Below, piece by piece: positions 1 to 64,000 of a stretch of DNA of 64,000 nucleotides (positions are counted from its first letter, which is position 1; each line of letters begins with the position of its first letter). The DNA is from Actinomadura luteofluorescens. Lineage in GTDB: Bacteria; Actinomycetota; Actinomycetes; Streptosporangiales; Streptosporangiaceae. Both the position numbers and the translations under genes were made by a program. Under the pieces are notes generated by a model, which was given only the letters and a program-made list of their open reading frames with translations, ran no database searches and had not been told where the DNA came from. The stretch covers positions 2,418,001 to 2,482,000 of the forward strand of contig NZ_JACCBA010000001.1 in assembly GCF_013409365.1 (NCBI RefSeq), read 5' to 3'.

Positions 1-1143
1 GACCACGCCGGCGGCGCCGGCGAGCTCGGACAGCACGATCGGGAGGTTGCCGGTCGCGAGCGGCGCGGACCGCCGGTACACGACGCTGCGGATCTCGGCG
101 AGCAGCGCGTGGCCGAGGCCCGCGACGCCGCCCGCGATGATGACGAGGCCGGGGTTGAAGAAGCTGACGAGCCCGGCGAGGACCTGGCCGACGTGCCGGC
201 CGCCCTCCCGGATGATCTGCACCGCGCTCGGGTCGCCGGCCGCGGCGGCCTCGCCGACGTGCTCGGCCCCCAGCTCCCCGTGGGTCTCCAGCAGGGCGGC
301 GAGCGCGGGCGAGCGGCCGGAGCGCGCGGCCGCCTCCGCGTCCCGCGCGAGCGCCGCGCCGCCGAAGAACGCCTCCAGGCATCCGGCGTTGCCGCAGGCG
401 CAGGTCGGGCCGTCGTCGTCGACCCGGATGTGGCCGATGTCCCCGGCGCTGCCGGACACGCCGCGGTAGATGGCGCCGTCCACGACGATGCCGCAGCCGA
501 TCCCGGTGCCGATCTTGACGAGCAGGAAGTCGTCCACGGACCGGGCGAGCCCGGCGTGCAGCTCGCCGAGGGCCATCAGGTTCACGTCGTTGTCGACGAG
601 CACCGGGCAGCCGAGCTCCTGGCCGATCGCGTCCCGCACCGGGAACCGGTCCCAGCCCGGCATGATCGGCGGGACGACCGGCATGCCGTCGCGGAAGCTG
701 ACCGGCCCGGGCACCCCGATGCCCGTCCCGTGCACCTGGGGGATCAGGCCCTCGTCGCGCAGCTTGCCGAGCAGGTCCAGCGCCCGCTCCAGCACCACGG
801 TCGCGCCCTGCCGGACGTCGCACCGCTCGCTCACGTGCCCGAGGACCTCCAGCTCGCCGTCGGTCACCGCCACGTCGATCGAGGTGGCCCCGATGTCGAA
901 GGCGACGAACCGCAACCGCGGCGACAGCCGGACGATCCCGGACCGCCGCCCGCCCCGCGAGGCCGCCAGCCCGGCGCCCTCCACGAGGCCGAGCTCGACG
1001 AGCCGGTCCAGTTCGACGGCCAGCTTGGACCGCGACAGCCGGACGACGTCGCCCAGCTCGGCGCGCGAGCGCGGCCCCTCGTCACGCAGCAGCCGCAGCA
1101 GGCGTGCCTGGTGCACGTTCTGCGGACGAGCCGACATGCGCAT
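1..1143 (-). CDS. ROK family transcriptional regulator / sugar kinase-like protein, 3' end cut by window
   Basis: The minus-strand frame is open from the ATG at 1143 to the window edge, giving 381 codons without a stop. Residues about 10-55 form a winged helix-turn-helix (LSRSKLAVELDRL). The ROK kinase fold follows, with the phosphate-binding segment DIGATSID (about 83-90), GTGIGVPGP (139-147), the acidic motif DNDVN (184-188) and the zinc motif CACGNAGCLE (248-257). A GAGGGGA ribosome site lies just upstream of the ATG. HTH-ROK proteins of this type (NagC/XylR) sense sugars or amino sugars and repress or activate uptake genes. The target genes are not in view. The family call is firm; the ligand is unknown. 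Only the last few residues should be missing, judging by usual family length. Confidence 0.93.
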   Translation of the reverse strand, partial: MRMSARPQNVHQARLLRLLRDEGPRSRAELGDVVRLSRSKLAVELDRLVELGLVEGAGLAASRGGRRSGIVRLSPRLRFVAFDIGATSIDVAVTDGELEVLGHVSERCDVRQGATVVLERALDLLGKLRDEGLIPQVHGTGIGVPGPVSFRDGMPVVPPIMPGWDRFPVRDAIGQELGCPVLVDNDVNLMALGELHAGLARSVDDFLLVKIGTGIGCGIVVDGAIYRGVSGSAGDIGHIRVDDDGPTCACGNAGCLEAFFGGAALARDAEAAARSGRSPALAALLETHGELGAEHVGEAAAAGDPSAVQIIREGGRHVGQVLAGLVSFFNPGLVIIAGGVAGLGHALLAEIRSVVYRRSAPLATGNLPIVLSELAGAAGVV

Positions 1144-1361
1144 CACGCCGTCCCCTCGGGATCAGGCCCCGGCATCCTGTGACGCCGGTCTCATGCCCGA
1201 GACCGTAACCCCCTTTCGCCGCCATGAGAAGACCTTTCCCCCAGAAACCTCAAACTTTCCCCACTCAGAGGACAAAGCTAGCCACAAGCAACGGCCCCGC
1301 CCAGTGCAGCGCACCGGACGGGGCCCCAAAGACCACCTAAACGCCTACCTCAGCCCCCACC

Positions 1362-1383
1362 GCAGCGAGCCGCAAGGCGAGCC
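1362..1383 (+). repeat. Partial copy of the 89-bp interspersed repeat
   Basis: Twenty-two bases here are identical to positions 48-69 of the 89-bp element whose full copy starts at 1457. It lies in the 451-bp gap between the ROK gene and the first conservon. The rest of 1144-1456 is a C-rich, A/C-biased stretch in which I see no gene. The promoter of the ROK gene should lie just upstream of 1143, but no clear -35/-10 pair stands out. Confidence 0.6.
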
Positions 1384-1456
1384 ATACACGCCCCCCGCAC
1401 CCACCACTGCGACAACCTCAACCCCCCACCGCAACCCCGCAACGACCCCAACACCC

Positions 1457-1545
1457 GCGATCGCGTCCGAAGGCAGGTTCGAGCGAAGCAAGAACCTGAT
1501 CGCGCAGCGAGCCGCAAGGCGAGCCGGAGCGATGCCAGCGATCGC
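1457..1545 (+). repeat. 89-bp interspersed structured repeat, copy 1
   Basis: The element starts and ends with GCGATCGC. Inside, positions 11-17 read CCGAAGG, a C(GAA)G mini-hairpin. Positions 18-24 and 36-42 (CAGGTTC and GAACCTG) form a 7-bp stem enclosing GCGAAGC. Positions 51-69 carry GCGAGCC twice. Copy 2 at 16809-16897 matches 87 of 89 bases in the opposite orientation. Copies 3 and 4 are at 49376 and 53032. On the minus strand it lies directly beyond the terminator-like hairpin of the first conservon. I do not recognise it as any named repeat family. Confidence 0.85.
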
Positions 1546-1547
1546 CT

Positions 1548-1596
1548 AGTTTTTCGACGATGGAGGGCCCTCCGGGCCCGAAGGAGGAGAAAAACT
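1548..1596 (-). terminator. Terminator-like hairpin after the first conservon, joined to repeat copy 1
   Basis: The arms AGTTTTTC (1548-1555) and GAAAAACT (1589-1596) are perfect complements around a GC-rich centre. The hairpin overlaps the TAA stop of the conservon GTPase gene at 1595-1597. A homologous block lies at 16759-16806, next to repeat copy 2, with its outermost base pair changed from A-T to C-G, so pairing is kept. Confidence 0.6.
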
Positions 1597-2200
1597 AATA
1601 AGCAAGCTGCCTGCCAGTGCTCATGGTTCGCATGATGTGTTCGACGAGGCTGATGAGGACGCGTTTGGCGTCTTCGCGGTCGCGGACGTCGCAGGAGATC
1701 ACGGGGATCTCCGGGGCGAGGTCGAGGGCGTCGCGGACCTGGTCGGCCGAGTGCTGACCGGCGCCGTCGAAGCGGTTGACCCCGATGATGAAGGGGACGC
1801 CTCGGCGTTCGAAGTAGTCGACCGAGGCGAAGCAGTCGGCGAGGCGGCGGGTGTCGACGAGGACGACCGCCCCGAGCGCACCCTTGGCCAGTTCGTCCCA
1901 CATGAACCAGAACCGGTCCTGGCCGGGGGTGCCGAAGACGAAGAGCACCAGGCCGTTGGGCAGGGTGATGCGCCCGAAGTCCATCGCCACGGTGGTGGTG
2001 GTCTTGGACGCGACGGCGGTGGTGTCGTCGATCCCGATGCTCTTCTCGGTCAGCGCCTCCTCGGTGCGCAGCGGGCGGATCTCGCTGACCGCGCTGACCA
2101 GGGTGGTCTTGCCGACGCCGAAGCCGCCGGCGACGAGGATCTTTACCGTCAGCGCCGAGTCGCCCTGGTGGGCGGCCGCGTCAGAGCGCACGGATTCCAT
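1595..2200 (-). CDS. cvnD: Conservon GTP-binding protein (CvnD-like), first conservon
   Basis: This is a 201-residue small GTPase of the ATP/GTP-binding family that closes actinomycete conservons. The P-loop GGFGVGKT sits at residues 25-32. The switch-II region reads FGTPGQDRFWFMW (about 89-101), where Ras has DxxG. The guanine-specificity motif is NRFD (142-145) in place of NKxD. It is the last gene of a four-gene minus-strand operon and overlaps the DUF742 gene by 20 bases. In known conservons the GTPase associates with the membrane kinase and the Roadblock protein in a GPCR-like signalling complex; its partners here are inferred from the operon. A hairpin overlaps its stop codon. Confidence 0.95.
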   Translation of the reverse strand: MESVRSDAAAHQGDSALTVKILVAGGFGVGKTTLVSAVSEIRPLRTEEALTEKSIGIDDTTAVASKTTTTVAMDFGRITLPNGLVLFVFGTPGQDRFWFMWDELAKGALGAVVLVDTRRLADCFASVDYFERRGVPFIIGVNRFDGAGQHSADQVRDALDLAPEIPVISCDVRDREDAKRVLISLVEHIMRTMSTGRQLAY

Positions 2201-2576
2201 CGATCACTTCCTTGAGTACGCGCTCGCTGGGGAACTGCGCCACCGGCGCGGGGCGCCGGACCTGTATCAGCGAGTGGTCGAGCAGGTCGCCGAGCAGGAC
2301 ACGGACGACCCCGAGGGGAAGTTCCAGATCCGACGCTATCTCGGCGACCGACAACGGGGTGCGGCAAAGCTCGAGGATCATGTCATGTTCCGGTTCCGGC
2401 GCCCATGGGGTCGCCGGAAGTGCGTGGGCGTCCTCCGCGGGCTCGGGCGGGTCGGCCGCGACGATCAGCGCGACCAGGTCGAACTCGACGCCGTCGTAGT
2501 GCGTCCGGCCCCGGGTGAGCGCGTACGGACGCACGACGGGGCCCGCCGCGTCGTCGTACCAGGCCGTGCCGCTCAT
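2181..2576 (-). CDS. cvnC: DUF742 protein (CvnC-like), first conservon
   Basis: A 131-residue protein with the family signature PYALTRGRT at about 17-25. A winged-helix segment, PLSVAEIASDLELPLGVVRV, follows near residues 74-93. The ATG at 2576 is chosen because it follows the Roadblock stop (TGA at 2580-2578) by one base; the frame continues upstream only as overlap with that gene. DUF742 proteins always accompany the Roadblock and GTPase genes of conservons and may bind DNA or act as adaptors, but their biochemical role is not established. The second conservon carries a paralogue at 6409-6789 with the same PYA(L/M)TRGRT signature. Confidence 0.93.
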   Translation of the reverse strand: MSGTAWYDDAAGPVVRPYALTRGRTHYDGVEFDLVALIVAADPPEPAEDAHALPATPWAPEPEHDMILELCRTPLSVAEIASDLELPLGVVRVLLGDLLDHSLIQVRRPAPVAQFPSERVLKEVIDGIRAL

Positions 2577-2577
2577 C

Positions 2578-3024
2578 TCACGCGCCGCCGTGCTCGGCCG
2601 CGGCGACGCGCGGGTTGGCCGACAGGTGCTGGCCGACCCGGGTGACGAGCATCGCCATCTCGTAGGCGATGATCCCGAGGTCGGCCTCGGCGTCGGCGAG
2701 GACGGCCAGGCAGGCGCCTCGTCCGGCGGCGGTGACGAAGAGGAACGACGATTCCATCTCCACGATCGTCTGCCGGACGGCTCCGCCGCCGAAGGACTCT
2801 CCGGCTCCGCGCGCGAGGCTCTGGAAGCTGGCGGCCACGGCGGACAGGTGGTCGGACTCCTCGCGGGCCAGCCCGCTGGAGGCGGCCATCCGCAGCCCGT
2901 CGCTGGACAGCACCACGGCGTTCTGCACGGGGGCGACCCGCTGGACGAGGCTGTCCAGGAGCCAGTTGAGTTCACCTCCGGCTCCGCCCGGGACCTCCGT
3001 GCCGGAGTGCTGGGGCTGTGTCAT
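2578..3024 (-). CDS. cvnB: Roadblock/LC7 domain protein (CvnB-like), first conservon
   Basis: A 148-residue protein with one Roadblock/LC7 domain, recognised by ELNWLLDSLVQRV near residue 18 followed by a segment like AVVLSSDGLRMAASSGL. These proteins dimerise and, in other systems, serve as GTPase-activating or scaffold partners of small GTPases such as the CvnD protein of the same operon. Its start overlaps the kinase stop by four bases, indicating translational coupling. It is closely similar to the Roadblock protein at 6793-7248. Confidence 0.95.
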   Translation of the reverse strand: MTQPQHSGTEVPGGAGGELNWLLDSLVQRVAPVQNAVVLSSDGLRMAASSGLAREESDHLSAVAASFQSLARGAGESFGGGAVRQTIVEMESSFLFVTAAGRGACLAVLADAEADLGIIAYEMAMLVTRVGQHLSANPRVAAAEHGGA

Positions 3025-5675
3025 GGGGCGTCGTCCTCCTGGTCGCCTTCGTTGCCCGCGGCCTCCGCGTCGGCCGCGTCCTGCCTGCCTCGCTGCCAGC
3101 CGAGTTGCATGGCCGACATCATCGAGCGCATCGACTCGGGCGAGCGGGCGGCGCCGTCGTCCGGGTCCTCGTCCGTGGGAACGGTCCCGGCCGTGTCGCG
3201 GCCGGTCCCGTCCGCGGGAGCGTCCATAGCGTCCATGGGGACGGGCGCGGCGAGCGGTACCGCCGGCTCCGGCGCGGGCGCCGCCGGGGGCGCGGCCGGT
3301 TCCGCAGCGGGCGGCGGGGCCTGGCCCTGCGCGGCGAGGTGCGCGTCCACCCGTTCCTTGAGCTGGGGAGCCAGGTGCTGCTGGCGCCTGCGTTTGGGCA
3401 GCTCACCCTCCCGCAGGGGCGGGGCGGGCTCCGGCGGCGGCTCGGCCCGGGCGGGCGCGGGCGGCGTCTCGGCCCGCCGCGGCGCCGCGGGCTCGGGCTC
3501 TTCGGCCGGGGCCGCCGGCCTGGGCGCGAGCGGGCCCGGTTCGGGCCGGTACGGCTCGGCCTCCGCGACGAGGCGGACGACCCCGGCGGACTCGCCGCGT
3601 CCGGGGGCGGCCGCCGGGCGGGCGGCGGCGGGGAGCGCCGCGGCGGGGCTCGGCAGTTTCTGCATGGGTCCGGTGGCGCGGCGCACGGCGGACGGTTCCG
3701 GTTCGGCGCTCTCCACGATGAGCGAGCTCGGGATCAGCGCGATCGCCGTCGTCCCCCCGTACGGGGACGGGCGCAGCGTGACGGTGATGTCCTGCCGCTC
3801 GGCCAGCCGGGCGACGACGAACAGCCCGAGCTGGGCGCTGTCGGACGGGTCGAACTCGGGCGGGTGGGCGAGCCGCTCGTTGGCGCGGCGCAGCGCCTCC
3901 TCGGTCATCCCGAGGCCGCGGTCCTCGACCTCGATCGCGAAGCCGCTGGCGACGGCCTGGCCGCTGACCCGCACGGGCGACTGCGGCGGCGAGAACGTGG
4001 TGGCGTTCTCCACCACCTCGGCGAGCAGGTGGATGACGTCGGCGACGGCGGAGCCGAGCAGCGAGACGCGCGGCAGCGGCTGCACCCGCACGCGCGGGTA
4101 GTCCTCGACCTCGGCGACGGCGCCGCGCACCACGTCCACCAGCGGGACGGGACGGCGCCAGCCGCGTCCGGCGGTCTTGCCGGCCAGGATGACCAGGCCT
4201 TCGGCGTGCCGGCGCATGCGCGTCGCGAGGTGGTCGAGGCGGAACAGGTCCGACAGCTCCGAGGGGTCCTCGGTGCGGCGCTCCATGGTGTCGAGCAGGC
4301 TGAGCTGGCGGTGCAGCAGCGCCTGGTTGCGGCGCGCGAGGTTGACGAACACCTCGCTGATGCCGCGGCGGGCCGCGACCTCGCCCTCGGCGGCGACGAG
4401 CACGGCCTCGCGGGCGCGGTCGAACGACTCGGCGATCTGCCGGATCTCGGTGATGCGGTAGTCGAGCTCGGGGGCGGCCTCGGGTTCGACGGGGGCGCCG
4501 GCGCGGATCTGCTCGGCCAGCAGCGGCAGCCGCGTGCGGGTGAAGTCGACGACGCCGGAGGCGAGCGTGCGGCACTCCTCCAGCAGCCGCCGCGACACCC
4601 GGACCGCGAGCAGCGCCGACAGGACGATCGCGATGAGGCCGACGCCGCCGGCGAGGCCGAGGCGGGTGAAGGCGCCGATCGCGATGTGCTGCCCGTGGTC
4701 GGCGACGTCGTCGAGGACCTTGTTCTCCAGCTGGAACAGCCGGCCGTTGGCGGTGTCGGCGAGGGACCGCCAGATGGCGGGGTCGATGACCGGCGCGTGC
4801 GGGGCGTGCGCGGCGGGCTGCCCGTTGCGGGCGCCCGCGGCGGGCTGGGCACCGGCCTCGCGGGTCTTGCGCACCGCGGTGCGGGGCGGTTCGGCGCCGC
4901 GGATGACCTGGTCCTCCAGCGTCCGCAGCTGGACGAACGGCGGCGACGCCGCGAGCCGCTCGTAGCGTCCGTGGTCGTCGTGCGGCAGGTTGGGCGCGTT
5001 GTCGGCGTACAGCATCCGCTGGGCGCCGACGAGCTGCGCGAACTCCCCGCGCTCGGCGGAGGTGATGTGCCCGGCGGCCAGGGCGCCGGTGAGCAGGGCG
5101 TCCTCGCGCGACATGAACTCGCGGGCGCGGCCGAAGGAGGCGAGCGTGCGGGCGTGCGCGGTGATGGACCCGTCCCCGGGCGTGGTCGCGTTGTAGACGG
5201 CGAAGCCCGCGTCGATGATGCCGCTGTACTCGCGCAGCACGCGCTCGCGGTCGGCGACCCGCTGGTCCACGCTCTGCCGGACGCCGCGCAGCGTGTCGAT
5301 CCGCTCCACGAACGCGTCCAGCCGCTCGACGACCAGGGGCAGGATCGAGCCCCGCAGGCCGCCGTCGCGCGCGCCCTCGCGGACCTTGTCGCTCGCCTCG
5401 TCGGTCGCCTGCCGCTGCGTCCGCATCACGCCGGCGTCCGTGCGGGCGCCGCCGAGTTCGGCCATCGTCAGCCGCCGCTCCTTCTGCAGCGCGTCGATGA
5501 GGTGCTGCGTGGGCAGCACGGTCTTCTCCTGGAAGTCGCGGCTCTGCAGCAGCTGGTTCGCGTCGCCGTAGGTGAAGCCCGTGAGGAACACCCAGAGCGA
5601 GGCGAGCGCCAGCAGCGGCACGAGGACCAGCAGGCTGATCCTCGCCCGGATGGAGGAGAAACGGGGGCCCATCAC
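3021..5675 (-). CDS. cvnA: NIT-domain sensor histidine kinase (CvnA-like), first conservon
   Basis: An 884-residue membrane kinase. A transmembrane helix at about 12-34 is followed by an extracytoplasmic nitrate/nitrite-sensing (NIT) type region to about 330 and a second helix near 335-357. A HAMP-like stretch and a DHp-like helix (LDHLATRMRRHAE, about 480-493) come next. The HATPase domain has N-box EVVENATTFSPP near 550 and a GLFVVARLA segment near 615. From about 650 the protein is Pro/Ala/Glu-rich and probably disordered, except for two short blocks: LAPQL near 767 and a RSPExxRS plus QxGWxRGR motif near the C-terminus. It heads the operon. Ligand and phosphotransfer partner are unknown; no response regulator is adjacent, as is typical of conservons. 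Confidence 0.94.
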   Translation of the reverse strand: MMGPRFSSIRARISLLVLVPLLALASLWVFLTGFTYGDANQLLQSRDFQEKTVLPTQHLIDALQKERRLTMAELGGARTDAGVMRTQRQATDEASDKVREGARDGGLRGSILPLVVERLDAFVERIDTLRGVRQSVDQRVADRERVLREYSGIIDAGFAVYNATTPGDGSITAHARTLASFGRAREFMSREDALLTGALAAGHITSAERGEFAQLVGAQRMLYADNAPNLPHDDHGRYERLAASPPFVQLRTLEDQVIRGAEPPRTAVRKTREAGAQPAAGARNGQPAAHAPHAPVIDPAIWRSLADTANGRLFQLENKVLDDVADHGQHIAIGAFTRLGLAGGVGLIAIVLSALLAVRVSRRLLEECRTLASGVVDFTRTRLPLLAEQIRAGAPVEPEAAPELDYRITEIRQIAESFDRAREAVLVAAEGEVAARRGISEVFVNLARRNQALLHRQLSLLDTMERRTEDPSELSDLFRLDHLATRMRRHAEGLVILAGKTAGRGWRRPVPLVDVVRGAVAEVEDYPRVRVQPLPRVSLLGSAVADVIHLLAEVVENATTFSPPQSPVRVSGQAVASGFAIEVEDRGLGMTEEALRRANERLAHPPEFDPSDSAQLGLFVVARLAERQDITVTLRPSPYGGTTAIALIPSSLIVESAEPEPSAVRRATGPMQKLPSPAAALPAAARPAAAPGRGESAGVVRLVAEAEPYRPEPGPLAPRPAAPAEEPEPAAPRRAETPPAPARAEPPPEPAPPLREGELPKRRRQQHLAPQLKERVDAHLAAQGQAPPPAAEPAAPPAAPAPEPAVPLAAPVPMDAMDAPADGTGRDTAGTVPTDEDPDDGAARSPESMRSMMSAMQLGWQRGRQDAADAEAAGNEGDQEDDAP

Positions 5676-5777
5676 GGCTGGCGGACCCTGCTCACGTGTG
5701 TCGCGGTCGGCATTGGGGGGCGGGACATGCGGGGGAAACCTCCCGATGCGTGGAGTACGGGGGTGTGCGGGAGCCTA

Positions 5778-6428
5778 CTACGTCGCGGGTTCACGATGAT
5801 CGGCCTTCCGGCCGCCGGGTGCCTCGTCCTCGTCGTCCGGCCAGCTCAGCACGTGCTCCATCAGCGTGACGAGGACCTCCTTGGACGACTCGCGGCGGCG
5901 CGCGTCGCACAGCACCACCGGGACGCCGGGGTCCAGGTCGAGCGCGATGGCGATGTCGCTCGGCCGGTGCGTCCGCTCGCCGTCGAAGCAGTTCACGGCC
6001 ACGACGAACGGGACGCCGCGGCGCTCGAAGTAGTCGATCGCGGGGAAGCTGCCGGTCAGCCGGCGCGTGTCGGCGAGCACGACCGCGCCGATCGCGCCCG
6101 CCGCCAGCTCGTCCCACATGAACCAGAACCGCTCCTGGCCGGGGGTGCCGAACAGGTAGAGCAGCAGCTGGTCCGACAGCGTGATCCGGCCGAAGTCCAT
6201 GGCGACGGTCGTGGTCGCCTTCGCGTCGACGCCGGACACGTCGTCGACCCCGGTGCCGCGGTCGCTGAGGGGTTCCTCGGTGTGCAGCGGCCGGATCTCG
6301 CTGACCGAGCCGACCAGGGTGGTCTTGCCCGCGCCGAACCCGCCCGCGATGAGGATCTTGGTGGTGACGAGCGGCCGGGCCGCGAGGCCCGGCCGCGCGG
6401 GCGGCCGGTCAGAGCGCGCGGAGTCCAT
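5778..6428 (-). CDS. cvnD: Conservon GTP-binding protein (CvnD-like), second conservon
   Basis: A 216-residue small GTPase paralogous to the protein at 1595-2200. The P-loop is GGFGAGKT (about 29-36), switch II reads FGTPGQERFWFMW, and the G4 motif is NCFD instead of NKxD. Relative to the first copy it has a longer C-terminal tail rich in Asp/Glu and Gly/Arg. It closes the second conservon and overlaps the DUF742 gene by 20 bases, exactly as in the first conservon. The 102 bases between it and the first conservon kinase start must carry any promoter for the downstream operon; no clear promoter stands out there. Confidence 0.94.
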   Translation of the reverse strand: MDSARSDRPPARPGLAARPLVTTKILIAGGFGAGKTTLVGSVSEIRPLHTEEPLSDRGTGVDDVSGVDAKATTTVAMDFGRITLSDQLLLYLFGTPGQERFWFMWDELAAGAIGAVVLADTRRLTGSFPAIDYFERRGVPFVVAVNCFDGERTHRPSDIAIALDLDPGVPVVLCDARRRESSKEVLVTLMEHVLSWPDDEDEAPGGRKADHREPAT

Positions 6429-6789
6429 TGAGCACCTCCCTCAGCACCCCGGTCGGGGGCCGCCGGCCCTCGGCCGGGCGCGCCTCGTCCACCACCGCGA
6501 CCAGGCCCTTGTCCCGCAGGTCGCCGAGCAGCACCCGCACGACGCCGATGGGCAGGCCGAGGTCGGCCGCGAGGTCGACCACCGTGACCGGCCGCGCGCA
6601 GCCCCGCAGCACCCGCGCGTGGTCGGGGCTGTAGCGCAGCCGGTCGCCCGGCGGGACGCCGGTGGCCGCGACCACCGCGATCAGCTCGAAGCCCGCGCCC
6701 TCGGGACGGGTCCGTCCCCGGGTCATCGCGTAGGGGCGTACGAGCGGCCCGGCCTCGCGGTCCAGCCAGCGCTCTCCCGGCGGGGTCAT
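6409..6789 (-). CDS. cvnC: DUF742 protein (CvnC-like), second conservon
   Basis: A 126-residue DUF742 protein with the signature PYAMTRGRT near residues 19-27 and the winged-helix segment DLAADLGLPIGVVRVLLGDL in the second half. It lies three bases after the Roadblock gene stop. Its paralogue at 2181-2576 shares the C-terminal VLxExxxGxRAL ending. The function within the conservon complex is not established. Confidence 0.92.
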   Translation of the reverse strand: MTPPGERWLDREAGPLVRPYAMTRGRTRPEGAGFELIAVVAATGVPPGDRLRYSPDHARVLRGCARPVTVVDLAADLGLPIGVVRVLLGDLRDKGLVAVVDEARPAEGRRPPTGVLREVLNGLRAL

Positions 6790-6792
6790 CGG

Positions 6793-7248
6793 TCAGAAGC
6801 CCCGCGGCGCGGACCCCCCGGCGCCTCCGAACCCCTGACCGCCCGTGTCCGTCCCGAACCTCGGGCTCGCCTGCAGGTGCTGGCCGACGCGCTTGACCAG
6901 CACCGCCATCTCGTAGGCGACCAGTCCGGCGTCGGCCTCCGCCTCCGCGAGCACGGCCAGGCAGGTGCCGTCGCCGGCCGCCGTGACGAACAGCAGCAGC
7001 GCGTCCATCTCGATGATGGTCTGCCGGACGTTGCCGCCCGCGAAGTGCCGGCCGGCGCCGCGGGCGAGGCTCTGCACGCCGGACGCCAGCGCCGACAGGT
7101 GCTCGGCGTCCTCCCGGGCGAGCTCGTTGGAGGCGGCGACGGCGAGCCCGTCACGCGACAGGATCACCGCCTGCCGCACCGTCGTGACCCGCTGGGCGAA
7201 GTCGTTGAGCAGCCAGTTCAGCTCACCGGTCACGGTGTTGTGCATCAT
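6793..7248 (-). CDS. cvnB: Roadblock/LC7 domain protein (CvnB-like), second conservon
   Basis: A 151-residue Roadblock/LC7 protein. ELNWLLNDFAQRV lies near residue 8, followed by AVILSRDGLAVAASNELA, the same fold landmarks as in the first conservon. The C-terminal 25 residues are Gly/Ser-rich and differ between the two copies. It overlaps the kinase stop by four bases, so it is probably translationally coupled to the kinase. The family role as GTPase partner is known; the specific pairing with the GTPase at 5778-6428 is inferred from the operon. Confidence 0.94.
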   Translation of the reverse strand: MMHNTVTGELNWLLNDFAQRVTTVRQAVILSRDGLAVAASNELAREDAEHLSALASGVQSLARGAGRHFAGGNVRQTIIEMDALLLFVTAAGDGTCLAVLAEAEADAGLVAYEMAVLVKRVGQHLQASPRFGTDTGGQGFGGAGGSAPRGF

Positions 7249-9821
7249 CGGGTCCCTTCATCCCCCATGTCGGACGCGCGTCCGCGCCGCCATCCCTGCT
7301 GTATCGATGCCATCAGCGAGCGTGCCTCCTCGGGCGAGCGTGCGACTGCCCCGTTCGCGGTTCCGCCGGGCGGCGGTGGCGACGGGGGATTCTTGCGCAG
7401 TTGCGGGGCCAGGTTCCTCTGCCTGACGCGGCGGGGCAAACCGGCGTGCGTTCCGGCGGGCTGCCAGTCCTCGCCGGCGGCCTCGGCGGTGTCCTCGTCG
7501 GCGGCGCCGCCGGGGCCCTCGGCCTCCGGCGTGTGGGCGTCGTCCGACCAGGGGTTCGGGGCGGGACGCGGCGGTGCGGGCGGCATCGGCCGGGCCGGGA
7601 CGCCCCACGGCGTCGCGGGCGCCGGGTCCGAGGCGGGCGCCTGGGGTCCGGTGAGCGCGGGCAGCGCGGGCGGCGCCTCCAGGTGGCCGCCGGCGCCCTC
7701 CAGGTGCCCTGGAGCGTTCCGCTGCCCGTGCCGCGGGTCGTCCGCGGGACGGGCGAGCTCGGCGGGGTCGCGGAGCGGAACGACCCCTTCGGGGACGGGC
7801 GCGGCCATGAGCATCGCCTCCCGCTCCGGTCCCCCGTCGACGGCGGTCCCCGTCAGGGCCGCGGGCGCGTCCTCGGGCCCGTGCGCGGGCGGCGGCACCC
7901 CGGCGGCCATCTCCTCGGCCGACACCACCAGCTCGTGCGGGAACAGGACGATCGCGGTCACGCCGCCGTACGGGGACCGGTGGAGCGTGACGGTGATGTC
8001 GTGGCGGGCGGCCAGCCGCGCGACGACGAACAACCCGAGCTGGTCGGTGTCGACCAGGTCGTACTCGGGCGGCTCGGCGAGCCGCCGGTTGGCCTCGGCG
8101 AGCTGCTCCGGCTTCACGCCGAGGCCCCGGTCCTCGACCTCGACCGCGTACCCGGTGCCGACCCGCTCGGCCATCACCCGCACCTCGGTGTTGGGCGGCG
8201 AGAACGCCGCCGCGTTCTCGATCAGCTCGGCCAGCAGGTGCACGACGTCGGTGACGGCCGCGCCGACCAGCCCGTCCTCGGAGTCGGTGAGCACGGTCGC
8301 GCGGGTGTAGTCCTCGATCTCCGAGACGGCGGCGCGCAGCACGTCGGCGAAGCGCACCGGCCGCCGCCAGCCGCGCCCCGGCGTCGCGCCGGACAGGATG
8401 ATGAGGCTCTCGGCGTGCCGCCGCATGCGGGTGGTGAGGTGGTCGATGCGGAACAGGTCTTCCAGGTCGTCGGCTTCGGCGCGGCTCTCCAGGCCGTCCA
8501 GCAGCGTCAGCTGGCGGTGCAGGAGCGACTGGTTGCGGCGGGCGATGTTGAGGAAGATGCGGCTGACGCCCGCGCGCAGCTCGGCCTGCCCGACGGCGGC
8601 GTCGACGGCGGTCCGCTGCACCTTGGCGAACGCCTCGGCGAGCCGGGCGACCTCGGCGGTGCGGCCGGCGTCCAGGGGCGGGGCCTCCGCGGCGACGTCC
8701 ACGGTCTCGTTGCGGCCGAGCCGCTCGACGATGCCGGGCAGCCGCTGCTCGGCCAGTTCCTCGGCCGATCCGCGCAGCCCGACGAGCTCGCGGACGAAGC
8801 CCCGCGCGAACCGCAGCGACAGCAGCACCGACAGCAGGATCGCCAGCAGGCCGAGGCCGCCGACGGCGGCGAGCCTCAGGTAGGCCTCGCGGCCGAGGTC
8901 GTCGGCGTGCTCCCCGGCGCGCCTGGAGTTGCCGAGCACCATCGCGTTGACCGACAGCACGAGCGGCTGCGCCGTGCGCTGCCATTCGCCGGGCTGGACG
9001 GGGATCGGCCGGCGCGGGTCGGCGTCGGCGATCCGGTCCTCCATCGCCTTGAACGTCTGGTACCGCGGGGACGCGAACACCTGCGCGGTGCCGGTCCGGT
9101 AGACGACCGGGTCGAGCAGCGAGCGCTGCTTGGTCCACTGCCAGCGCTGCTCGCCGACCATCTCCACGAACATGCGGTGCTCGGCCGCCGTCATCCGGCC
9201 CTTGGTGATGAACGCGCCCGCGACCAGCGCGTTCTCCCGCTGGAGCAGCTCCATGCCGCGGCCCGCGTGCCGGGTGGACTGCGTCCAGTCGTAGAGCGCC
9301 GAGTCGTCGATGGCCACGAGGCTGTCGTAGAGCCGGTGCATGTTGTCGACCATCGTGCCGTACCCGTTGACCGCGGCCAACCGGTCGACGGACCGGGCGT
9401 CGACCGCGGCGCGCAGCCCGCCGAGCCCGCCGAGCGCCCGCAGGACCGCGGAGACGCGCGACTCCATCTCGGCGTTCGTGGCGCTGCGCGCGGCGTCGGA
9501 GGTGGCCTTGCGGCGGAAGTTCTCGACGGCGTCGTCGAGGCGCGAGCGCTGCGACACCAGGGCGGCGGGGATGCCGCCCGCGGCCTGGCGCGGGGTGCTG
9601 AGGAACACGGCCGAGGCCAGCCGCTCCTTGCCGAGCTCGACCAGGACGCCCTGCCCGCTCGGCGCGAACTCGCGGTCGAGCGTGTGGTAGCGGCGCTGGG
9701 CGAGCGCGTCGCGGCCGGTGATGATCGCGGCGTATCCCCAGAGCGCGACGAGCGAGAGCAGCGGCACCAGCAGCAGCGCGGTGACCTTCGAGCGGATCGA
9801 CCGCCTACGGGGGGATTTCAT
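7245..9821 (-). CDS. cvnA: NIT-domain sensor histidine kinase (CvnA-like), second conservon
   Basis: An 858-residue membrane kinase homologous to the one at 3021-5675. The ATG at 9821 is preferred over in-frame upstream starts because a GAGGTCAC ribosome site precedes it and the basic segment MKSPRRRS then leads straight into the first membrane helix (about 10-32). A NIT-type sensor region follows, with a second helix near 315-340 and an HATPase N-box LIENAAAFSPP near 530. A long Pro/Ala-rich tail carries the short blocks LPRRVRQRNLAPQL and, at the end, RSPEEARS with QQGWRRGR. Both C-terminal blocks recur in the other kinase despite poor similarity between them. It heads the second conservon. 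Confidence 0.94.
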   Translation of the reverse strand: MKSPRRRSIRSKVTALLLVPLLSLVALWGYAAIITGRDALAQRRYHTLDREFAPSGQGVLVELGKERLASAVFLSTPRQAAGGIPAALVSQRSRLDDAVENFRRKATSDAARSATNAEMESRVSAVLRALGGLGGLRAAVDARSVDRLAAVNGYGTMVDNMHRLYDSLVAIDDSALYDWTQSTRHAGRGMELLQRENALVAGAFITKGRMTAAEHRMFVEMVGEQRWQWTKQRSLLDPVVYRTGTAQVFASPRYQTFKAMEDRIADADPRRPIPVQPGEWQRTAQPLVLSVNAMVLGNSRRAGEHADDLGREAYLRLAAVGGLGLLAILLSVLLSLRFARGFVRELVGLRGSAEELAEQRLPGIVERLGRNETVDVAAEAPPLDAGRTAEVARLAEAFAKVQRTAVDAAVGQAELRAGVSRIFLNIARRNQSLLHRQLTLLDGLESRAEADDLEDLFRIDHLTTRMRRHAESLIILSGATPGRGWRRPVRFADVLRAAVSEIEDYTRATVLTDSEDGLVGAAVTDVVHLLAELIENAAAFSPPNTEVRVMAERVGTGYAVEVEDRGLGVKPEQLAEANRRLAEPPEYDLVDTDQLGLFVVARLAARHDITVTLHRSPYGGVTAIVLFPHELVVSAEEMAAGVPPPAHGPEDAPAALTGTAVDGGPEREAMLMAAPVPEGVVPLRDPAELARPADDPRHGQRNAPGHLEGAGGHLEAPPALPALTGPQAPASDPAPATPWGVPARPMPPAPPRPAPNPWSDDAHTPEAEGPGGAADEDTAEAAGEDWQPAGTHAGLPRRVRQRNLAPQLRKNPPSPPPPGGTANGAVARSPEEARSLMASIQQGWRRGRASDMGDEGTR

Positions 9822-10160
9822 GTGACCTCGAACGTCCGGCACGGAGGGCCCCTGGATCATAAAGGCCGCCCGCGACGCCCCCGCAACCCCTTTGACGGCA
9901 TTCGGCCGCATTGCCGCAATTCCTTGCCACCTGCGGCGATGTGCGGAGGCAAGACGATCTTGTCGAACCTGAGACAAGAGGATAGCGGCAAATCCGGACA
10001 ATTTGCTTCATTTCCCCCTGTCGCTCCGCGACAATGCGCCATACTCTGCTTCTTCACCACCGCTCGCGCCGCGACCGGTCCGGGAAGGAGATCCACGATT
10101 CCTACAGGCAACGACGACGGCCGGGCCGGGAGGACGGCTCCCGGGCCGGAGGGCGTTACG
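9822..10160. other. Divergent intergenic region between the second conservon and the CbiX-like gene
   Basis: This gap of 339 bases holds the promoters of both flanking genes. I see an inverted repeat CTTGTC/GACAAG with an 8-base spacer at 9959-9978. A shorter one, TGTCG-CTCCG-CGACA, lies near 10020-10034. The stretch 9895-10040 is AT-richer than its surroundings. No gene or RNA was recognised. Confidence 0.4.
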
Positions 10161-11012
10161 ATGCCCGCCGTGAGTCCCGAAAGCCAGGCATCCGAGGCAT
10201 TGCCGTCGCGACGGCGCCGCACACCCCGCGGCGGCCGTCACCGCGGCGACGAATCCTTCCTGCTGCCCCCCGGATCCCCCACGCTCGTCCTCGCCGTCCC
10301 CGGACCCGCCCGGCGGGCCGGAACCGACATCGCCGCCGAGCTCGCCCACCTCGTCGAACTGGAGCACACCGGGCAACCGGCCTACGTCGGCCACCTGGAG
10401 GGCGACGAGGCGAGCCTGCAAGCCGCGCTCGCCGGGATCCGGCCGCAGGGCGACGAGCTCGCGGCCGTGGTGGTGCCGCTGTCCACCGGGCCCGACCCGG
10501 CGCTCGACGCCGCCGTGCGCGCCGCCGTGGCGGCCGCGCCCGTGCGCACCGTCGCCGCCGAGCCGCTCGGCCCGCACCCGCTCATCGCCGAGGCGCTGCA
10601 CGACCGGCTCGCCGACGCGGGGCTCGCCCGCGCCGACCGGATCAGGTTGATGACGATGGTGACGGCCGCGTCCGGTGTGATCGTCGCCACCCCGGGCGGC
10701 GCGACCGCCGTCCGGCAGGCCGAGGTCACCGGCGTGCTCCTGGCCTCCCGCCTCGCGGCCCCCGTCTTCACCGCCTCGCTGAACGACGAGGCGTCGGTGA
10801 AGGCCGCCTACGAGCAGCTGCGCGCGGCCGGCGCGGCGTCCATCGCCGTCGCCCCGCACCTGATCGGGTCCGAGCCGGAGACCGCGCTGATCACAGCGGC
10901 CGCCGCCACGGTGGGCTCCGCCCACTCCGCGCCCCTCGGCGCCCATCCGGCCCTGGCCCGCCTGGCCGCCCTCCGCTACGTCGAAGCGCTCTCCACCGCG
11001 CTCGCCGACTAG
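10161..11012 (+). CDS. Degenerate CbiX/sirohydrochlorin-chelatase-like protein
   Basis: A 283-residue protein with two repeats of the chelatase half-fold. The first begins TLVLAVPGPARRAGTDIAAEL near residue 34. The second half carries VAPHLIGSEPETALI. Class II chelatases (CbiX/SirB/CbiK) open with an AHGS-type motif whose histidine binds the metal. Here that site reads AVPGP, so the usual N-terminal metal ligand is missing. A GGAGGG site seven bases before the ATG at 10161 supports this start; a GTG nine bases downstream is an alternative. No sirohaem or cobalamin gene is adjacent. It may be a non-catalytic relative, and the precise function is unknown. Confidence 0.7.
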   Translation: MPAVSPESQASEALPSRRRRTPRGGRHRGDESFLLPPGSPTLVLAVPGPARRAGTDIAAELAHLVELEHTGQPAYVGHLEGDEASLQAALAGIRPQGDELAAVVVPLSTGPDPALDAAVRAAVAAAPVRTVAAEPLGPHPLIAEALHDRLADAGLARADRIRLMTMVTAASGVIVATPGGATAVRQAEVTGVLLASRLAAPVFTASLNDEASVKAAYEQLRAAGAASIAVAPHLIGSEPETALITAAAATVGSAHSAPLGAHPALARLAALRYVEALSTALAD

Positions 11013-11100
11013 GTCGTGTTTCAGAGTCCCGGCCCACTGCGCTCGCCGGGCGGCTCGCTACGTGACCTGGCCTTGGCGAACGCGGCATCGCTTCGCGATC

Positions 11101-11140
11101 TGCCCGGTGTCGCTCGCCTCCGGCGTCGCGACACCGGGCA
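11101..11140. terminator. Hairpin between convergent genes
   Basis: Perfect 12-base arms (11101-11112 and 11129-11140) enclose 16 bases. It lies between the convergent CbiX-like and crotonase genes. The neighbouring sequence 11035-11065 also contains a GCTCGC...GGCTCGCT segment that looks like a decayed piece of the 89-bp repeat. Confidence 0.45.
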
Positions 11141-11188
11141 GTTCACGCGTTCGCGCGCGTGGCCGGGACCGCTTCGAGACCGGCCCTT

Positions 11189-11214
11189 GCCCAAGGGGGT
11201 CACCCCCCTTGGGC
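11189..11214. terminator. Bidirectional terminator-like hairpin
   Basis: The arms GCCCAAGGGGG (11189-11199) and CCCCCTTGGGC (11204-11214) pair perfectly around a 4-base loop. The position suits termination of both converging transcripts. Confidence 0.5.
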
Positions 11215-11240
11215 CGGCCTCGGCATCCCTTTGAGGGCCG

Positions 11241-12038
11241 CTAGCGGTTCTTGAAATCCGGTCGGCGTTTCTCCATGGTCGCCGCCATTCCCTCGGCGAG
11301 GTCCTCGCTGAAGAAGGCCAGGGTCTGCACGGCCGTCTCCGCCATGAGCTGCCGGCGCAGGCCGGGGACGTCCAGGGACGCGTTCAGCAGCTCCTTCGTG
11401 CGGCTCAGGCCGTAGGGGGACCTGCCGAGCAGCTCGCCGGCGAGGGCCTGGGCGGCGTCCAGGTCCCCGCCCTCGGGGGCGATCTCGGTGACGAGGCCGA
11501 GGGCGTCGGCGCGCGCCGCGTCCAGGCGCTGCGCCCGGTAGCAGATCTCCGCGGCCTTCGCCGGCCCGACCAGGCGCGGCAGCAGCCACGACAGGCCGCA
11601 GTCGCCGGCCGACAGCCCGAGGTCGACGAACGGCACGACGAAGCGGGTCGTCGGGTCGGCCACCCGCAGGTCGCAGGCCAGCGCCCAGGACACGCCCATG
11701 CCCGCGACGGGGCCGTGCAGCGCCGCGATCACCGGCTGCGGGATCTCCCGCAGCCGCGCGGTGACCTCGCCGCCCCGGGCGATGCCCCGGTAGAGCCGCT
11801 GGACGCGGCCCTCACCGCTCGCGCCGCCCGGGTCGCCGCCCTGCAGGTCCATGCCCGAGCAGAACCCGCGGCCCGCGCCGGTCAGCACGACCACCCGGAT
11901 GGACGGGTCGCGCATCAGCCCGTTGAGGACGTCCAGCATCTCCTCGGTCAGCGCGCCGTCGACCGCGTTCAACCGCTCCGGGCGGGACAGGGTGATCGTG
12001 AGCACCCCGTCCCGCCGGTCGAGCTCGATCCCGGTCAA
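11241..12038 (-). CDS. Enoyl-CoA hydratase/isomerase family protein
   Basis: A 265-residue crotonase-fold protein, the usual length for the family. The oxyanion-hole elements are visible as RPERLNAVDGAL near 20 and GAGRGFCSGMDLQGG near 55-68. The glycine-rich segment HGPVAGMGVSWALACDL lies near 107. The position of the first catalytic glutamate of enoyl-CoA hydratases is not clearly an acidic residue, so isomerase or another crotonase activity is possible. It lies four bases after the stop of the SDR gene and should be co-transcribed with it. Together they could act in beta-oxidation of a fatty acid, steroid side chain or similar acyl-CoA. The substrate is not determinable from sequence. Confidence 0.9.
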   Translation of the reverse strand: MTGIELDRRDGVLTITLSRPERLNAVDGALTEEMLDVLNGLMRDPSIRVVVLTGAGRGFCSGMDLQGGDPGGASGEGRVQRLYRGIARGGEVTARLREIPQPVIAALHGPVAGMGVSWALACDLRVADPTTRFVVPFVDLGLSAGDCGLSWLLPRLVGPAKAAEICYRAQRLDAARADALGLVTEIAPEGGDLDAAQALAGELLGRSPYGLSRTKELLNASLDVPGLRRQLMAETAVQTLAFFSEDLAEGMAATMEKRRPDFKNR

Positions 12039-12042
12039 CGGC

Positions 12043-12945
12043 TCAGGACGTGAGCTGCTGGATCAGCGGGCCCATCTGCTCGCCCACGTTGCCGAACACG
12101 GTCAGCGGCTCGGCCGCGCCGATGGCCGCCCAGTTGTCCCGGACGTCCTCGACCGACAGCGTCTCCTTCTGCCCGTAGCCGGGGCCCTCCGCCACGAAGA
12201 TCTTCGCGATCCGGCCGCCGCCGACCGTGTAGACCTGGCCGGAGTCCTCGATGGAGTCGTGCACGAGGTAGGCGACGAGCGGGGTCACCTGGTCGACGCC
12301 GAGCTTGTCGGCGAAGTCGGCGGGCAGCAGGTCCTCGGTCATCCGGGTCCAGGCGACCGGGGCGATCGCGTTGGCCTTGATGTTGTACTTGGCGCCCTCC
12401 TGGGCGAGGGTCTTGGTGAACCCGACCAGCCCCATCTTGGCCGTGGAGTAGTTGGCCTGGCCGAAGTTGCCGAACAGGCCCGCGGGCGAGGAGGTGTTCA
12501 CGATCCGGCCGTAGCCCTGCTCGCGCAGGTGCGGCCAGGCGGCGCTGGAGACCAGGAACGAGCCGCGCAGGTGGACGGCGATGACCGAGTCGAACTCCTC
12601 GACCGACATGTTCTTGAACGACTTGTCGCGCAGGATGCCCGCGTTGTTGACGACGATGTCGACCTTGCCGAACGCGTCCAGCGCGGCCCGCACGATCGCC
12701 TGCGCGCCCTCGGGGGTGGCGACGTTGTCGGGGTTCGCGACGGCCTCGCCGCCGTTCTTCTTGATCTCGTCCACGACCTCCTGGGCGGGGCCGGCGGAGG
12801 CGCCCGACCCGGTCCGGTCACCGCCGAGGTCGTTGACGACGACCTTGGCGCCGCGCGCGGCGAGCTCCAGCGCGTGCTGCCGGCCGAGGCCGTGGCCAGC
12901 CCCGGTCACGACCGCCACGCGGCCGTCGTAGCGCAGTTCCGACAT
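12043..12945 (-). CDS. SDR family 3-hydroxyacyl-CoA dehydrogenase-like oxidoreductase
   Basis: A 300-residue short-chain dehydrogenase. The cofactor motif GAGHGLGR is at about 16-23, followed by VVNDLGGDRTG, which is typical of the 17-beta-HSD4/MFE-2 branch that oxidises 3-hydroxyacyl-CoA. NNAGI and the catalytic Ser-Tyr-Lys (NTSSPAGLFG and NYSTAK) are all present. A C-terminal extension of about 60 residues beyond the core SDR fold also fits that branch. The ATG at 12945 has a GAGGAG ribosome site. It is the first gene of a pair with the crotonase gene. A 12-base palindrome at 13004-13015 lies in its upstream region and may be its operator. Confidence 0.92.
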   Translation of the reverse strand: MSELRYDGRVAVVTGAGHGLGRQHALELAARGAKVVVNDLGGDRTGSGASAGPAQEVVDEIKKNGGEAVANPDNVATPEGAQAIVRAALDAFGKVDIVVNNAGILRDKSFKNMSVEEFDSVIAVHLRGSFLVSSAAWPHLREQGYGRIVNTSSPAGLFGNFGQANYSTAKMGLVGFTKTLAQEGAKYNIKANAIAPVAWTRMTEDLLPADFADKLGVDQVTPLVAYLVHDSIEDSGQVYTVGGGRIAKIFVAEGPGYGQKETLSVEDVRDNWAAIGAAEPLTVFGNVGEQMGPLIQQLTS

Positions 12946-13003
12946 CTCGTGTCTCCTCACATCGCACCGACTACGCCCCCAGGTAATCATCAAGGGGTTA
13001 CCC

Positions 13004-13015
13004 AGTGGTACCACT
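13004..13015. promoter_or_regulatory. Palindromic candidate operator of the SDR/crotonase operon
   Basis: AGTGGTACCACT is a perfect 12-base palindrome about 60 bases upstream of the SDR start. Fatty-acid and steroid operons of actinomycetes are often governed by TetR regulators that bind such sites. No regulator gene is adjacent, so the binding protein is unknown. Confidence 0.4.
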
Positions 13016-13191
13016 AAACCGAATCCCGCTCGGCCGCGACCCCCCGGGTCCCTTCCCGGCTGGACGCCGGGGCCGTCCTGCGTACGATGGGACGAGGGAG
13101 GAAGTTGCGCCAATTGCTGCAATTCCCCCCGTGCCCACCGCGTAGTCTCCTCACCCGTCGATGCCACGAGGAGCAACGGAGGTCCCGTGCG

Positions 13192-14256
13192 ATGAGCCTC
13201 GCCACCCCGTCCGCGTCCCGCCGCCGCTACCGCGTGGTGCAGTGGGCGACGGGCGCGCTCGGGCGCAGCGCGATCCGGGGCGTCCTGGAGCGCGACGACA
13301 TGGAGCTCGCCGGCGCGTGGGTGCACGACCCGGCCAAGGCGGGCGCCGACGCCGGGACGCTCGCGGGACGCGGCCCGGCCGGCGTCGCCGCGACCGGCGA
13401 CCTCGGCGAGATCCTCGACCTGGAGGCCGACTGCGTCCTGTACGCCGCGAGCCCCCGTCCCGACCGGTTCGCCGAGCTGGAGACGATCTGCGCGCTGCTG
13501 GCGTCCGGCAAGAACCTGATCTCCCTCACCGGGCTGGTCTACCCGCGGGCCCACGGCCCGCTCTTCGTCAACGAGCTGGAGCAGGCCTGCAAGCGGGGCG
13601 GCGCGTCGGTGCACGGAAGCGGCGTCAGCCACGGCTTCATGGCCGACGTGATGCCGCTCGTGCTGTCGCGGCTGTCGCGCCGGATCACCCACGTCTACGC
13701 CCGCGAGTGCACCGACTTCGCCCGGCACCCGTCCCGGCGGCTCGTCCACGACCTGCTCGGGTTCGGCAAGGACGAGGAGACGTACCTGCGCGCGCTGCGC
13801 CGGAGCCGCGCCACGATGCGGGCGCTGTTCTCCGAGAGCCTGCACCTGGTCGCCGCCGGGCTCGGCGTCGACCTCGACGAGATCGACGTGGACGCCGACC
13901 ACCGGCTGGCCGGCGCCGACCTCACCACCGCCGCCGGCCCGATCCCGCGCGGCACGGTCGCCGCGGACCGCTGGACCTTCAACGGCATCGCCGCCGGCCG
14001 CCCGGTGATCACCGTCGAGATCGTGCACAAGGCCGACGCCGCGCGGATGCCCGACGAGTGGGGGCGGCCCGGGTACTCGCTGCGCGTGGACGGCAGGCCG
14101 CCGCTCACGCTGTCGGCCGGCGAGGAGTGGGTCTGCGACGCGATCTCCGCGGCGTCCGCGCACGCGCTGAACTCCGTCCCGGCGGTGTGCGGCGCCGCCC
14201 CCGGCATCCGCACCTACCTGGACCTGCCGATGATCAGCGGCCGGATGCACCTCTAG
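13192..14256 (+). CDS. Dihydrodipicolinate-reductase-like NAD(P)-dependent oxidoreductase
   Basis: A 354-residue protein with an N-terminal Rossmann motif, VVQWATGALGRSAIRGV (about 13-29), as in the DapB-like family of actinomycetes that includes 2,4-diaminopentanoate dehydrogenase. A GGAGG site upstream of the ATG at 13192 supports the start. True DapB proteins are shorter (about 250 residues) and keep a lysine-rich SSSHHxxK motif that I do not see, so lysine biosynthesis is unlikely. In mycobacteria and relatives these proteins often sit among acyl-CoA or steroid genes, as here beside the divergent SDR/crotonase pair. The substrate is unknown. Confidence 0.8.
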   Translation: MSLATPSASRRRYRVVQWATGALGRSAIRGVLERDDMELAGAWVHDPAKAGADAGTLAGRGPAGVAATGDLGEILDLEADCVLYAASPRPDRFAELETICALLASGKNLISLTGLVYPRAHGPLFVNELEQACKRGGASVHGSGVSHGFMADVMPLVLSRLSRRITHVYARECTDFARHPSRRLVHDLLGFGKDEETYLRALRRSRATMRALFSESLHLVAAGLGVDLDEIDVDADHRLAGADLTTAAGPIPRGTVAADRWTFNGIAAGRPVITVEIVHKADAARMPDEWGRPGYSLRVDGRPPLTLSAGEEWVCDAISAASAHALNSVPAVCGAAPGIRTYLDLPMISGRMHL

Positions 14257-14268
14257 GCGCCCCGGGCG

Positions 14269-14961
14269 TCAGGACGAGGGCAGCGTCGGTGCCGACTCGC
14301 CCTCCTCCTCGTCCTCGGAGACGTCCTCGGCGGCCTGGGCCTCGGCCTCCTCGCGGGCCTCGCGGCGATGCCTGCGGACGCTCCACACCACCAGCGCCAC
14401 GACGGCCGCGGCCGCCAGGCCGATCGCCAGGCCGCGGCCCGCGAGCTTGGCCGCGTGCTCGAACGCCGTGCCCGCGAAGAAGCCGCCGAGCGTGAACGTC
14501 ACCACCCAGGTGACGCCGCCGATGACGTTGAAGAGCAGGAACTTCGGATACGGCAGCCGCGAACTGCCCGCCAGCGCCGGCATGAGCGCCCGCAGCAGCG
14601 CCGTGAACCGCCCGATGAACACCGCGAACGCGCCGCGGCGGCGGATCATGTCCTGCGCCGCCGCGACCTTCGCCCGGTGTCTTCGCATCATCTGGACGTC
14701 CAGCAGCCGCGGCCCGTACTTGCGGCCTATCTCGTAGCCGACCGAGTCGCCGGCCACCGCCGCGACCACCGCGATCACCAGCAGCAGCGGCAGCGACAGC
14801 ACGTGCTGGCTGGCGAGGACGCCGCCGACCACGATCGCGGTCTCGCCCGGGAACACGAAGCCGACGAAAAGCGCGGCCTCCGCGAACACCAGCGCCGCGA
14901 TGATCAGGTAGATCATCGCCGGTGGCAGGCCGTCCACCAGGGCGTTGAACTGTTCGAGCAT
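14269..14961 (-). CDS. DedA family membrane protein
   Basis: A 230-residue integral membrane protein. The DedA/SNARE-associated (VTT) fold is recognised by FVGFVFPGETAIVVGGVLA, the segment GDSVGYEIGRKYG, and the FIGRFTALLRALMPALAG motif with conserved Arg. Several hydrophobic helices follow and the tail is acidic (EDEEEGESAPTLPSS). DedA proteins include C55-isoprenyl-phosphate and phospholipid transporters. The ATG at 14961 follows a G-rich ribosome site; a longer frame to 15012 adds a basic N-terminus without better support. Confidence 0.92.
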   Translation of the reverse strand: MLEQFNALVDGLPPAMIYLIIAALVFAEAALFVGFVFPGETAIVVGGVLASQHVLSLPLLLVIAVVAAVAGDSVGYEIGRKYGPRLLDVQMMRRHRAKVAAAQDMIRRRGAFAVFIGRFTALLRALMPALAGSSRLPYPKFLLFNVIGGVTWVVTFTLGGFFAGTAFEHAAKLAGRGLAIGLAAAAVVALVVWSVRRHRREAREEAEAQAAEDVSEDEEEGESAPTLPSS

Positions 14962-15114
14962 GGACCCCCGCCACCTCGTCGATCCGCCGGCCGGCCGTCG
15001 CGGCCGTTTCACACTGGATACCGACGGTTATGGTAGCCGCGAGGTTCCCGGATCCGGATCGCTCTCAGGTGCCGGCCTCGGGGCCGTCCTCACCTACTTC
15101 AGAGGGAGACGGGC

Positions 15115-16023
15115 ATGAGCGTGCAGGAGGTCGAGGGAGGCCGCTTCGTCCGCCAGGCGAACCGGTTCACCGAGCGGATCACGGCGGACGGGTCGAGCGG
15201 CCTGCCCGCCGAGCCCGGCCGGTACCGGCTGTTCGTCTCCTACGCGTGCCCGTGGGCGCACCGCACCCTGATCGTGCGGCGGCTCCTCGGCCTGGAGGAC
15301 GCGATCGGCGTCGGGGTCGTCGACCCCATCCGGGACGAGCGGGGCTGGCGGTTCCCCGACCGCGACCCGGTGACCGGCGCCGTCTTCCTCTCCGAGCTGT
15401 ACCTGTCCACCGACCCGTCGTTCCAGGGCCGCTACACCGTGCCGTGCGTCTGGGACACCGAGACCGAGCGCCTGGTCACCAACGACTTCCCGAACATCAC
15501 CACGATGTTCGAGACGGAGTTCACCGCCCACCACCGCCCCGGCGCCCCCGACCTGTACCCCGAGGCGCTGCGGCCCGAGATCGACGAGCTGAACGACCTC
15601 GTCTACCACACCGTCAACAACGGGGTGTACAAGGCCGGGTTCGCCACCTCGCAGGGCGCCTACGAGGAGGCCTTCGACGCCCTCTTCGACACCCTCGGCC
15701 GGCTGGAGGAGCGCCTGTCCACCCGCCGCTACCTGTTCGGCGACGAGATCACCGAGGCCGACGTGCGGCTCTACCCGACGCTCGCCCGCTTCGACGCCGT
15801 CTACCACGGCCACTTCAAGTGCAACCTGCGGCGCCTCGCCGACTACGAGAACCTCTGGGGCTACGCCCGCGACCTGTACTCGAACCCCGCGTTCGGCGAG
15901 ACCACGAACCTCGACCACATCAAGCGGCACTACTACGTGACCCAGCGGAACATCAACCCGTCCGGCGTCGTCCCCAAGGGCCCGCTCGTGGACTGGACGG
16001 CACCACACGACCGGGGACGTTGA
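15115..16023 (+). CDS. Glutathionyl-hydroquinone reductase family (Xi-class GST) protein
   Basis: A 302-residue protein of the ECM4/YqjG family. The catalytic motif CPWAHR is near residue 45. The family landmark VDPIRDERGW and the C-terminal helical domain with VNNGVYKAGFATSQ follow. Family members use the cysteine to reduce S-glutathionyl hydroquinones. Actinomycetes make mycothiol rather than glutathione, so a mycothiol-linked substrate is plausible but unproven. An AGAGGGAGA site precedes the ATG. It appears to be a single-gene unit. Confidence 0.92.
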   Translation: MSVQEVEGGRFVRQANRFTERITADGSSGLPAEPGRYRLFVSYACPWAHRTLIVRRLLGLEDAIGVGVVDPIRDERGWRFPDRDPVTGAVFLSELYLSTDPSFQGRYTVPCVWDTETERLVTNDFPNITTMFETEFTAHHRPGAPDLYPEALRPEIDELNDLVYHTVNNGVYKAGFATSQGAYEEAFDALFDTLGRLEERLSTRRYLFGDEITEADVRLYPTLARFDAVYHGHFKCNLRRLADYENLWGYARDLYSNPAFGETTNLDHIKRHYYVTQRNINPSGVVPKGPLVDWTAPHDRGR

Positions 16024-16085
16024 CCGCGTCTCCCTCGTTATGCTGGCGCACCTCCAGTAATCCGCACGAGAGGCACGACCCCACC

Positions 16086-16757
16086 ATGCGCAGCCAGTTC
16101 TTCGGCAACCTCGAACAGGGACAGCAGCTCCCCGGCCACTTCGCCCTCCAGAACTCCAAGATGCTCCGGATCCACCTGAACGGCGACGTCCTCGCCCGCC
16201 AGGGCTCCATGGTCGCCTTCCAGGGCCAGATGGAGTTCGACTACGAGGGCGCGGGCGGCATCGGCAAGTTCATGAAGAAGGCCCTGACCGGTGAGGGCGT
16301 CCCCCTCATGCGCGTCAAGGGCCAGGGCCTGCTGTTCGCCGCGAACGACGCCGACGACATCCACCTGTTCTACCTGGAGAACGAGGGCATCACCGTCAAC
16401 GGCAAGAACATCCTCGCCTACGACTCGCACCTCCAGTCCGACATCCAGCGCGTCCAGGGCGCCGGAATCGCCGCGGGCGGCCTGTTCAACACCACCCTCC
16501 ACGGCACCGGCTGGGTGGCGCTCACCACACATGGCACCCCGGTGATGCTCGACTGCGGCCGCGCCCCCACGTTCGCCGACGGCCAGTCCGCCGTCGCGTG
16601 GAGCACGAGCCTCCAGGTCGGCGTCAACCGCACCTTCAAGGCCAGCGCCCTCATCGGCCGCGGCAGCGGCGAAGCGATGCAGCTCGCCTACCAGGGCCAA
16701 GGCTTCGTCCTCATCCAGGCCTCCGAGGGCCCAACGGTTGCCCCGCACACCCACTAG
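16086..16757 (+). CDS. AIM24 family protein
   Basis: A 223-residue protein of the AIM24/DUF124 family, a single beta-rich domain without signal peptide or membrane helices. Landmarks are the opening segment LQNSKMLRIHLNGDVLARQGSM, then FEYEG-like MEFDYEGAGGIGKFMKKALTG, and later GAGIAAGGLFNTTLHGTGWVALTTHG. The family is found in bacteria and yeast mitochondria; its biochemical activity is not settled. Its stop is followed within two bases by a hairpin and repeat copy 2, so its transcript probably ends there. Confidence 0.88.
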   Translation: MRSQFFGNLEQGQQLPGHFALQNSKMLRIHLNGDVLARQGSMVAFQGQMEFDYEGAGGIGKFMKKALTGEGVPLMRVKGQGLLFAANDADDIHLFYLENEGITVNGKNILAYDSHLQSDIQRVQGAGIAAGGLFNTTLHGTGWVALTTHGTPVMLDCGRAPTFADGQSAVAWSTSLQVGVNRTFKASALIGRGSGEAMQLAYQGQGFVLIQASEGPTVAPHTH

Positions 16758-16758
16758 C

Positions 16759-16806
16759 GTTTTTCTCCTCCTTCGGGCCTGGCGGCCCTCCATCGTCGAT
16801 AAACGC
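16759..16806 (+). terminator. Terminator-like hairpin joined to repeat copy 2
   Basis: This block is homologous, in inverse orientation, to 1548-1596 near copy 1. Its arms CGTTTTTC and GATAAACG pair with one mismatch around a GC-rich centre. It begins directly after the AIM24 stop codon and runs T-rich first on the transcript strand. Confidence 0.55.
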
Positions 16807-16808
16807 GG

Positions 16809-16897
16809 GCGATCGCTGGCATCGCTCCGGCTCGCCTTGCGGCTCGCTGCGCGATCAGGTTCTCGCTTCGCTTGAACCTGCCTTCGGACGCGATCGC
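16809..16897 (-). repeat. 89-bp interspersed structured repeat, copy 2
   Basis: The ends are GCGATCGC at 16809-16816 and 16890-16897. It differs from copy 1 at only two loop positions, and the 7-bp stem and CCGAAGG mini-hairpin are unchanged. Its orientation relative to the upstream gene (AIM24) is the same as that of copy 1 relative to the conservon: gene end, hairpin, then element. The rest of the 457-base gap to kgd is covered by the partial copy at 16969 and an unassigned leader. Confidence 0.85.
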
Positions 16898-16968
16898 AAC
16901 CATCGAGGTCGTCGCCGGTTGCTGTGATGGCTGAGGTAGTTGCGGTAGTGGGTTCTGGTGGCGGGCAC

Positions 16969-16994
16969 GGCTCGCTGCCTTTGGACGTGATCGC
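16969..16994 (-). repeat. Deletion derivative of the 89-bp repeat
   Basis: The segment joins the GGCTCGCTGC part of the element to its GGACGYGATCGC end and lacks the stem-loop between them. It lies about 70 bases from full copy 2. Another TGCCTTTGG segment at 17079-17087 may be a further fragment. Nothing else was recognised between here and the kgd start at 17215. Confidence 0.45.
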
Positions 16995-17214
16995 AAACGG
17001 CCAGGTCATCGCGTGGTTTCGGCGATGGCCGAGGAGGGGTGAGGACGTTGGTAGATCTTGCCAGAGGCACGGCCCTGCCTTTGGCCGGTTCAGCCAACGG
17101 CGGGGGCGGTGTGGGCGGGGATGCGACACGCTGGCGTGGTGCGGGGGCAAGTGCGAGTAGCCTTGTTGCGTCTCAGAACTTACCTGCGAGCTGCGGAAGA
17201 GGGCGATCTCCGCC

Positions 17215-20200
17215 GTGTCGACAGAGTCGTCGCATACTAGTGCCGACCCGATGCTGACCGATTTCGGCGCCAACGAGTGGCTGGTCGACGAGCTGTACCA
17301 GAAGTACCTCGACGACCCCAACTCCGTTGACGAAGCCTGGTGGAACTTCTTCGCGGACTACCAGCCGGGCAGCCGGCCCGTGTCCGCCACCCCCCAGGCC
17401 GACGGCGCGGCCCCGAAGGCCGCCAACGGCACGGCGGCCGCTCCGCCGACACCGCAGCCGCCGAAGGCTCCGGCCAGGCCGGCCGCCAAGGCGCCCGCCC
17501 CGAAGGCGGACAGGCCGGCGCCCCCACCGGTGCCGGCGGGGGCCGAGGAGGTCCGGCTGCGCGGCGTCGCCGCCCGGACGGCCACCAACATGGAGGCCAG
17601 CCTCGGCGTGCCGACGGCGACGAGCGTGCGCGCCGTCCCGGCCAAGCTGCTGATCGACAACCGCATCGTCATCAACAACCACCTCAAGCGCGGGCGCGGC
17701 GGCAAGGTCTCCTTCACGCACCTGATCGGGTACGCGATCGTCAGGGCGCTGACCGCGATGCCCGAGATGAACGCCGCGTTCACCGAGGTGGACGGCAAGC
17801 CGGTGCTGATCAGGCCCGAGCACGTCAACTTCGGGCTGGCCATCGACCTGCAGAAGGGCGACGGCTCGCGCCAGCTCGTGGTGCCGAGCATCAAGGCCGC
17901 CGAGACGCTGGACTTCCGCCAGTTCTGGGCCGGCTACGAGGAGATCGTCCGCAAGGCCCGCGGCGGCAAGCTCACCCTGGAGGACTTCCAGGGCACCACG
18001 ATCAGCCTGACCAACCCGGGCACGATCGGCACCGTCCACTCGGTGCCGCGGCTGATGCCCGGCCAGGGCACGATCATCGGCGTCGGCGCGATGGAGTACC
18101 CGGCCGAGTTCGCGGGCGCCTCCAGCGACACCCTGTCGCGCATGGGGATCAGCAAGGTGATGACGCTGACCTCCACCTACGACCACCGGATCATCCAGGG
18201 CGCGCAGTCCGGCGACTTCCTGCGCCGCATCCACCAGCTGCTGCTCGGCGAGGACGGCTTCTACGACGAGATCTTCGAGGCCCTGCGCATCCCGTACGAG
18301 CCGGTGCGCTGGGTCAAGGACATCTCCGCCACCCACGAGGACGACGTCGCCAAGGTCGCCCGCGTCCACGAGCTGATCCACGCCTACCGGGTCCGCGGCC
18401 ACCTCATGGCCGACACCGACCCGCTGGAGTACAAGCAGCGCCGCCACCCCGACCTCGACATCCTCAAGCACGGCCTCACCCTGTGGGACCTGGAGCGCGA
18501 GTTCGCGACCGGCGGGTTCGGCGGCAAGCCGACGATGAAGCTGCGCGACATCCTCGGCGTGCTGCGGATGGCGTACTGCCGGACGGTCGGCATCGAGTAC
18601 ATGCACATCCAGGACCCCGAGGAGCGCGCCTGGATCCAGGAGCGCGTCGAGGTCCCGCACGACAAGCCCTCCCGCGAGGAGCAGCTGCACGTGCTGCGGC
18701 GGCTGAACAGCGCCGAGGCGTTCGAGACGTTCCTGCAGACGAAGTTCGTCGGGCAGAAGCGGTTCTCCCTCGAAGGCGGCGAGTCGGTCATCCCGCTGCT
18801 CGACTCGGTGATCTCGGCGGCGGCCAAGGCCAGCCTGGACGAGGTCGTGATCGGCATGGCGCACCGCGGCCGGCTGAACGTCCTCGCCAACATCGTCGGC
18901 AAGTCCTACGGGCAGATCTTCGGCGAGTTCGAGGGCAACCTCGACCCGCGCAGCGCGCAGGGCTCGGGCGACGTGAAGTACCACCTCGGGGCGTCCGGCG
19001 ACTTCGTCGCCGACGACGGCTCCAAGATCCACACCGAGCTGGTCGCGAACCCCTCCCACCTGGAGACGGTCGACCCGGTGCTGGAGGGCGTCGTCCGCGC
19101 CAAGCAGGACCTGCTGGACGTCGGCGAGGCCGGCTTCACCGTGCTGCCGATCCTGATCCACGGCGACGCCGCGTTCGCCGGGCAGGGCGTGGTGGCCGAG
19201 ACGCTGAACCTGTCGCAGCTGCGCGGCTACCGCACCGGCGGCAGCGTGCACGTGATCATCAACAACCAGGTGGGCTTCACCACGGCGCCGGAGTACTCGC
19301 GCTCCAGCGTCTACGCCACCGACGTCGCGCGGATGATCCAGGCGCCGATCTTCCACGTGAACGGCGACGACCCGGAGATGTGCGCGCGGGTGGCGCGGCT
19401 GGCGTTCGAGTACCGGCAGACGTTCAAGAAGGACGTCGTCATCGACATGGTCTGCTACCGGCGGCGCGGCCACAACGAGGGCGAGAACCCCTCGTTCACG
19501 CAGCCGCTGATGTACGACCTGATCGACGCCAAGCGGTCCGTGCGCAAGCTCTACACCGAGGCCCTGATCGGCCGCGGCGACATCACGGTGGAGGAGGCCG
19601 AGCAGGCGCTCCGCGACTACCAGGAGCAGCTGGAGCGGGCCTTCACCGAGACCCGCGAGGCCGTGAAGAAGCCCCTCGAACCGGGCTCGGTCGTGAAGCC
19701 CGACGTCGAGGAGCGCATCCCGATCGACCACGGCAGCGCCGGTTCGGCGATCCCGCTGGAGACCGTGAAGCGGATCATCGACACCCAGGTCAGCCTGCCG
19801 GAGGGCTTCACGCCGCACCCGCGGCTCCAGCCGATCCTGCAGCGCCGCGCCCAGATGATCGAGGACGACGCGATCGACTGGGCGACCGGCGAGCTGCTGG
19901 CGATGGGCTCGCTGCTGATCGACGGCCACCCGGTGCGGCTCGTCGGGCAGGACACCCGGCGCGGCACGTTCGGCCAGCGGCACGCGGTGCTCGTCGACCG
20001 CAAGACCGGTGAGGAGTACACGCCGCTCAAGCAGTTCGGGCAGGGGGTGTCGAAGTTCTACGCGCACGACTCGCTGCTCAGCGAGTACGCCGCGATGGGC
20101 TTCGAGTACGGCTACTCGATGACCCGCCCCGACGCGCTCGTGTGCTGGGAGGCCCAGTTCGGCGACTTCGCCAACGGCGCCCAGTCGATCGTGGACGAGT

Positions 20201-20907
20201 ACATCTCCTCCGGCGAGCAGAAGTGGGGCCAGCACTCGGGCGTCGTGCTGCTGCTGCCGCACGGCTACGAGGGCCAGGGGCCCGACCACTCGTCCGCGCG
20301 GATCGAGCGGTACCTGCAGCTGTGCGCGCAGGACAACATGACCGTCGCCTACCCGACCACTTCGGCGAACTACTTCCACCTGCTGCGCTGGCAGGTGCTG
20401 TCGAACCGGCACAAGCCGCTGGTCGTGTTCACGCCGAAGGTGCTGCTGCGGCTGAAGGCGGCCGCCTCCCCGGTCGAGGAGATCACCGGTGGCGTGTTCC
20501 AGCCGGTGATCCCGGAGAGCGACCCGGCGATCGACCCGGCGGGCGTGCGGCGGGTGCTGCTCACCACCGGCAAGATCTACTACGAGGTCGTGAAGGCCCG
20601 GCAGGCGACCGGTGCGAACGACACCGCGGTCGTGCGGGTCGAGCGGCTCTACCCGCCGCCGGTCGACGAGATCAAGGCGGAGCTGGCCAAGTACCCGGAT
20701 GACGTCGAGGTCGTCTGGGTGCAGGACGAGCCCGCCAACATGGGCGCCTGGCCGTTCATGGCGCTGAAGCTGCCGCGCCACATCGACGGGCTGAAGATGT
20801 CGCGGGTGTCGCGCCCGGCGTCCTCGTCCCCCGCGGTGGGGTCGAACAAGCTCCACCAGGCGGAGCAGGAGGCGCTGCTCGCGCGCCTGTTCGGCGAGCA
20901 GGAGTAG
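17215..20907 (+). CDS. kgd: Multifunctional 2-oxoglutarate decarboxylase/dehydrogenase E1-E2 component (Kgd)
   Basis: A 1230-residue TCA-cycle enzyme of the actinobacterial fused type. Residues 1-50 carry the E1 N-terminal segment ([19 protein letters not shown]...WWNFF), and an Ala/Pro/Lys linker spans about 60-110. A succinyltransferase (E2-like) domain follows, with [15 protein letters not shown] near 325 and no lipoyl domain. The thiamine-diphosphate E1 domain starts near 375, with [30 protein letters not shown] and NNQVGFTT visible. It converts 2-oxoglutarate to succinyl-CoA with other subunits, or to succinic semialdehyde or hydroxy-oxoadipate. The start is a GTG with a GGAAGAGGG site. 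In related bacteria it is inhibited by the FHA protein GarA. Confidence 0.97.
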
Positions 20908-20923
20908 AGCGGTACCGATCGAT

Positions 20924-20958
20924 CCGAGGGCTCCGGTGCACCGCGCCGGGGCCCTCGG
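20924..20958 (+). terminator. Hairpin between kgd and its small downstream gene
   Basis: CCGAGGGC (20924-20931) pairs with GCCCTCGG (20951-20958), with a further CCGG/CCGG pairing inside. It lies 17 bases after the kgd stop and could be a terminator or attenuator for the small gene. It has no T-run. Confidence 0.4.
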
Positions 20959-20978
20959 CGTCCATGGGGAGGGACGCG

Positions 20979-21155
20979 ATGTACTTCACCGACCGCGGCA
21001 TCGAGGAGCTGGCGGACCGGCGCGGCGCGGAGGAGGTCAGCCTGGAGTGGCTGGCGGGCCGGCTGCGCGAGTTCGTCGACCTGAACCCGGAGTTCGAGAC
21101 CCCCGTCGAGCGCCTCGCCACCTGGCTCGCGCGCCTCGACGAGGAGGACGACTGA
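20979..21155 (+). CDS. DUF6104-like small acidic protein downstream of kgd
   Basis: A 58-residue protein, MYFTDRGIEEL..., rich in Asp/Glu and ending WLARLDEEDD. It matches my memory of the DUF6104 family of short actinomycete proteins encoded after kgd. The ATG at 20979 is chosen because a GGGAGGG site sits six bases upstream; an ATG at 20964 would add five residues. The function is unknown; the conserved neighbourhood suggests a link to the 2-oxoglutarate dehydrogenase complex. No signal peptide or membrane segment is present. Confidence 0.8.
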   Translation: MYFTDRGIEELADRRGAEEVSLEWLAGRLREFVDLNPEFETPVERLATWLARLDEEDD

Positions 21156-21237
21156 CCGGGGACCGGAGCGGAGCGCCAGCGGAGCGGAGGGCACCGGTCA
21201 GTCCCTCGGGGGGTCCGGGGGTCCGCCCCCGAAGGTG

Positions 21238-21281
21238 AACGCGATATGTCTTGACTTCGAGGGGACGCGACATATCGTGTT
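21238..21281. promoter_or_regulatory. Promoter and operator of the DUF4097-PadR operon
   Basis: Two 13-base arms, AACGCGATATGTC (21238-21250) and GACATATCGTGTT (21269-21281), are inverted with 12 of 13 positions complementary and an 18-base spacer. A TTGACT -35 box starts at 21251 and TATCGT at 21273 can serve as the -10 box. The arms therefore flank and overlap the promoter, as expected for autorepression by the PadR protein of the same operon. Confidence 0.7.
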
Positions 21282-21316
21282 AACTGACGGCAGGCCTCTC
21301 GGACGAAGGGCACATC

Positions 21317-22141
21317 GTGATGTCGCGCTGGACGATCGACGAACCGACCACTCTCGACTTCGACGGCGTGGTCGCGCTGCGGGTCACGCTGATCGCGGGC
21401 AGCGTGTCGGTGCTGGCCTCCGACGAGCGCCCCTCCGTCATGGTCGGCGGCGTCGAGGGGCCGCCGCTGGTGGTCACGCACGAGGCGGGGATGCTGACCG
21501 TCACCCACGAGAAGCTCTGGGAGGGCGTGCTCGGCTGGCTGCGCAACCAGAAGGTCCGCGCGGCCATCACGGTGACCGTCCCGCGCGACTGCCCGGTCAG
21601 CCTCAACCTGGTGTCGGCGGACGCGGTGGTCACCGGCACGACGGCCCGCACGTCGATCAAGAGCGCCTCGGGCGAGGTGACGCTCGACGGGGTGGCGGGC
21701 GCGATCGACGCCAACACGGTCTCCGGCGCGATCGAGGCGCAGGGCCTGGACGGGACGGTGTCGTTCACCTCCGTGTCCGGGGACCTGACGCTGGCCGGCG
21801 CGACCGTCGAGCGGCTGGCGGCCCGGACGGTCAGCGGCCGCATCGCCGCCGACGTCGACCTGTCCGGGAGCGGCGGCGTCGAGGTGAACACGGTCTCGGG
21901 CGAGGTGGCGCTGCGCGTCCCGGCGTCCACGGGCGCGCAGGTGACGTTGAACTCGGCGGCAGGGCGGATCGAGACGTCCTTCCCGTTCGACCGCCAGGAA
22001 CGCGCCGTCTCGCGCTCGGTCAGCGGGAAGATGGGGGACGGCTCGGGGCGGGTCGCGGTCAACACGGTGTCCGGCACGATCGCCCTCCTCGGCCGCGACG
22101 ACGACGCCCCCGAGATCACCACACCCCGAATGGAGAAGTGA
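21317..22141 (+). CDS. DUF4097 beta-strand repeat protein
   Basis: A 274-residue protein made of repeated beta-strand units of the form SG(E/A/D/R)(V/I), such as SASGEVTLDGV, TVSGAIEAQGL, SVSGDLTLAGA and TVSGRIAADV. This is typical of DUF4097/adhesin-like (LiaX-related) domains forming a right-handed beta fold. It has no signal peptide or membrane helix. It is the first gene of a two-gene operon with a PadR regulator four bases downstream. In Firmicutes and actinomycetes such proteins are linked to envelope-stress circuits; the role here is inferred from that. Confidence 0.87.
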   Translation: MMSRWTIDEPTTLDFDGVVALRVTLIAGSVSVLASDERPSVMVGGVEGPPLVVTHEAGMLTVTHEKLWEGVLGWLRNQKVRAAITVTVPRDCPVSLNLVSADAVVTGTTARTSIKSASGEVTLDGVAGAIDANTVSGAIEAQGLDGTVSFTSVSGDLTLAGATVERLAARTVSGRIAADVDLSGSGGVEVNTVSGEVALRVPASTGAQVTLNSAAGRIETSFPFDRQERAVSRSVSGKMGDGSGRVAVNTVSGTIALLGRDDDAPEITTPRMEK

Positions 22142-22145
22142 CGAC

Positions 22146-22868
22146 GTGAGCCCCGTCTTCGGCCACGGTCGCCTGCGGCTGTACCTGCTCAAGCTGCTGG
22201 AGGAGAGCCCGCGGCACGGCTACGAGGTGATCCGGCTCCTGCAGGACCGGTTCCTCGGGGTGTACTCGCCCTCCCCCGGCACGATCTATCCGCGGCTGGC
22301 CCGGCTGGAGGCCGAGGGCCTGGTCACCCACGAGGTGGTCAAGGGCAAGAAGGTCTACTCGCTGACCGACGAGGGGCGCGAGGAACTGGAGCGCCGGATG
22401 GACGAGCTGGCCGAGCTGGAGGAGGAGATCTCCGCCTCGGCGCAGGAGTTCGCGCGCGGCGTGCAGGAGGACGTCCGCCAGACCGTCCGGACGCTGCGCG
22501 AGGAGCTGACGCAGGCCGCCCGGACGATGCGCGACCAGGGCAAGGCCACGTCCAAGGACGCGTGGAAGGAGAACACCGAGCGCCAGAAGGACGAGTGGCG
22601 CCGGCAGAAGGAGCACTGGCGGGAGCAGAAGCAGGCGTGGAAGGAGGAGTGGCGGCAGAACTGGGACGACGCCTGGAAGACGGCGACCGGGACCCGCGAC
22701 GACGTCGCCCGCCTCAAGCTGGAGCGCCTGCTGCGCCGGTTCGTCGAGGACGTCCGCGAGTCCGCGAAGGAGGCCCGGCTGGACGACGACGGTCTCGCCG
22801 CCGCGCAGGCCCTCCTCGACGAGGCCCGCGAGCGGCTGCGCGACGAGGTCTTCCGCCGGGAGCCGTGA
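22146..22868 (+). CDS. PadR family transcriptional regulator with long coiled-coil C-terminus
   Basis: A 240-residue protein starting with GTG. Residues about 8-95 are the PadR winged helix (LRLYLLKLLEESPRHGYEVI... PSPGTIYPRLARLEAEGLV). Unlike short PadR proteins it continues with a highly charged helical segment of about 100 residues, rich in Lys, Glu, Gln and Trp (RRQKEHWREQKQAWKEEWRQ), which is probably an extended coiled coil. A C-terminal helical piece follows. It should repress its own operon at the dyad at 21238-21281. The inducer is unknown; linkage to the DUF4097 gene hints at cell-envelope stress. Confidence 0.92.
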   Translation: MSPVFGHGRLRLYLLKLLEESPRHGYEVIRLLQDRFLGVYSPSPGTIYPRLARLEAEGLVTHEVVKGKKVYSLTDEGREELERRMDELAELEEEISASAQEFARGVQEDVRQTVRTLREELTQAARTMRDQGKATSKDAWKENTERQKDEWRRQKEHWREQKQAWKEEWRQNWDDAWKTATGTRDDVARLKLERLLRRFVEDVRESAKEARLDDDGLAAAQALLDEARERLRDEVFRREP

Positions 22869-22901
22869 CCGGGCGCCCCGGTCACGGTCTCCCGCACGGC
22901 G

Positions 22902-23870
22902 TCACGGGGTAAAGACGATCTTGCCGAAGAGGTCGCCCTCCGCCATGGCGGCGAAGCCCTCCTCCGCCCGGCTCAGCGGCAGGATCCGGTCGATCTGCGG
23001 CCGCACGCCGGTCTTGACCAGGAAGCGCGCGAGCCGCTCCAGCTGGTCGCGGGTCCCCATGGTGGAGCCGACGATCTGGAGCTGGAGGAAGAACACGCGG
23101 TTCAGCTCGGCGGGCGGCACCTGGCCGCTCGTCGCGCCCGACACCACGACGCGCCCGCCGGGGCGCAGCGACTTCAGCGAGTGCGACCAGGTCGCCTGGC
23201 CGACGGTCTCGATCACGGCGTCGACCCGCTCGGGCAGCCGCGCGCCCGTCTCGAAGGCGGCGTCGGCCCCGATCTCCTCGGCCCGCTTGCGCTTGGCCTC
23301 GCTGCGGCTGGTCGCGTAGACGCGGTAGCCGGCGGCGGCGGCCAGCGCGATCGCCGCGGTCGCGACGCCGCCGCCCGCGCCCTGCACCAGCACGGACCCG
23401 CCGGGCTGGAGCCCGGCCTTGCCGAACAGCATCCGGTAGGCGGTGAGCCACGCGGTCGGCAGGCAGGCCGCCTCCTCGAACGACAGCCCGGCGGGCTTGG
23501 GGACGAGGTTGCGGCGCGGCACCGCGACCTTCTCCGCGAGCGTCCCGGGGTGGACCTCCGACAGCAGCGACCGCTTCGGGTCGAGGGTCTCGTCGCCGCC
23601 GCCCCGGTCCGGGTCGCCGATCACCGAGTGGACGATGACCTCGTTGCCGTCCTCGTCGACCCCGGCCGCGTCGCCGCCGAGGATCATGGGGAGCCGTTCG
23701 GCGGGCAGGCCGACGCCCTTCAGCGACCACAGGTCGTGGTGGTTGAGCGCGGCGGCCTTCACCGTGACGGTCGTCCAGCCGTCCGGTACCTCGGGTTCGG
23801 GCCGCTCCCCCAGCGTGAGCCCGTTCAGCGGATGGTCTGCGTCGATCTGTGTGGCCGTGACAGCGAACAT
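22902..23870 (-). CDS. Zinc-binding/quinone-oxidoreductase-like MDR family dehydrogenase
   Basis: A 322-residue medium-chain dehydrogenase. The N-terminal GroES-like domain contains LNHHDLWSLKGVG and GGDAAGV. The Rossmann motif is VLVQGAGGGVATAAIALA near residue 155, with ATSRSEAKRKRAEEIGAD following. The structural-zinc cysteine cluster of alcohol dehydrogenases is absent, as in quinone oxidoreductases, so the enzyme is probably NADPH-dependent and zinc-free despite the family name. Substrate unknown. It is convergent with the PadR operon and stands alone. Confidence 0.9.
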   Translation of the reverse strand: MFAVTATQIDADHPLNGLTLGERPEPEVPDGWTTVTVKAAALNHHDLWSLKGVGLPAERLPMILGGDAAGVDEDGNEVIVHSVIGDPDRGGGDETLDPKRSLLSEVHPGTLAEKVAVPRRNLVPKPAGLSFEEAACLPTAWLTAYRMLFGKAGLQPGGSVLVQGAGGGVATAAIALAAAAGYRVYATSRSEAKRKRAEEIGADAAFETGARLPERVDAVIETVGQATWSHSLKSLRPGGRVVVSGATSGQVPPAELNRVFFLQLQIVGSTMGTRDQLERLARFLVKTGVRPQIDRILPLSRAEEGFAAMAEGDLFGKIVFTP

Positions 23871-23947
23871 GAACGCACACTAACCGCCGGCCGGCGAGCG
23901 GAACGGCCCGCCCCCGGCGTGTCGGGGACGGGCCGCGCGCCCGGGCG

Positions 23948-24772
23948 TCACAGCACCTTGGACAGGAAGTCCTGGGTGCGGGGGTGCTTCGGGTTGGCGA
24001 GGACCTCCCGGGGGGTGCCCTCCTCGACCACGACGCCGCCGTCCATGAAGACGAGCGAGTCGCCGACCTCGCGGGCGAAGCCCATCTCGTGGGTGACCAC
24101 GACCATGGTCATGCCGTCGAGGGCGAGCTGCTTCATGACCTCCAGGACCTCGCCGACGAGCTCGGGGTCCAGCGCGGAGGTCGGCTCGTCGAACAGCATC
24201 AGCGCGGGCTCCATGGCGAGGGCCCGCGCGATCGCGACCCGCTGCTGCTGCCCGCCGGACAGCTGCGCCGGGTAGCTCTTCACCTTCTCGCCGAGCCCGA
24301 CCCGGGTGAGCAGCGCCACGGCCCGCTCCCTGGCCTGCGCCTTCGGCAGCCTCTTCACCCGGCAGGGCGCCTCCATGACGTTCTCCAGCGCCGTCATGTG
24401 CGGGAAGAGGTTGAACCGCTGGAACACCATGCCGATCTCGCGGCGCTGGGCGGCGACCTCCCGGTCGCGCAGCTCGTAGAGCTTTCCGCCCTTCTCCCGG
24501 TAGCCGACGAGGTGGCCGTTCACCCACAGCCGTCCCGCGTTGATCTTCTCCAGGTGGTTGATGCAGCGCAGGAACGTCGACTTGCCCGAGCCGGAGGGGC
24601 CGACGACGCACATCACCTCGCCGGACTTGACCTCCAGGTCGATGCCCTTCAGCACCTCGAGGCGCCCGAAGGACTTGTGCACGGCCTCGGCCTTGACCAT
24701 CAGCCCGCCGCTCGCGGCCGCGGGCTCCGGGATGCCGGGGACGCCGCCCGCGATGTCCTCGCCTGCGCTCAC
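23948..24772 (-). CDS. Polar amino acid ABC transporter ATP-binding protein
   Basis: A 274-residue ABC ATPase. Walker A is GPSGSGKST (about 56-64), the signature is LSGGQQQR, Walker B is [14 protein letters not shown], and the H-loop is THEMGFA. This is the GlnQ/HisP/ArtP type. The GTG at 24772 overlaps the permease stop by four bases, so the three transport genes form one operon. The first 23 residues ([10 protein letters not shown]...ASGG) precede the conserved domain; an internal ATG at MVKAEAV is an alternative start. Confidence 0.95.
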
Positions 24773-25680
24773 TGGCCGCCTCCTCCGCCGCGGAGGCGGA
24801 GCCGCTGCCTGGGCTCCGCCCCCCTGCTGGTGCCTCTGCTGTAGTACCGCTCCAGGTAGTGCTGCCCGATCATCATGAGCGAGGAGAGGAGCAGGTACCA
24901 CAGGCAGGCCATCACCAGCATCGGGATGATCTTGTAGGTGCTGGCGTAGATGGTCTGCGCGGTGAAGGTCAGCTCCGAGTACGGGACGGCCACGACGAGC
25001 GAGGTGTTCTTCAGCATCGAGATCGCCTCGTTGCCCGTCGGCGGGACGATGACGCGCATCGACTGCGGCAGCACGATCCGCCGCATCGTCTGCATCCGGG
25101 ACATGCCGAGCGCGCTCGCGGCCTCCTGCTGCCCCTCGTCCACCGACAGGATGCCGGCCCGGACGATCTCGGCCATGTAGGCGGCCTCGTTGAGGATCAG
25201 CCCGAGCGACGCGGCGAGCGCGGCGTTGACCAGTTCCTGCGTGTGCCACGTCTGGAACTCGGGTCCGAACGGGATGCCGACCCCGACCGTGGGGAACAGC
25301 GAGCCGATCGCGCCCCAGATGAGCAGCTGCGTGTAGAGCGGCGTCCCGCGGAAGAACCACAGGTACACCCAGGCCGCGCCGCTCAGCAGGGGGTTGGCCG
25401 ACAGCCGCATCAGGGCGAGCCCGATGCCGAGCACGACGGCGCCGACCATGGCGGCGAGGGTGAGCCAGATGGTGTTCCGGACGCCCTTGAGCACCGGGTC
25501 CGAGAACAGGTACTTCCACTGCTCGGTCCAGTCGAGCGCCTTGCTGGTCAGCAGGAAGTTGATGAACATGGCGACCAGCACGAGGACGACCGCCGCCCCG
25601 AGCCAGCGCCCCGGATGCCGGACGGGGACGGCCTTGATCGCCTCAGGCCGCCCCTTGCCGGCGTCGTTGTCGACCGTCAT
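24769..25680 (-). CDS. Polar amino acid ABC transporter permease
   Basis: A 303-residue inner-membrane permease of the HisM/GlnP type. The N-terminal cytoplasmic segment ([18 protein letters not shown]) is followed by several membrane helices. The EAA-type loop reads [21 protein letters not shown], the contact for the ATPase. Only one permease is present, so it probably works as a homodimer. The ATG at 25680 lies four bases after the binding-protein stop. Confidence 0.95.
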
Positions 25681-25684
25681 GCGA

Positions 25685-26596
25685 TCAGCTCTGCGCCCCG
25701 TTGATCTTCGGTTCGGTGATCGCACCGGTCTCCACGCCGGCGTCGGTGAGGATCTTCTTGTAGGTGCCGTCGGCGATCAGGGCCTTCAGCGCGCCCTGGA
25801 TGGCCTCCTTGAGCTGGCCGGAGTTCTTGCCGACCGCGTAGCCGTAGGGGGCTGTGTCGTAGGTCTGGCCGATGATCTCCAGCTTGCCGCCGGTCTTCTT
25901 CACCGCGTCGCCGACGATGGGCGAGTCGGCGGCCATGCCGTCGACCTTGCCCGCGACGAGGTCGTTGTTGACCTCGGTCTGCTGCTTGCGGACGACGCTC
26001 TTGATGGCCGGCTTGCCCGCGTCGGTGCACTTCTTGCTGCGCGCGGTGAGGTCGTCGACCTGGACGGTGCCCTGCTGGACGCCGATGGACTTGCCGCAGG
26101 CGTCGTCGGGGTTGACGCCCTTCGGGTTGCCTTTGAGCACGGCCCAGGACGTCCCGGCGGAGTAGTAGGTGATGAAGTCGACGGCCTGCTCCCGCTCCTT
26201 GGTGTCGGTGAAGGAGGAGACGCCGGCCTCGTACTTGCCGGACTGGACGCCGGGGATGATCGTGTCGAAGCCGGCGTTGCTGTACTGGGTCTTCAGGCCG
26301 AGCTTGGCCGCGACGGCGTTGAACAGGTCGACGTCCCAGCCGACGATCTTCTGCGAGGCCGGGTCGACGGACTCGTTGGGCGGGTACGAGGCGTCCGTGC
26401 CGATCGAGATCTTCCCGTCGCTCTTGATCGCGGCCGGGACCATCGCCGCGAGCTTGCTGTCGACGCTCGTGTTCGAGGCCGCGGAGCCCGAGTCGCCAGA
26501 GTCGTTGCTGTCGCCGCATGCGGACAGCGCGAGCGCGCCCGTCAGTACGAGCGCGCTCGCCGCGACGGCGCGGCGGCGCAGAGAACCGGTGATCAC
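25685..26596 (-). CDS. Polar amino acid ABC transporter substrate-binding lipoprotein
   Basis: A 303-residue secreted lipoprotein. The GTG at 26596 with an AGGAGGGGG site gives the signal peptide VITGSLRRRAVAASALV..., with lipobox LSAC near residue 28. The SBP_bac_3 domain is visible as GTDASYPPNE, IVGWDVDLFNAVAAKLGL and SGKYEAGVSSFTDTKEREQ. It captures a polar amino acid for the permease and ATPase downstream. The exact ligand cannot be assigned; an arginine/histidine/glutamine type is possible. Confidence 0.94.
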   Translation of the reverse strand: MITGSLRRRAVAASALVLTGALALSACGDSNDSGDSGSAASNTSVDSKLAAMVPAAIKSDGKISIGTDASYPPNESVDPASQKIVGWDVDLFNAVAAKLGLKTQYSNAGFDTIIPGVQSGKYEAGVSSFTDTKEREQAVDFITYYSAGTSWAVLKGNPKGVNPDDACGKSIGVQQGTVQVDDLTARSKKCTDAGKPAIKSVVRKQQTEVNNDLVAGKVDGMAADSPIVGDAVKKTGGKLEIIGQTYDTAPYGYAVGKNSGQLKEAIQGALKALIADGTYKKILTDAGVETGAITEPKINGAQS

Positions 26597-26954
26597 TGGT
26601 CCCCCTCCTGGTGGTTTCGTCGGATCCGCGTAGATCCGATGGTCAGGTGCATAGTTTGGCGTACAACGTCCCTGATCTGGATAAAGGGTGCGAAACAATC
26701 ACGCAACGAGGCGAACCCGGATCGGCCATCATCCACCGGGTATGCCCTACGCAACGCGACCGACCCGCCACCGTGTGGGCACGGTCACGTGACGGTCACC
26801 ACCCACCCCGGCCTCCGGGCGGCCCCACCCCCCTGTGGCACAATCAGACAACGGGTGACCCCCGTGCGTCGCGAGATCCACCGGGTGACCGGCCACACCA
26901 GACCACCACCGCGGCGGCATCTCAGAAAGCCAACTTTCACAGACAGGGGTCGCT
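26597..26954. other. Divergent promoter region of amino acid transporter and malic enzyme
   Basis: A 358-base gap. It contains a perfect 10-base palindrome GTCACGTGAC at 26784-26793. Downstream of it are repeated GGTSACC blocks: ACGGG-TGACC-CCCGT at 26851-26865 and CCGG-GTGA-CCGG at 26881-26892. The last two are 30 bases apart and close to the malic enzyme start, which suggests a regulator site. No small gene or RNA was recognised. Confidence 0.4.
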
Positions 26955-28145
26955 GTGGCTGCTGAGCCCATTCCCACCGAACCACCCTCACTGGACGACG
27001 ATCCGGCCTTTCCGCTGCACCGCGGCGGCAAGCTGGAGATGCGCTCGACCATCCCCGTCCGCAACAAGGACGATCTCTCACTGGCCTACACGCCGGGCGT
27101 CGCGCGGGTGTGCACCGCGATCGCCGACAACCCCGAGCTGGCCTACGAGTACACCTGGACCTCCAAGGTCGTCGCCGTCGTGACCGACGGCACCGCCGTG
27201 CTCGGGCTCGGCGACATCGGCCCGGCGGCCTCCATGCCGGTCATGGAGGGCAAGTCGCTGCTGTTCAAGGAGTTCGCGGACGTCGACTCCGTGCCGATCG
27301 CGCTGAACTGCACGGGCGTCGACGAGATCGTCGACACCGTGATCCGGATGGCGCCGAGCTTCGGCGGCATCAACCTGGAGGACATCAGCGCCCCCCGCTG
27401 CTTCGAGATCGAGGACCGGCTGCGCGCCGCCCTCGACATCCCCGTCTTCCACGACGACCAGCACGGCACCGCGATCGTGGCGCTCGCCGCCCTCAGCAAC
27501 GCGGCGCGCTTCGTCGGCAAGCCGCTGTCGGAGCTGCGCGCGGTCGTGGCGGGCGCGGGCGCGTCCGGCATCGCGGTCTCGCAGATCCTGATCGAGGCGG
27601 GCATCGGCGACATCGCCCTGTCCGACAGCAAGGGGATCATCCACGAGGGGCGCGACGGCCTGAACCCCGTCAAGGAGCGCATCGCCGCGATCACGAACCG
27701 CTCGCACCTGAAGGGCTCCACGGAGGAGGCCCTCCGCGGCGCCGACGTGTTCATCGGCCTGTCCGGCAGCACCGTCCACGAGTCGTGCGTCGCCACGATG
27801 TCGGACAGCGCGATCGTCTTCGCCCTCTCCAACCCGACCCCCGAGGTCCACCCGGAGGTCGCGCGCCGGCACGCCAAGGTGGTCGCGACCGGGCGCAGCG
27901 ACTTCCCGAACCAGATCAACAACGTGCTGGCGTTCCCCGGCATCTTCCGCGGCGCGCTGGACGTCCGGGCCCACACGATCACCGAGGGGATGAAGCTGGC
28001 GGCGGCGAACGCCCTCGCCGGCATCGTCGGCGACGACCTGACCGCCGACTACGTCATCCCCGGCCCGTTCGACGACCGCGTCGCCCCGGCCGTCACGGCC
28101 GCGGTCGCCGCCAAGGCCCGCGAAGAGGGCGTCGCCCGCGTCTGA
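26955..28145 (+). CDS. NAD(P)-dependent malic enzyme
   Basis: A 396-residue malic enzyme of the short bacterial type, without the phosphotransacetylase domain of MaeB. The malate-binding segment SLAYTPGVARVC is near residue 40. The metal-binding EDISAPRCFEIE and the FHDDQHGTAIV motif follow. The Rossmann motif VVAGAGASGIAVSQIL is near 197. It decarboxylates malate to pyruvate with NAD(P) reduction, an anaplerotic or NADPH-supplying step. The start is a GTG. A hairpin at 28155-28184 ends the transcript. Confidence 0.95.
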   Translation: MAAEPIPTEPPSLDDDPAFPLHRGGKLEMRSTIPVRNKDDLSLAYTPGVARVCTAIADNPELAYEYTWTSKVVAVVTDGTAVLGLGDIGPAASMPVMEGKSLLFKEFADVDSVPIALNCTGVDEIVDTVIRMAPSFGGINLEDISAPRCFEIEDRLRAALDIPVFHDDQHGTAIVALAALSNAARFVGKPLSELRAVVAGAGASGIAVSQILIEAGIGDIALSDSKGIIHEGRDGLNPVKERIAAITNRSHLKGSTEEALRGADVFIGLSGSTVHESCVATMSDSAIVFALSNPTPEVHPEVARRHAKVVATGRSDFPNQINNVLAFPGIFRGALDVRAHTITEGMKLAAANALAGIVGDDLTADYVIPGPFDDRVAPAVTAAVAAKAREEGVARV

Positions 28146-28154
28146 CCCGCCGCC

Positions 28155-28184
28155 GGCCCGTGTCCCGTTCCCGGAGCACGGGCC
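28155..28184. terminator. Terminator-like hairpin after malic enzyme
   Basis: GGCCCGTG (28155-28162) and CACGGGCC (28177-28184) are perfect arms around 14 bases. The hairpin lies between the convergent malic enzyme and response-regulator genes and can serve both. Confidence 0.5.
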
Positions 28185-28209
28185 GCGCGCCGGGCCGTGC
28201 CCTGCGGCG

Positions 28210-28866
28210 TCAGGCCGTGTCGACGAGGTGGTTCTCCCACGCCCAGGTGACGATCCCGACGCGGTTGCGGACCCCCAGCTTGGTCTGGATGCCCGCCAGG
28301 TGGCTCTTGACCGTGCTCAACGAGATGAACAGCTCCGCGGCGATCTCCTGGTTGCTGCGGCCGCGTGCCAGGGCCCGGACGACCTCGACCTCGCGGTCCG
28401 ACAGGGGCGTGGGCCGCGCGGCGCGCGGCGGCGCCGAGGCGGCCGTCAGGTGCCGCAGGAGCCTGACGGTGACGGACGGCGAGACCAGGGCCTCGCCGTT
28501 GTGGGCGGCGCGGACCGCCTCGACGAGCAGGGCGGGCCCGGCGTCCTTGAGGACGAAGCCGACCGCGCCGCCGCGCAGCGCGCCGTAGACGTACTCGTCC
28601 AGGTCGAAGGTCGTGACGACGACGACCCGCAGCGGGTCGGGCACCTGCGGGCCGGCCAGCGCGCGGGTGACCGCGATGCCGTCGAGCCGGGGCATCCTGA
28701 TGTCCACCAGGCACACGTCCGGGCGCAGCCGCCGGGCGAGGGCGACCGCCTCGGCCCCGTCGGGCGCCTCCCCGACGACGCTGATGTCGGGCTGGTCCTC
28801 CAGGATCAGCCGCAGCCCGCGGCGGACCATCGCCTGGTCGTCGGCGAGCAGGACCGAGATGGTCAT
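28210..28866 (-). CDS. NarL/LuxR family response regulator
   Basis: A 218-residue regulator. The receiver domain begins [16 protein letters not shown] with the acidic pocket DD near residue 9. The phosphorylation aspartate lies in [12 protein letters not shown] (about 54) and the Lys in LKDA near 104. The C-terminal LuxR helix-turn-helix reads [22 protein letters not shown]. Its ATG shares one base with the TGA of the kinase gene, so the two are coupled. The likely target is the ABC exporter of the same operon, which is inferred from position. Confidence 0.95.
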
Positions 28867-30017
28867 CAGGACTCCCTGGTGGGGACGGGCAGGGTCGCCG
28901 ACACCGACCAGCCGCCGCCGGGCCGCGGCCCGGCGCTCAGCGAGCCGCCCAGCGATTCGACGCGTTCGCGCATGCCGATCAGTCCGTAGCCGCCGCGATG
29001 GGGGTGCCGGGCCGGGGCCGCCGGGGCGTCGTCGGCGACCTCGACGGTGACGCACCCCGCGCCCTGCTCGACGGCGACCGTGACGGACCGGGCCCCGGGC
29101 GCGTGCCGCAGCACGTTCGTCAGCGCCTCCCGGGCGACGCGGTACACGGTGGTGGTCACCTCCGGCGGCCACCCGGCGTCCGCGCCCCCGTCCGGCGGGC
29201 TCAGCCGCACCTCCGGGCCCTGCCGGCGGAAGCGCTCCACCAGCGCGCCGAGGCCCTCCGGCCCGGGGGACGCCGGCGCCGCGTCGTCGGCGTCGCGCAG
29301 CAGCCCGACGACGCGGCGCATCGCGGCCAGGGCCTCGGTGCCCGCGGCCTCCATCTCGCCCAGGTACTCGCCCACCTGCTCCGGGTTCCGCCGCGCGACC
29401 ACCTGGGCGCCCTGCGCCTGGACCACCATGCCGGTGATGTGGTGGGCGACGACGTCGTGCAGCTCCCGGGCCAGCTCCAGCCGCTCGTCCCGGCGGACCT
29501 GCTCGGCGACCCCGCGCGCCCGCGCGTCCAGGAGCCGCAGCGACAGCCCGGCGCCGACCGCGGCCGTCCAGACCAGGCCGTCCAGCGCCGTCACCGCCGC
29601 GAGGCCGGCGGACGGCGGGCCGGCGGCGAGCTGACCGGCGACGATCACCACCGGTCCGGCGGCCGTGACGGCGGCGGCGGGCACCGGCGCGAGGATCCGG
29701 AGCGCGGAGCAGGTCAGCACCGCCAGCCCCAGCGTCATCGCCGGGCTGGGTTCGGCGGGAAGGTCGGTGCCGGCGACGCGGACGCCGATGACGGCCGCCG
29801 CCGCGAGGCCGAACCCCGCGACGGTCGGCCAGAGGGGCCGGCGCAGCCCCAGCAGCGCCGGAACGCACACCGCCGCCGCGGCGGCGCTGCCCGGCGCCCA
29901 GTACCAGGAGCCCCAGCTCTGCGCGATGGCGGCGGCCTGCACGATGATCGCCGCGAGGAAGACGGCGCCCAGCCCGGCCACGGAGACGCGGCGTCCCCAC
30001 GCACCCGGATCGGTCAC
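28866..30017 (-). CDS. NarL-type sensor histidine kinase (HisKA_3)
   Basis: A 383-residue kinase starting at GTG 30017. The N-terminal region holds about five hydrophobic membrane helices (residues 12-155) and no large extracellular domain, as in intramembrane-sensing kinases. The HisKA_3 box [22 protein letters not shown] carries the phosphoacceptor histidine. The HATPase_c elements are [10 protein letters not shown] and [11 protein letters not shown]. The membrane region is clearly similar to the separate protein at 30098-30658. It is paired with the regulator at 28210-28866, with one-base overlap. Confidence 0.94.
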
Positions 30018-30097
30018 GCCGGCCAGGCTAGCGGTGCTCCGTCCGGTGCCGCGCGCGGACGGAGCACCGCCGGGCGCGTCCCGGGCAGGTCCCGGCC

Positions 30098-30658
30098 TCA
30101 CCACGGTGGCGGGCCGGCCGGCGGCGGCCCGGCGTCCTCGGCACCGTTCCGCCGGACGAGGTCGACCGCGCGGAGCAGCGCCCCCGTCACGAACCCGCCC
30201 GCCACCAGCAGCGTGGCCAGGGCCATCAGGGCGCTGGGCCCGGCGTACCAGCCGAACGCGGTCACCGCGGCGCCGCCCGCGGCGACGGCGGCCGCCGACG
30301 GCACCGGCAGCGACCGGAGCGCGGAGCCGACGAGCACGGCGAGGGCCAGGGCCGTCATGGGCGACGGCTCCTGCGGCAGGTCGGCCGCCATGGACGCCGC
30401 CACCGCGCCGGCCGCCACGGCCAGCCCGGCGGCCGCGGGCCACGTCCTTCGCCGCCCGCGCAGCAGCGCCAGCCCGCACGTCACCACCGAAAAGGCGGTG
30501 GTGCAGAGCCAGGAAGTGCCGCCCCAGCTGGTGATGAGCATGAACGCCGTGAAGGCGGTGCCCGAGGCGAACACCACGCCCAACCCCGCGTTGACCAGCA
30601 TGCCCGGTGTCACTGGAGACCCGCCGGCACCATTCTGATGACTGTTCGCATGCGACAT
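30098..30658 (-). CDS. Kinase-less membrane protein paralogous to the sensor domain of the adjacent histidine kinase
   Basis: A 186-residue membrane protein with about five helices and no kinase domain. Its central part aligns with the membrane region of the kinase at 28866-30017. Both have a SWG segment, then WP..AG, then DLPxEPSP, then SALRxLxPVP and AAAVxAAG, in the same order and spacing. It lies between the ABC permease gene and the kinase gene in the same orientation. The ATG at 30658 is the first in the frame after the permease stop. It may have arisen by partial duplication of the kinase. A role as signal partner or decoy is inference. Confidence 0.8.
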   Translation of the reverse strand: MSHANSHQNGAGGSPVTPGMLVNAGLGVVFASGTAFTAFMLITSWGGTSWLCTTAFSVVTCGLALLRGRRRTWPAAAGLAVAAGAVAASMAADLPQEPSPMTALALAVLVGSALRSLPVPSAAAVAAGGAAVTAFGWYAGPSALMALATLLVAGGFVTGALLRAVDLVRRNGAEDAGPPPAGPPPW

Positions 30659-30692
30659 GAGAGACCTGGTTTCGCTGTCGGGATCGGTCGCT

Positions 30693-31712
30693 TCACGCAC
30701 GCCGGACGCGGCGCAGGGAAATGGCGGTGAGGAGGGCGCAGGCCAGCAGGTACAGCCCGGTTTCGGCCAATTGGAAGTTCCAGTAACGGCCACTGGGCTG
30801 GTATTCGACGTCGACGTGCAGGTCGAGCGCGCCCAGGCACACCGCGGCGTCGCCGAACGTGCCGCCGGCGCCGGTCTTCGGCGGGGTGTCGAGGCACGCG
30901 TTGAACCTGCTCCCGCTGAGCGTCCGCCCGTCGCGGGTGCGCAGCGGGCTGGTCTCGCTGATCCACGCGTCCGGGGCGCCGGGCACCTGCAGGCCTCCGA
31001 TGACGGGGGCGCCGGTGATGCTGCCCAGGCTCCTGGCCTGGTTGACGGTCTGCGCGGTCATCGGCAGGCTCGTCTTCTCGGACGGCATGAGGTGCGGGCG
31101 CACCAGGTTCGGCACCGCGAACTGGACGACGATGAAGACGACGCCCGTGATGGCCATGGCCGGAAGCGTCCGCCGGACGAACAGGCCGACGGTGGTGCCG
31201 AGCGCGAAGGCGAGGAGGGCGTAGCCGATCGGGGCGATGTTGCGGGCGCCGAACTCGATCGTCCCGAACCGGTCGGCGGCGACCTCGTCGTACGGAGAGG
31301 CGGCCCAGGTGAGCAGCAGGGCGGCCAGGCCCGTCAGGATCACCGCGGCCAGGCCGACGAACGCCATCCTGCCGATCAGCCAGCGGCGCCGCGTCACGCT
31401 CTGGCTCCACACCAGCCGGTGGGTGCCGAGTTCCAGTTCCCGGGCGATCAGCGGTGCGCCCCAGAACGCGCCGATGACGACGGCGATCAGCTGGAGGCCG
31501 GCGGCCAGGAACAGCAGCGGGTTCCGGTAGGCGCCCTGGAACTGGGCGACGGCCTGGGCGCAGGCGGCGGTGTCGGTGCACCGGGCCCGGTAGGCGTCGT
31601 GCGCCTCCCGGATGTCCAGGCCCAGGTACAGCAGGTAGGCGGCGATCAGGACGAGCCCGGCCGCACCGGCGATCGCCTGGAGGCGGAACTGCCGCCGGTT
31701 CAACCAGATCAT
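30693..31712 (-). CDS. ABC-2 type transporter permease
   Basis: A 339-residue permease. A helix follows the N-terminal MIWLNRRQFRLQ, and a long extracellular loop contains paired cysteines (RARCTDTAACAQ). Several later helices follow, and another loop with Cys precedes the last helix. The REGSTxR-like cytoplasmic segment is replaced by ARELELGTHRLVWSQSVTRRRW, typical of ABC-2 exporters. It overlaps the ATPase gene by four bases. The substrate is probably a drug or peptide, as for other ABC-2/two-component operons, but this is inference. Confidence 0.88.
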   Translation of the reverse strand: MIWLNRRQFRLQAIAGAAGLVLIAAYLLYLGLDIREAHDAYRARCTDTAACAQAVAQFQGAYRNPLLFLAAGLQLIAVVIGAFWGAPLIARELELGTHRLVWSQSVTRRRWLIGRMAFVGLAAVILTGLAALLLTWAASPYDEVAADRFGTIEFGARNIAPIGYALLAFALGTTVGLFVRRTLPAMAITGVVFIVVQFAVPNLVRPHLMPSEKTSLPMTAQTVNQARSLGSITGAPVIGGLQVPGAPDAWISETSPLRTRDGRTLSGSRFNACLDTPPKTGAGGTFGDAAVCLGALDLHVDVEYQPSGRYWNFQLAETGLYLLACALLTAISLRRVRRA

Positions 31713-32599
31713 CGTGCTCCCTCCCGTGCCTGGGCGGCGGGCGCGTTCGCCCGCGACATGTACGCGAGCACCAGTTCTTCGAGCCTGACGGGCTCGGCCC
31801 GGTGCGGAAGCTCCGATGGCGGAAGGCCCGTGCGCACCAGCGCACCGCCGTGCTCCCTCTGGACGACCTCGACGCCCGCGGGAAGCGGGCCGGGGTCGCC
31901 GCCGGGAGCGACCAGCCGGTGGTGGCTGGCCAGCAGGTCCCGGACGTCGCCGGCCACCTGGACCCGCGAGTCGCACAGCACGATGAGGTGGTCGCAGACC
32001 TGCTCGATGTCGCCGAGCAGGTGCGACGACAGCACGGCGCTGGCGCCGAGCTCCGCGACGAACTCCATCAGGTTCGCCAGGAACCCCTGGCGCGCCAGCG
32101 GGTCCAGCGCGGCGGCCGGCTCGTCGAAGACCAGCAGTTCGGGCCGCTTGGCGGCGGCGACGGTCAGCGCCAGCTGCGCGCGCTGGCCGCCCGACAGGCG
32201 TCCCGCCTTCTGCTTCGGGTTCAGCCCGACCTGCTCGATGCGCCGTTCGGCCAGCTTCCGGTCCCAGGACGGGTTCAGGCGCGCCCCCATGCGCAGGTGG
32301 TCCTCCACGCTGAACGACGGGTACACCGGAGTGTTCTGCGCCACGAACCCGACTCTGGCCAGGTGCGCGGCGCTCGCCGCCGGCTTGGAGCCCAGCACGC
32401 GCAGCGAGCCCGACGTCGGCTCCAGCAGCCCGCAGGCCAGGTTCAGCAGCGTGGACTTGCCGGCCCCGTTCGGACCCACCAGCCCCACGACGCGCCCGGC
32501 CGGAACGCGCAGATCGACGCTGCTCAGCGCCTCCCTGCGTCCGTATCTCTTCGTCAGTCCCTCTGCGTGCAGCATAGGGATCGGCTCTTCAAGTGGCAT
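31709..32599 (-). CDS. ABC transporter ATP-binding protein (exporter type)
   Basis: About 296 residues. Walker A is GPNGAGKST and the signature is LSGGQRAQ. Walker B is LLVFDEPAAALDP and the switch histidine lies in LSSHLLGDIEQVCDHL. It pairs with the permease downstream by ATGA overlap. The start is uncertain: ATGs at 32635, 32599 and 32575 are in frame, none with a strong ribosome site. The one at 32599 is used here because it leaves a short leader before HAEGLTKRYG. It opens the operon of exporter, membrane protein and two-component system. Confidence 0.9.
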   Translation of the reverse strand: MPLEEPIPMLHAEGLTKRYGRREALSSVDLRVPAGRVVGLVGPNGAGKSTLLNLACGLLEPTSGSLRVLGSKPAASAAHLARVGFVAQNTPVYPSFSVEDHLRMGARLNPSWDRKLAERRIEQVGLNPKQKAGRLSGGQRAQLALTVAAAKRPELLVFDEPAAALDPLARQGFLANLMEFVAELGASAVLSSHLLGDIEQVCDHLIVLCDSRVQVAGDVRDLLASHHRLVAPGGDPGPLPAGVEVVQREHGGALVRTGLPPSELPHRAEPVRLEELVLAYMSRANAPAAQAREGAR

Positions 32600-32716
32600 A
32601 CCGGAATCGTCGGCGACGGCACCCTCTCGGATCACCGGCCCAAAGCACGGTTCACGTCGACGGCGGTCGTACTTTCGGCCGGTTCGACGCCGGCGCTCAG
32701 CCGAACGAGGCTCCGG

Positions 32717-33109
32717 TCAGCGCTCCCGCCGCCGGGTCAGACGCACGCCGGGGCGAGGCCAGTAACGTCCCACGACCCGCCCCACGACCAGGTCGTCGGC
32801 GACGGGACCGAAATCCCAGCTGTCCCTGGCGCCGAGGGCGCGCCGGTTGTCGCTCTCCAGCCACCACCCGTCCGCCGACCGGTGCGAGACGCGCTTCACG
32901 ATGAGCAGTCCCCGGCGCTCCGGGTGCTCGGCGACGACCACGGCACCGGGCGCGGGCCGGGCGCCGTCGCGGACGATGAGCCAGTCCCCGGGCCGCAGCC
33001 CCGGAAGCATCGACTCCCCGCTGACCTCGACCGTCCGCAGCCTCCGTGCGGCGAGCGCGACCAGCGCCGCCGCCGCCAGGACGCACAGCGCCGGGGTCCG
33101 GATCCGCAT
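32717..33109 (-). CDS. sodX: Nickel-type superoxide dismutase maturation protease (SodX)
   Basis: A 130-residue S26 signal-peptidase-like protease. An N-terminal membrane helix (TPALCVLAAAALVALAARR) is followed by the catalytic serine box VSGESMLPGLRPGDWLIV. The lysine is in LIVKRVSHRS, and the S26 box ESDNRRALGARDS comes after. It lies divergent from sodN with 183 bases between. Family members remove the N-terminal propeptide of nickel SOD so that histidine 1 can bind nickel. Confidence 0.92.
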   Translation of the reverse strand: MRIRTPALCVLAAAALVALAARRLRTVEVSGESMLPGLRPGDWLIVRDGARPAPGAVVVAEHPERRGLLIVKRVSHRSADGWWLESDNRRALGARDSWDFGPVADDLVVGRVVGRYWPRPGVRLTRRRER

Positions 33110-33292
33110 GGTCCTCCTCGTCGGCCCGCATACTTCGGCGGGCGGCGGTCATGAACACTGCTGTAGAGGTTCCGGGCCGGACGGCCCGGGTCTTAGGTCG
33201 AATTACCGAGTGCCCTGCCCGGACGGGCCCCGGTGCACAAGGGTAATGTCGGTGACCTGAGCATGATCCGCAACGAGGGAAGGGACTAGCAG

Positions 33293-33694
33293 GTGTTGCT
33301 CAAGCTTCTGCGCCCGAAGACCACGGTGTCTGCGCACTGCGACCTGCCGTGCGGCGTCTACGACCCGGCGCAGGCCCGGATCGAGGCCGAGTCCGTGAAG
33401 GCGATCATTGAGAAGTACGCCGCCAACGAGGACCCGGAGTTCCGCGCCCGGGCGATCCTGATCAAGGAGCAGCGCTCGCAGCTGGTCAAGGAGCACCTGT
33501 GGGTGCTCTGGACCGACTACTTCAAGCCGCCGCACTTCGAGAAGTACCCGCAGCTGCACCAGCTGTTCAACGAGGCCACCAAGCTCGCGGGCGCCTCCGG
33601 CACCAAGGGCGGTATGGACTCCAAGGCCGCGGAGGACCTGCTGGCGAAGATCGCCGAGATCGACAAGATCTTCTGGGAGACCAAGCAGGGCTGA
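33293..33694 (+). CDS. sodN: Nickel superoxide dismutase
   Basis: A 133-residue precursor. The propeptide MLLKLLRPKTTVSA (14 residues) precedes the nickel hook HCDLPCGVYD, whose first His and two Cys ligate nickel after cleavage. The rest is the four-helix domain (YFKPPHFEKYPQLHQLFNEA). It converts superoxide to oxygen and peroxide in the cytoplasm. The start is a GTG with a GGAAGGG site. In related actinomycetes the iron SOD is repressed by nickel-bound Nur while sodN is used; no clear Nur box is visible here. A GC hairpin, CCGGGCC-GGAC-GGCCCGG, lies in the upstream region. Confidence 0.97.
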   Translation: MLLKLLRPKTTVSAHCDLPCGVYDPAQARIEAESVKAIIEKYAANEDPEFRARAILIKEQRSQLVKEHLWVLWTDYFKPPHFEKYPQLHQLFNEATKLAGASGTKGGMDSKAAEDLLAKIAEIDKIFWETKQG

Positions 33695-33713
33695 GCGCGT
33701 CCAGCTCACCACC

Positions 33714-33745
33714 GCGAGGGCCGTCCGTTCCCGGACGGCCCTCGC
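33714..33745. terminator. Strong terminator hairpin after sodN
   Basis: Perfect 14-base arms (33714-33727 and 33732-33745) enclose a 4-base loop. The hairpin lies between sodN and the convergent small gene, whose stop is at 33752, and can terminate both. Confidence 0.65.
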
Positions 33746-33751
33746 GGCGTG

Positions 33752-34111
33752 TCAGGGGGCGGCCATCCGGGCGGCGCGGGCCGCGAGCGCGTCCAGGACA
33801 CCGGTGTGGCGGTCGCCGGTACTGATCTCCATGGCCAGCGCGCCGCCGGTGGCGGTGAGGGTGAAGGTGAAGAACGAGCAGCAGCCCGTCTCCCGGGCGG
33901 CGAGCTCGGCGGCCCGCCCGGCCGCCCGGGGGTCAGGGCGCAGCTCCATCCGCACCCGGCCCGCCCCGGCGGGCCGCACGGCCGTCACATCCTCGGCGAA
34001 GAGCGCGTCGAACTCGGCCACCCGCAACGGCCGCTCGGCCGTCGGCAGCGTGCACGCCGGCGGCGCCCATCCCTCGTCGTCCGGCCGGGCCGGTACCTGC
34101 TGAAGTTCCAT
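33752..34111 (-). CDS. Conserved hypothetical protein with CC motif
   Basis: A 119-residue protein. The sequence ACTLPTAERPLRVAEFDALFAE begins near residue 19, and a conserved-looking RETGCCSFFTFTL block near 73 carries an adjacent cysteine pair. Similar modules occur alone or fused to MerR-type regulators in actinomycetes, from memory. The two cysteines suggest metal or thiol chemistry but this is untested. No membrane segment or signal peptide is seen. It stands alone between sodN and the acetyltransferase gene. Confidence 0.7.
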   Translation of the reverse strand: MELQQVPARPDDEGWAPPACTLPTAERPLRVAEFDALFAEDVTAVRPAGAGRVRMELRPDPRAAGRAAELAARETGCCSFFTFTLTATGGALAMEISTGDRHTGVLDALAARAARMAAP

Positions 34112-34150
34112 GGCCCGACGGTAGGTCCGTACCCCGGTCCCGGATGCGAG

Positions 34151-34630
34151 TCAGCCGTCGGACGGCCGGGCGGCCCGGGTGAGGGCGTCGCCGGTGAGGC
34201 GGTAGACCGTCCACCCGTCCTTCGGGCCGGCGCCGAGGGCCCTGTAGAACCCGATCGCGGGCTCGTTCCAGTCCAGGACGGACCATTCGACGCGCCCGTA
34301 CCCGCGGTCGTCGGCGACGCGGGCCAGCTCGGTGAGCAGCGCCCTGCCGTAACCGTGGCCGCGGTACTCCGGCTCGACGAACAGGTCTTCCAGGTAGATG
34401 CCGTGCGTGCCGTTCCACGTGGAGAACGTGAGGAACCACACGGCGAACCCGACGACCCGGCCGTCGTGCTCGGCGACGTGGGCGAAGACCTGGGGGTCGT
34501 CGCCGAACAGCCGGTCCCGGAGCTGGTCCTCGGTCGCCTTCACCTCGTGGAGGGCGCGCTCGTACTCCGCCAGCTCGCGGATCAGCCGCAGGATCTCCGG
34601 GACGTCGCCGGCCGTCGCGTAACGAATCAC
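34151..34630 (-). CDS. GNAT family N-acetyltransferase (diamine/spermidine acetyltransferase-like)
   Basis: A 159-residue GNAT enzyme starting with GTG (VIRYATAGDVPEILRLIREL). The acetyl-CoA loop is EPEYRGHGYGRALL near 97, preceded by YLEDLFV. The downstream VLDWNEPAIGFYRALGA is typical of the SSAT/thialysine acetyltransferase branch. The length is standard. It is a single gene; the physiological amine substrate is not known. Confidence 0.9.
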   Translation of the reverse strand: MIRYATAGDVPEILRLIRELAEYERALHEVKATEDQLRDRLFGDDPQVFAHVAEHDGRVVGFAVWFLTFSTWNGTHGIYLEDLFVEPEYRGHGYGRALLTELARVADDRGYGRVEWSVLDWNEPAIGFYRALGAGPKDGWTVYRLTGDALTRAARPSDG

Positions 34631-34640
34631 ACCCGGCAGG

Positions 34641-35876
34641 TTATGCGAGCGGCGGAAGTGCGGCGTCGGGATCGGCCCACCGGTCGTTGGGGACGAGCGG
34701 GTACCAGCCCGGGCGGCCGGGGTCGCGGTCGTAGGGGTAGCCGCCGAGCTCCCGGTACAGCTCCGCGTACTCGGCCACCTTGTCACGGTCCAGGCGGACG
34801 CCGAGGCCGGGGCCGGACGGCACCGGGATCCTGCCGCCGGAGTACCGCATCGGCCCGCCCTCGATGACGTCGTCGGCGAGGTGGTGGTAGTGCGCGTCGG
34901 CGGCGTAGGTGAGGTTGGGCAGGACGGCGCCGAGGTGCAGCATGGTGGCGAGCTGGATGCCGAGCTCGCCGGAGGAGTGGACGGCGACGCCGATCTGGAA
35001 CGTCTCGCACACGCCGGCGGCCTTCACGCACGGCCGGATGCCGCCCCAGAACGTGGTGTCGAGCAGGACGACGTCCGCGCTGCGGCGCAGCACGTTCGCG
35101 GCGAGCTGCTCGAAGTTCACGACGACGGTGTTGGTGGCGAGCGGGACGTTGACGCGCTCGCGGACGAGCCGCAGCCCCTCCAGCCCGAGGACGGGGTCCT
35201 CCAGATAGTCGTTGGGCAGGTCCTCGATGGCCTTCCCGAACCGCAGGCCCTCCTCCAGGCTCAGCACGGAGTTCGGGTCGTAGCGGAAGCGGTCGCCGGG
35301 GAACGCCTCGGCGAGCGCCTTGTAGCACTCCAGCTCGTGGCCCGGCGGGAACACCCCGCCCTTCAGCTTGTGGACGGTGAACCCGTGCGCGTCCTTGAGC
35401 GCGCGGGCATGCTCGACGAGCTGCTCGGGGGTGCGGACCTCCGCCGAGCCCCCGGCGCCCGGGTAGCGGTAGAACAGGTAGGACGCGAACGGGACGGACT
35501 CGCGGATGCGGCCGCCGAGCAGGTCGTGCACCGGGACGCCGAGATGCTGGCCGACGAGGTCGAGGCAGGCGAACTCGATGGCGGCGAGCATCTGCGTGCG
35601 GTTGTTGTACAGGCTCGCCGTCGGGTTGGCGATCTTGAAGCGGAGCGCCTCCAGCTCGAACGGGTCGTGGCCCTCCAGGTGCGGGGCGAGGGCCTGGAAG
35701 GCGGCCTCGGCGCTCTGCCCGCCGCCGCCCATCTCGCCGAGCCCGACCAGGCCGTTGTCGGCCTCGACCTCGACGATCGTCCGGACGAAGCGGCCCCAGT
35801 GCGCGCCGTTGCTGTGCAGGAGGGGCGCCTCCAGCGGCACGGTGACCGTGGTGGCGCGGATGCCTGTGATCTTCAT
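34641..35876 (-). CDS. Glucarate-dehydratase-like enolase superfamily enzyme
   Basis: A 411-residue member of the mandelate racemase/muconate lactonizing group. Features of the glucarate dehydratase branch are visible: [16 protein letters not shown] at the N-terminus, the lysine pair in [12 protein letters not shown], metal ligands in RYDPNSVLS and YLEDPV, and a HSSGELGIQ segment where GlucD has its catalytic histidine region. It should dehydrate an acid sugar to a 2-keto-3-deoxy product. The substrate (glucarate, galactarate or another) is not certain. It lies downstream of the GH38 gene in the same direction with an 18-base gap. A KDG-type kinase is 12 kb away on the other strand. Confidence 0.88.
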
Positions 35877-35893
35877 GTGTCCCCGATCCGTAC

Positions 35894-38800
35894 TCAACGC
35901 CGAACCGTGACGGTGGCGACGCCGCAGGCGGGCAGCCGCACCGTCATGGTGCCGTCCCGGACGGGCAGCTCCGCCGGGTCACGCTCCAGACCACCGCTCA
36001 GCGAGGCGCGGGCGGCGCCCGGCACGTGCAGGCCCGTCTCCACCGGTCCGGCGGCGAGCGACTGGAGCCGGACGGCCAGCCCCTCGCCGTCCCGGGCGCG
36101 GCCCACGGAGGTGACGAGCACGTCCGGGTCGTCCACGCGCAGGAAGGTCCCCGATTCCGCGGCGGGCATGTCGCCGGTGGCGAGGGTGGCGACGAACGGG
36201 TCGGTGATCCCGGCGGCCGTGCGGGCGCCGAGCCGGCGGCCCGAGCCCGCCGCGCCGGACGCGAACGCGTACCGGAACGTGGTCTCGCCCTGCTGCTGGG
36301 ACGGGAAGTTGGTGTCCCAGATGTTGTTCAGCGCCCAGGAGTAGACGGTGCCGTCCTCCTCGTCCAGCGTGGGCGGGAACGGCGCGTAGGGCATGTGGAT
36401 GGAGCCGAACTGGACGAGCGGCGCCTCCAGCGTCGCCCACGCGACGGTGAGTTCGGGGTCCTCGAAGGCGACCCAGTGGCGGATCGGGCGCATGTGCTCC
36501 GCCGACCCCGGGACGCTCGGGACGCCGGTGCCGCCGACGCCGCCGGTCAGCTCCCACGCGGCGGGCGGGCCGTCCACGGCGAACGGGAACGCGAAGAAGA
36601 CCGCCTCCTTGGCCGCGGTGGGCTGCTTGCCGAGCTGGTAGCGGACGTCCACGCGCGGTACGCCCGCGTACAGGTCGATGGTCGTGCGCAGCCAGTCGAC
36701 GCCCTTGCCGTGCAGCTCGACGACGAGCCGCTCCCCGGCGGGGGTGCGGCTGCACTCGGTGACGGTGGCGTGGGTGGCTACGGCCCGGTCGCCGAGCATC
36801 GTCTTGTCGTGCACGAGCATGTGCCCGGACATGTGGTTGAAGTGCGGCGCGGTCGCGTACCGGTCGTAGACGTACTGCCCGAACCCGGCGACGGCGTCGG
36901 CGTTCACCAGCTCGCGGCCGGCGGTCTTGTCGAAGACCGAGGCGATGTGCCCTTCCCTGAGGTCGTAGACGACCCGGTAGAACTCGTTCTCGATCGTGCC
37001 GCCGGAGCCGAGGTCGACCGGCTCCGGCGCGCCCGCCTCGGCCCGGACGACGTCGACGCGGACGTGCCCGTGGCCGGGGACGTCCGGGACGACGGCCTCC
37101 AGGTGGCGGCCGATGGGACGGGTCGGCCACTCGTCCGGGTCGACCTCCTCCTCGCGGTGCGGGACGGGTTCGCCGGTGCGGGCGTCCACGAGCGCGATGG
37201 GCACGTCGACGGCGACGACGTCGCGGGGCAGGAACGCGCGGGCCGCGTCGGTGCGGGCGGCCGTGCCGGGGTTGACGACGAGGAACGAGGCGAGCGCGTC
37301 CGGCGCGGCCCCGAACGTCGCGCCGATCCGCCGCGCGCCCGCCTGGAGCAGGTCGAGGGCGTCGTCGTGGGCCTGGTAGCCGACCTGGGACTTGCGGGTC
37401 CACTGCAGGCCGCCGGAGTCGCCGCCCTCCTCGGCGTCCTCCCACGGGTTGGCGGCGCCCCAGGTGTGCTCGTCGAACAGCGCGGCCCGGTCGTAGGCCT
37501 CGTCGATCGCCGCGGAGGCGCCGGTGCGATCGCCGCTGCGCTCGTCGGCGAGGGCGTGCAGCGTCTCGGCGGCGCGCAGGACGTTCTGCGCCCGCCGGAC
37601 GTAGCCGAGCGGCCGGGCGCCGGAGCCGAGGCCGTCGGCCCACCAGTCCGTCCAGTCGCCCTCGTGGGTCTGGAGGCGGTCGCCGTGGTGCTCCTCGACG
37701 TACTCGAAGAAGTCGGCGTTGGTCGCCATCCGCAGCCGCGGGTAGGCCCAGGTCTCGTTCCAGCGGTGCGCGATGTCGGCGGGGACGATCGACGGCCCGG
37801 CGTTGTCGGCGTGCGCGCCCTGGACGCGCAGGTGCACGGCGTCCAGGAAGTCGGGGTCCTTGGCGGCGCCGACCTGGCCGGGCGCGGCGTACCAGCCGAA
37901 CGTCCCGGGCCCGTAGGGGTAGGGCCGGTCGGCGAGGGACCCGAGGTAGCGGGGCAGCAGGTCCTCGGCGAGGTCGTAGCCGTCGACGAGCCCGACGGTG
38001 TTGCCCTCCATGTAGGCCATGCCGTGCGGGGTGTCGGTGAACCAGACGATCAGCTCGCCGCCGCCCGGGGACCGCCACCGGAACGGGCGGGCGAGCCGGT
38101 CGCCGCCCGTGATGTAGGGAACGGAGCGCCCGGCCCAGTTGTGCGCGGCGGCAAGGTACCGGACGCCGGCCGCGTTGAGGGCGTCCACCGTCCCGACGAC
38201 GGCGCCCGGGATGTCGGTGTGCATCGCCGACCGGACCTCGATGCCGTGCTCGCGGCGCAGCTGCTCGACGAAGCGGAGCTGCCGGTACAGCTCCTCGGTC
38301 GAGCACGCCTCGGTGTGCAGCTGCATCGGGAACGCGGTGACCTCGATGTCGCCCGCACGGGCCCGCTCGGCGAACTCGGCGACCTGGTCGTCCGGGCGGG
38401 TGGCGAGCCACCGCAGCGCGGGCATGGACGACTCGACCGACCAGCGGAACCGCGCGTCGTCCGGCCGCCCGTCGGTCTCCCGCGCCAGCCGCAGCGCCGC
38501 GTCGAGGTAGTCGAGGTGGTGCCGCAGGACGGTGCCCTGCGTGTCGGTGTAGCCGATGTCGAGGTGCGAGTGGTGGACGACGAAGACGTTCCACTTGCGC
38601 TGCGGGGCGACGTCGAGCGGCGCGGCCCCGACGAGCCCGCCGGAGTCGCGCACCTCCAGGGTGAGGCGGCGGGGGGCGTCCACCTCGGGGACGAGCAGCG
38701 TGACGGTCCCGCCCTCCGCCGCCGCGGCGGCGATCTCGGCGTCGCCGTCCTTGAGGGCCACCTCCACCGGCCCCCCGCCGGACAGCGTCAGCCGGACGGC

Positions 38801-38968
38801 CTGGAGGAGCGCGCCGCCCTCGTCCCGCTTGAACAGCGGCAGCACGGCGGCGCGCACCGACAGCCCGCGCACGGCGAGCACCTCGGTCGAGGTGTCCTGG
38901 CGCAGCGCGTCGCGGATCCCGTCATAGTCGGGCGAGCCGAGGCTCGCCTGCAGCAGGCGACTCGTCAT
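35894..38968 (-). CDS. Glycoside hydrolase family 38 alpha-mannosidase-like enzyme
   Basis: A 1024-residue cytoplasmic enzyme without signal peptide. The zinc-binding N-terminal motif [11 protein letters not shown] lies near residue 132-142. The probable nucleophile aspartate is in MHTDIPG near 245. The middle helical and C-terminal beta domains of GH38 follow ([22 protein letters not shown]). GH38 enzymes cleave alpha-mannosidic linkages. It sits downstream of a sugar ABC importer and upstream of the glucarate-dehydratase-like gene, so it probably acts on an imported oligosaccharide. A hairpin region separates it from the ABC genes. Confidence 0.93.
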
Positions 38969-39002
38969 CGTTGTGCGTCACATTCCTCTCTGGGAGACCG
39001 AG

Positions 39003-39171
39003 GGTCACGGGCCGGGCGGCCGGAGGCCGCCCGGTCCGCCGCCCCGTGACGGGGGTTCCAGGGGGTCTCCCCCCTGGGCGGAGGGGTCACGGGCCGGTCG
39101 GCCGGAGGGCGTTCTACGCCCGGAGGCCGACCGGCCCGTGACGGGGTTCCAGGGGTCGCCCCCTGGGCGGA
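39003..39171. repeat. Tandem duplicated hairpin block between ABC operon and GH38 gene
   Basis: Two units, about 39003-39082 and 39085-39171, share the order GGTCACGGGCCGG, GGCCGGAGG, GTGACGGGG, a C/G-rich hairpin, and CTGGGCGGA. Unit 2 contains a perfect inverted repeat of 18 bases (39086-39103 with 39125-39142) that continues into an inner GGGCGT/ACGCCC stem. Unit 1 lost part of this stem. Each unit ends with a second small hairpin (CCAGGGGG...CCCCCTGG type). It probably acts as terminator or attenuator between transport and hydrolase genes. Confidence 0.7.
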
Positions 39172-39177
39172 TACTGC

Positions 39178-40008
39178 TTAGAACTGGGCGAGGGTGAGGC
39201 CGCGGGTGAACAGGCGCTGGGTGGCGAGGAAGATCGCGACGGTCGGCAGGGAGACCACCAGGCCGGCGGCCAGCGCGATCGGGACCGGCGTCCCGGCGTA
39301 GACGTCGGTGGTCAGCGCGGACAGCTCGGCCCACACGGGCCGGACGGTCGGCGACTGCGAGAGCGTCAGGCCGAACAGCAGGTCGTTCCAGACGAACGTG
39401 AACTCCAGGATGAACACGGCGGCCAGGGCCGCCGCCGACAGCGGCAGGTAGATCCGCCAGAAGATCCGGAAGGTGGACGCGCCGTCCAGCCGGGCCGCCT
39501 CGAAGATCGACACGGCGACGTTGCCGAAGAAGTTGCGCATCACCAGCGCGGCCAGCGGCACGTTGATCGCCGAGTAGATGATGATCAGCCCGAGGCGGTC
39601 GTCGTACAGCGTGACCTTGCTGTAGCCGACGAACAGCGGCACCAGCAGCATCTGGAACGGCACGACGGTCCCGGCGAAGATGACCACGAACCACGCGAAG
39701 CCGTGCCGCAGGCGCAGCACCACGATCGCGTACCCGGCGAGCGCGCCCATCAGGACGGCCAGCGCGGGCGAGACGACGCTGTACAGCAGGGTGCTGAGCA
39801 GGGTGTCGCCGACGGCGGTCCGGTCCCAGGCCTGCGCGATGTTGTCGAACAGGCCGATCGATGACGGCGGCTTCACCGCGTCCGAGGGGTCGTAGTCGCC
39901 GGCGGGCCGCACCGCGTTCGCGACGATCAGGTAGGTGGGGAAGAGCCACACCAGGCCCAGCGCCGCCAGCACGGCGCGGCGCACGTGGATCAGTCTCGCT
40001 CCGCTCAT
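39178..40008 (-). CDS. Carbohydrate ABC transporter permease (MalG/UgpE type)
   Basis: A 276-residue permease with six helices. The EAA loop reads EAARLDGASTFRIFWRIYLPLS, the contact site for a MsmK/MalK-type ATPase. No such ATPase gene is in this cluster, as is usual in actinomycetes where one MsiK serves many importers. It overlaps the partner permease by four bases. It imports a sugar in the inner membrane together with the proteins at 40005-42239. Confidence 0.95.
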   Translation of the reverse strand: MSGARLIHVRRAVLAALGLVWLFPTYLIVANAVRPAGDYDPSDAVKPPSSIGLFDNIAQAWDRTAVGDTLLSTLLYSVVSPALAVLMGALAGYAIVVLRLRHGFAWFVVIFAGTVVPFQMLLVPLFVGYSKVTLYDDRLGLIIIYSAINVPLAALVMRNFFGNVAVSIFEAARLDGASTFRIFWRIYLPLSAAALAAVFILEFTFVWNDLLFGLTLSQSPTVRPVWAELSALTTDVYAGTPVPIALAAGLVVSLPTVAIFLATQRLFTRGLTLAQF

Positions 40009-40976
40009 CGCGGCAGCTCCTCCCTGCTCACCTGGCGGCGCAGGTAGACGTACGAGGCCAGGCCCGTGATGGTGGTGAGCAGCACCGCGACCGCCGACCC
40101 GTAGCCGTACTCGTTGGCGACGAACACGTCCCGGTACATGGTCACGGCGAGGGTCTCGGACGAGCGCCCGGGACCGCCCTGCGTCATCACCCACACGATG
40201 TCGAAGTTCTTCAGGCCGGCGACGAGCGCGAGACCGAACACCACGGTGGTGATCGGGCGCATCAGCGGCCAGATGACGTGCCGGAACATCGCCCATCCGG
40301 ACGCGCCGTCGATGCGGGCGGCCTCGATCGGCGCCTTCGGGATCGACTGGAGGCCGACGACGAACAGCAGCATGTTGACGCCGAGCTGCTGCCACGTCCA
40401 CACCACGATCATGGCGACGGTGTTGCGGGGGCCGTCCTGGAGGAACGCGGTGTCGCCGCCCGGCATCCCGAACAGGGTCAGGATCTGGTTCGCCATCCCG
40501 TCCGGCTGGAGGATGAAGCCCCAGATCACGCCGAGGCCGGCGCCCGACATCGCGTACGGGAGCAGGAACGGCAGCCGGAACCACGCTCCCCGCCTGAGGT
40601 CGTAGGACAGGACGGCGACGAGCAGGCCGAGCCCCACCGGCAGGACGACGGTGCCGACGACCCACAGCAGCGTGTTGCGGATCGAGGTGACGAGCGCGTC
40701 GTCCTCAAGGAGCCGCCGGTAGTTGTCCAGGCCGGTGAACTCGGGTGAGGCGAGCCCGTCGTAGCTGGTCAGGCTCAGGTACGCCGTCCACAGGAACGGC
40801 AGGTAGAGCAGGACGGCGACGAACAGCACGGCCGGTGAGATGTAGGCGTGCCGGAACCGGCCGTGCAGCGCGAACCCCCGGCCGGGGCGGGCGCCGGACG
40901 CCTTGCGGCGCCCGCCGCCCGCGGGGGGCACCACCGTCAGCTTGGGACGGTCGGCGGTGGCCTTGTGCGTGCTCAT
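40005..40976 (-). CDS. Carbohydrate ABC transporter permease (MalF/UgpA type)
   Basis: A 323-residue permease. A basic N-terminal region (about 40 residues with KATADRPKL and ARPGRGFALHGRFRH) precedes six membrane helices. The EAA loop is EAARIDGASGWAMFRHVIWPLM. It sits three bases after the binding-protein stop and is coupled to the MalG-type permease. The extended N-terminus with a Gly/Arg/Lys-rich linker is longer than usual but not unique. Confidence 0.95.
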   Translation of the reverse strand: MSTHKATADRPKLTVVPPAGGGRRKASGARPGRGFALHGRFRHAYISPAVLFVAVLLYLPFLWTAYLSLTSYDGLASPEFTGLDNYRRLLEDDALVTSIRNTLLWVVGTVVLPVGLGLLVAVLSYDLRRGAWFRLPFLLPYAMSGAGLGVIWGFILQPDGMANQILTLFGMPGGDTAFLQDGPRNTVAMIVVWTWQQLGVNMLLFVVGLQSIPKAPIEAARIDGASGWAMFRHVIWPLMRPITTVVFGLALVAGLKNFDIVWVMTQGGPGRSSETLAVTMYRDVFVANEYGYGSAVAVLLTTITGLASYVYLRRQVSREELPR

Positions 40977-40979
40977 GGA

Positions 40980-42239
40980 TCAGTGCGACTTCCAGTAGTC
41001 CTCGTTGACCTTCTGGATGCCCTTGAGCACGTCCATGTAGGTCTCCGGCTTGTTGAGGAACTTGTCGAAGCCGCTGAGCGCCTCGGTGAGCACGGGCGCG
41101 GGGGCCGCCTCGAAGTAGCGCAGGACGAGGCGGTTGCCGCCCGACGCGGCCTCCTTGGTGACCTTGTCCAGCTCGGGGTCGGCGACCTTGACCTTCGGGT
41201 TGCCGGACACGTCGCCGCGCGCGTTCGCCCACTTCTCCTGCGCGGCGGGCGTGATCCACCACTTGAGGTACTTGGTGCTGGCGGCCGCGTCGGGGGCCTT
41301 GCGCAGCGAGCACAGCGGGCCGCTCTCGAACACCAGCGACCGCTTCGGCAGTGCCGGGTCGACGTTCGGGACGAAGAAGAACCCGTAGTCCTCGCCCTGC
41401 TTGAGGCCGCGCTGGGTCATGCTCGTGTTGAACCAGGTGCCGTTGATGACCATGGCCGCGTCGCCGGACTTGAAGTGGTCGGCGGGGTCGGCCTTGTCGC
41501 CCGGCTTGCTGAACCAGCCGGCGTCGATCATCGTCTTCCAGCGCTCCATCGCCTTCACGACGCCGGGATCGGTGTAGGACGCCTGGCCCTTCGACAGCCG
41601 CTCGTACAGGTCGGGGTCGGTGCCGGCGAGGATCTGCTCGAACCAGGCGAAGGAGAACAGCGACGTCGGGGTGGTCTGGTTGAAGGGCACCTGCCCCTTC
41701 GACTTCAGCGTCTGCGCCGTCTTCTCCAGTTCCGCCCACGTCGCGGGCGGCTTCAGGTCGTACTTGTCGAAGATCTTCTTGTTGTAGAACATCCCCCAGT
41801 ACGCGGTGTTCAGCGGGACGCAGTACTGCTTGCCGTCGACGGTGTAGTACTTCTTCAGGTCCTCGGTGAGGTCGCCTCCGGCGATGCCGTCCTGCCAGAT
41901 CTTCGTGGTCTCGGCGACCTGGTTCTGCTTGACGATCTCTTCCAGGCGCCCGCCGGTCGTCCAGGTGAACAGGTCGGGCTTGACGTTCGTGCGGAACGAG
42001 GTCTTGATGAACGCCGTGTAGGTCGGTTCGTCGGTGTAGCCGACCGGCGTCATGTCCAGGCCGGTCTGCTGCTTGCCGAGGGCGCCCATCTGCTCGAAGA
42101 AGGGCTTCCACGCGCCCTTGTCGTTGTAGAGCTTGAGCTCGGACCTGCTCCCGCCCGAGTCGCCGGACCCGCAGCCGGCGGCGAGCAGCAGCGCGCCCAC
42201 GGTGAGCGCGGTCACCTGGAGTCGCTTGGACGGCACCAT
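40980..42239 (-). CDS. Extracellular sugar-binding lipoprotein (ABC transporter)
   Basis: A 419-residue solute-binding protein of the SBP_bac_1 family. The signal peptide MVPSKRLQVTALTVGALLLAAGC ends in a lipobox LAAGC near residue 23. A Gly/Ser linker and the mature domain follow (ELKLYNDKGAWKPFFEQMG). Aromatic residues typical of sugar binding are frequent (NTAYWGMFYN, NGTWFNTS). An AAGGAGG site precedes the ATG. The gene heads the importer operon. The ligand is likely an oligosaccharide that the GH38 enzyme can attack, which is inference. Confidence 0.94.
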   Translation of the reverse strand: MVPSKRLQVTALTVGALLLAAGCGSGDSGGSRSELKLYNDKGAWKPFFEQMGALGKQQTGLDMTPVGYTDEPTYTAFIKTSFRTNVKPDLFTWTTGGRLEEIVKQNQVAETTKIWQDGIAGGDLTEDLKKYYTVDGKQYCVPLNTAYWGMFYNKKIFDKYDLKPPATWAELEKTAQTLKSKGQVPFNQTTPTSLFSFAWFEQILAGTDPDLYERLSKGQASYTDPGVVKAMERWKTMIDAGWFSKPGDKADPADHFKSGDAAMVINGTWFNTSMTQRGLKQGEDYGFFFVPNVDPALPKRSLVFESGPLCSLRKAPDAAASTKYLKWWITPAAQEKWANARGDVSGNPKVKVADPELDKVTKEAASGGNRLVLRYFEAAPAPVLTEALSGFDKFLNKPETYMDVLKGIQKVNEDYWKSH

Positions 42240-42354
42240 GGTGAGCCTCCTTCATCGGGCGGCGATGCCCGATCGGGGTGGTCGAAGGATGGAATCGGTG
42301 AAGGGTGAACCGGCCGCGCGGCGCTTCGCGCCGGCGGCGGGGGGGACGGCCCGC

Positions 42355-43059
42355 TCAGGCGAGCCGCTGCTCGATCACGTGCTTGACGTCGGCGAGGTGG
42401 GCCCGCATGAGGGACTCGGCGTCCCTCTCCGCGCCCGCCTCGATGGCGGCGAGGATCGCGGTGTGCTCGTCGAAGTCGCGGACGCGGTCGTCGAAGATCC
42501 GCTGTATCGCGCGCTGCTCGATGGCGTGCACCGACAGCAGCGAGTCGATGACCTCGCAGAGCACGGAGTTGCCGGCGACGCCGGCGACCTCCCGGTGGAA
42601 GGCCATGTTCGCCTTGTGCAGGCGGGCCTCCGCCTCCGGCGCGTCCGTGCCGAGGTCCGCGCCCGCCTGGTCGAGGAGGGCCCGGAGCAGCTCGATGTCG
42701 GCCGGCCGCGACCGGCGGGCCGCCCGTCCGGCCAGCGGCGGCTCGATGAGCAGCCGCGCGTCCAGCAGCTGGAGCAGCCGGTCGGCCTCCAGTTCCCGGA
42801 CGTTGGGGTTGGGGATGACCACGCGTTCGAGGTCGGCGCCCACATAGATGCCCGAGCCGTGCCGGAGCTGGATCGCCCCGGTGGCCTCCAGCCGGCGCAG
42901 CGCCTCCCGCAGCGTCGGCGTCGTCACCGCGAAGCGCTGGGACAGCTCCCGCGCGGACGGCAGCCGGTCGCCGGCGCGCAGGCCGCCGGCCCTGATCAGC
43001 TCCAGCATCCGCTCCGTGAGGGCGTCCGCCAGGCTAGGCCGGGCCACATCCTGTGACAT
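42355..43059 (-). CDS. FadR-type GntR transcriptional regulator (FCD domain)
   Basis: A 234-residue regulator. The GntR winged helix spans about 9-75 (GDRLPSARELSQRFAVTTPTLREALRRLE). The all-helical FCD ligand domain follows, with metal-binding positions suggested by HKANMAFHREV and HLADVKHVIEQ. The ATG at 43059 has a GAGGTGG site. Its upstream region carries the operator-like AGTCATCTAATCACTT at 43084-43099, and two related sites lie at promoters of the same island. It is therefore the probable local regulator, responding perhaps to an acid sugar or keto-deoxy intermediate. Confidence 0.93.
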   Translation of the reverse strand: MSQDVARPSLADALTERMLELIRAGGLRAGDRLPSARELSQRFAVTTPTLREALRRLEATGAIQLRHGSGIYVGADLERVVIPNPNVRELEADRLLQLLDARLLIEPPLAGRAARRSRPADIELLRALLDQAGADLGTDAPEAEARLHKANMAFHREVAGVAGNSVLCEVIDSLLSVHAIEQRAIQRIFDDRVRDFDEHTAILAAIEAGAERDAESLMRAHLADVKHVIEQRLA

Positions 43060-43083
43060 CGCCACCTCGTTCCCAAGAAGTAA

Positions 43084-43099
43084 AGTCATCTAATCACTT
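43084..43099. promoter_or_regulatory. Candidate GntR operator, site 1 (gntR promoter)
   Basis: AGTCATCTAATCACTT is a near-palindrome 25 bases upstream of the gntR start, overlapping the 3' end of the esterase gene. It matches sites at 45462 and 48124 in 14 and 15 of 16 positions. The GT...AC geometry fits FadR-type GntR proteins. Confidence 0.6.
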
Positions 43100-44032
43100 A
43101 GCGATTGGCGTGTCCACCCTCCCGGAGAGACATCGCCGCAGGACGGCGCGCTCCTCCTCGAACGCGAGCCGCCCCAGCCGCGCCGAGATGATGCCGTCGA
43201 AACCGTGGCAGGCGCCCGGCACATGGTGCAGCTCCGTGGGAACCCCGGAGACGATCAGCCGGTGCGCGTAGGCGAGCCCCTCGTCCCGCAGCGGGTCGTG
43301 CTCGGGGACGAGCACGTAGGCGCGCGGCAGGCCGCTCAGGTCTCCGGCCCGCGCCGGTGCGGCGTAGGCGGGCACGTCCGCCCGCCCGCCGAGGTAGTGG
43401 CGCCACATGTGCCGCACGTCGCCGCTGTTGAACAGCGGCGGCTCGGTGAACGTCCGCATCGACGGCGTGGCCATCCGGTCGTCCAGGACGGGGTACAGCA
43501 GCATCTGGAACACCAGCGGCGGCCCGCCCTCGTCCCGCGCCCGCAGCGCCACCGCGGCGGCCAGCGCCCCGCCCGCGCTCCCGCCGCCGACCGCGACCCG
43601 CTCCGGGTCGCCGCCGAACTCCCCCGCGTGCTCATGGGCCCACAGGGTCGCCGCATAGCAGTCCTCGAAACCGGCGGGAAAAGGGTGCTCGGGCGCGAGC
43701 CGGTAGTCGACAGAGACGACCGCGATCCCGTCCTCCCCGGCGAACTTCAGGCAGCGCTCGTGCTCGTTCTCCAGCCCGCCGGTCACGAACCCGCCGCCGT
43801 GGAAGTACACGAGCACGGGCGCGGGCGTCTCGCGCGGCCGGTAGACCCGCACCGGGACCCCACCGGAGACGACGCGGTCCTCGACGACCGCTCGCTCGTC
43901 GCCCACCGGCCGGGCGAGGGCGCGGACCAGGTCGTTCATGGCGGCGCGGGCCCGCACGGGGTCCGCGAGCCCGACGTAGGGCATGCCGTCGAGCGCGGCG
44001 GCGAGTTCGGCGTCCAGGGGCATGGTCGGCAC
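43094..44032 (-). CDS. Alpha/beta hydrolase of the hormone-sensitive lipase family
   Basis: A 312-residue esterase. The oxyanion motif HGGGF and the nucleophile elbow GGGSAGGAL (GDSAG-like, here GGSAG) are both present. The acid is probably in EHDPLRDEG and the histidine in ACHGFDG. The first Asp of the usual GDSAG is replaced by Gly. It may deacylate an esterified carbohydrate or a lipid. It lies between the gntR gene and the secreted beta-propeller gene, in the same direction. Confidence 0.92.
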   Translation of the reverse strand: MPTMPLDAELAAALDGMPYVGLADPVRARAAMNDLVRALARPVGDERAVVEDRVVSGGVPVRVYRPRETPAPVLVYFHGGGFVTGGLENEHERCLKFAGEDGIAVVSVDYRLAPEHPFPAGFEDCYAATLWAHEHAGEFGGDPERVAVGGGSAGGALAAAVALRARDEGGPPLVFQMLLYPVLDDRMATPSMRTFTEPPLFNSGDVRHMWRHYLGGRADVPAYAAPARAGDLSGLPRAYVLVPEHDPLRDEGLAYAHRLIVSGVPTELHHVPGACHGFDGIISARLGRLAFEEERAVLRRCLSGRVDTPIAK

Positions 44033-44134
44033 CTCCGAGGGGGGACGGAACGGGACGCGCCCCCGGGCGGGAGGTGGCCCGGGGGCGCGGGGAGCGGTAC
44101 CGCCGTGGACGGGACGACGGTGCCGCGGCTCGGG

Positions 44135-45409
44135 CTAGCCGGAGACCGGCAGGTTGATGTAGCGCGCCCGGTAGATGCTGACGTCCCGGTAGTTGTCGTT
44201 GGCCGGACCGGCGGTGGTGTCCAGGCTGTTGACGTTGTAGGAGATCACCAGGGTGCCGCTGGACGAGAGCGCCGCGTGCTGGTGAGCGTTGTAAGTGAAG
44301 ATGTCCGGATCGCCGTAGGAGCCGAGCGGCCCGGTCTCGGGCGTCTGGTAGACGGTCTGCTCGCCGCTGAACGGCCCGGCCGCCGAGCACGACAACCAGA
44401 CGTCGATCTCACCGCCGAAGGCGATGTTCGCGTCCTGGTTGACCATGATGTAGTGCGATCCGCGCTTGGTGACGCTGAACTCGTTCGACACCCCGCTCAT
44501 CAGCCGCACCGAGTCCGTCTCCGCGGACGACCACCCGCTCGCCGTGCGGTACTGCCAGGCGCCGCGCAGGTCCGTGCCGCTGACCCGCGCGACGCGCAGG
44601 TACTTGGTGTTCACCTGCGTCTGGGGGTCGGTGTAGTCCTCGGTGCCGTAGACGTAGGTGTAGCCGCCGTCCCTGAGCAGCGCCGACCCCCACTGCACGC
44701 CCGACGCCGAGGGCATCGCCTGGACGGTCGGCGCGGCGAGGTTCCCGCTGGAGAACCGGGCGAGGACGTTGTCCTTGAACTTCATGTCCCACCCGGTGCC
44801 GTTGTCCGGGTCGGGGTCGTAGTACTCGCGGTAGAGCTGCTGGACCTCCGTCCCGCTCTGGGTGAGGTCGCCCGCCCAGTACCAGTGGGCCGGCTGCGCG
44901 GGTGGCATGACCGCCTTCGGAGCGGCCGCCGTCCCGCCGTGCACGGTGGTGAGCCCGCCGCCCGTTCCCTGGACGACGAACGAGTTGTTGATGAACGGCG
45001 TCGTCCCGCCCTCCTCGATGACGACCGGCCGCGACCCGTCCGCGTTGACCTTGCCGAGGAAGGTGTCGGAGTAGGCGTAGACGATGCGCCCGTCGGAGAG
45101 CTTCAGCGAGTAGGTCGTGTCCGCGCCGGTCCAGTCGTCCAGCAGCGTGTTGCTGTTGCCGTAGGACGTGAACTTGCCGTTGAGGGCGGTGTTCTGCGAG
45201 GCGGTGCCGAAGGCCGGCGCGGCCTTCCCGGAACACGTGGGCCCGGCGGCCGCGCGCCCCGGACCCCGGGCGTCGGCGGCCGCGGGCACGGCGGGCGCGG
45301 CGGCGAGCGCCAGGACGGACGCGAAGACCCCGGCGCGCCGCCGCCACCCCCCGCGAACGGATGAGGGCCGACCGGGAGAGAAGGGAGTGGGAGGGACGGA
45401 CGCCTGCAT
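44135..45409 (-). CDS. Secreted beta-propeller-like protein (DUF5005/DUF4185-like)
   Basis: A 424-residue exported protein with a Tat-like or Sec signal peptide (RRRAGVFASVLALAAAPAVPAAADA, cleavage near residue 46). The mature part has repeated propeller-type strands: LLDDWTGADTTYSLKL, RIVYAYSDTFLG, TPFINNSFVV, GEIDVWLSC and GDPDIFTYNAHQH. This resembles the DUF5005/DUF4185 group of putative glycan-active five-bladed proteins, from memory. A GGAGG site precedes the ATG. Operator site 2 lies 53 bases upstream. It may degrade or bind extracellular glycan for the importer. Confidence 0.8.
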   Translation of the reverse strand: MQASVPPTPFSPGRPSSVRGGWRRRAGVFASVLALAAAPAVPAAADARGPGRAAAGPTCSGKAAPAFGTASQNTALNGKFTSYGNSNTLLDDWTGADTTYSLKLSDGRIVYAYSDTFLGKVNADGSRPVVIEEGGTTPFINNSFVVQGTGGGLTTVHGGTAAAPKAVMPPAQPAHWYWAGDLTQSGTEVQQLYREYYDPDPDNGTGWDMKFKDNVLARFSSGNLAAPTVQAMPSASGVQWGSALLRDGGYTYVYGTEDYTDPQTQVNTKYLRVARVSGTDLRGAWQYRTASGWSSAETDSVRLMSGVSNEFSVTKRGSHYIMVNQDANIAFGGEIDVWLSCSAAGPFSGEQTVYQTPETGPLGSYGDPDIFTYNAHQHAALSSSGTLVISYNVNSLDTTAGPANDNYRDVSIYRARYINLPVSG

Positions 45410-45461
45410 GGGAACCTCCGCGAGGTCACTTTCACACGGTCCTCGTGCGCCCCACATTTTG

Positions 45462-45477
45462 AGTCATCAAATGACTT
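45462..45477. promoter_or_regulatory. Candidate GntR operator, site 2, within the promoter of the secreted propeller gene
   Basis: AGTCATCAAATGACTT contains the perfect inverted repeat AGTCAT/ATGACT. On the minus strand it sits between TAGACA (45485-45480) and TCAAAA (45462-45457), which are 17 bases apart and fit -35 and -10 boxes. The same arrangement occurs at 48124-48139. Confidence 0.65.
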
Positions 45478-45491
45478 GGTGTCTAGATCTT

Positions 45492-46292
45492 CTAGGAGAT
45501 TTCCGGAAGTGCCGCCGGATTACGGGCGAGCAGCCCGCCGTCCACCCGGTGTTCGGCGCCGGTCACGAACGACGAGCGCGGCCCCGCGAGGAACGCCACC
45601 ACCTCGGCGACCTCCGCGGCCGCCGCGACCCTCCCGAGCGGATGCGCACGCCCCCACTCGGCGACCTGCTCCTCCTGCCCCTTCTCCCCGCGGAACAGGT
45701 CGGCGGCCCACCGCAGCATCGGCGTGTCGACCGACCCGGGGCACACCGTGTTCGCTCGGATGCCGTCCGCCGCGTGGTCCAGCGCCACCGCCCGCGTCAG
45801 CGCGTTGATCGCGGCCTTGCTCGCGCTGTAGGCGGCGACCCGGTCCTGCGAGACGAACGCCTGCACCGACGACACCGTGACGATCGCCCCGCCGCCCCGG
45901 CGGCGCAGCTCGGGCACGGCGGCGCGGCAGGCGAGGAAGACGCCCTTGACGTTGACGCCGAGCACCTCGTCCCACAGCTCCTCGGACGTCTCCTCGACCG
46001 TCCCGTACCGCTGCACGCCCGCGCACGTCACCAGCACGTCCAGGCCGCCGTACCGGGACACGGCGTCCCCGACGAGCCCGTCCATCCGCGCGGCGTCGGT
46101 CACGTCGGCGACGGCGCCGGCGACCTCCAGCCCCGCGCCCCGCAGCTCCCCCTCCGCACGGCGGACCTCGTCCTCCCCGATCCCGCAGAACACCACGGCG
46201 GCGCCGTCGCGCGCGAGCCGCTCCACCACGGCCCGGCCGATCCCGAGCGACCCCCCGGTCACGACGGCGACCCTGCCCTCGAACTCCCTCAC
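45492..46292 (-). CDS. SDR family oxidoreductase of the carbohydrate island
   Basis: A 266-residue classical short-chain dehydrogenase. The cofactor motif GGSLGIGR is near 13-20, with CAGVQRYG (the NNAG position reads TCAG). Catalytic Ser is in VTVSSVQAF and Tyr-Lys in YSASK. The C-terminal motif reads CPGSVDTPM. The GTG start overlaps the mutarotase-like gene by four bases with a GAGGAGGG site. It is likely a sugar or polyol dehydrogenase in the acid-sugar pathway, but the substrate is unknown. Confidence 0.93.
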   Translation of the reverse strand: MREFEGRVAVVTGGSLGIGRAVVERLARDGAAVVFCGIGEDEVRRAEGELRGAGLEVAGAVADVTDAARMDGLVGDAVSRYGGLDVLVTCAGVQRYGTVEETSEELWDEVLGVNVKGVFLACRAAVPELRRRGGGAIVTVSSVQAFVSQDRVAAYSASKAAINALTRAVALDHAADGIRANTVCPGSVDTPMLRWAADLFRGEKGQEEQVAEWGRAHPLGRVAAAAEVAEVVAFLAGPRSSFVTGAEHRVDGGLLARNPAALPEIS

Positions 46293-47329
46293 GTGCCCTC
46301 CTCGATGACCGCGGCACGCAGCCACAGGCTCCGCCGCGCACGCGGTTCCAACCTCAACGCGGTGCCGTTCGCGACCGCGGCGGCCAGCCCGTCCGTCGGG
46401 AACCCGGCGAACGGCTCCAGGCCCATCACGTACGCGCGGCCCCACCACGGATGCCCGGTGGTCGCCCCGAACTCCTGCCACAGCCACAGATGCGGCAGGA
46501 GGTCCACGTCCCAGCGCACCCGCAGGCCGAAGCCGTCCGGATCGACGACCTCGTAACGTCCCTCCTCCAGCCCGGTGAGGTAGACGATCTCACTGGGCAC
46601 CCCGGCATCGGGCACCACATCGAGATCAATGACTTCGCCCCCCTCACCGGGCACACGAGGCCACGCATGCGGCCCACCACCCCGGACCCGCCGCCCGCCG
46701 GGCCCGATCGCCGTCTCGTGCGGAACGACCGAAGCACCTCCCGCGACCCTGATCCGGTGCCCGGGCCGCAGGAAGGGCGCCCCGAACACGATGTGGTGCC
46801 CCCACATCGCGTCCAGCGCGACGCCCGACTCGTTGACCAGCTCCTCCTCGATGACGAGCTCGGCTTCGCCCGCCCTCAGCCGCAGCGTCTTGGCGACCCG
46901 GAGCGGCATCCGCCTTCCCCGGACGGAGAGCCGGACGGCGACCTCGCCGGCGTCGTCGGCCACGATCTCGGAGTCCCACGGCAGCGAGGCCACCTCCCCG
47001 TGCTGCGCGAACGCCGCCCCCCGATAGGTGCTGGGCGCGCCCCCGTTGGGCAGAACCTCCTGCCAACCGCCCTCGTAGCCGTCGAGGAACAGGGCGACGT
47101 CATCGCCCGCTCCTCCCGCCACATCACGCGGATCACGCAGCCCGTCAGGCGAAAGCCACACGAAGTCCATGTCCCGCGGCTTGTGGCAGAACTCGGCGAT
47201 GTCACCGCCCTTGCCCACGAGAACCGTCACCCGGAGCAGCTCGTTCTCCAGGACCACGGCCTCGATCCCGGCCCAGGTGATCTCGTGGACGCGGGCGCCC
47301 CAGTTGCGGGACGGCCGGTGCCGCCGCAT
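46289..47329 (-). CDS. Aldose-1-epimerase-like (galactose mutarotase fold) protein
   Basis: A 346-residue protein of the mutarotase/DUF4432 fold. Landmarks are VLENELLRVTVLVGKGGDIAEF, DGYEGGWQEVLPNGG, WGHHIVFGAPFL and LWLWQEFGATTGHPWWGRAYVMGLEP. The last carries residues typical of carbohydrate-binding beta-sandwich epimerases. It overlaps the oxygenase gene by one base and the SDR gene by four, so the three genes form one operon. It may interconvert anomers of the imported sugar or bind it. Confidence 0.85.
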   Translation of the reverse strand: MRRHRPSRNWGARVHEITWAGIEAVVLENELLRVTVLVGKGGDIAEFCHKPRDMDFVWLSPDGLRDPRDVAGGAGDDVALFLDGYEGGWQEVLPNGGAPSTYRGAAFAQHGEVASLPWDSEIVADDAGEVAVRLSVRGRRMPLRVAKTLRLRAGEAELVIEEELVNESGVALDAMWGHHIVFGAPFLRPGHRIRVAGGASVVPHETAIGPGGRRVRGGGPHAWPRVPGEGGEVIDLDVVPDAGVPSEIVYLTGLEEGRYEVVDPDGFGLRVRWDVDLLPHLWLWQEFGATTGHPWWGRAYVMGLEPFAGFPTDGLAAAVANGTALRLEPRARRSLWLRAAVIEEGT

Positions 47330-48084
47330 CAGCTCCAGTTCTCCGCGCCGCTGAACGCGAAGTGCTCCCCCGCCTCGTACCGGGGCCGCGGCTGGTACTC
47401 GTTCACGCCCGGGTCACCGCGCAGCAGCAGCGCCGACGGGAACGGCAGCGGCTCCTCTGTGATCCGCGTCGAGGTCGGGATGTAGCGGATGGTCAGCCCG
47501 CACCGCCGGTGGGGCGACTCGTTCGCGTTGCTGCCGTGCATGATGTTCGGGTGGTGGACCTCGACGTCGCCGGGTTCGAGGACGAGGTCCACGGCACGCG
47601 ACTCGTCCACGCCCACGGCGCTCTCCACCCCGAAGACGGCCTCCGCGTCCTCCCGCTCCCGCACCTCGTGCAGGACTTCCCTGTGGCTCCCGGGAATGAC
47701 CCGGAGGCACCCGTTCTCCGGCGTCGACCGGTCGATGGCGAGCCACAGCGTCACCACGCGCATCGGTTCGAGCGGCCAGAACGCCCCGTCCTGGTGCCAC
47801 AGCACGGCCTTGCCGGTGAACGGCGGCTTGGAGATGTAGGCGGACGCGAACAGCGCGATGTCGGGCCCGACGAACCGCTCGGCGACGTCGAGGAGCCGCT
47901 CGTCGGACACCAGCCGCACCCAGAAGGGGTCCTTGGCGACCAGCTCGGTGGACAGCTCCTCACCGGTCCGGTCGGGATAGCGCGCCTCCAGCCAGCGGAC
48001 ATGCGCGTCCGCCTCGGCCACGAGCTCCGGATCCAGCACGTTCCGGAAGATCGCGTACCCGTCCTCGTCGTAACCGTCGTGCAT
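47329..48084 (-). CDS. Phytanoyl-CoA dioxygenase (PhyH) family protein
   Basis: A 251-residue Fe(II)/2-oxoglutarate oxygenase-like protein. The iron-binding HxD is in WHQDGAFWPL and the distal His is in HPNIMHGSNANES; the 2-oxoglutarate arginine is probably in HRRCGLTIRYIP. The ATG at 48084 has an AAGGGA site. It is the first gene of a three-gene operon whose promoter region holds operator site 3. Such PhyH proteins occur in actinomycete sugar clusters with unknown substrates. Confidence 0.9.
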   Translation of the reverse strand: MHDGYDEDGYAIFRNVLDPELVAEADAHVRWLEARYPDRTGEELSTELVAKDPFWVRLVSDERLLDVAERFVGPDIALFASAYISKPPFTGKAVLWHQDGAFWPLEPMRVVTLWLAIDRSTPENGCLRVIPGSHREVLHEVREREDAEAVFGVESAVGVDESRAVDLVLEPGDVEVHHPNIMHGSNANESPHRRCGLTIRYIPTSTRITEEPLPFPSALLLRGDPGVNEYQPRPRYEAGEHFAFSGAENWS

Positions 48085-48123
48085 GGGCGTCCCTTCTCGA
48101 TGAAGCGCGACACCCGAAGTCTT

Positions 48124-48139
48124 AGTCATCAGATCACTT
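48124..48139. promoter_or_regulatory. Candidate GntR operator, site 3, in the divergent PhyH/kinase promoter
   Basis: AGTCATCAGATCACTT lies 40 bases upstream of the PhyH gene and 26 bases upstream of the kinase ATG. On the minus strand TAGACA (48147-48142) and TAAGAC (48124-48119) flank it with a 17-base spacer, as at site 2. A protein bound here could control both directions. Confidence 0.65.
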
Positions 48140-48165
48140 GTTGTCTAGATGTATCGTGGCCCGCC

Positions 48166-49089
48166 ATGCGGAACCGGATCGCCGTGATCGGCGAATGCAT
48201 GATCGAACTGAGTCATCTCGCTCCCGACCGCCTGGCCGTTGGCTACGCCGGCGACGCCTTCAACGTCGCCGCCTACCTGGCCCGCACCGCGGCCCCCGGC
48301 ACGGCCGACGTCCAGTTCGTCACCCTCATCGGCGACGACCCCTACAGCGCCCTGATGCGCGAGTCCTGGGCAGCCCACGGCGTCGGCTCCGCCCACACCC
48401 GCGCCGTCCCCGGCGGCCAGGCGGGCCTCTACCTCATCCGCACGGACGAAGCCGGCGAACGCACGTTCCACTACTACCGGTCCCAGTCGGCGGCCCGCGG
48501 CCTTTTCGGGCCCGCGCACCCCCCAGAGCTCGACGACGCGATCGCCGACCACGACCTCGTCTACCTCTCCGGCATCACCCTGTCGATTCTCGGCACCGAA
48601 GCCCGCACGAGGCTCCTCACCGTCCTGGACGAGACCCGCCGCCGCGGCGGCCGGGTGGCCTTCGACACCAACTACCGCCCCGCGGGCTGGCCCTCCCCCG
48701 CGGCCGCCGCCGAAGCCATGTCCGCCGTCCTGACCAGGACGGACATAGCCCTCCCCACCTTCACCGACGACCAGGCCGTCTTCGGCGACAGAACCCCGAC
48801 CGACACGATCAGGCGCCTGAGACAAGCCGGAGTGACCGAAATGGCGGTCAAACAGGGCCCCCAAGGCTCCCTGCTGGCCGACACGAAGACGACGATCGAA
48901 ATCCCCGCCGTCCCCCACGTAAAAGTGATCGACACCACAGCCGCAGGCGACGCCTTCAACGGCGCCTACCTGGCCACCCGCCTGACAGGCGCCCCACCCG
49001 CCCAAGCAGCCGAAACAGCAACCACCTTGGCAGCCGAGGTCATAACCCACCAGGGAGCCCTACTCCCCCCAACCCCAGCAAGAACCTGA
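48166..49089 (+). CDS. PfkB family sugar kinase (2-keto-3-deoxygluconate kinase-like)
   Basis: A 307-residue ribokinase-fold enzyme. The opening RIAVIGECMIELS is characteristic of KDG kinases. GDAFNVAAYLAR and TLIGDDPYS follow. The PfkB C-terminal signature is DTTAAGDAFNGAYLA, with the catalytic Asp in AAGDAF. No good ribosome site is seen and the operator is close, so the transcript may have a very short leader. It could phosphorylate the keto-deoxy acid made by the dehydratase at 34641-35876. No aldolase gene is in view. Confidence 0.92.
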   Translation: MRNRIAVIGECMIELSHLAPDRLAVGYAGDAFNVAAYLARTAAPGTADVQFVTLIGDDPYSALMRESWAAHGVGSAHTRAVPGGQAGLYLIRTDEAGERTFHYYRSQSAARGLFGPAHPPELDDAIADHDLVYLSGITLSILGTEARTRLLTVLDETRRRGGRVAFDTNYRPAGWPSPAAAAEAMSAVLTRTDIALPTFTDDQAVFGDRTPTDTIRRLRQAGVTEMAVKQGPQGSLLADTKTTIEIPAVPHVKVIDTTAAGDAFNGAYLATRLTGAPPAQAAETATTLAAEVITHQGALLPPTPART

Positions 49090-49111
49090 CCCACCCACAC
49101 CACCCCTCCAA

Positions 49112-49285
49112 GCACGGCACGAGCGAAGCGAGAGCCACCCCGCGAAGCGAGCCACCAGGCGAGCCGAAGCGCCCCGCCACCCCCACAACCCGCACCGAAA
49201 CAACGCACGGCACGAGCGAAGCGAGGGCCAACCGCGAAGCGAGCCGCAAGGCGAGTCGAAGCGCCACAGCACCCCCCACAACCCG
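49112..49285. repeat. Two tandem 81-bp units related to half of the 89-bp repeat
   Basis: The units at 49112-49192 and 49205-49285 begin GCACGGCACGAGCGAAGCGAG and end CCCACAACCCG. Each contains GCGAAGCGAGCC-N4-GGCGAG(C/T)CGAAGCG, which corresponds to positions 46-75 of the full element. They fill the space after the sugar kinase gene. No coding sequence is recognised in 49090-49375. Confidence 0.65.
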
Positions 49286-49375
49286 AGGTAGACCCCCGCA
49301 TACGCACCCCACCGAAACCCCCCGCTCCGCACACATCACCCGCCACCACAGCACCCCGAACGAGGGTTCACCGTC

Positions 49376-49464
49376 GCGATCGCGTCCGAAGGCAGATTCG
49401 AGCGAAGCAAGAATCTGATCGCGCAGCGAGCCGCCAGGCGAGCCGGAGCGATGCCAGCGATCGC
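49376..49464 (+). repeat. 89-bp interspersed structured repeat, copy 3
   Basis: Full-length copy with GCGATCGC at both ends. The stem reads CAGATTC/GAATCTG instead of CAGGTTC/GAACCTG, a G-C to A-T compensatory change. Position 60 is C rather than A. A perfect 23-base hairpin follows immediately at 49468. Unlike copies 1, 2 and 4, no gene ends on the hairpin side; the anti-sigma gene begins 87 bases beyond. Confidence 0.85.
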
Positions 49465-49467
49465 ACC

Positions 49468-49516
49468 GCGTTGCGTTGGGTTGGGGCGCCCCAGGCGCCC
49501 CAACCCAACGCAACGC
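49468..49516. terminator. Perfect 23-base-arm hairpin joined to repeat copy 3
   Basis: Arms 49468-49490 and 49494-49516 are exact reverse complements with a 3-base loop. This is the longest perfect inverted repeat noticed in the window. It could be a strong terminator on either strand or extrude as a cruciform. It has no sequence similarity to the hairpins at copies 1, 2 and 4. Confidence 0.7.
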
Positions 49517-49602
49517 AAATAAACACAGCGCGCCGGAGTCTCGATGCACGGCTCGTAGGCGGTAGTTTCGAAGGCAGCGGGACCATCCTGCGAGGGAGTG
49601 AC

Positions 49603-50031
49603 GTGACCGAGGAAACCGCTGCAATGCCGGCCAGTACGAAGTTGTCCGTCCGTGACGTGGTCACGGTGAAGTTGCCTGCCGCGAGTGCCTACCTGTCCGT
49701 GCTGCGGACCGCGACCGCGGGCCTGGCGGCCAGGTTGGACTTCACGCTGGACGAGATCGAGGACCTGCGCATCGCCGTTGACGAGGCGTGCGCGATGCTG
49801 CTCGCTCAGGCGGTGCCCGGCACCGATCTGACGTGCGAGTTCGAGTTGACCGGGGAGGCGATGCGCATCTCTGTGTCGGTTCTGACGGTGGACGGTGAGG
49901 AGCCGAGCCGCGACACGTTCGCGTGGACGGTGTTGTCGTCTCTGGCGGGCGAGGTGGACGCCAGGGTGGGCTCCGACGACCGGGTCACCGTGACGCTGCA
50001 GAAGCGTCGCGGTGCGGCGGGGGCCCCGTGA
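49603..50031 (+). CDS. Anti-sigma factor, RsbW-like ATPase
   Basis: A 142-residue GHKL-type serine kinase/anti-sigma protein. The N-box region reads EIEDLRIAVDEACAMLL, and the opening VRDVVTVKLPAASAYLSVLRTA is typical of RsbW/UsfX. The GTG at 49603 has a GAGGGAG site. It overlaps the sigma factor gene by four bases (GTGA), the usual rsbW-sigB/sigF arrangement, so it should hold that sigma factor inactive until an anti-anti-sigma factor releases it. No anti-anti-sigma gene is in the window. Confidence 0.92.
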   Translation: MTEETAAMPASTKLSVRDVVTVKLPAASAYLSVLRTATAGLAARLDFTLDEIEDLRIAVDEACAMLLAQAVPGTDLTCEFELTGEAMRISVSVLTVDGEEPSRDTFAWTVLSSLAGEVDARVGSDDRVTVTLQKRRGAAGAP

Positions 50032-50858
50032 CGGAGAAGACGACGACGGAGCAGACGACGGTCGCCGGGGCGAGCACCGAGCGTTCGGACAGCAGTGCCG
50101 TGCCGGATCGGGCGCGGGCGCGTGCGTTGTTCGAGCGTCTCGCCCAGTTGCCTGAGGGCGACCCGGAGCGCCAGCGCATCCGTGATCAGCTCGTGGAGCT
50201 GCATCTGCCGCTGGTGGAGTATCTCGCGCGGCGCTTCCGCAATCGTGGTGAGTGGCTGGACGACCTGATCCAGGTCGCCACGATCGGGTTGATCAAGTCG
50301 ATCGACCGGTTCGATCTGGAGCGGGGGGTGGAGTTCTCCACCTATGCCACGCCGACGATCGTCGGTGAGATCAAGCGGCATTTCCGCGACAAGGGCTGGG
50401 CGGTGCGGGTGCCGCGCCGGCTGCAGGAGCTGAAGCTGTCGCTGACGAAGGCGATCAGTGATCTCGCGCAGCGGGAGGGCCGCGCTCCGACGGTGAGCGA
50501 GCTGGCGGCGCACCTGCAGATGAGCGAGGAGGAGGTGCTGGAGGGGCTGGAGTCGGCGAACGCCTATTCCACGGTGTCCCTCGACGCGCCTGACTCCGGT
50601 GACGAGGACGCCCCGGCGGTGGCGGACTCGCTCGGCATGGTGGACGAGTCGTTGGAGGGCGTGGAGTACCGCGAGTCCCTCAAGCCGCTGCTGGAGAAGC
50701 TCCCGGCGCGGGAGAAGAAGATTCTTCTGCTGCGTTTCTTCGGCAACATGACGCAGTCGCAGATCGCGGCGGAGCTGGGCATTTCGCAGATGCACGTGTC
50801 GCGGCTGCTGGCGCGGACGCTGGCGCAGCTCCGTGACGGCCTGACGGCGGACGAGTAG
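50028..50858 (+). CDS. SigB/SigF/SigG subfamily RNA polymerase sigma factor
   Basis: A 276-residue alternative sigma factor. Region 2 contains LVEYLARRFRNRGEWLDDLIQVATIGLIKSIDRF and GVEFSTYATPTIVGEIKRHFRD. Region 3 begins VPRRLQELKLSL. Region 4 ends with QIAAELGISQMHVSRLLARTL. It is coupled to the anti-sigma gene. The subfamily governs stress and developmental genes in actinomycetes. A SigF-type GTTT-N15-GGGTAT promoter was looked for upstream of the pair and not found. A hairpin at 50872-50907 ends the operon. Confidence 0.94.
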   Translation: MTEKTTTEQTTVAGASTERSDSSAVPDRARARALFERLAQLPEGDPERQRIRDQLVELHLPLVEYLARRFRNRGEWLDDLIQVATIGLIKSIDRFDLERGVEFSTYATPTIVGEIKRHFRDKGWAVRVPRRLQELKLSLTKAISDLAQREGRAPTVSELAAHLQMSEEEVLEGLESANAYSTVSLDAPDSGDEDAPAVADSLGMVDESLEGVEYRESLKPLLEKLPAREKKILLLRFFGNMTQSQIAAELGISQMHVSRLLARTLAQLRDGLTADE

Positions 50859-50871
50859 CGGGTGTTGTGCG

Positions 50872-50907
50872 GAAGGGGCCCCGGGGACGCGTCCTCAGGG
50901 CCCTTTC
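50872..50907. terminator. Terminator-like hairpin after the sigma factor gene
   Basis: GAAGGGGCCC and GGGCCCTTTC pair over ten bases with one G-T wobble around a GC-rich loop. It is placed between convergent genes. Confidence 0.5.
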
Positions 50908-50916
50908 GACGTCGGG

Positions 50917-51435
50917 TCAGTTCTTGCTGTTCTTGGTGGGCTGTTCGTTGAGGCGGTCTTTGAGGCGCCGTCCGAGGGAGCGGGGCTCTCCGGGGGGTGG
51001 CGCGGCGGCCGGTTCGGCGGTTTCGGTGTCGTTCACGGGGGTGTCGCCGTCTTCGTCGTGGTCGTCGATGAGCCAGGCGGTGCTCGGCGGGCTGAGGACG
51101 GTGATCAGCGCGAGGACGGCGACGGCGCCCAGCGGGACGGCGATCGCGGGGCGGTCGCTCTGCCACAGCGACCAGGCGATCGGCAGGGCGAACAGCTGGG
51201 TGAGGACGGTGGGGGCGCGGCTCCACTGGGCGGCGCGGAGGAGTCCGCGGGCGCAGCCCAGCATGCCGAGGCCGCCGGCGAGGGCGAGGACGGTGACCCC
51301 GATCGCGCTGGCCGGGTCGACGGCGGCGCCGGTGGCGGTCTCGACGCCGGTGAAGACGCCGAATCCGACGGCTGCGGCGCCCTCCGCGGCCTGGAGGGCG
51401 GCGGCGGCCTGCACGGTGAAGGGACGCTTGGTCAC
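50917..51435 (-). CDS. Conserved membrane protein of unknown function
   Basis: A 172-residue protein with four predicted membrane segments: about 7-28, 40-60, 75-90 and 95-118. A charged cytoplasmic tail follows (DDHDEDGDTPVND... RRLKDRLNEQPTKNSKN). The opening TKRPFTVQAAAALQAAEG resembles other small actinomycete integral membrane proteins without assigned function. It is convergent with the sigma factor operon. Confidence 0.75.
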   Translation of the reverse strand: MTKRPFTVQAAAALQAAEGAAAVGFGVFTGVETATGAAVDPASAIGVTVLALAGGLGMLGCARGLLRAAQWSRAPTVLTQLFALPIAWSLWQSDRPAIAVPLGAVAVLALITVLSPPSTAWLIDDHDEDGDTPVNDTETAEPAAAPPPGEPRSLGRRLKDRLNEQPTKNSKN

Positions 51436-51524
51436 ACCCCGAAACCCTACTCGCCCCGTGCGGCGGCCGGCTCTCAGGGGAAACTGCGGGCGAACGCATC
51501 CGGAACGCTCGATACCCTGACGCC

Positions 51525-52466
51525 GTGCGCGCCATGCTCATCGCCAACCCCAAGGCGACCTCCACCTCCCGGCGGGCCCGCGACATCCTCGTGCGGGCCT
51601 TCTCCGGCGATCTCGATCTCGTTCTCGCGGAGACCGGTCACCGCGGCCACGCGACCGAGCTGGCCCGGCAGGCCGCCGTCGAGGGCTACGAGGTCGTGAT
51701 CGCTCTCGGCGGGGACGGGACGGTGAACGAGGCCGTCAACGGGCTGCTGGCGGACGGTCCGTCCCCTGATCTGCCCGCGCTGGCGGTGCTGCCGAGCGGG
51801 AGCGCGAACGTGTTCGCCCGCGCGCTCGGCCTGCCGGACGATCCGATCGGCGCGACGCGGTCGGTGCTGGAGGCGCTGCGGGCGGGCCGGTACCGGTCGG
51901 TGGGGCTCGGCACGGCCTCCCATCCCGGGGCCCCGGAGCGGTATTTCACGTTCTGCGCGGGGGTGGGGCTGGACGCGGAGGTCGTGCGGGAGGTGGAGCG
52001 GCGCCGGGAGGCGGGCCTGCGGGCGGACCCGTCGCTGTATGTGCGGACCGCGATACGGCATTTCTTCTCCGGCACTGATCGGCGCCGTCCGGCGCTCACT
52101 TTGGAACAGCCCGGTCGCCCGCCGAAATCGGGGTTGTTCCTGGCGTTCATCTCCAATACGTCTCCATGGACTTTCATGGGCCGGGTGCCGTTGAATCCGA
52201 GTCCGAAGGCGAACTTCGCGCGCGGGCTGGACGTGTTCGGGATGCGTTCTCTGGAACTCGGCGCGACGCTGGGGGCGCTGGCGCAGATGCTGACTCCGCG
52301 GGCGTATCCCATTCAGGGGCGCCACGTGCTGAACCTGCACGATGAGGCGGAGGTCACGGTGCGCGCGGACCGGCCCGTGGCGTTCCAGCTGGACGGCGAC
52401 TACCTGGGAGAGCACCGGACGGTCACGTTCCGCTCCGTGCCGAAGGCGATCCGCATCGTCATTTGA
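51525..52466 (+). CDS. Diacylglycerol kinase family lipid kinase
   Basis: A 313-residue DAGK_cat enzyme. The N-terminal ANPKATSTSRRARDIL and the ATP-binding GGDGTVNEAVNGLL (about 64-77) are diagnostic, with PSGSANVFAR (GTAND-like) near 93. It phosphorylates diacylglycerol or a related lipid such as a phosphatidylinositol mannoside precursor; mycobacterial homologues do so. The start is GTG (or an in-frame ATG three codons later). It is upstream of the WhiB gene on the same strand but separated by a regulatory region. Confidence 0.92.
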   Translation: MRAMLIANPKATSTSRRARDILVRAFSGDLDLVLAETGHRGHATELARQAAVEGYEVVIALGGDGTVNEAVNGLLADGPSPDLPALAVLPSGSANVFARALGLPDDPIGATRSVLEALRAGRYRSVGLGTASHPGAPERYFTFCAGVGLDAEVVREVERRREAGLRADPSLYVRTAIRHFFSGTDRRRPALTLEQPGRPPKSGLFLAFISNTSPWTFMGRVPLNPSPKANFARGLDVFGMRSLELGATLGALAQMLTPRAYPIQGRHVLNLHDEAEVTVRADRPVAFQLDGDYLGEHRTVTFRSVPKAIRIVI

Positions 52467-52510
52467 GGCGCGCGAGGACGCATGTGAGAGCCAAGTAACA
52501 CGCCCGACCG

Positions 52511-52536
52511 ATGGGTGTGACACATGCGACACCCAT
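52511..52536. promoter_or_regulatory. Inverted repeat upstream of whiB1/wblE
   Basis: ATGGGTGT (52511-52518) and ACACCCAT (52529-52536) are exact complements with a 10-base spacer. The right half also contains TGTGACACATGCGACA, a partial CRP-type site (52516-52531). A second dyad, CTTTGAGA/TCTCAAAG with a 6-base spacer, follows at 52538-52559, and CTCAAAG recurs at 52592-52598. Confidence 0.5.
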
Positions 52537-52700
52537 ACTTTGAGAATCCTTTCTCAAAGGTCTTGCGTCTGCCCGCACCCTCCTGAAACGCTCAAAGTGC
52601 GCCACCCGGCAGGGACCCCAACGTCGCTGGTCACCTGCTCGCGGCGCCGCGGAACAACCATCCCTGGACCTGGCCACAGCCACCCCGGGCGTTCGCGACA

Positions 52701-52716
52701 TGTGAACCCGTTCACA
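52701..52716. promoter_or_regulatory. CRP-type operator upstream of whiB1/wblE
   Basis: TGTGAACCCGTTCACA matches the CRP/FNR consensus TGTGA-N6-TCACA at all ten defined positions and is a 16-base near-palindrome (7-base perfect arms). It ends 43 bases before the WhiB start codon. In Mycobacterium tuberculosis the whiB1 promoter is bound by the cAMP receptor protein Rv3676, so conservation of control is plausible. Confidence 0.65.
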
Positions 52717-52758
52717 AAGAGTGGAGCATCTCCACCACCTGACGAAGGAGTGGACCGC

Positions 52759-53007
52759 ATGGACTGGCGCCACCGCGCAGCCTGCCGTGACGTGGACCCC
52801 GAGCTCTTCTTCCCCATCGGCAACACCGGCCCCGCGATCCTGCAGATCGAAGAAGCCAAGCAGGTCTGCCGCCGCTGCGACGTCAGCGACGCCTGCCTGC
52901 GCTGGGCGCTCGAGTCCGGCCAGGAATCCGGCGTCTGGGGCGGCATGGGCGAAGACGAACGCCGCGCTCTCCGTCGTTCCCGCCGTGCCCTTAGCGTCAG
53001 GCGCTAG
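52759..53007 (+). CDS. wblE: WhiB family iron-sulfur regulator (WhiB1/WblE type)
   Basis: An 82-residue protein. Four cysteines bind a [4Fe-4S] cluster: one in RAACRD, then CRRC and DAC in the order CxxC...C. The GVWGGMG turn and a basic C-terminus (RRALRRSRRALSVRR) for DNA binding follow. The AAGGAG site supports the ATG at 52759. The neighbour PdtaS gene on the opposite strand reproduces the Rv3219-Rv3220c neighbourhood of mycobacteria, which supports the WhiB1/WblE assignment. The cluster senses nitric oxide in WhiB1. A CRP-type site and other dyads precede it. Confidence 0.94.
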   Translation: MDWRHRAACRDVDPELFFPIGNTGPAILQIEEAKQVCRRCDVSDACLRWALESGQESGVWGGMGEDERRALRRSRRALSVRR

Positions 53008-53031
53008 AGCGCCTTCCTTGCGGGCACGGCC

Positions 53032-53120
53032 GCGATCGCTGGCATCGCTTCGGCTCGCCTGGCGGCTCGCTGCGCGATCAGTTTCTCGCTTCGCTTGAAA
53101 CTGGCTTCGCACGCGATCGC
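53032..53120 (-). repeat. 89-bp interspersed structured repeat, copy 4
   Basis: Full-length copy with GCGATCGC at both ends. In element orientation the stem reads CAGTTTC/GAAACTG, a third compensated state. The mini-hairpin reads GCGAAGC instead of CCGAAGG, again with both partners changed (C11-G17 to G11-C17). A hairpin with arms GCCGTGCCC (52982-52990) and GGGCACGGC (53022-53030) precedes it, overlapping the end of the WhiB gene. The order gene end, hairpin, element is as at copies 1 and 2. Confidence 0.85.
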
Positions 53121-53192
53121 GCACCTTCAGGTTTTTGAGGGCTGAGGCGCCGGTTGCTCCCAGTGCGCACGGACCAGAGTTGATGGCCGTGA

Positions 53193-54860
53193 TCAGGGGC
53201 GGCTGGGGCGGTGGTGGTGGTCTAGGGGGATGTCCACTACCACTTCGGTGCCTCCGCCTTCTCTGGGGCGGAAGTCGAGGTGGCCGCCCAGTTCGCCGAT
53301 GATCAGGGTGCGGACGATCTGGAGGCCCAGGCTGTCGCTGCTCTCCATGTCGAAGTCGGGGGGCAGGCCCACGCCGTCGTCCGCGACGATCGTGACGAGG
53401 CGGCGGCCGGACGGGGGCTCGGTCTCGGTGCCGGGGGCGCGGGGGTCGTTCGCGCCGGGGGCCTTCCACTCGCCCCAGAACGACGCGCCGCCCGGTTCCC
53501 GGGTGACCTCTCCCTCTCCGTAGCGGTGCGCCACGACCTCCAGGGTCCCGAACCGGTTGGCCAGGCCGTGCTCCAGGGCGTTCTGCAGCAGTTCGGTGAG
53601 CGCCATCGCGAGCGGCGTCGCGACCTCGGCGGGCAGGACGCCGAAGCTGCCGGCCCGCTTGGGGGTGACCTTGGTCTCGGGGGTGGACACCTCCCCCGCC
53701 ATCGTGATGACCCGGTCGGCGATGTCGTCGAAGTCGATCAGTTCGTCGGGGGTGTGCGACAGGGTCTCGTGCACGATCGCGATCGACCCGACGCGGCGGA
53801 CGGCCTCGTCCAGCGCGGCCCGCCCCTCCGGGATCCGCAGCCGCCGCGCCTGGAGCCGCAGGAGCGCCGCGACCGTCTGCAGGTTGTTCTTCACCCGGTG
53901 GTGGATCTCCCGGATGGTGGCGTCCTTGGTCATCAGCTCCCGGTCGCGCCAGCGCAGCTCGGTCACGTCCCGGCACAGCACGACGGCCCCGATCCGGGTC
54001 CCGCCGACGACGAGCGGGATCGTGCGCAGCTGCATGATCGACCCGCGTGACTCGACCTCGACCTCGCGGGGCGCGCGGCCCGACAGCACGACGCTCAGCG
54101 CCTCCTCCATCGGCTCGCCGGTGTCGCACAGGTCCGCGGTGATCTGCCCGAGCGCCTCGCCGACCAGGTCCGCCGGGTAGCCGAGCCGCCGGTAGGCCGA
54201 CTGGGCGTTGGGGCTGGCGTAGGTGACCCTGCCGGAGCGGTCCAGGCGCATGAGGCCGTCGCCGACGCGGGGCGAGCGGACCATGTTCGGCTCCTCGCCC
54301 GGCACCGGGAACCGGCCCTCGGAGATCATCGTGGCGAGGTCGCTGGCGCTCTGCAGGTAGGTCAGCTCCAGCCGGGACGGGGTGCGCGCCGAGCTGAGGT
54401 TCGTGCTGCGCTGGATCACCCCGAGGATCTTGGCGCCGCGGCGCACCGGGATGGACTCCTCGCGGACGGGGATGCCGCTGCCCCACTCCGGGTCGCCCTC
54501 GCGGACGATGCGGCGCTCGCGCCACGCCACGTCGATCAGCCCGCGGCGGCCCGTCCGGACGACCTTGCCGACGAGGTCCTCCGGGTAGGCGGTCGGGCCG
54601 GTCGTCGGGCGCATCTGCGCGATCGCGACCCAGCCGGGGACGGCCGCACCGGTGTCCAGAAGGCCTGGCCTGTCCCGGCCCGCGCGGGTCGTCCCGTCGG
54701 CGGGCAGCGCGTCCGCCGACCGCAGCGGCACCCACAGCAGGAGGTCCGCGAACGACAGGTCGGCCAGCAGCTGCCAGTCCGAGACCAGTGCGTGGAGCCA
54801 CTCCAGGTCGGTGTCGGTGAGGTCGGTGTGGTCGCGGACCAAATCGGTCAAGGTAGGCAC
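53193..54860 (-). CDS. pdtaS: Sensor histidine kinase PdtaS (GAF-PAS-HisKA_2-HATPase)
   Basis: A 555-residue soluble kinase. The N-terminal GAF-like domain opens PTLTDLVRDHTDL and contains WQLLADLSFADLLLWVPL, followed by a PAS-like region near 215-320. The HisKA_2 box IREIHHRVKNNLQTVAALLRLQ carries the phosphoacceptor His. The HATPase domain has LTELLQNALEHG. An insert of about 40 Gly/Pro/Glu-rich residues lies inside the HATPase domain. The mycobacterial homologue phosphorylates the ANTAR regulator PdtaR, which is not in this window. The start is GTG 54860 with a weak site. Confidence 0.93.
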   Translation of the reverse strand: MPTLTDLVRDHTDLTDTDLEWLHALVSDWQLLADLSFADLLLWVPLRSADALPADGTTRAGRDRPGLLDTGAAVPGWVAIAQMRPTTGPTAYPEDLVGKVVRTGRRGLIDVAWRERRIVREGDPEWGSGIPVREESIPVRRGAKILGVIQRSTNLSSARTPSRLELTYLQSASDLATMISEGRFPVPGEEPNMVRSPRVGDGLMRLDRSGRVTYASPNAQSAYRRLGYPADLVGEALGQITADLCDTGEPMEEALSVVLSGRAPREVEVESRGSIMQLRTIPLVVGGTRIGAVVLCRDVTELRWRDRELMTKDATIREIHHRVKNNLQTVAALLRLQARRLRIPEGRAALDEAVRRVGSIAIVHETLSHTPDELIDFDDIADRVITMAGEVSTPETKVTPKRAGSFGVLPAEVATPLAMALTELLQNALEHGLANRFGTLEVVAHRYGEGEVTREPGGASFWGEWKAPGANDPRAPGTETEPPSGRRLVTIVADDGVGLPPDFDMESSDSLGLQIVRTLIIGELGGHLDFRPREGGGTEVVVDIPLDHHHRPSRP

Positions 54861-54937
54861 ACGACCATCATCGCCGATGGTTTTCTGTCCCGGGGCAGGT
54901 GGTCTCGCCCCAGGGGCCACCTGGCAGTATGCCCGGC

Positions 54938-56101
54938 ATGACCGCAGGACGAGACCCCCTGGCCAGGCTCCGGGACGCGGCCGGACGGCGCGCCGCCGCC
55001 GGGCTGCGCCGGACGCTGCGCCCCCGGCCCGACGGCCTCACCGATCTGGCGTCCAACGACTACCTCGGGCTGTCCGGCGACCCGCGCCTCGTCGAGGGTG
55101 CCGTCGCGGCCGCGCGCGAGTGGGGCACCGGCTCCACCGGCTCGCGCCTGGTCACCGGGACGACGCGGCTGCACGCCGAGCTGGACCGGCGGCTCGCCGC
55201 GTTCACCGGCAGCGCCGCGGGGCTGGTGTTCTCCTCCGGCTTCCTGGCCAACCTCGGCGCCGTCACCGCGCTCGCGGGGCCCGACACCCTCGTGGTGTCC
55301 GACCAGGTCAACCACGCCTCCATCGTGGACGCGTGCCGGCTGTCGCGGTCCCGGGTGGTGATCGTCCCGCACCGGGACGCGGCCGCGGCGGAGCGGGCCC
55401 TCGCCGAGCGCGAGGAGGACCACGCCCTCGTCGTCACCGACGCGGTGTTCTCCGTGGACGGCGATCTCGCGCCGCTGGGCGCGCTGCACGCCGCCGCCCG
55501 GGCGCACGGGGCGCTGCTGGTGGTCGACGAGGCGCACGCGCTCGGCGTCGTCGGCGAGGGGGGCCGGGGCGCCGCGCACGCCGCCGGTCTCGCGGGAGAG
55601 CCCGACGTGGTCCTCACCCTCACGCTGTCGAAGTCGCTGGCGTCGCAGGGCGGGGCGGTCCTCGGGGCCCCCGAGGTGATCGACACCCTGGTCGACACGG
55701 GGCGATCGTTCATCTTCGACACCGGCCTGAACCCGCCCGCCGCGGGCGCCGCCCTCGCCGCGCTGGACGTCCTCGCGTCCGACCCCGCGCTGCCCGGCCG
55801 GGCCCGCGAACGGGCGCTCGCGATCTCAAACCTGGCGGCCGGTTCCGGCCTGGAAACGGCCAGGCCCGCGGCGGCCGTGGTCCCGGTGTTCCTGGGCGAG
55901 CCGCAGGCCGCGGTGCGGGCCGCCGAGATCTGCGCTGAGCACGGTCTGCGCGTCGGCTGCTTCCGGCCGCCGTCGGTCCCCAAGGGCCGGGCGTGCCTGC
56001 GGCTCACCGCACGCGCCACGCTGGACGAGTCGGACCTCACACGATTGCGGGCGGCCCTGGCGGAAATCGCGTCTTCTACCGGCCGTAGTCTTCACCCATA
56101 A
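54938..56101 (+). CDS. bioF: 8-amino-7-oxononanoate synthase
   Basis: A 387-residue PLP-dependent alpha-oxoamine synthase, the first committed ring-assembly step of biotin synthesis (pimeloyl-ACP or -CoA plus alanine). The segment DLASNDYLGLSGDPRL opens the domain. NHASIVDACRLSRS and DEAHALGVVG supply substrate and PLP contacts, and TLTLSKSLASQGG carries the Schiff-base lysine. The start is ATG 54938 or 54929; neither has a good ribosome site. bioA is not in the window, and bioD and bioB lie on the other strand 2-3 kb away. Confidence 0.94.
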   Translation: MTAGRDPLARLRDAAGRRAAAGLRRTLRPRPDGLTDLASNDYLGLSGDPRLVEGAVAAAREWGTGSTGSRLVTGTTRLHAELDRRLAAFTGSAAGLVFSSGFLANLGAVTALAGPDTLVVSDQVNHASIVDACRLSRSRVVIVPHRDAAAAERALAEREEDHALVVTDAVFSVDGDLAPLGALHAAARAHGALLVVDEAHALGVVGEGGRGAAHAAGLAGEPDVVLTLTLSKSLASQGGAVLGAPEVIDTLVDTGRSFIFDTGLNPPAAGAALAALDVLASDPALPGRARERALAISNLAAGSGLETARPAAAVVPVFLGEPQAAVRAAEICAEHGLRVGCFRPPSVPKGRACLRLTARATLDESDLTRLRAALAEIASSTGRSLHP

Positions 56102-56137
56102 CATCGGGGAAACCGGTGATGAACGTGAGGAGATGCC

Positions 56138-56941
56138 GTGACGGAGGTCAGGGGCGGGCCCCGGCACGGGGGCGGGTTCGAGCACGGCTTCGACCGGGTC
56201 TCGCTCGGCGACCTCGGTAAGCGCCACCCGAACCAGGCGCCCCGGATCCCCAAGTACTACAAGCTCAAGGAGCTGCTGGTCGAGCTGATCCAGTCGCTTC
56301 CCGCGGGCAGCCCGCTGCCGCCCGAGCGGACCCTCGCCGAGAAGTACGAGACGTCCCGCACGACCGTCCGGCAGGCCCTCGCCGAGCTGGTCGTCGAGGG
56401 GCGCCTCCAGCGCATCCAGGGCAAGGGCACCTTCGTCGCCAAGCCGAAGGTCGCCCAGGAGCTCCAGCTCGTCAGCTACACCGAGGACATGCGGCACCAC
56501 GGGCTGCGCCCCGAGACGCGCATCCTGGAGGCCGGCTACGTCAGCGCCGACGAGCGCCTCGCCACGCTCCTGTGCATCCGGCCCGGCGGCCGGGTGCTGC
56601 GGATACACCGCCTCCGGCTGGCCGACGGCGAGCCGATGTCGATCGACACCTCCCACCTCCCGGCCCGCCGCTTCCCCGGCCTGCGCCGGGAGCTGCCGCG
56701 CCACCACTCCCTGTACGAGACGCTCGCGACCGCCTACGACGTCCACCTCACCGAGGCCGAGGAGACGATAGAGACGGTCCTCGCCACCCCGCACGACGCC
56801 CAGCTCCTGGGCGTGGACGTCGGCCTGCCGATGCTGCTGCTGTCGCGCCACGCGTTCGACACGACGGGCCAGCCGGTCGAGTGGGCCCAGTCCCTGTACC
56901 GGGGCGACCGCTACAAGTTCATCACCCGGCTGAGCCGCTGA
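56138..56941 (+). CDS. GntR/HutC family regulator (DasR/NagR-like, UTRA domain)
   Basis: A 267-residue regulator with GTG start and a GAGGAG site. The wHTH spans about 37-105 ([31 protein letters not shown]). The UTRA effector domain has [24 protein letters not shown] and [29 protein letters not shown]. The UTRA segments are very close to DasR/NagR, which bind amino-sugar phosphates. An N-terminal extension of about 35 residues ([13 protein letters not shown]) precedes the HTH. Its position inside the biotin cluster may be accidental; no dre-type site was seen near bioF or bioB. Confidence 0.9.
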
Positions 56942-56959
56942 CCGGCCGCCCGTCCCGTC

Positions 56960-57955
56960 TCACAGCGTCCGGCCGAGCTCCTTGATCGGCATCTTCAGCT
57001 CGGTGAGCAGTTCCAGGTCCTGCCGGGCCGGACGGCCCAGGGTGGTGAGGTAGTTGCCGACGATGACGGCGTTGATGCCGCCGAGCATGCCCTCGCGGGT
57101 GCCGAGGTCGCCGAGGGTGAGCTCGCGGCCGCCGGCGTACCGCAGGATGGTGCGGGGCAGGGCGAGCCGGAACGCGGCGATCGTCTTCAGCGCCTCGGTG
57201 CCCTCGACCAGCGGGTAGCCGGCGAACGGGGTGCCGGGCCGCGGCGCGAGGAAGTTCAGCGGGACCTCGTCGGGCTCCAGCTCCGCGAGCTGCCCGGCGA
57301 ACTCGGCGCGCTGCTCGACGCTCTCGCCCATGCCGACGATGCCGCCGCAGCACACCTCCATGCCGGCGTCCTTGACCATGCGGAGGGTGTCCCAGCGCTC
57401 CTCCCACGAGTGGGTGGTGACCACGTTCGGGAAATGGGAGCGGGCCGTCTCCAGGTTGTGGTTGTAGCGGTGGACGCCCATCGCGGACAGCTCGTCCACC
57501 TGCTCCTGGGTGAGCATGCCGAGCGAGCACGCGATGTTGATCTCGACGGCGTCGTTGATGGCCTTGACGCCGTCGCGGACCTGCGACATCAGCCGCTCGT
57601 CCGGTCCCCGCACGGCGGCGACGATGCAGAACTCGGTGGCACCGGTCGCGGCGGTCTCCCTGGCCGCCTCGACCAGTTCGGGGATGTTCAGCCACACCGA
57701 CCGGACGGGCGACTCGAACTTGCCGGACTGCGAGCAGAAGTGGCAGTCCTCCGGGCAGCCGCCGGTCTTCAGCGACACGATCCCCTCGACCTCGACCTCC
57801 GGCCCGCACCACCGCATCCGGACGTCGTGGGCGAGCGCGAGCAGGTCCTGGAGCCGGTCGTCCGGCAGGTTCAGGACCTCCAGCACCTGCCCCTGCGACA
57901 GGCCCTCGCCCTCGTCCAGTACCTGGCGGCGCGCGATGTCGAGAATGTCCGTCAC
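56960..57955 (-). CDS. bioB: Biotin synthase
   Basis: A 331-residue radical-SAM enzyme that inserts sulfur into dethiobiotin. The SAM cluster cysteines are in [15 protein letters not shown] (CxxxCxxC), and [19 protein letters not shown] follows. The catalytic-site Arg region is near the end ([17 protein letters not shown]). The GTG at 57955 overlaps bioD by four bases. A BsaP-like auxiliary gene is 2.3 kb away at 60254-60442. Confidence 0.96.
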
Positions 57956-58683
57956 GTGTTCTCCTTGTCGGGGCCGAAGGCGGCGCGGAAGGCGGCGGCG
58001 TCGAATCCGCCGCCGAACGAGGGGGCCAGGCCGCGGTGCGCGGCCACGAGGAACTCCGCCGGGTCCAGGGCGCCCGCGCCGGCGGGCAGCGCGCCCGACA
58101 GCGGGCGGGCCGCGATGGTCTCCAGGTCGCGGATGTTGCTGCGCATGGCGAGGTCGGGGTCGTCCGGCCACGCGCCGATCACCACTCCGGCGAGCTGCAC
58201 CCCGCGGTGCGCCATCGCCTCCAGGGTGAGCGCGGTGTGGTTGAGCGTGCCGAGGTCGGGCCGGGCCACCACCACGACGGCGGCGCCGAGCCAGCGCGCG
58301 AGGTCGGCGATGGTGGCGCCCTCCTCGTCGTAGCGGACGAGGAGCCCGCCCGCGCCCTCGACCAGCACCAGCCGCCGCCCGGACGCCAGGTCCCGGACGC
58401 GTTCGGCGACGTCCGGCATCCGGACGGGGGGCCGGCCCGCGTGGCGGGCCGCGGCGGCCGGGGACAGCGGGTCGGGGAACCGCGCGTACTCGTGCACGTC
58501 GTCGATCCCGGCGAGCCTGCGGACCTCGTCGAGGTCGCCCGGGTCGCCCTTGCCGGCACCGGTCTGTCCGGGTTTGACGACGGCGACGGACGCGCCGCGC
58601 GCCGCGGCGACCGCGGCCAGCGCCGCGGTGACGACGGTCTTGCCCACACCCGTGCAGGTCCCGGTCACAACGAGCACACTCAC
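57952..58683 (-). CDS. bioD: Dethiobiotin synthetase
   Basis: A 243-residue ATPase that carboxylates diaminopelargonic acid to form dethiobiotin. The P-loop reads [11 protein letters not shown] near residue 8, and VKPGQTG carries the substrate lysine. [14 protein letters not shown] follows. It starts at GTG 58683 (or 58677) and is coupled to bioB by GTGA overlap. A long C-terminal extension, [22 protein letters not shown], is slightly more than in E. coli BioD. Confidence 0.95.
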
Positions 58684-58777
58684 AGATCGGCACACTAGCG
58701 CGGGCCCGGAATCGGCCCGTCGCCGGGTGTTCCCGGAAACGCCGGAACCGGGGCGGGCCGCCGAGCGTCCAACCGTC

Positions 58778-59557
58778 ATGGCCGGTCCGTACACACGCTC
58801 CCGCCGGGCGCCGGCACTCGCCTGCGCCGCCCTCGCCGCCTGCGGCACACTGGCCGCCTGCGGCGACGGCTCCGGCACCGCCGAGCCCCCCGCTTCCGCA
58901 CCCGCCACAACCGCGTCCCCCGCCAAGGACGGCCCCGCGGGCGAGCAGCTCGTCCTGCGGTGGCGCAAGACCGGCGGCATCGCCGGTCTCGGCGGCCCCG
59001 GAAGCCTGCCCGACTTCTCCCTCTACTCCTCGGGCCGCGCGGTGGCCGCGTCCCAAAGCGGGCCGACCGAGTACCGCCTGAAGCCCGAGGCCCTGCGGCG
59101 CCTGCTGGACGAGGCCCGCGCGGCCGGTCTCGCCCGCTCCCACGCGGTCGGCCCCGGCGGCGTCGCGGACGCGATCACGGTCGTGGTCTCCATGGACGGA
59201 GCGACGACCCGGATCATCCAGCCCGAGACGCAGTCGGGCCCGGAGGGACGGTTCCTCAAGCGCCTCGACCCGGCCGGCTGGCCCGCGTCCGACCTCACCG
59301 GGAAGCCCGCGCCGTACAAGGCGGAGAAGACCGCCGTCCTCGCCGGGCCGACCACGGGAAGCGCCACCGTCAAGACGTGGCCGCTGGAGCCGCTCGGCAA
59401 GGGCGTCCAGGTGGCGGGTGCGGTCTGCACGGTCGCCCCGGCCGCGAAGGCCCCCGCCACGAACCCGGACACCGCGTGGCGCAGCGGCGGCCGGACGTAC
59501 TCCGTCCGCCTGCGCCCCCTCCTCCCCGCCGAGTCCTCCTGCCAGGACGTCAAGTGA
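58778..59557 (+). CDS. Secreted lipoprotein of unknown function
   Basis: A 259-residue lipoprotein. The signal peptide [17 protein letters not shown] ends in a lipobox LAAC near residue 29. A Thr/Ala/Pro linker ([17 protein letters not shown]) then leads to a beta-rich domain beginning [19 protein letters not shown] do not recognise the domain. It is the first of three overlapping genes, with an acetyltransferase and a small protein. Confidence 0.75.
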
Positions 59558-60078
59558 TCGTTCGGCTGGCGCGCCCGGAGGAGTACGACCTCGTCGGCGA
59601 ACTGACCGTGGAGGTCTACGTGCACGGCGGCCTGGTCAGTCCAGAGTCGTCGTACGTGCACAAGCTGCGCGACGCCGCCGACCGGGCCGCGAAGGCCGAA
59701 CTGCTCGTCGCCGAAGACGCCGGGCAGATCGCTGGAGCCGTCGCGTACTGCCCGCCCGGCTCCCCCTACGCGGAGCTCGCCGGACCGGACGAGGCCGAGT
59801 TCCGCATGCTCGCCGTCCTGGAGACTGCCCGGGGCAAGGGCGCGGGCCGCGCCATGGTGCGCGCCTGCGTCGAGCGGGCCCGCGCGGCCGGCCTGTCCGG
59901 CCTGCGCCTGTCGACGCAGCGCAACATGGAGTCCGCGCAGCGCATGTACGAGAAGATGGGCTTCGTCCGCACCCCCGACCACGACTGGACCCCGGCCCCA
60001 GGCGTGGTCCTCCTCACCTACGCCCTGTCGTTCCGGAACGCGGACCCGACTCCCCGCACACATGGAGACCCCGAGTGA
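59554..60078 (+). CDS. GNAT family N-acetyltransferase
   Basis: A 174-residue GNAT protein starting with GTG ([17 protein letters not shown]). The acetyl-CoA loop [13 protein letters not shown] is near residue 93, with [22 protein letters not shown] downstream. Overlap of four bases with the lipoprotein gene and with the following small gene (GTGA) marks an operon. The substrate is unknown. Confidence 0.9.
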
Positions 60079-60248
60079 TCGACCCCCACCCCGGCAAGGA
60101 GCCGTTGGTCATCAAGGCGCCCGACGGCGGCGAGTCGCTGACGGAGACCGCCTACCTGGTCAAAAGCCCCGAGAACGCCCGGCGGCTGCTGGCCTCCGTC
60201 AACCGCCTCGAACGCGGAGGCGGAGTCGAGCGGCCTCTCGCTGAGTAG
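60075..60248 (+). CDS. Short protein resembling the C-terminus of YefM/Phd antitoxins
   Basis: A 57-residue protein starting with GTG ([20 protein letters not shown]). Residues about 24-57, LTETAYLVKSPENARRLLASVN and ERPLAE, match the C-terminal half of YefM-type antitoxins, the part that contacts the toxin. The N-terminal DNA-binding half is missing and replaced by an unrelated 20-residue segment. No toxin gene is adjacent. It is translationally coupled to the GNAT gene (GTGA). It may be an orphan antitoxin fragment, a decoy, or simply a different small protein. Confidence 0.55.
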   Translation: MIDPHPGKEPLVIKAPDGGESLTETAYLVKSPENARRLLASVNRLERGGGVERPLAE

Positions 60249-60253
60249 AACCC

Positions 60254-60442
60254 CTAGGGCGCTTGACCCTCGGGGGTGAGGGGGCCGTGGTGGGAGCATT
60301 CGGCGGTCCAGGCCGTCGGGGTGACCTGGACTTTCAGGCGGCGGCGGCAGTCGGGGCAGTAGCGGGGCGGTTCCATCCGGCGGGCGGTCCGGCAGGGGGT
60401 GTGGTCGCCCTCGGCGGGCTCGCCGCAGCGGTCGCAGTACAC
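60254..60442 (-). CDS. bsaP: Biotin synthase auxiliary protein-like small zinc/Fe-S finger (BsaP)
   Basis: A 62-residue protein with cysteines as CDRC, a further single Cys in HTPCRTA, CPDC and one in AECSHHG. The stretch EPPRYCPDCRRRLKVQVTPTAW matches, from memory, the actinobacterial BsaP proteins that support BioB and bind an Fe-S cluster. The start is a GTG at 60442. It converges with the antitoxin-like gene and sits just downstream of a biotin-dependent carboxylase subunit gene. In mycobacteria bsaP follows bioB directly; here the two are 2.3 kb apart. Confidence 0.75.
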   Translation of the reverse strand: MYCDRCGEPAEGDHTPCRTARRMEPPRYCPDCRRRLKVQVTPTAWTAECSHHGPLTPEGQAP

Positions 60443-60477
60443 GGCGTCACTCTACGACGGGCGCCCGGGCAGCGCGC

Positions 60478-61824
60478 TCAGGGGGCCTGGGGGCTGCGCA
60501 TGCGCGTCACCAGCCCGGTGTCGTAGTCGCCACTGGCGAACTCCGGGCGGTCGAGTAGTTCGCGCAGGAAGGGCAGGTTCGTCGGCGGGCCCTCGATGTG
60601 GAACGCCTCCAGGGCGGCGCGGGCGCGGGCCAGGGCGTGGGGGCGGTCGTCGCCGTGGACGCACAGCTTGGCCAGCAGCGGGTCGTAGTGGCGGGTCACG
60701 GTGGTGCCCTCGGCGTAGCCGGCGTCGATGCGGATGCCCTCGCCGACGGGCTCCTCCCACACCGTGATCTCGCCCGTGCCGGGCAGGAAGCGGTGCGGGT
60801 CCTCGGCGCAGACGCGGAACTCGACGGCGTGCCCGCGCGGGGCGGTGCCGGTGAAGGAGACCGGTTCGCCGGCGGCGATCCGGAACTGCTGCTCGACGAG
60901 GTCGATGCCGGTGACGAGTTCGGTGATCGGGTGCTCGATCTGGAGGCGGGTGTCCATCTCCAGGAAGTAGAACTCCTGCGCGGCCGGGTCGACGAGGCAT
61001 TCGACGGTGCCGGCGCCGCGGTAGCCGACGGCCTCGCCCGCGCGGACGGCGGCGGCCAGCATCCGCTCGCGCAGCGCCGGGGTGACGCCGGGGGACGGGG
61101 ACTCCTCCACGACCTTGCCGTACCGGCGCTGGACGGAGCAGTCGCGCTCCCCCAGCGCGACGACCGTGCCGTCGGCGAGGCCGAGGATCTGCACCTCGAC
61201 GTGCCGGGCGCGCTCGACGTACCGCTCCAGCAGGATGTCGCCGCGGCCGAAGAGCCGCTCGGAGGCGGCGCGGGCCTCCTCGAACGCCTTGCGCAGCGAC
61301 GTCTCGTCGCGGGCCGCGGCCAGCCCGATGCCGCCGCCGCCCGCGGCGGGCTTCACCATGACGGGGTAGCCGATGCGCTCGGCCTCCTCGGCGGCCGTCG
61401 CCGCGTCGGGCACGGGCTCCCAGACCCCGGGCGCCACGGGGACGCCCGCCTCCTTCATCAGGTTCCGGGCGTTGATCTTGTCGCCCATCCGGGCGATGGC
61501 GAGCGCCGGCGGGCCGACCCAGACCAGGCCGCGCTCGGCGACCTGCCGGGCGAACGCGGCGCTCTCGGCGAGGAACCCGTGGCCGGGGTGGACGGCCTGC
61601 GCGTTGGTCCGGTGCGCGGCCTCCAGGATCGCGGCCGCGTTGAGGTAGCTGCCGGACGGCTCCGCGGGCCCGATCAGGACGGCCTCGTCCGCCTCGGCGA
61701 CGAAGGGCAGTCCCTCGTCGGCCGCGGAGTACACCGCGATCGCCTTGAGCCCCATCGCGCGCGCGGTGTGCACGATCCGCCCGGCGATCTCGCCGCGGTT
61801 GGCCACGAGCACCGACTCGAACAC
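60478..61824 (-). CDS. accC: Biotin carboxylase (acyl-CoA carboxylase subunit)
   Basis: A 448-residue ATP-grasp biotin carboxylase. ANRGEIAGRIVHTARAMG opens the domain. KPAAGGGGIGLA is the glycine-rich ATP loop, EMDTRLQIEHPITEL the catalytic segment, and GHAVEFRVCAEDP follows. It lacks the C-terminal biotinyl (BCCP) domain found in actinobacterial AccA3-like fused subunits, so it must use a separate carrier. No carboxyltransferase gene is adjacent. It depends on the biotin made by bioF, bioD and bioB nearby. Confidence 0.94.
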   Translation of the reverse strand: MFESVLVANRGEIAGRIVHTARAMGLKAIAVYSAADEGLPFVAEADEAVLIGPAEPSGSYLNAAAILEAAHRTNAQAVHPGHGFLAESAAFARQVAERGLVWVGPPALAIARMGDKINARNLMKEAGVPVAPGVWEPVPDAATAAEEAERIGYPVMVKPAAGGGGIGLAAARDETSLRKAFEEARAASERLFGRGDILLERYVERARHVEVQILGLADGTVVALGERDCSVQRRYGKVVEESPSPGVTPALRERMLAAAVRAGEAVGYRGAGTVECLVDPAAQEFYFLEMDTRLQIEHPITELVTGIDLVEQQFRIAAGEPVSFTGTAPRGHAVEFRVCAEDPHRFLPGTGEITVWEEPVGEGIRIDAGYAEGTTVTRHYDPLLAKLCVHGDDRPHALARARAALEAFHIEGPPTNLPFLRELLDRPEFASGDYDTGLVTRMRSPQAP

Positions 61825-62013
61825 CTGCGGACTCCTCCTCGTGGACCGGCGGGATCCGGCGTCCCGCCCCGGCAGAGACTAGTGGGCCGGTGGCTCCGCG
61901 ACCGACGATTCCCGGGTCCTCGCCTCGCACACCCCGTGTGGCGAACGTCTCGGCGTCCAGATCCCGGGCCGCGCGCGGACAGGGGGCCCGGCGAGAGCCG
62001 GCCCCCCTTCACC

Positions 62014-64000
62014 TCAGCCCGAGACGATGGTCCGGGCGACCGCGGCCGGGACCTCCGCGTAGGACGCGAACCGCATGGTGAACACCCCGCGGCCCGACGT
62101 CATGCCGCGCAGGTGCCCGACATAGCCGAACATCTCCGACAGCGGGACGAGGGCGTGCACGATCCGGGCGCCGGCCCGCTCGTCGGTCCCCTCGATCCGG
62201 CCGCGCCGGGCGTTGAGGTCGCCGATCACCGCGCCCAGGTGCTCCTCGGGGGCGGTGACCTCGACGGTCATCACCGGTTCGAGCAGCACGGGGGACGCGC
62301 GCCGCACCGCCTCGCCGAACGCCAGCGAACCGGCGATCTTGAAGGCGAGCTCGGACGAGTCGACGGGATGGAAGTCGCCGTCCAGCAGCGTGACCCGCAC
62401 GCCCGTCATCTCGTACCCGGCGAGGACGCCGAAGCGCATCGCCTCCTGGCAGCCCGCGTCCACCGAGGGGATGAACTCCTTCGGGATCCGCCCGCCGGTG
62501 ACCCGGTTGACGAACTCGTACCCGTCCTCGATGGGTTCGACGGCGATTTGCACCTTCGCGTACTGGCCCTTGCCTCCCGACTGTTTGCGGTGCGTGAGGT
62601 CGACCCGGTCGACCGCCGCGCGGATCGTCTCGCGGTAGGCCACCCGCGGCCGGCCGACGCCCGCCTCGACGTGGAACTCCTCCCGCATCCGGTCGATGAG
62701 GATCTCCAGGTGGAGCTCGCCCATCCCGCCGATGACGGTCTGGCCCTCCTCGTCATGGACCTGGAACGACGGATCCTCCTCCGAGAGCCGCTGGATCGCG
62801 GCGCTCAGCTTCTCCCGGTCGGCCTTGGAGCGCGGCTCGATCGCGACCTCGATGACCGGCGCCGGGAAGTCCATGGACTCCAGGACCACCGGGCGCGCGG
62901 CGTCGCAGAGCGTCTCGCCGGTGAAGGTCTGCTTGAGCCCCATCACCGCGACGATGTCGCCGGCGCCCGCCGACGCGATCTCCTCGCGCGTGTCGGCGTG
63001 CATGCGGTAGATCTTGCCGATCCGCTCCCTGCGCTCCTTGACGCTGTTGAGCACGCTCGCGCCCGCCTCCAGCCGCCCGGTGTAGATCCGGACGAAGGTG
63101 AGCCGGCCCAGGTGCCGGTCACTCACGATCTTGAACGCGAGCGCGGAGAGCGGGGTCCGCTCCAGGGCGTCCCCGATCTCCGGCGGTGCGACGTCGAGCG
63201 GCGACGGCAGGTACCGCACCACCGCGTCCAGCAGGGGCTCGACGCCCTTGTTGCGGAACGCGCTGCCGCACAGCACCGGGGTGGCCTCGGAGGCGACGGT
63301 GAGCCGGCGGATCGCCGCGTGCAGTTGCTCCGGCGACGGTTCCGCACCGCCCACGTACAGCTCCATGACCTCCTCGTCGCGCTCGGCGAGCGTCTCGACG
63401 AGCCTGCCGCGCCAGCGGCGGACGTCCTCGGCCATGCCGGACGGGACGTCCACCACGGCGTGCCGGTCGTCCGGCCAGACGTGCGCCCGCCCGGAGACGA
63501 GGTCGACGACGCCCTCGAACCCGGACTCGGCGCCGATCGGCAGCTGCACGACCAGCGGGACGGCGCCGAGCCGCTCGCCGATCATGTCGACGCAGCGCGC
63601 GAAGTCGGCGCCGGCGCGGTCGAGCTTGTTGACGAAGCAGATCCGCGGCACGCCGTAGCGGTCGGCCTGGCGCCACACCGTCTCCGACTGCGGCTCGACG
63701 CCCGCGACGCCGTCGAACACGGCCACGGCGCCGTCGAGGACGCGCAGGCACCGTTCGACCTCGATCGTGAAGTCGACGTGGCCCGGCGTGTCGATCAGGT
63801 TGATCGTGTGCTCGCCGCCGGGGGCCGTCCTGGACGGTCCAGCGGCAGGTCGTCGCCGCGGAGGTGATGGTGATGCCCCGGTCGCGCTCCTGCTTGGTGT
63901 AGTCCAGCGCGGTGTTGCCGTCGTGCACCTCGCCGATGCGGTGCGACACGCCGGTGTAGAAGAGGATCCGCTCGGCGGTCGTCGTCTTGCCGGCGTCGAT
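62014..64000 (-). CDS. Elongation factor G paralogue, 5' end cut by window, apparent 1-nt frameshift
   Basis: From 64000 the frame begins [21 protein letters not shown], the G1 loop of EF-G, so about 20 residues are missing. After ATTCRWT the reading frame shifts by one base at a run of five G on the plus strand (63820-63824). From there [15 protein letters not shown] (G3), [10 protein letters not shown] (G4) and domains II-V run to the stop at 62014. Domain IV reads [14 protein letters not shown] and the end is [15 protein letters not shown]. The sequence is closer to second EF-G copies than to a housekeeping one, in my judgement. The frameshift could be a sequencing error. Confidence 0.9.

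Follow-up and report, generated by a model that had tools for sequence, protein, structure and literature searches.

Compensatory base change in a family of modular interspersed repeats at gene ends in Actinomadura

Results

Four copies of a folded core in the window

We analysed 64,000 nt of Actinomadura luteofluorescens DNA (GCF_013409365.1, NZ_JACCBA010000001.1, positions 2,418,001-2,482,000 of the forward strand), referred to here as the window. Four copies of an 89 bp sequence lie within it, each part of a longer unit (Table 1). A called gene on the minus strand (1595-2200) converges on copy 1, and its stop codon overlaps the 3' arm of the hairpin to the right of that copy. At copy 2, a called gene with an AIM24 domain has its stop codon (16755-16757) at the start of the equivalent hairpin. 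The hairpin of copy 4 encloses the stop codon (53005-53007) of a WhiB gene.

Table 1. Cores, leads, hairpins and fragments of the repeat within the window
Feature	Coordinates	Strand	Basis
Copy 1, folded 89 bp core	1457..1545	+	sequence, genome pattern scan
Copy 2, folded 89 bp core	16809..16897	-	sequence, genome pattern scan
Copy 3, folded 89 bp core	49376..49464	+	sequence, genome pattern scan
Copy 4, folded 89 bp core, GCGAAGC mini-hairpin, CAGTTTC stem	53032..53120	-	sequence, genome pattern scan
Lead of copy 1, C-rich, start approximate	1409..1456	+	conserved left flank, 67-copy alignment
Lead of copy 2, outer end approximate	16898..16943	-	67-copy alignment
Lead of copy 3, weakly conserved, outer end approximate	49332..49375	+	67-copy alignment
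Lead of copy 4, weakly conserved, outer end approximate	53121..53160	-	67-copy alignment
Right-hand hairpin of copy 1, type A (GACGATGGAGG..CCGAAGGAGG), arms AGTTTTT/AAAAACT	1548..1596	+	sequence
Right-hand hairpin of copy 2, type A, arms GCGTTT/AAACGC	16757..16806	-	sequence, gene call
Right-hand hairpin of copy 3, perfect 23 bp inverted repeat with 3 nt loop, replacing type A	49468..49516	+	
Right-hand hairpin of copy 4, type B-like by eye, arms CCGTGCCC/GGGCACGG	52983..53029	-	
End module of copy 3, conserved, AAATAAACACAGC	49517..49529	+	67-copy alignment
Solitary third-hairpin fragment (GCAGCGAGCCGCAAGGCGAGCC)	1358..1384	+	
Two solitary fragments, main and third hairpin (GAGCGAAGCGAG.., GCGAAGCGAGCCNCNAGGCGAG)	49121..49264	+	
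Apparent decayed second unit adjoining copy 2 (GGCTCGCTGCCTTTGGACGTGATCGC)	16969..17000	-	by eye

Copies 2, 3 and 4 are 98%, 97% and 91% identical to copy 1. The first-pass annotation had claimed four copies of 89 bp with GCGATCGC at both ends, and all four are present as described. Its account of the stems, read in element orientation, also holds: CAGGTTC/GAACCTG in copies 1 and 2, CAGATTC/GAATCTG in copy 3 and CAGTTTC/GAAACTG in copy 4, with a mini-hairpin reading CCGAAGG in copies 1-3 and GCGAAGC in copy 4. Two further claims, an exact length of 89 bp and a main loop that always contains GCGAAGC, are true of all four window copies but not of the family. Elsewhere the core is mostly 87-91 bp, and GCTTGC, GCCTGC or GCGTGC replaces GCGAAGC in 45 of the 195 copies parsable by our expressions.

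The family in the genome and the genus

The whole-genome search proposed in the first-pass annotation was run with a strict end-to-end pattern, GCGATCGCGT-N58..82-CGATCGC, and its reverse as control. The pattern matched 68 places in the 9.62 Mb genome and the control none, which excludes chance. By eye, 66 of the 68 are elements; the matches at 332923 and 5263441 are unrelated. The first-pass annotation had named, as a finding that would refute it, that the copies are fragments of a longer coding or transposon sequence. This was not borne out for genes, since 69 of 70 copies lie outside called genes, including one that shares 32 nt with the end of a called gene. A coding role was rejected: single copies contain open frames, but the 87-91 bp length variants would break any frame.

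Across the genus, 62 of 65 genomes contain pattern matches and 34 have at least 10; the control gave zero. Low counts per genome include chance coding matches, seen by eye in genomes G037, G150 and G154. In a scan of named genomes, nearly all named hits among the matches listed (80 shown of at least 120) were Actinomadura. A covariance model found matches in four of five genus genomes and in none of 145 relatives outside the genus; 29 candidates were scored per genome with stricter filters, so that these counts are lower bounds and weak matches could have been missed. A genus-specific family is the best reading of these data.

The first-pass annotation did not recognise the family. Consistent with this, the window has no Rfam match at the gathering score, and the region around copy 1 has none at E values up to 5. 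Our search of the mostly open-access literature found no description of interspersed repeats of this kind in Actinomadura, and one may exist elsewhere. The one paper that came up for interspersed repeats in Actinomadura is about sequencing (PMC5486853), and none came up for repetitive extragenic elements in the genus. In wider searches, GCGATCGC was absent from the best 20 of 5,430 papers, and Actinomadura from the best 15 of 992, among them PMC2229807 and PMC2759123 on ERIC, YPAL, RU and other small mobile sequences.

The conserved unit is modular

Alignment of 67 copies showed that the conserved unit is ~195 bp, not 89 bp. It is a mosaic of a C-rich lead, the folded core and a right-hand hairpin with freely varying, largely complementary arms. 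Among 74 distinct arm pairs of the type A hairpin, 81% of positions were Watson-Crick paired, compared with 53% when partners were shuffled. Comparison of these arms shows a hairpin whose sequence is free and whose pairing is largely kept. By eye, the type A and type B hairpins may differ by a swap of their internal-loop strands. In the consensus the right-hand hairpin is followed by GCAATAAACAC, without a T-run. On inspection, CTCAGCC.. at one end of the consensus and ..AACACAGC at the other are not inverted, and no terminal inverted repeat was seen. The 195 bp unit is best read as a modular, non-autonomous interspersed repeat.

Compensatory change maintains the fold of the core

Two alignments were used to measure covariation. 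The first (A1) held 103 diverse cores: 99 of 100 picks from 186 distinct cores, plus the four window copies. The second (A2) held 28 cores from one orthologous site, downstream of sahH, in 28 genomes; four of 32 cores, all second or third copies at a locus already represented and one of them diverged, were dropped. The structure counted was an RNAalifold consensus edited by hand, to which the mini-hairpin and one main-stem pair were added. Two inner third-hairpin pairs of the automatic consensus were left out: columns 55-74, broken in 18 of 103 cores, and columns 56-72, kept in 103 of 103 as C-G or U-G.

In A1, 98.8% of counted cells were paired, and 14-36% in slid controls. Both partners had changed in 75 cells, compared with 13.0 in shuffles (0 of 500 shuffles as high). 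In A2, 99.1% of counted stem cells were paired (slid controls 20-37%), and double changes occurred at 9 of 27 pairs, in 49 cells compared with 15.1 in shuffles (0 of 500). Stem columns therefore did not vary independently. The alignments show a core held, by selection or by a pairing-dependent process, to a fold in which its two 8 nt ends pair and enclose three hairpins. Selection for folded DNA or RNA, as first proposed, is supported by compensatory change far above the shuffled and slid controls. The lead, the right-hand hairpin, the paired ends, the preference for gene 3' ends, the spread through the genus and a second family all go beyond the first-pass annotation. Folding of bacterial interspersed repeats is usually asserted from a single sequence; in this family it has the support of compensatory change, including that at one orthologous site across the genus.

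The closing stem illustrates this. Its arms are ~73 nt apart, yet GCGATCGC becomes GCGATTGC/GCAATCGC in six copies at the sahH site, CCGATCGC/GCGATCGG in one copy and GTGATCGC/GCGATCAC in one other. The mini-hairpin pair is CG in 192 and GC in 23 of 215 copies, with both sides switched and no intermediates left. The third hairpin has tandem G.A pairs (CGAG/CGAG) in 102 of 103 cores; of 211 copies whose loop there could be parsed, 168 have GNNA (79 GNRA, 89 GNYA).

We also placed stem states on a flank tree, built from a few hundred bases with 26 of 28 cores and 58 of 61 loci. The fewest changes required were 3 for the closing pair, 6 for the mini-hairpin pair and 10 for the most variable main-stem pair. 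Main-stem states hardly beat shuffled ones (10 compared with 12.8; for another main-stem pair, 7 compared with 6.7). Hence, gene conversion, re-insertion or a weak tree may inflate these counts.

Position and turnover

Copies favour gene 3' ends. They are mostly intergenic, occur in both orientations and form arrays. Element-bearing intervals are convergent in 28 of 55 cases, and the upstream called gene is co-directional with the element in 41 of 70; these context counts are approximate, as genes were called with our own codon-score script, which missed at least one (the WhiB gene of copy 4).

At the sahH site we examined 60 of 66 places plus the genome's own, leaving aside G162, G206, G208, G153 and the second G180 place, and using only 109 bases for locus L323. 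At least 11 occupancy changes are required on the flank tree. Other loci differ between species by opposite orientations, empty sites and remnants. The remnants are evident losses, so not all differences in occupancy are new insertions. No clean target-site duplication was found at the few filled and empty pairs compared.

The hairpin side of the element faces sahH in 26 of 29 copies, and in this genome the gene after the element points the same way as sahH. Thus, no neighbour would transcribe the strand running from lead to hairpin. Pairing at this site is still 99.1%. Between co-directional genes genome-wide, 23 of 32 copies are oriented as at sahH.

Discussion

We favour, at roughly even confidence, a new genus-specific family of folded, non-autonomous mosaic repeats whose core is probably recognised as folded single-stranded DNA. 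We infer that a putative mobilising or DNA-processing protein, acting in trans, would recognise the core in this form, and that the right-hand hairpin may be a terminator-like barrier in RNA. Such a hairpin could make insertion at stop codons tolerable.

A substantial but clearly less probable alternative is that the element acts as RNA. It would be a structured 3'-UTR or small-RNA module, comprising lead, multi-branched domain and terminator-like hairpin, with a role in protecting or processing the ends of mRNAs, as has been proposed for enterobacterial ERIC or YPAL repeats. The right-hand hairpin has an excess of G.T over A.C mismatches (45 compared with 11 among distinct arms), which points to RNA or to strand-biased mutation; the core has no such bias (22 compared with 20 in 183 distinct cores). 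RNA folding of the copy 1 element strand recovers the covarying closing, main and third stems (z = -2.6), but the minimum-energy RNA fold of copy 4 is not the covarying one. Relative to shuffles, RNA energies gave z scores of -2.6 and -3.1 for the element strand and -1.8 and -2.4 for the reverse strand; DNA energies (-1.7 and -2.0) were less clear than those of element-strand RNA. The frequency of convergent intervals and of co-directional upstream genes suits an RNA module. Conversely, no neighbour would transcribe the required strand for the 23 of 32 tandem copies and for most sahH copies, the third-hairpin loop shows no preference for GNRA, and Rfam holds no match. According to PMC4686876, GNA and GNNA loops form extraordinarily stable DNA mini-hairpins. 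The loops of the core fit such structures.

Known systems resemble the element in part. The telomere of the linear Streptomyces chromosome, like the core, spans ~90 nt and has paired ends around hairpins: its first palindrome is base-paired to a portion of the fourth, and the hairpins between them are closed by sheared G:A loops (PMC4513846). Telomere copies are terminal, whereas the outermost Actinomadura matches, at 132962 and 9367567 of 9622362, lie 133 kb and 255 kb inside the contig ends. A telomeric origin was rejected because there are no terminal copies; the outer 900 bases of each contig end were inspected by eye. Tpg terminal protein (NF047541) had no match in this genome, and control genomes were equally silent. 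As a more specific and doubtful form of the reading we favour, the core could be an internal copy of a telomere-like rabbit-ear replication structure, a folded single-strand module. A putative protein recognising it would both copy the element into gene ends and use the fold at replication forks. One machinery might then serve two unrelated-looking families, this one and a sister family in the genus, which have in common a CCTCRGCC motif before the core and the AACACAGC end. If so, the element would represent a mobile class that lacks Y1 transposase, reverse transcriptase and inverted termini alike.

Covariation might arise without selection if template switching in replication (quasi-palindrome correction) copied one arm onto the other. 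The switch of both sides of the mini-hairpin pair without intermediates would be expected, as would the perfect 18-24 bp hairpins that follow the core in 9 of 217 copies. We nevertheless consider this quite unlikely: tandem G.A pairs, GNNA loops and the purine-rich internal loop of type A persist rather than being corrected, and closing-stem arms covary over a distance.

There is an equally slim likelihood that the repeat is a MITE, derived by deletion from a DDE insertion sequence; it would then carry terminal inverted repeats and duplicate its target at CTAG stop codons. In the sister family, 7 of the 33 copies examined have CTAG close to each end, and the shared AACACAGC end would fit. In the main family, no terminal inverted repeat was seen in the consensus and no clean duplication at the few filled and empty pairs compared. 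Its ends show no sharp CTAG peak, and a CTAG target was rejected for it on that ground.

REP, BIME and REPIN sequences are palindromic, extragenic, present in tens to hundreds per genome, arranged in mosaic arrays and often near genes (PMC3733652, PMC2817692, PMC3116915). REPs are 20-40 bp and end in GTAG or CGTC (PMC3733652). The Actinomadura element differs in its 89 bp core and 195 bp unit, two to ten times REP length, its multi-branched fold with closing stem and its occurrence, as found here, in one genus only. The core ends in GCGATCGC and the consensus lacks a terminal GTAG; CGTC is internal, and the C that closes it belongs to a stem, where 23 of 215 copies have another base. Searches of this genome for mobilising enzymes covered three families. 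Y1 transposase (Y1_Tnp, PF01797) had no match, the control matching in 5 of 14 genomes; reverse transcriptase (PF00078) had none, the control matching in 3 of 14; and Y2 transposase had none, control genomes being equally silent. A retroelement was rejected, as the genome gave no reverse transcriptase match. A REP/RAYT-type family moved by a Y1 tyrosine transposase, suggested by palindromic, mostly intergenic elements in arrays and both orientations, is thus contradicted for this genome, with its 68 pattern matches, and seems to us scarcely credible.

The genus offers a natural experiment: a genome can have as many as 68 pattern matches, filled and empty sites are known, and the hairpins are free in sequence. 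It allows tests of the role that a folded repeat plays at the ends of genes, and of what mobilises elements lacking both inverted ends and a recognised transposase. The covariance model can serve in the annotation of Actinomadura genomes.

ERIC, YPAL, RU and other small mobile sequences come from other bacteria and carry inverted repeats at their termini. They share with the Actinomadura element a length of 100-200 bp, an intergenic position, a fold and, for some copies, adjoining stop codons. In the Actinomadura core, by contrast, the paired ends enclose three hairpins and a separate hairpin of free sequence follows. Integron attC sites, which go with an integrase and conserved R boxes, offer a further analogy. 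Actinobacterial hairpin terminators stand at stop codons and have free but complementary arms, as does the right-hand hairpin. The latter is not an intrinsic terminator by the usual definition, as no T-run follows. Beyond the sahH element of this genome, a separate, plain GC-rich hairpin persists, like that of element-free relatives.

Copies in the genome and in Actinomadura

The window occupies bases 2418001-2482000 of a single-contig genome of 9.62 Mb. The first-pass annotation had described four 89-bp copies here; re-reading the sequence of all four confirmed them exactly. Genome-wide, a strict end-to-end pattern had 68 matches, 2 of which were judged unrelated by eye, and the reversed control pattern had none. 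BLAST on the fetched genome stretches returned 70 copies spanning 75 bp or more, and 67 of these align across the full 89.

Named species genomes were scanned with an exact 21-base pattern from the right end, and at least 120 stretches matched. Actinomadura accounted for 76 of 80 among the matches listed; the remaining four were scattered others, and the full element was absent from those four stretches. From the at least 120 matching stretches, 151 full copies were found in 108 of 120, with usable flanks for 150. Genes beside the copies encode proteins up to 99% identical to those of Actinomadura loci. The strict pattern matched 62 of 65 genus genomes, with at least 10 matches in 34 and a maximum of 68, although low per-genome counts include chance matches in coding DNA; the control pattern gave 0 in each of the 65. 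A covariance model of the core matched 4 of 150 wider-family genomes, all from the same genus (4 of the 5 genus genomes in this set), and none of the 145 outside it. The family is real, strongly structured and genus-wide. No published description of it was found within the literature searched.

Anatomy of the repeat unit

Alignment of 67 copies with their flanks showed that conservation reaches past the 89-mer on both sides. The order is a C-rich lead of ~45 nt (CTCAGCC..CACCGCAACCACGCAACAACCTCAA), the folded core, a right-hand hairpin and the end GCAATAAACACAGC. Tandem arrays of this unit, with a period of ~190-210 bp, occur at several places in the genome. In the consensus fold of 215 distinct sequences, GCGATCGC pairs with GCGATCGC to enclose three hairpins, and the right-hand hairpin follows. 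The main and third hairpins contain tandem G.A steps (CGAG/CGAG), those of the third being present in 102 of 103 cores. Sorted by our sequence patterns, 144 of 217 copies have a type A right-hand hairpin and 15 a type B one; the other 58 fall into neither type, and some of these look type B-like by eye. Nine of the 217 have a perfectly paired stem of 18-24 bp. Two cores carry additional sequence (see table).

Coordinates of features in the window and in fetched genome stretches (L numbers)
Feature	Sequence	Coordinates	Strand
Right-hand hairpin of copy 4	window	52983..53029	-
Region of the WhiB gene and the copy 4 hairpin that contains its stop codon	window	52759-53029	
Two adjacent blocks	window	1762-8605	
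Tandem pair of sahH-like genes, element in between	L220	5577-8541	
Core with additional GGGGGCGGAGACGC or GGGGGCTGAGGCAC, left-arm region of main hairpin	L099	7354-7456	
Core with additional GGGGGCGGAGACGC or GGGGGCTGAGGCAC, left-arm region of main hairpin	L160	4271-4373	

Covariation of the paired positions

The compensatory stem changes proposed from the four copies were borne out by 103 diverse cores. Here, 98.8% of counted stem cells were paired; the count excludes inner third-hairpin pairs that the automatic consensus contains but that pair poorly, two of them being unpaired in 37 to 39 of 215. Both sides had changed in 75 cells; shuffles gave 13.0 (0/500), and pairing fell to 14-36% once the partners were slid. 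Several copies have an additional base pair in the main stem, with an insertion in each arm. Counting against covariation, besides those excluded pairs, at least one mismatch occurs in 37 of 195 parsed main stems, and one loop-proximal pair lacks a standard pair in 30 of 215 cells.

Because paralogous copies can convert one another, we also analysed the orthologous site at sahH, a gene found in 65 of 65 genus genomes. The element lies downstream of sahH in 29 of 61 regions examined (26 in one orientation, 3 in the other). In 28 cores from this site, 99.1% of cells were paired, with double changes at 9 of 27 pairs and 49 double-changed cells (15.1 shuffled; 0/500). At the closing stem, six copies have GCGATTGC/GCAATCGC and one has CCGATCGC/GCGATCGG. 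Since this stem switches on both sides, the ends pair together and are not just two copies of one palindrome. On a tree of flanking coding DNA, the closing pair needs at least 3 changes against a shuffled mean of 6.3, the mini-hairpin pair 6 against 8.7, and the main-stem pair that varies most 10 against 12.8. The main-stem states match the tree barely better than shuffled states, so conversion or re-insertion may inflate the counts.

Position relative to genes and turnover

Of the 70 copies, 69 do not fall within a gene that we called. Element-bearing intervals were convergent in 28 cases, tandem in 24 and divergent in 3, compared with 11, 81 and 47 for element-free intervals >100 bp in the same stretches (convergent excess, Fisher p 2e-10). 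In tandem intervals, the stop codon was on the hairpin side in 23 of 32 (p 0.02). For 55 copies with a called gene past the hairpin and pointing at it, the stop lay 45-75 nt from the core, the edge of the right-hand hairpin, in 25 and elsewhere in 30. At copy 4, where the WhiB gene terminates within the hairpin, the element seems to provide the last codons and the stop.

Occupancy at sahH required at least 11 changes on the tree (19.5 shuffled). Some element-free sites resemble loss remnants and others have a plain GC-rich hairpin only; the A. luteofluorescens site retains such a hairpin past its element. A given gene pair can have the element in either orientation, lack it or retain a remnant, depending on the species.

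DNA or RNA

Core mismatches comprise 22 G.T and 20 A.C, without wobble bias, which favours DNA. So do the loops, which are GNA and GNNA (79 GNRA and 89 GNYA among 168 GNNA loops) and match stable DNA mini-hairpins described in PMC4686876. Pairing is also retained at sahH, though the strand would be antisense to the neighbouring genes. Conversely, distinct arms of the right-hand hairpin contain 45 G.T and 11 A.C (p 5e-6, the arms being non-independent events), and RNA energies improve on shuffles more clearly than DNA energies do; both favour RNA. We lean towards the core acting as DNA and the right-hand hairpin as RNA.

Comparison with known systems

REP elements were ruled out by size, ends and the missing Y1 transposase in the genome. 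The genome had no reverse transcriptase match, and Rfam gave no family match in the window at gathering score, or around copy 1 with E up to 5. Among the papers compared, the closest published architecture is the Streptomyces telomere end, where an outer pairing surrounds hairpins with sheared G:A loops (PMC4513846). The likeness appears to be one of shape, not membership; none of the genome's copies is at a contig end.

Other observations

The adjacent blocks in the window, ~4.2 kb apart and 73-77% alike in DNA, look as they might after a multi-gene tandem duplication.

A second folded element, GCGAACGCGTGA..CGCGTTCGCCC, has 68 pattern matches in the genome contig (e.g. in stretches L256-L270), none listed within the window, and occurs in 12 of 65 genus genomes. 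In both families a CCTCRGCC motif precedes the core, and both share the end AACACAGC. The second is sometimes bounded by CTAG; of the 33 copies examined, 7 have it at each end. In the fetched stretches and window together, CTAG is far scarcer in called coding DNA, at 0.06 per kb, than outside called genes, at 1.6 per kb, and among 413 called stops 43 have this sequence.
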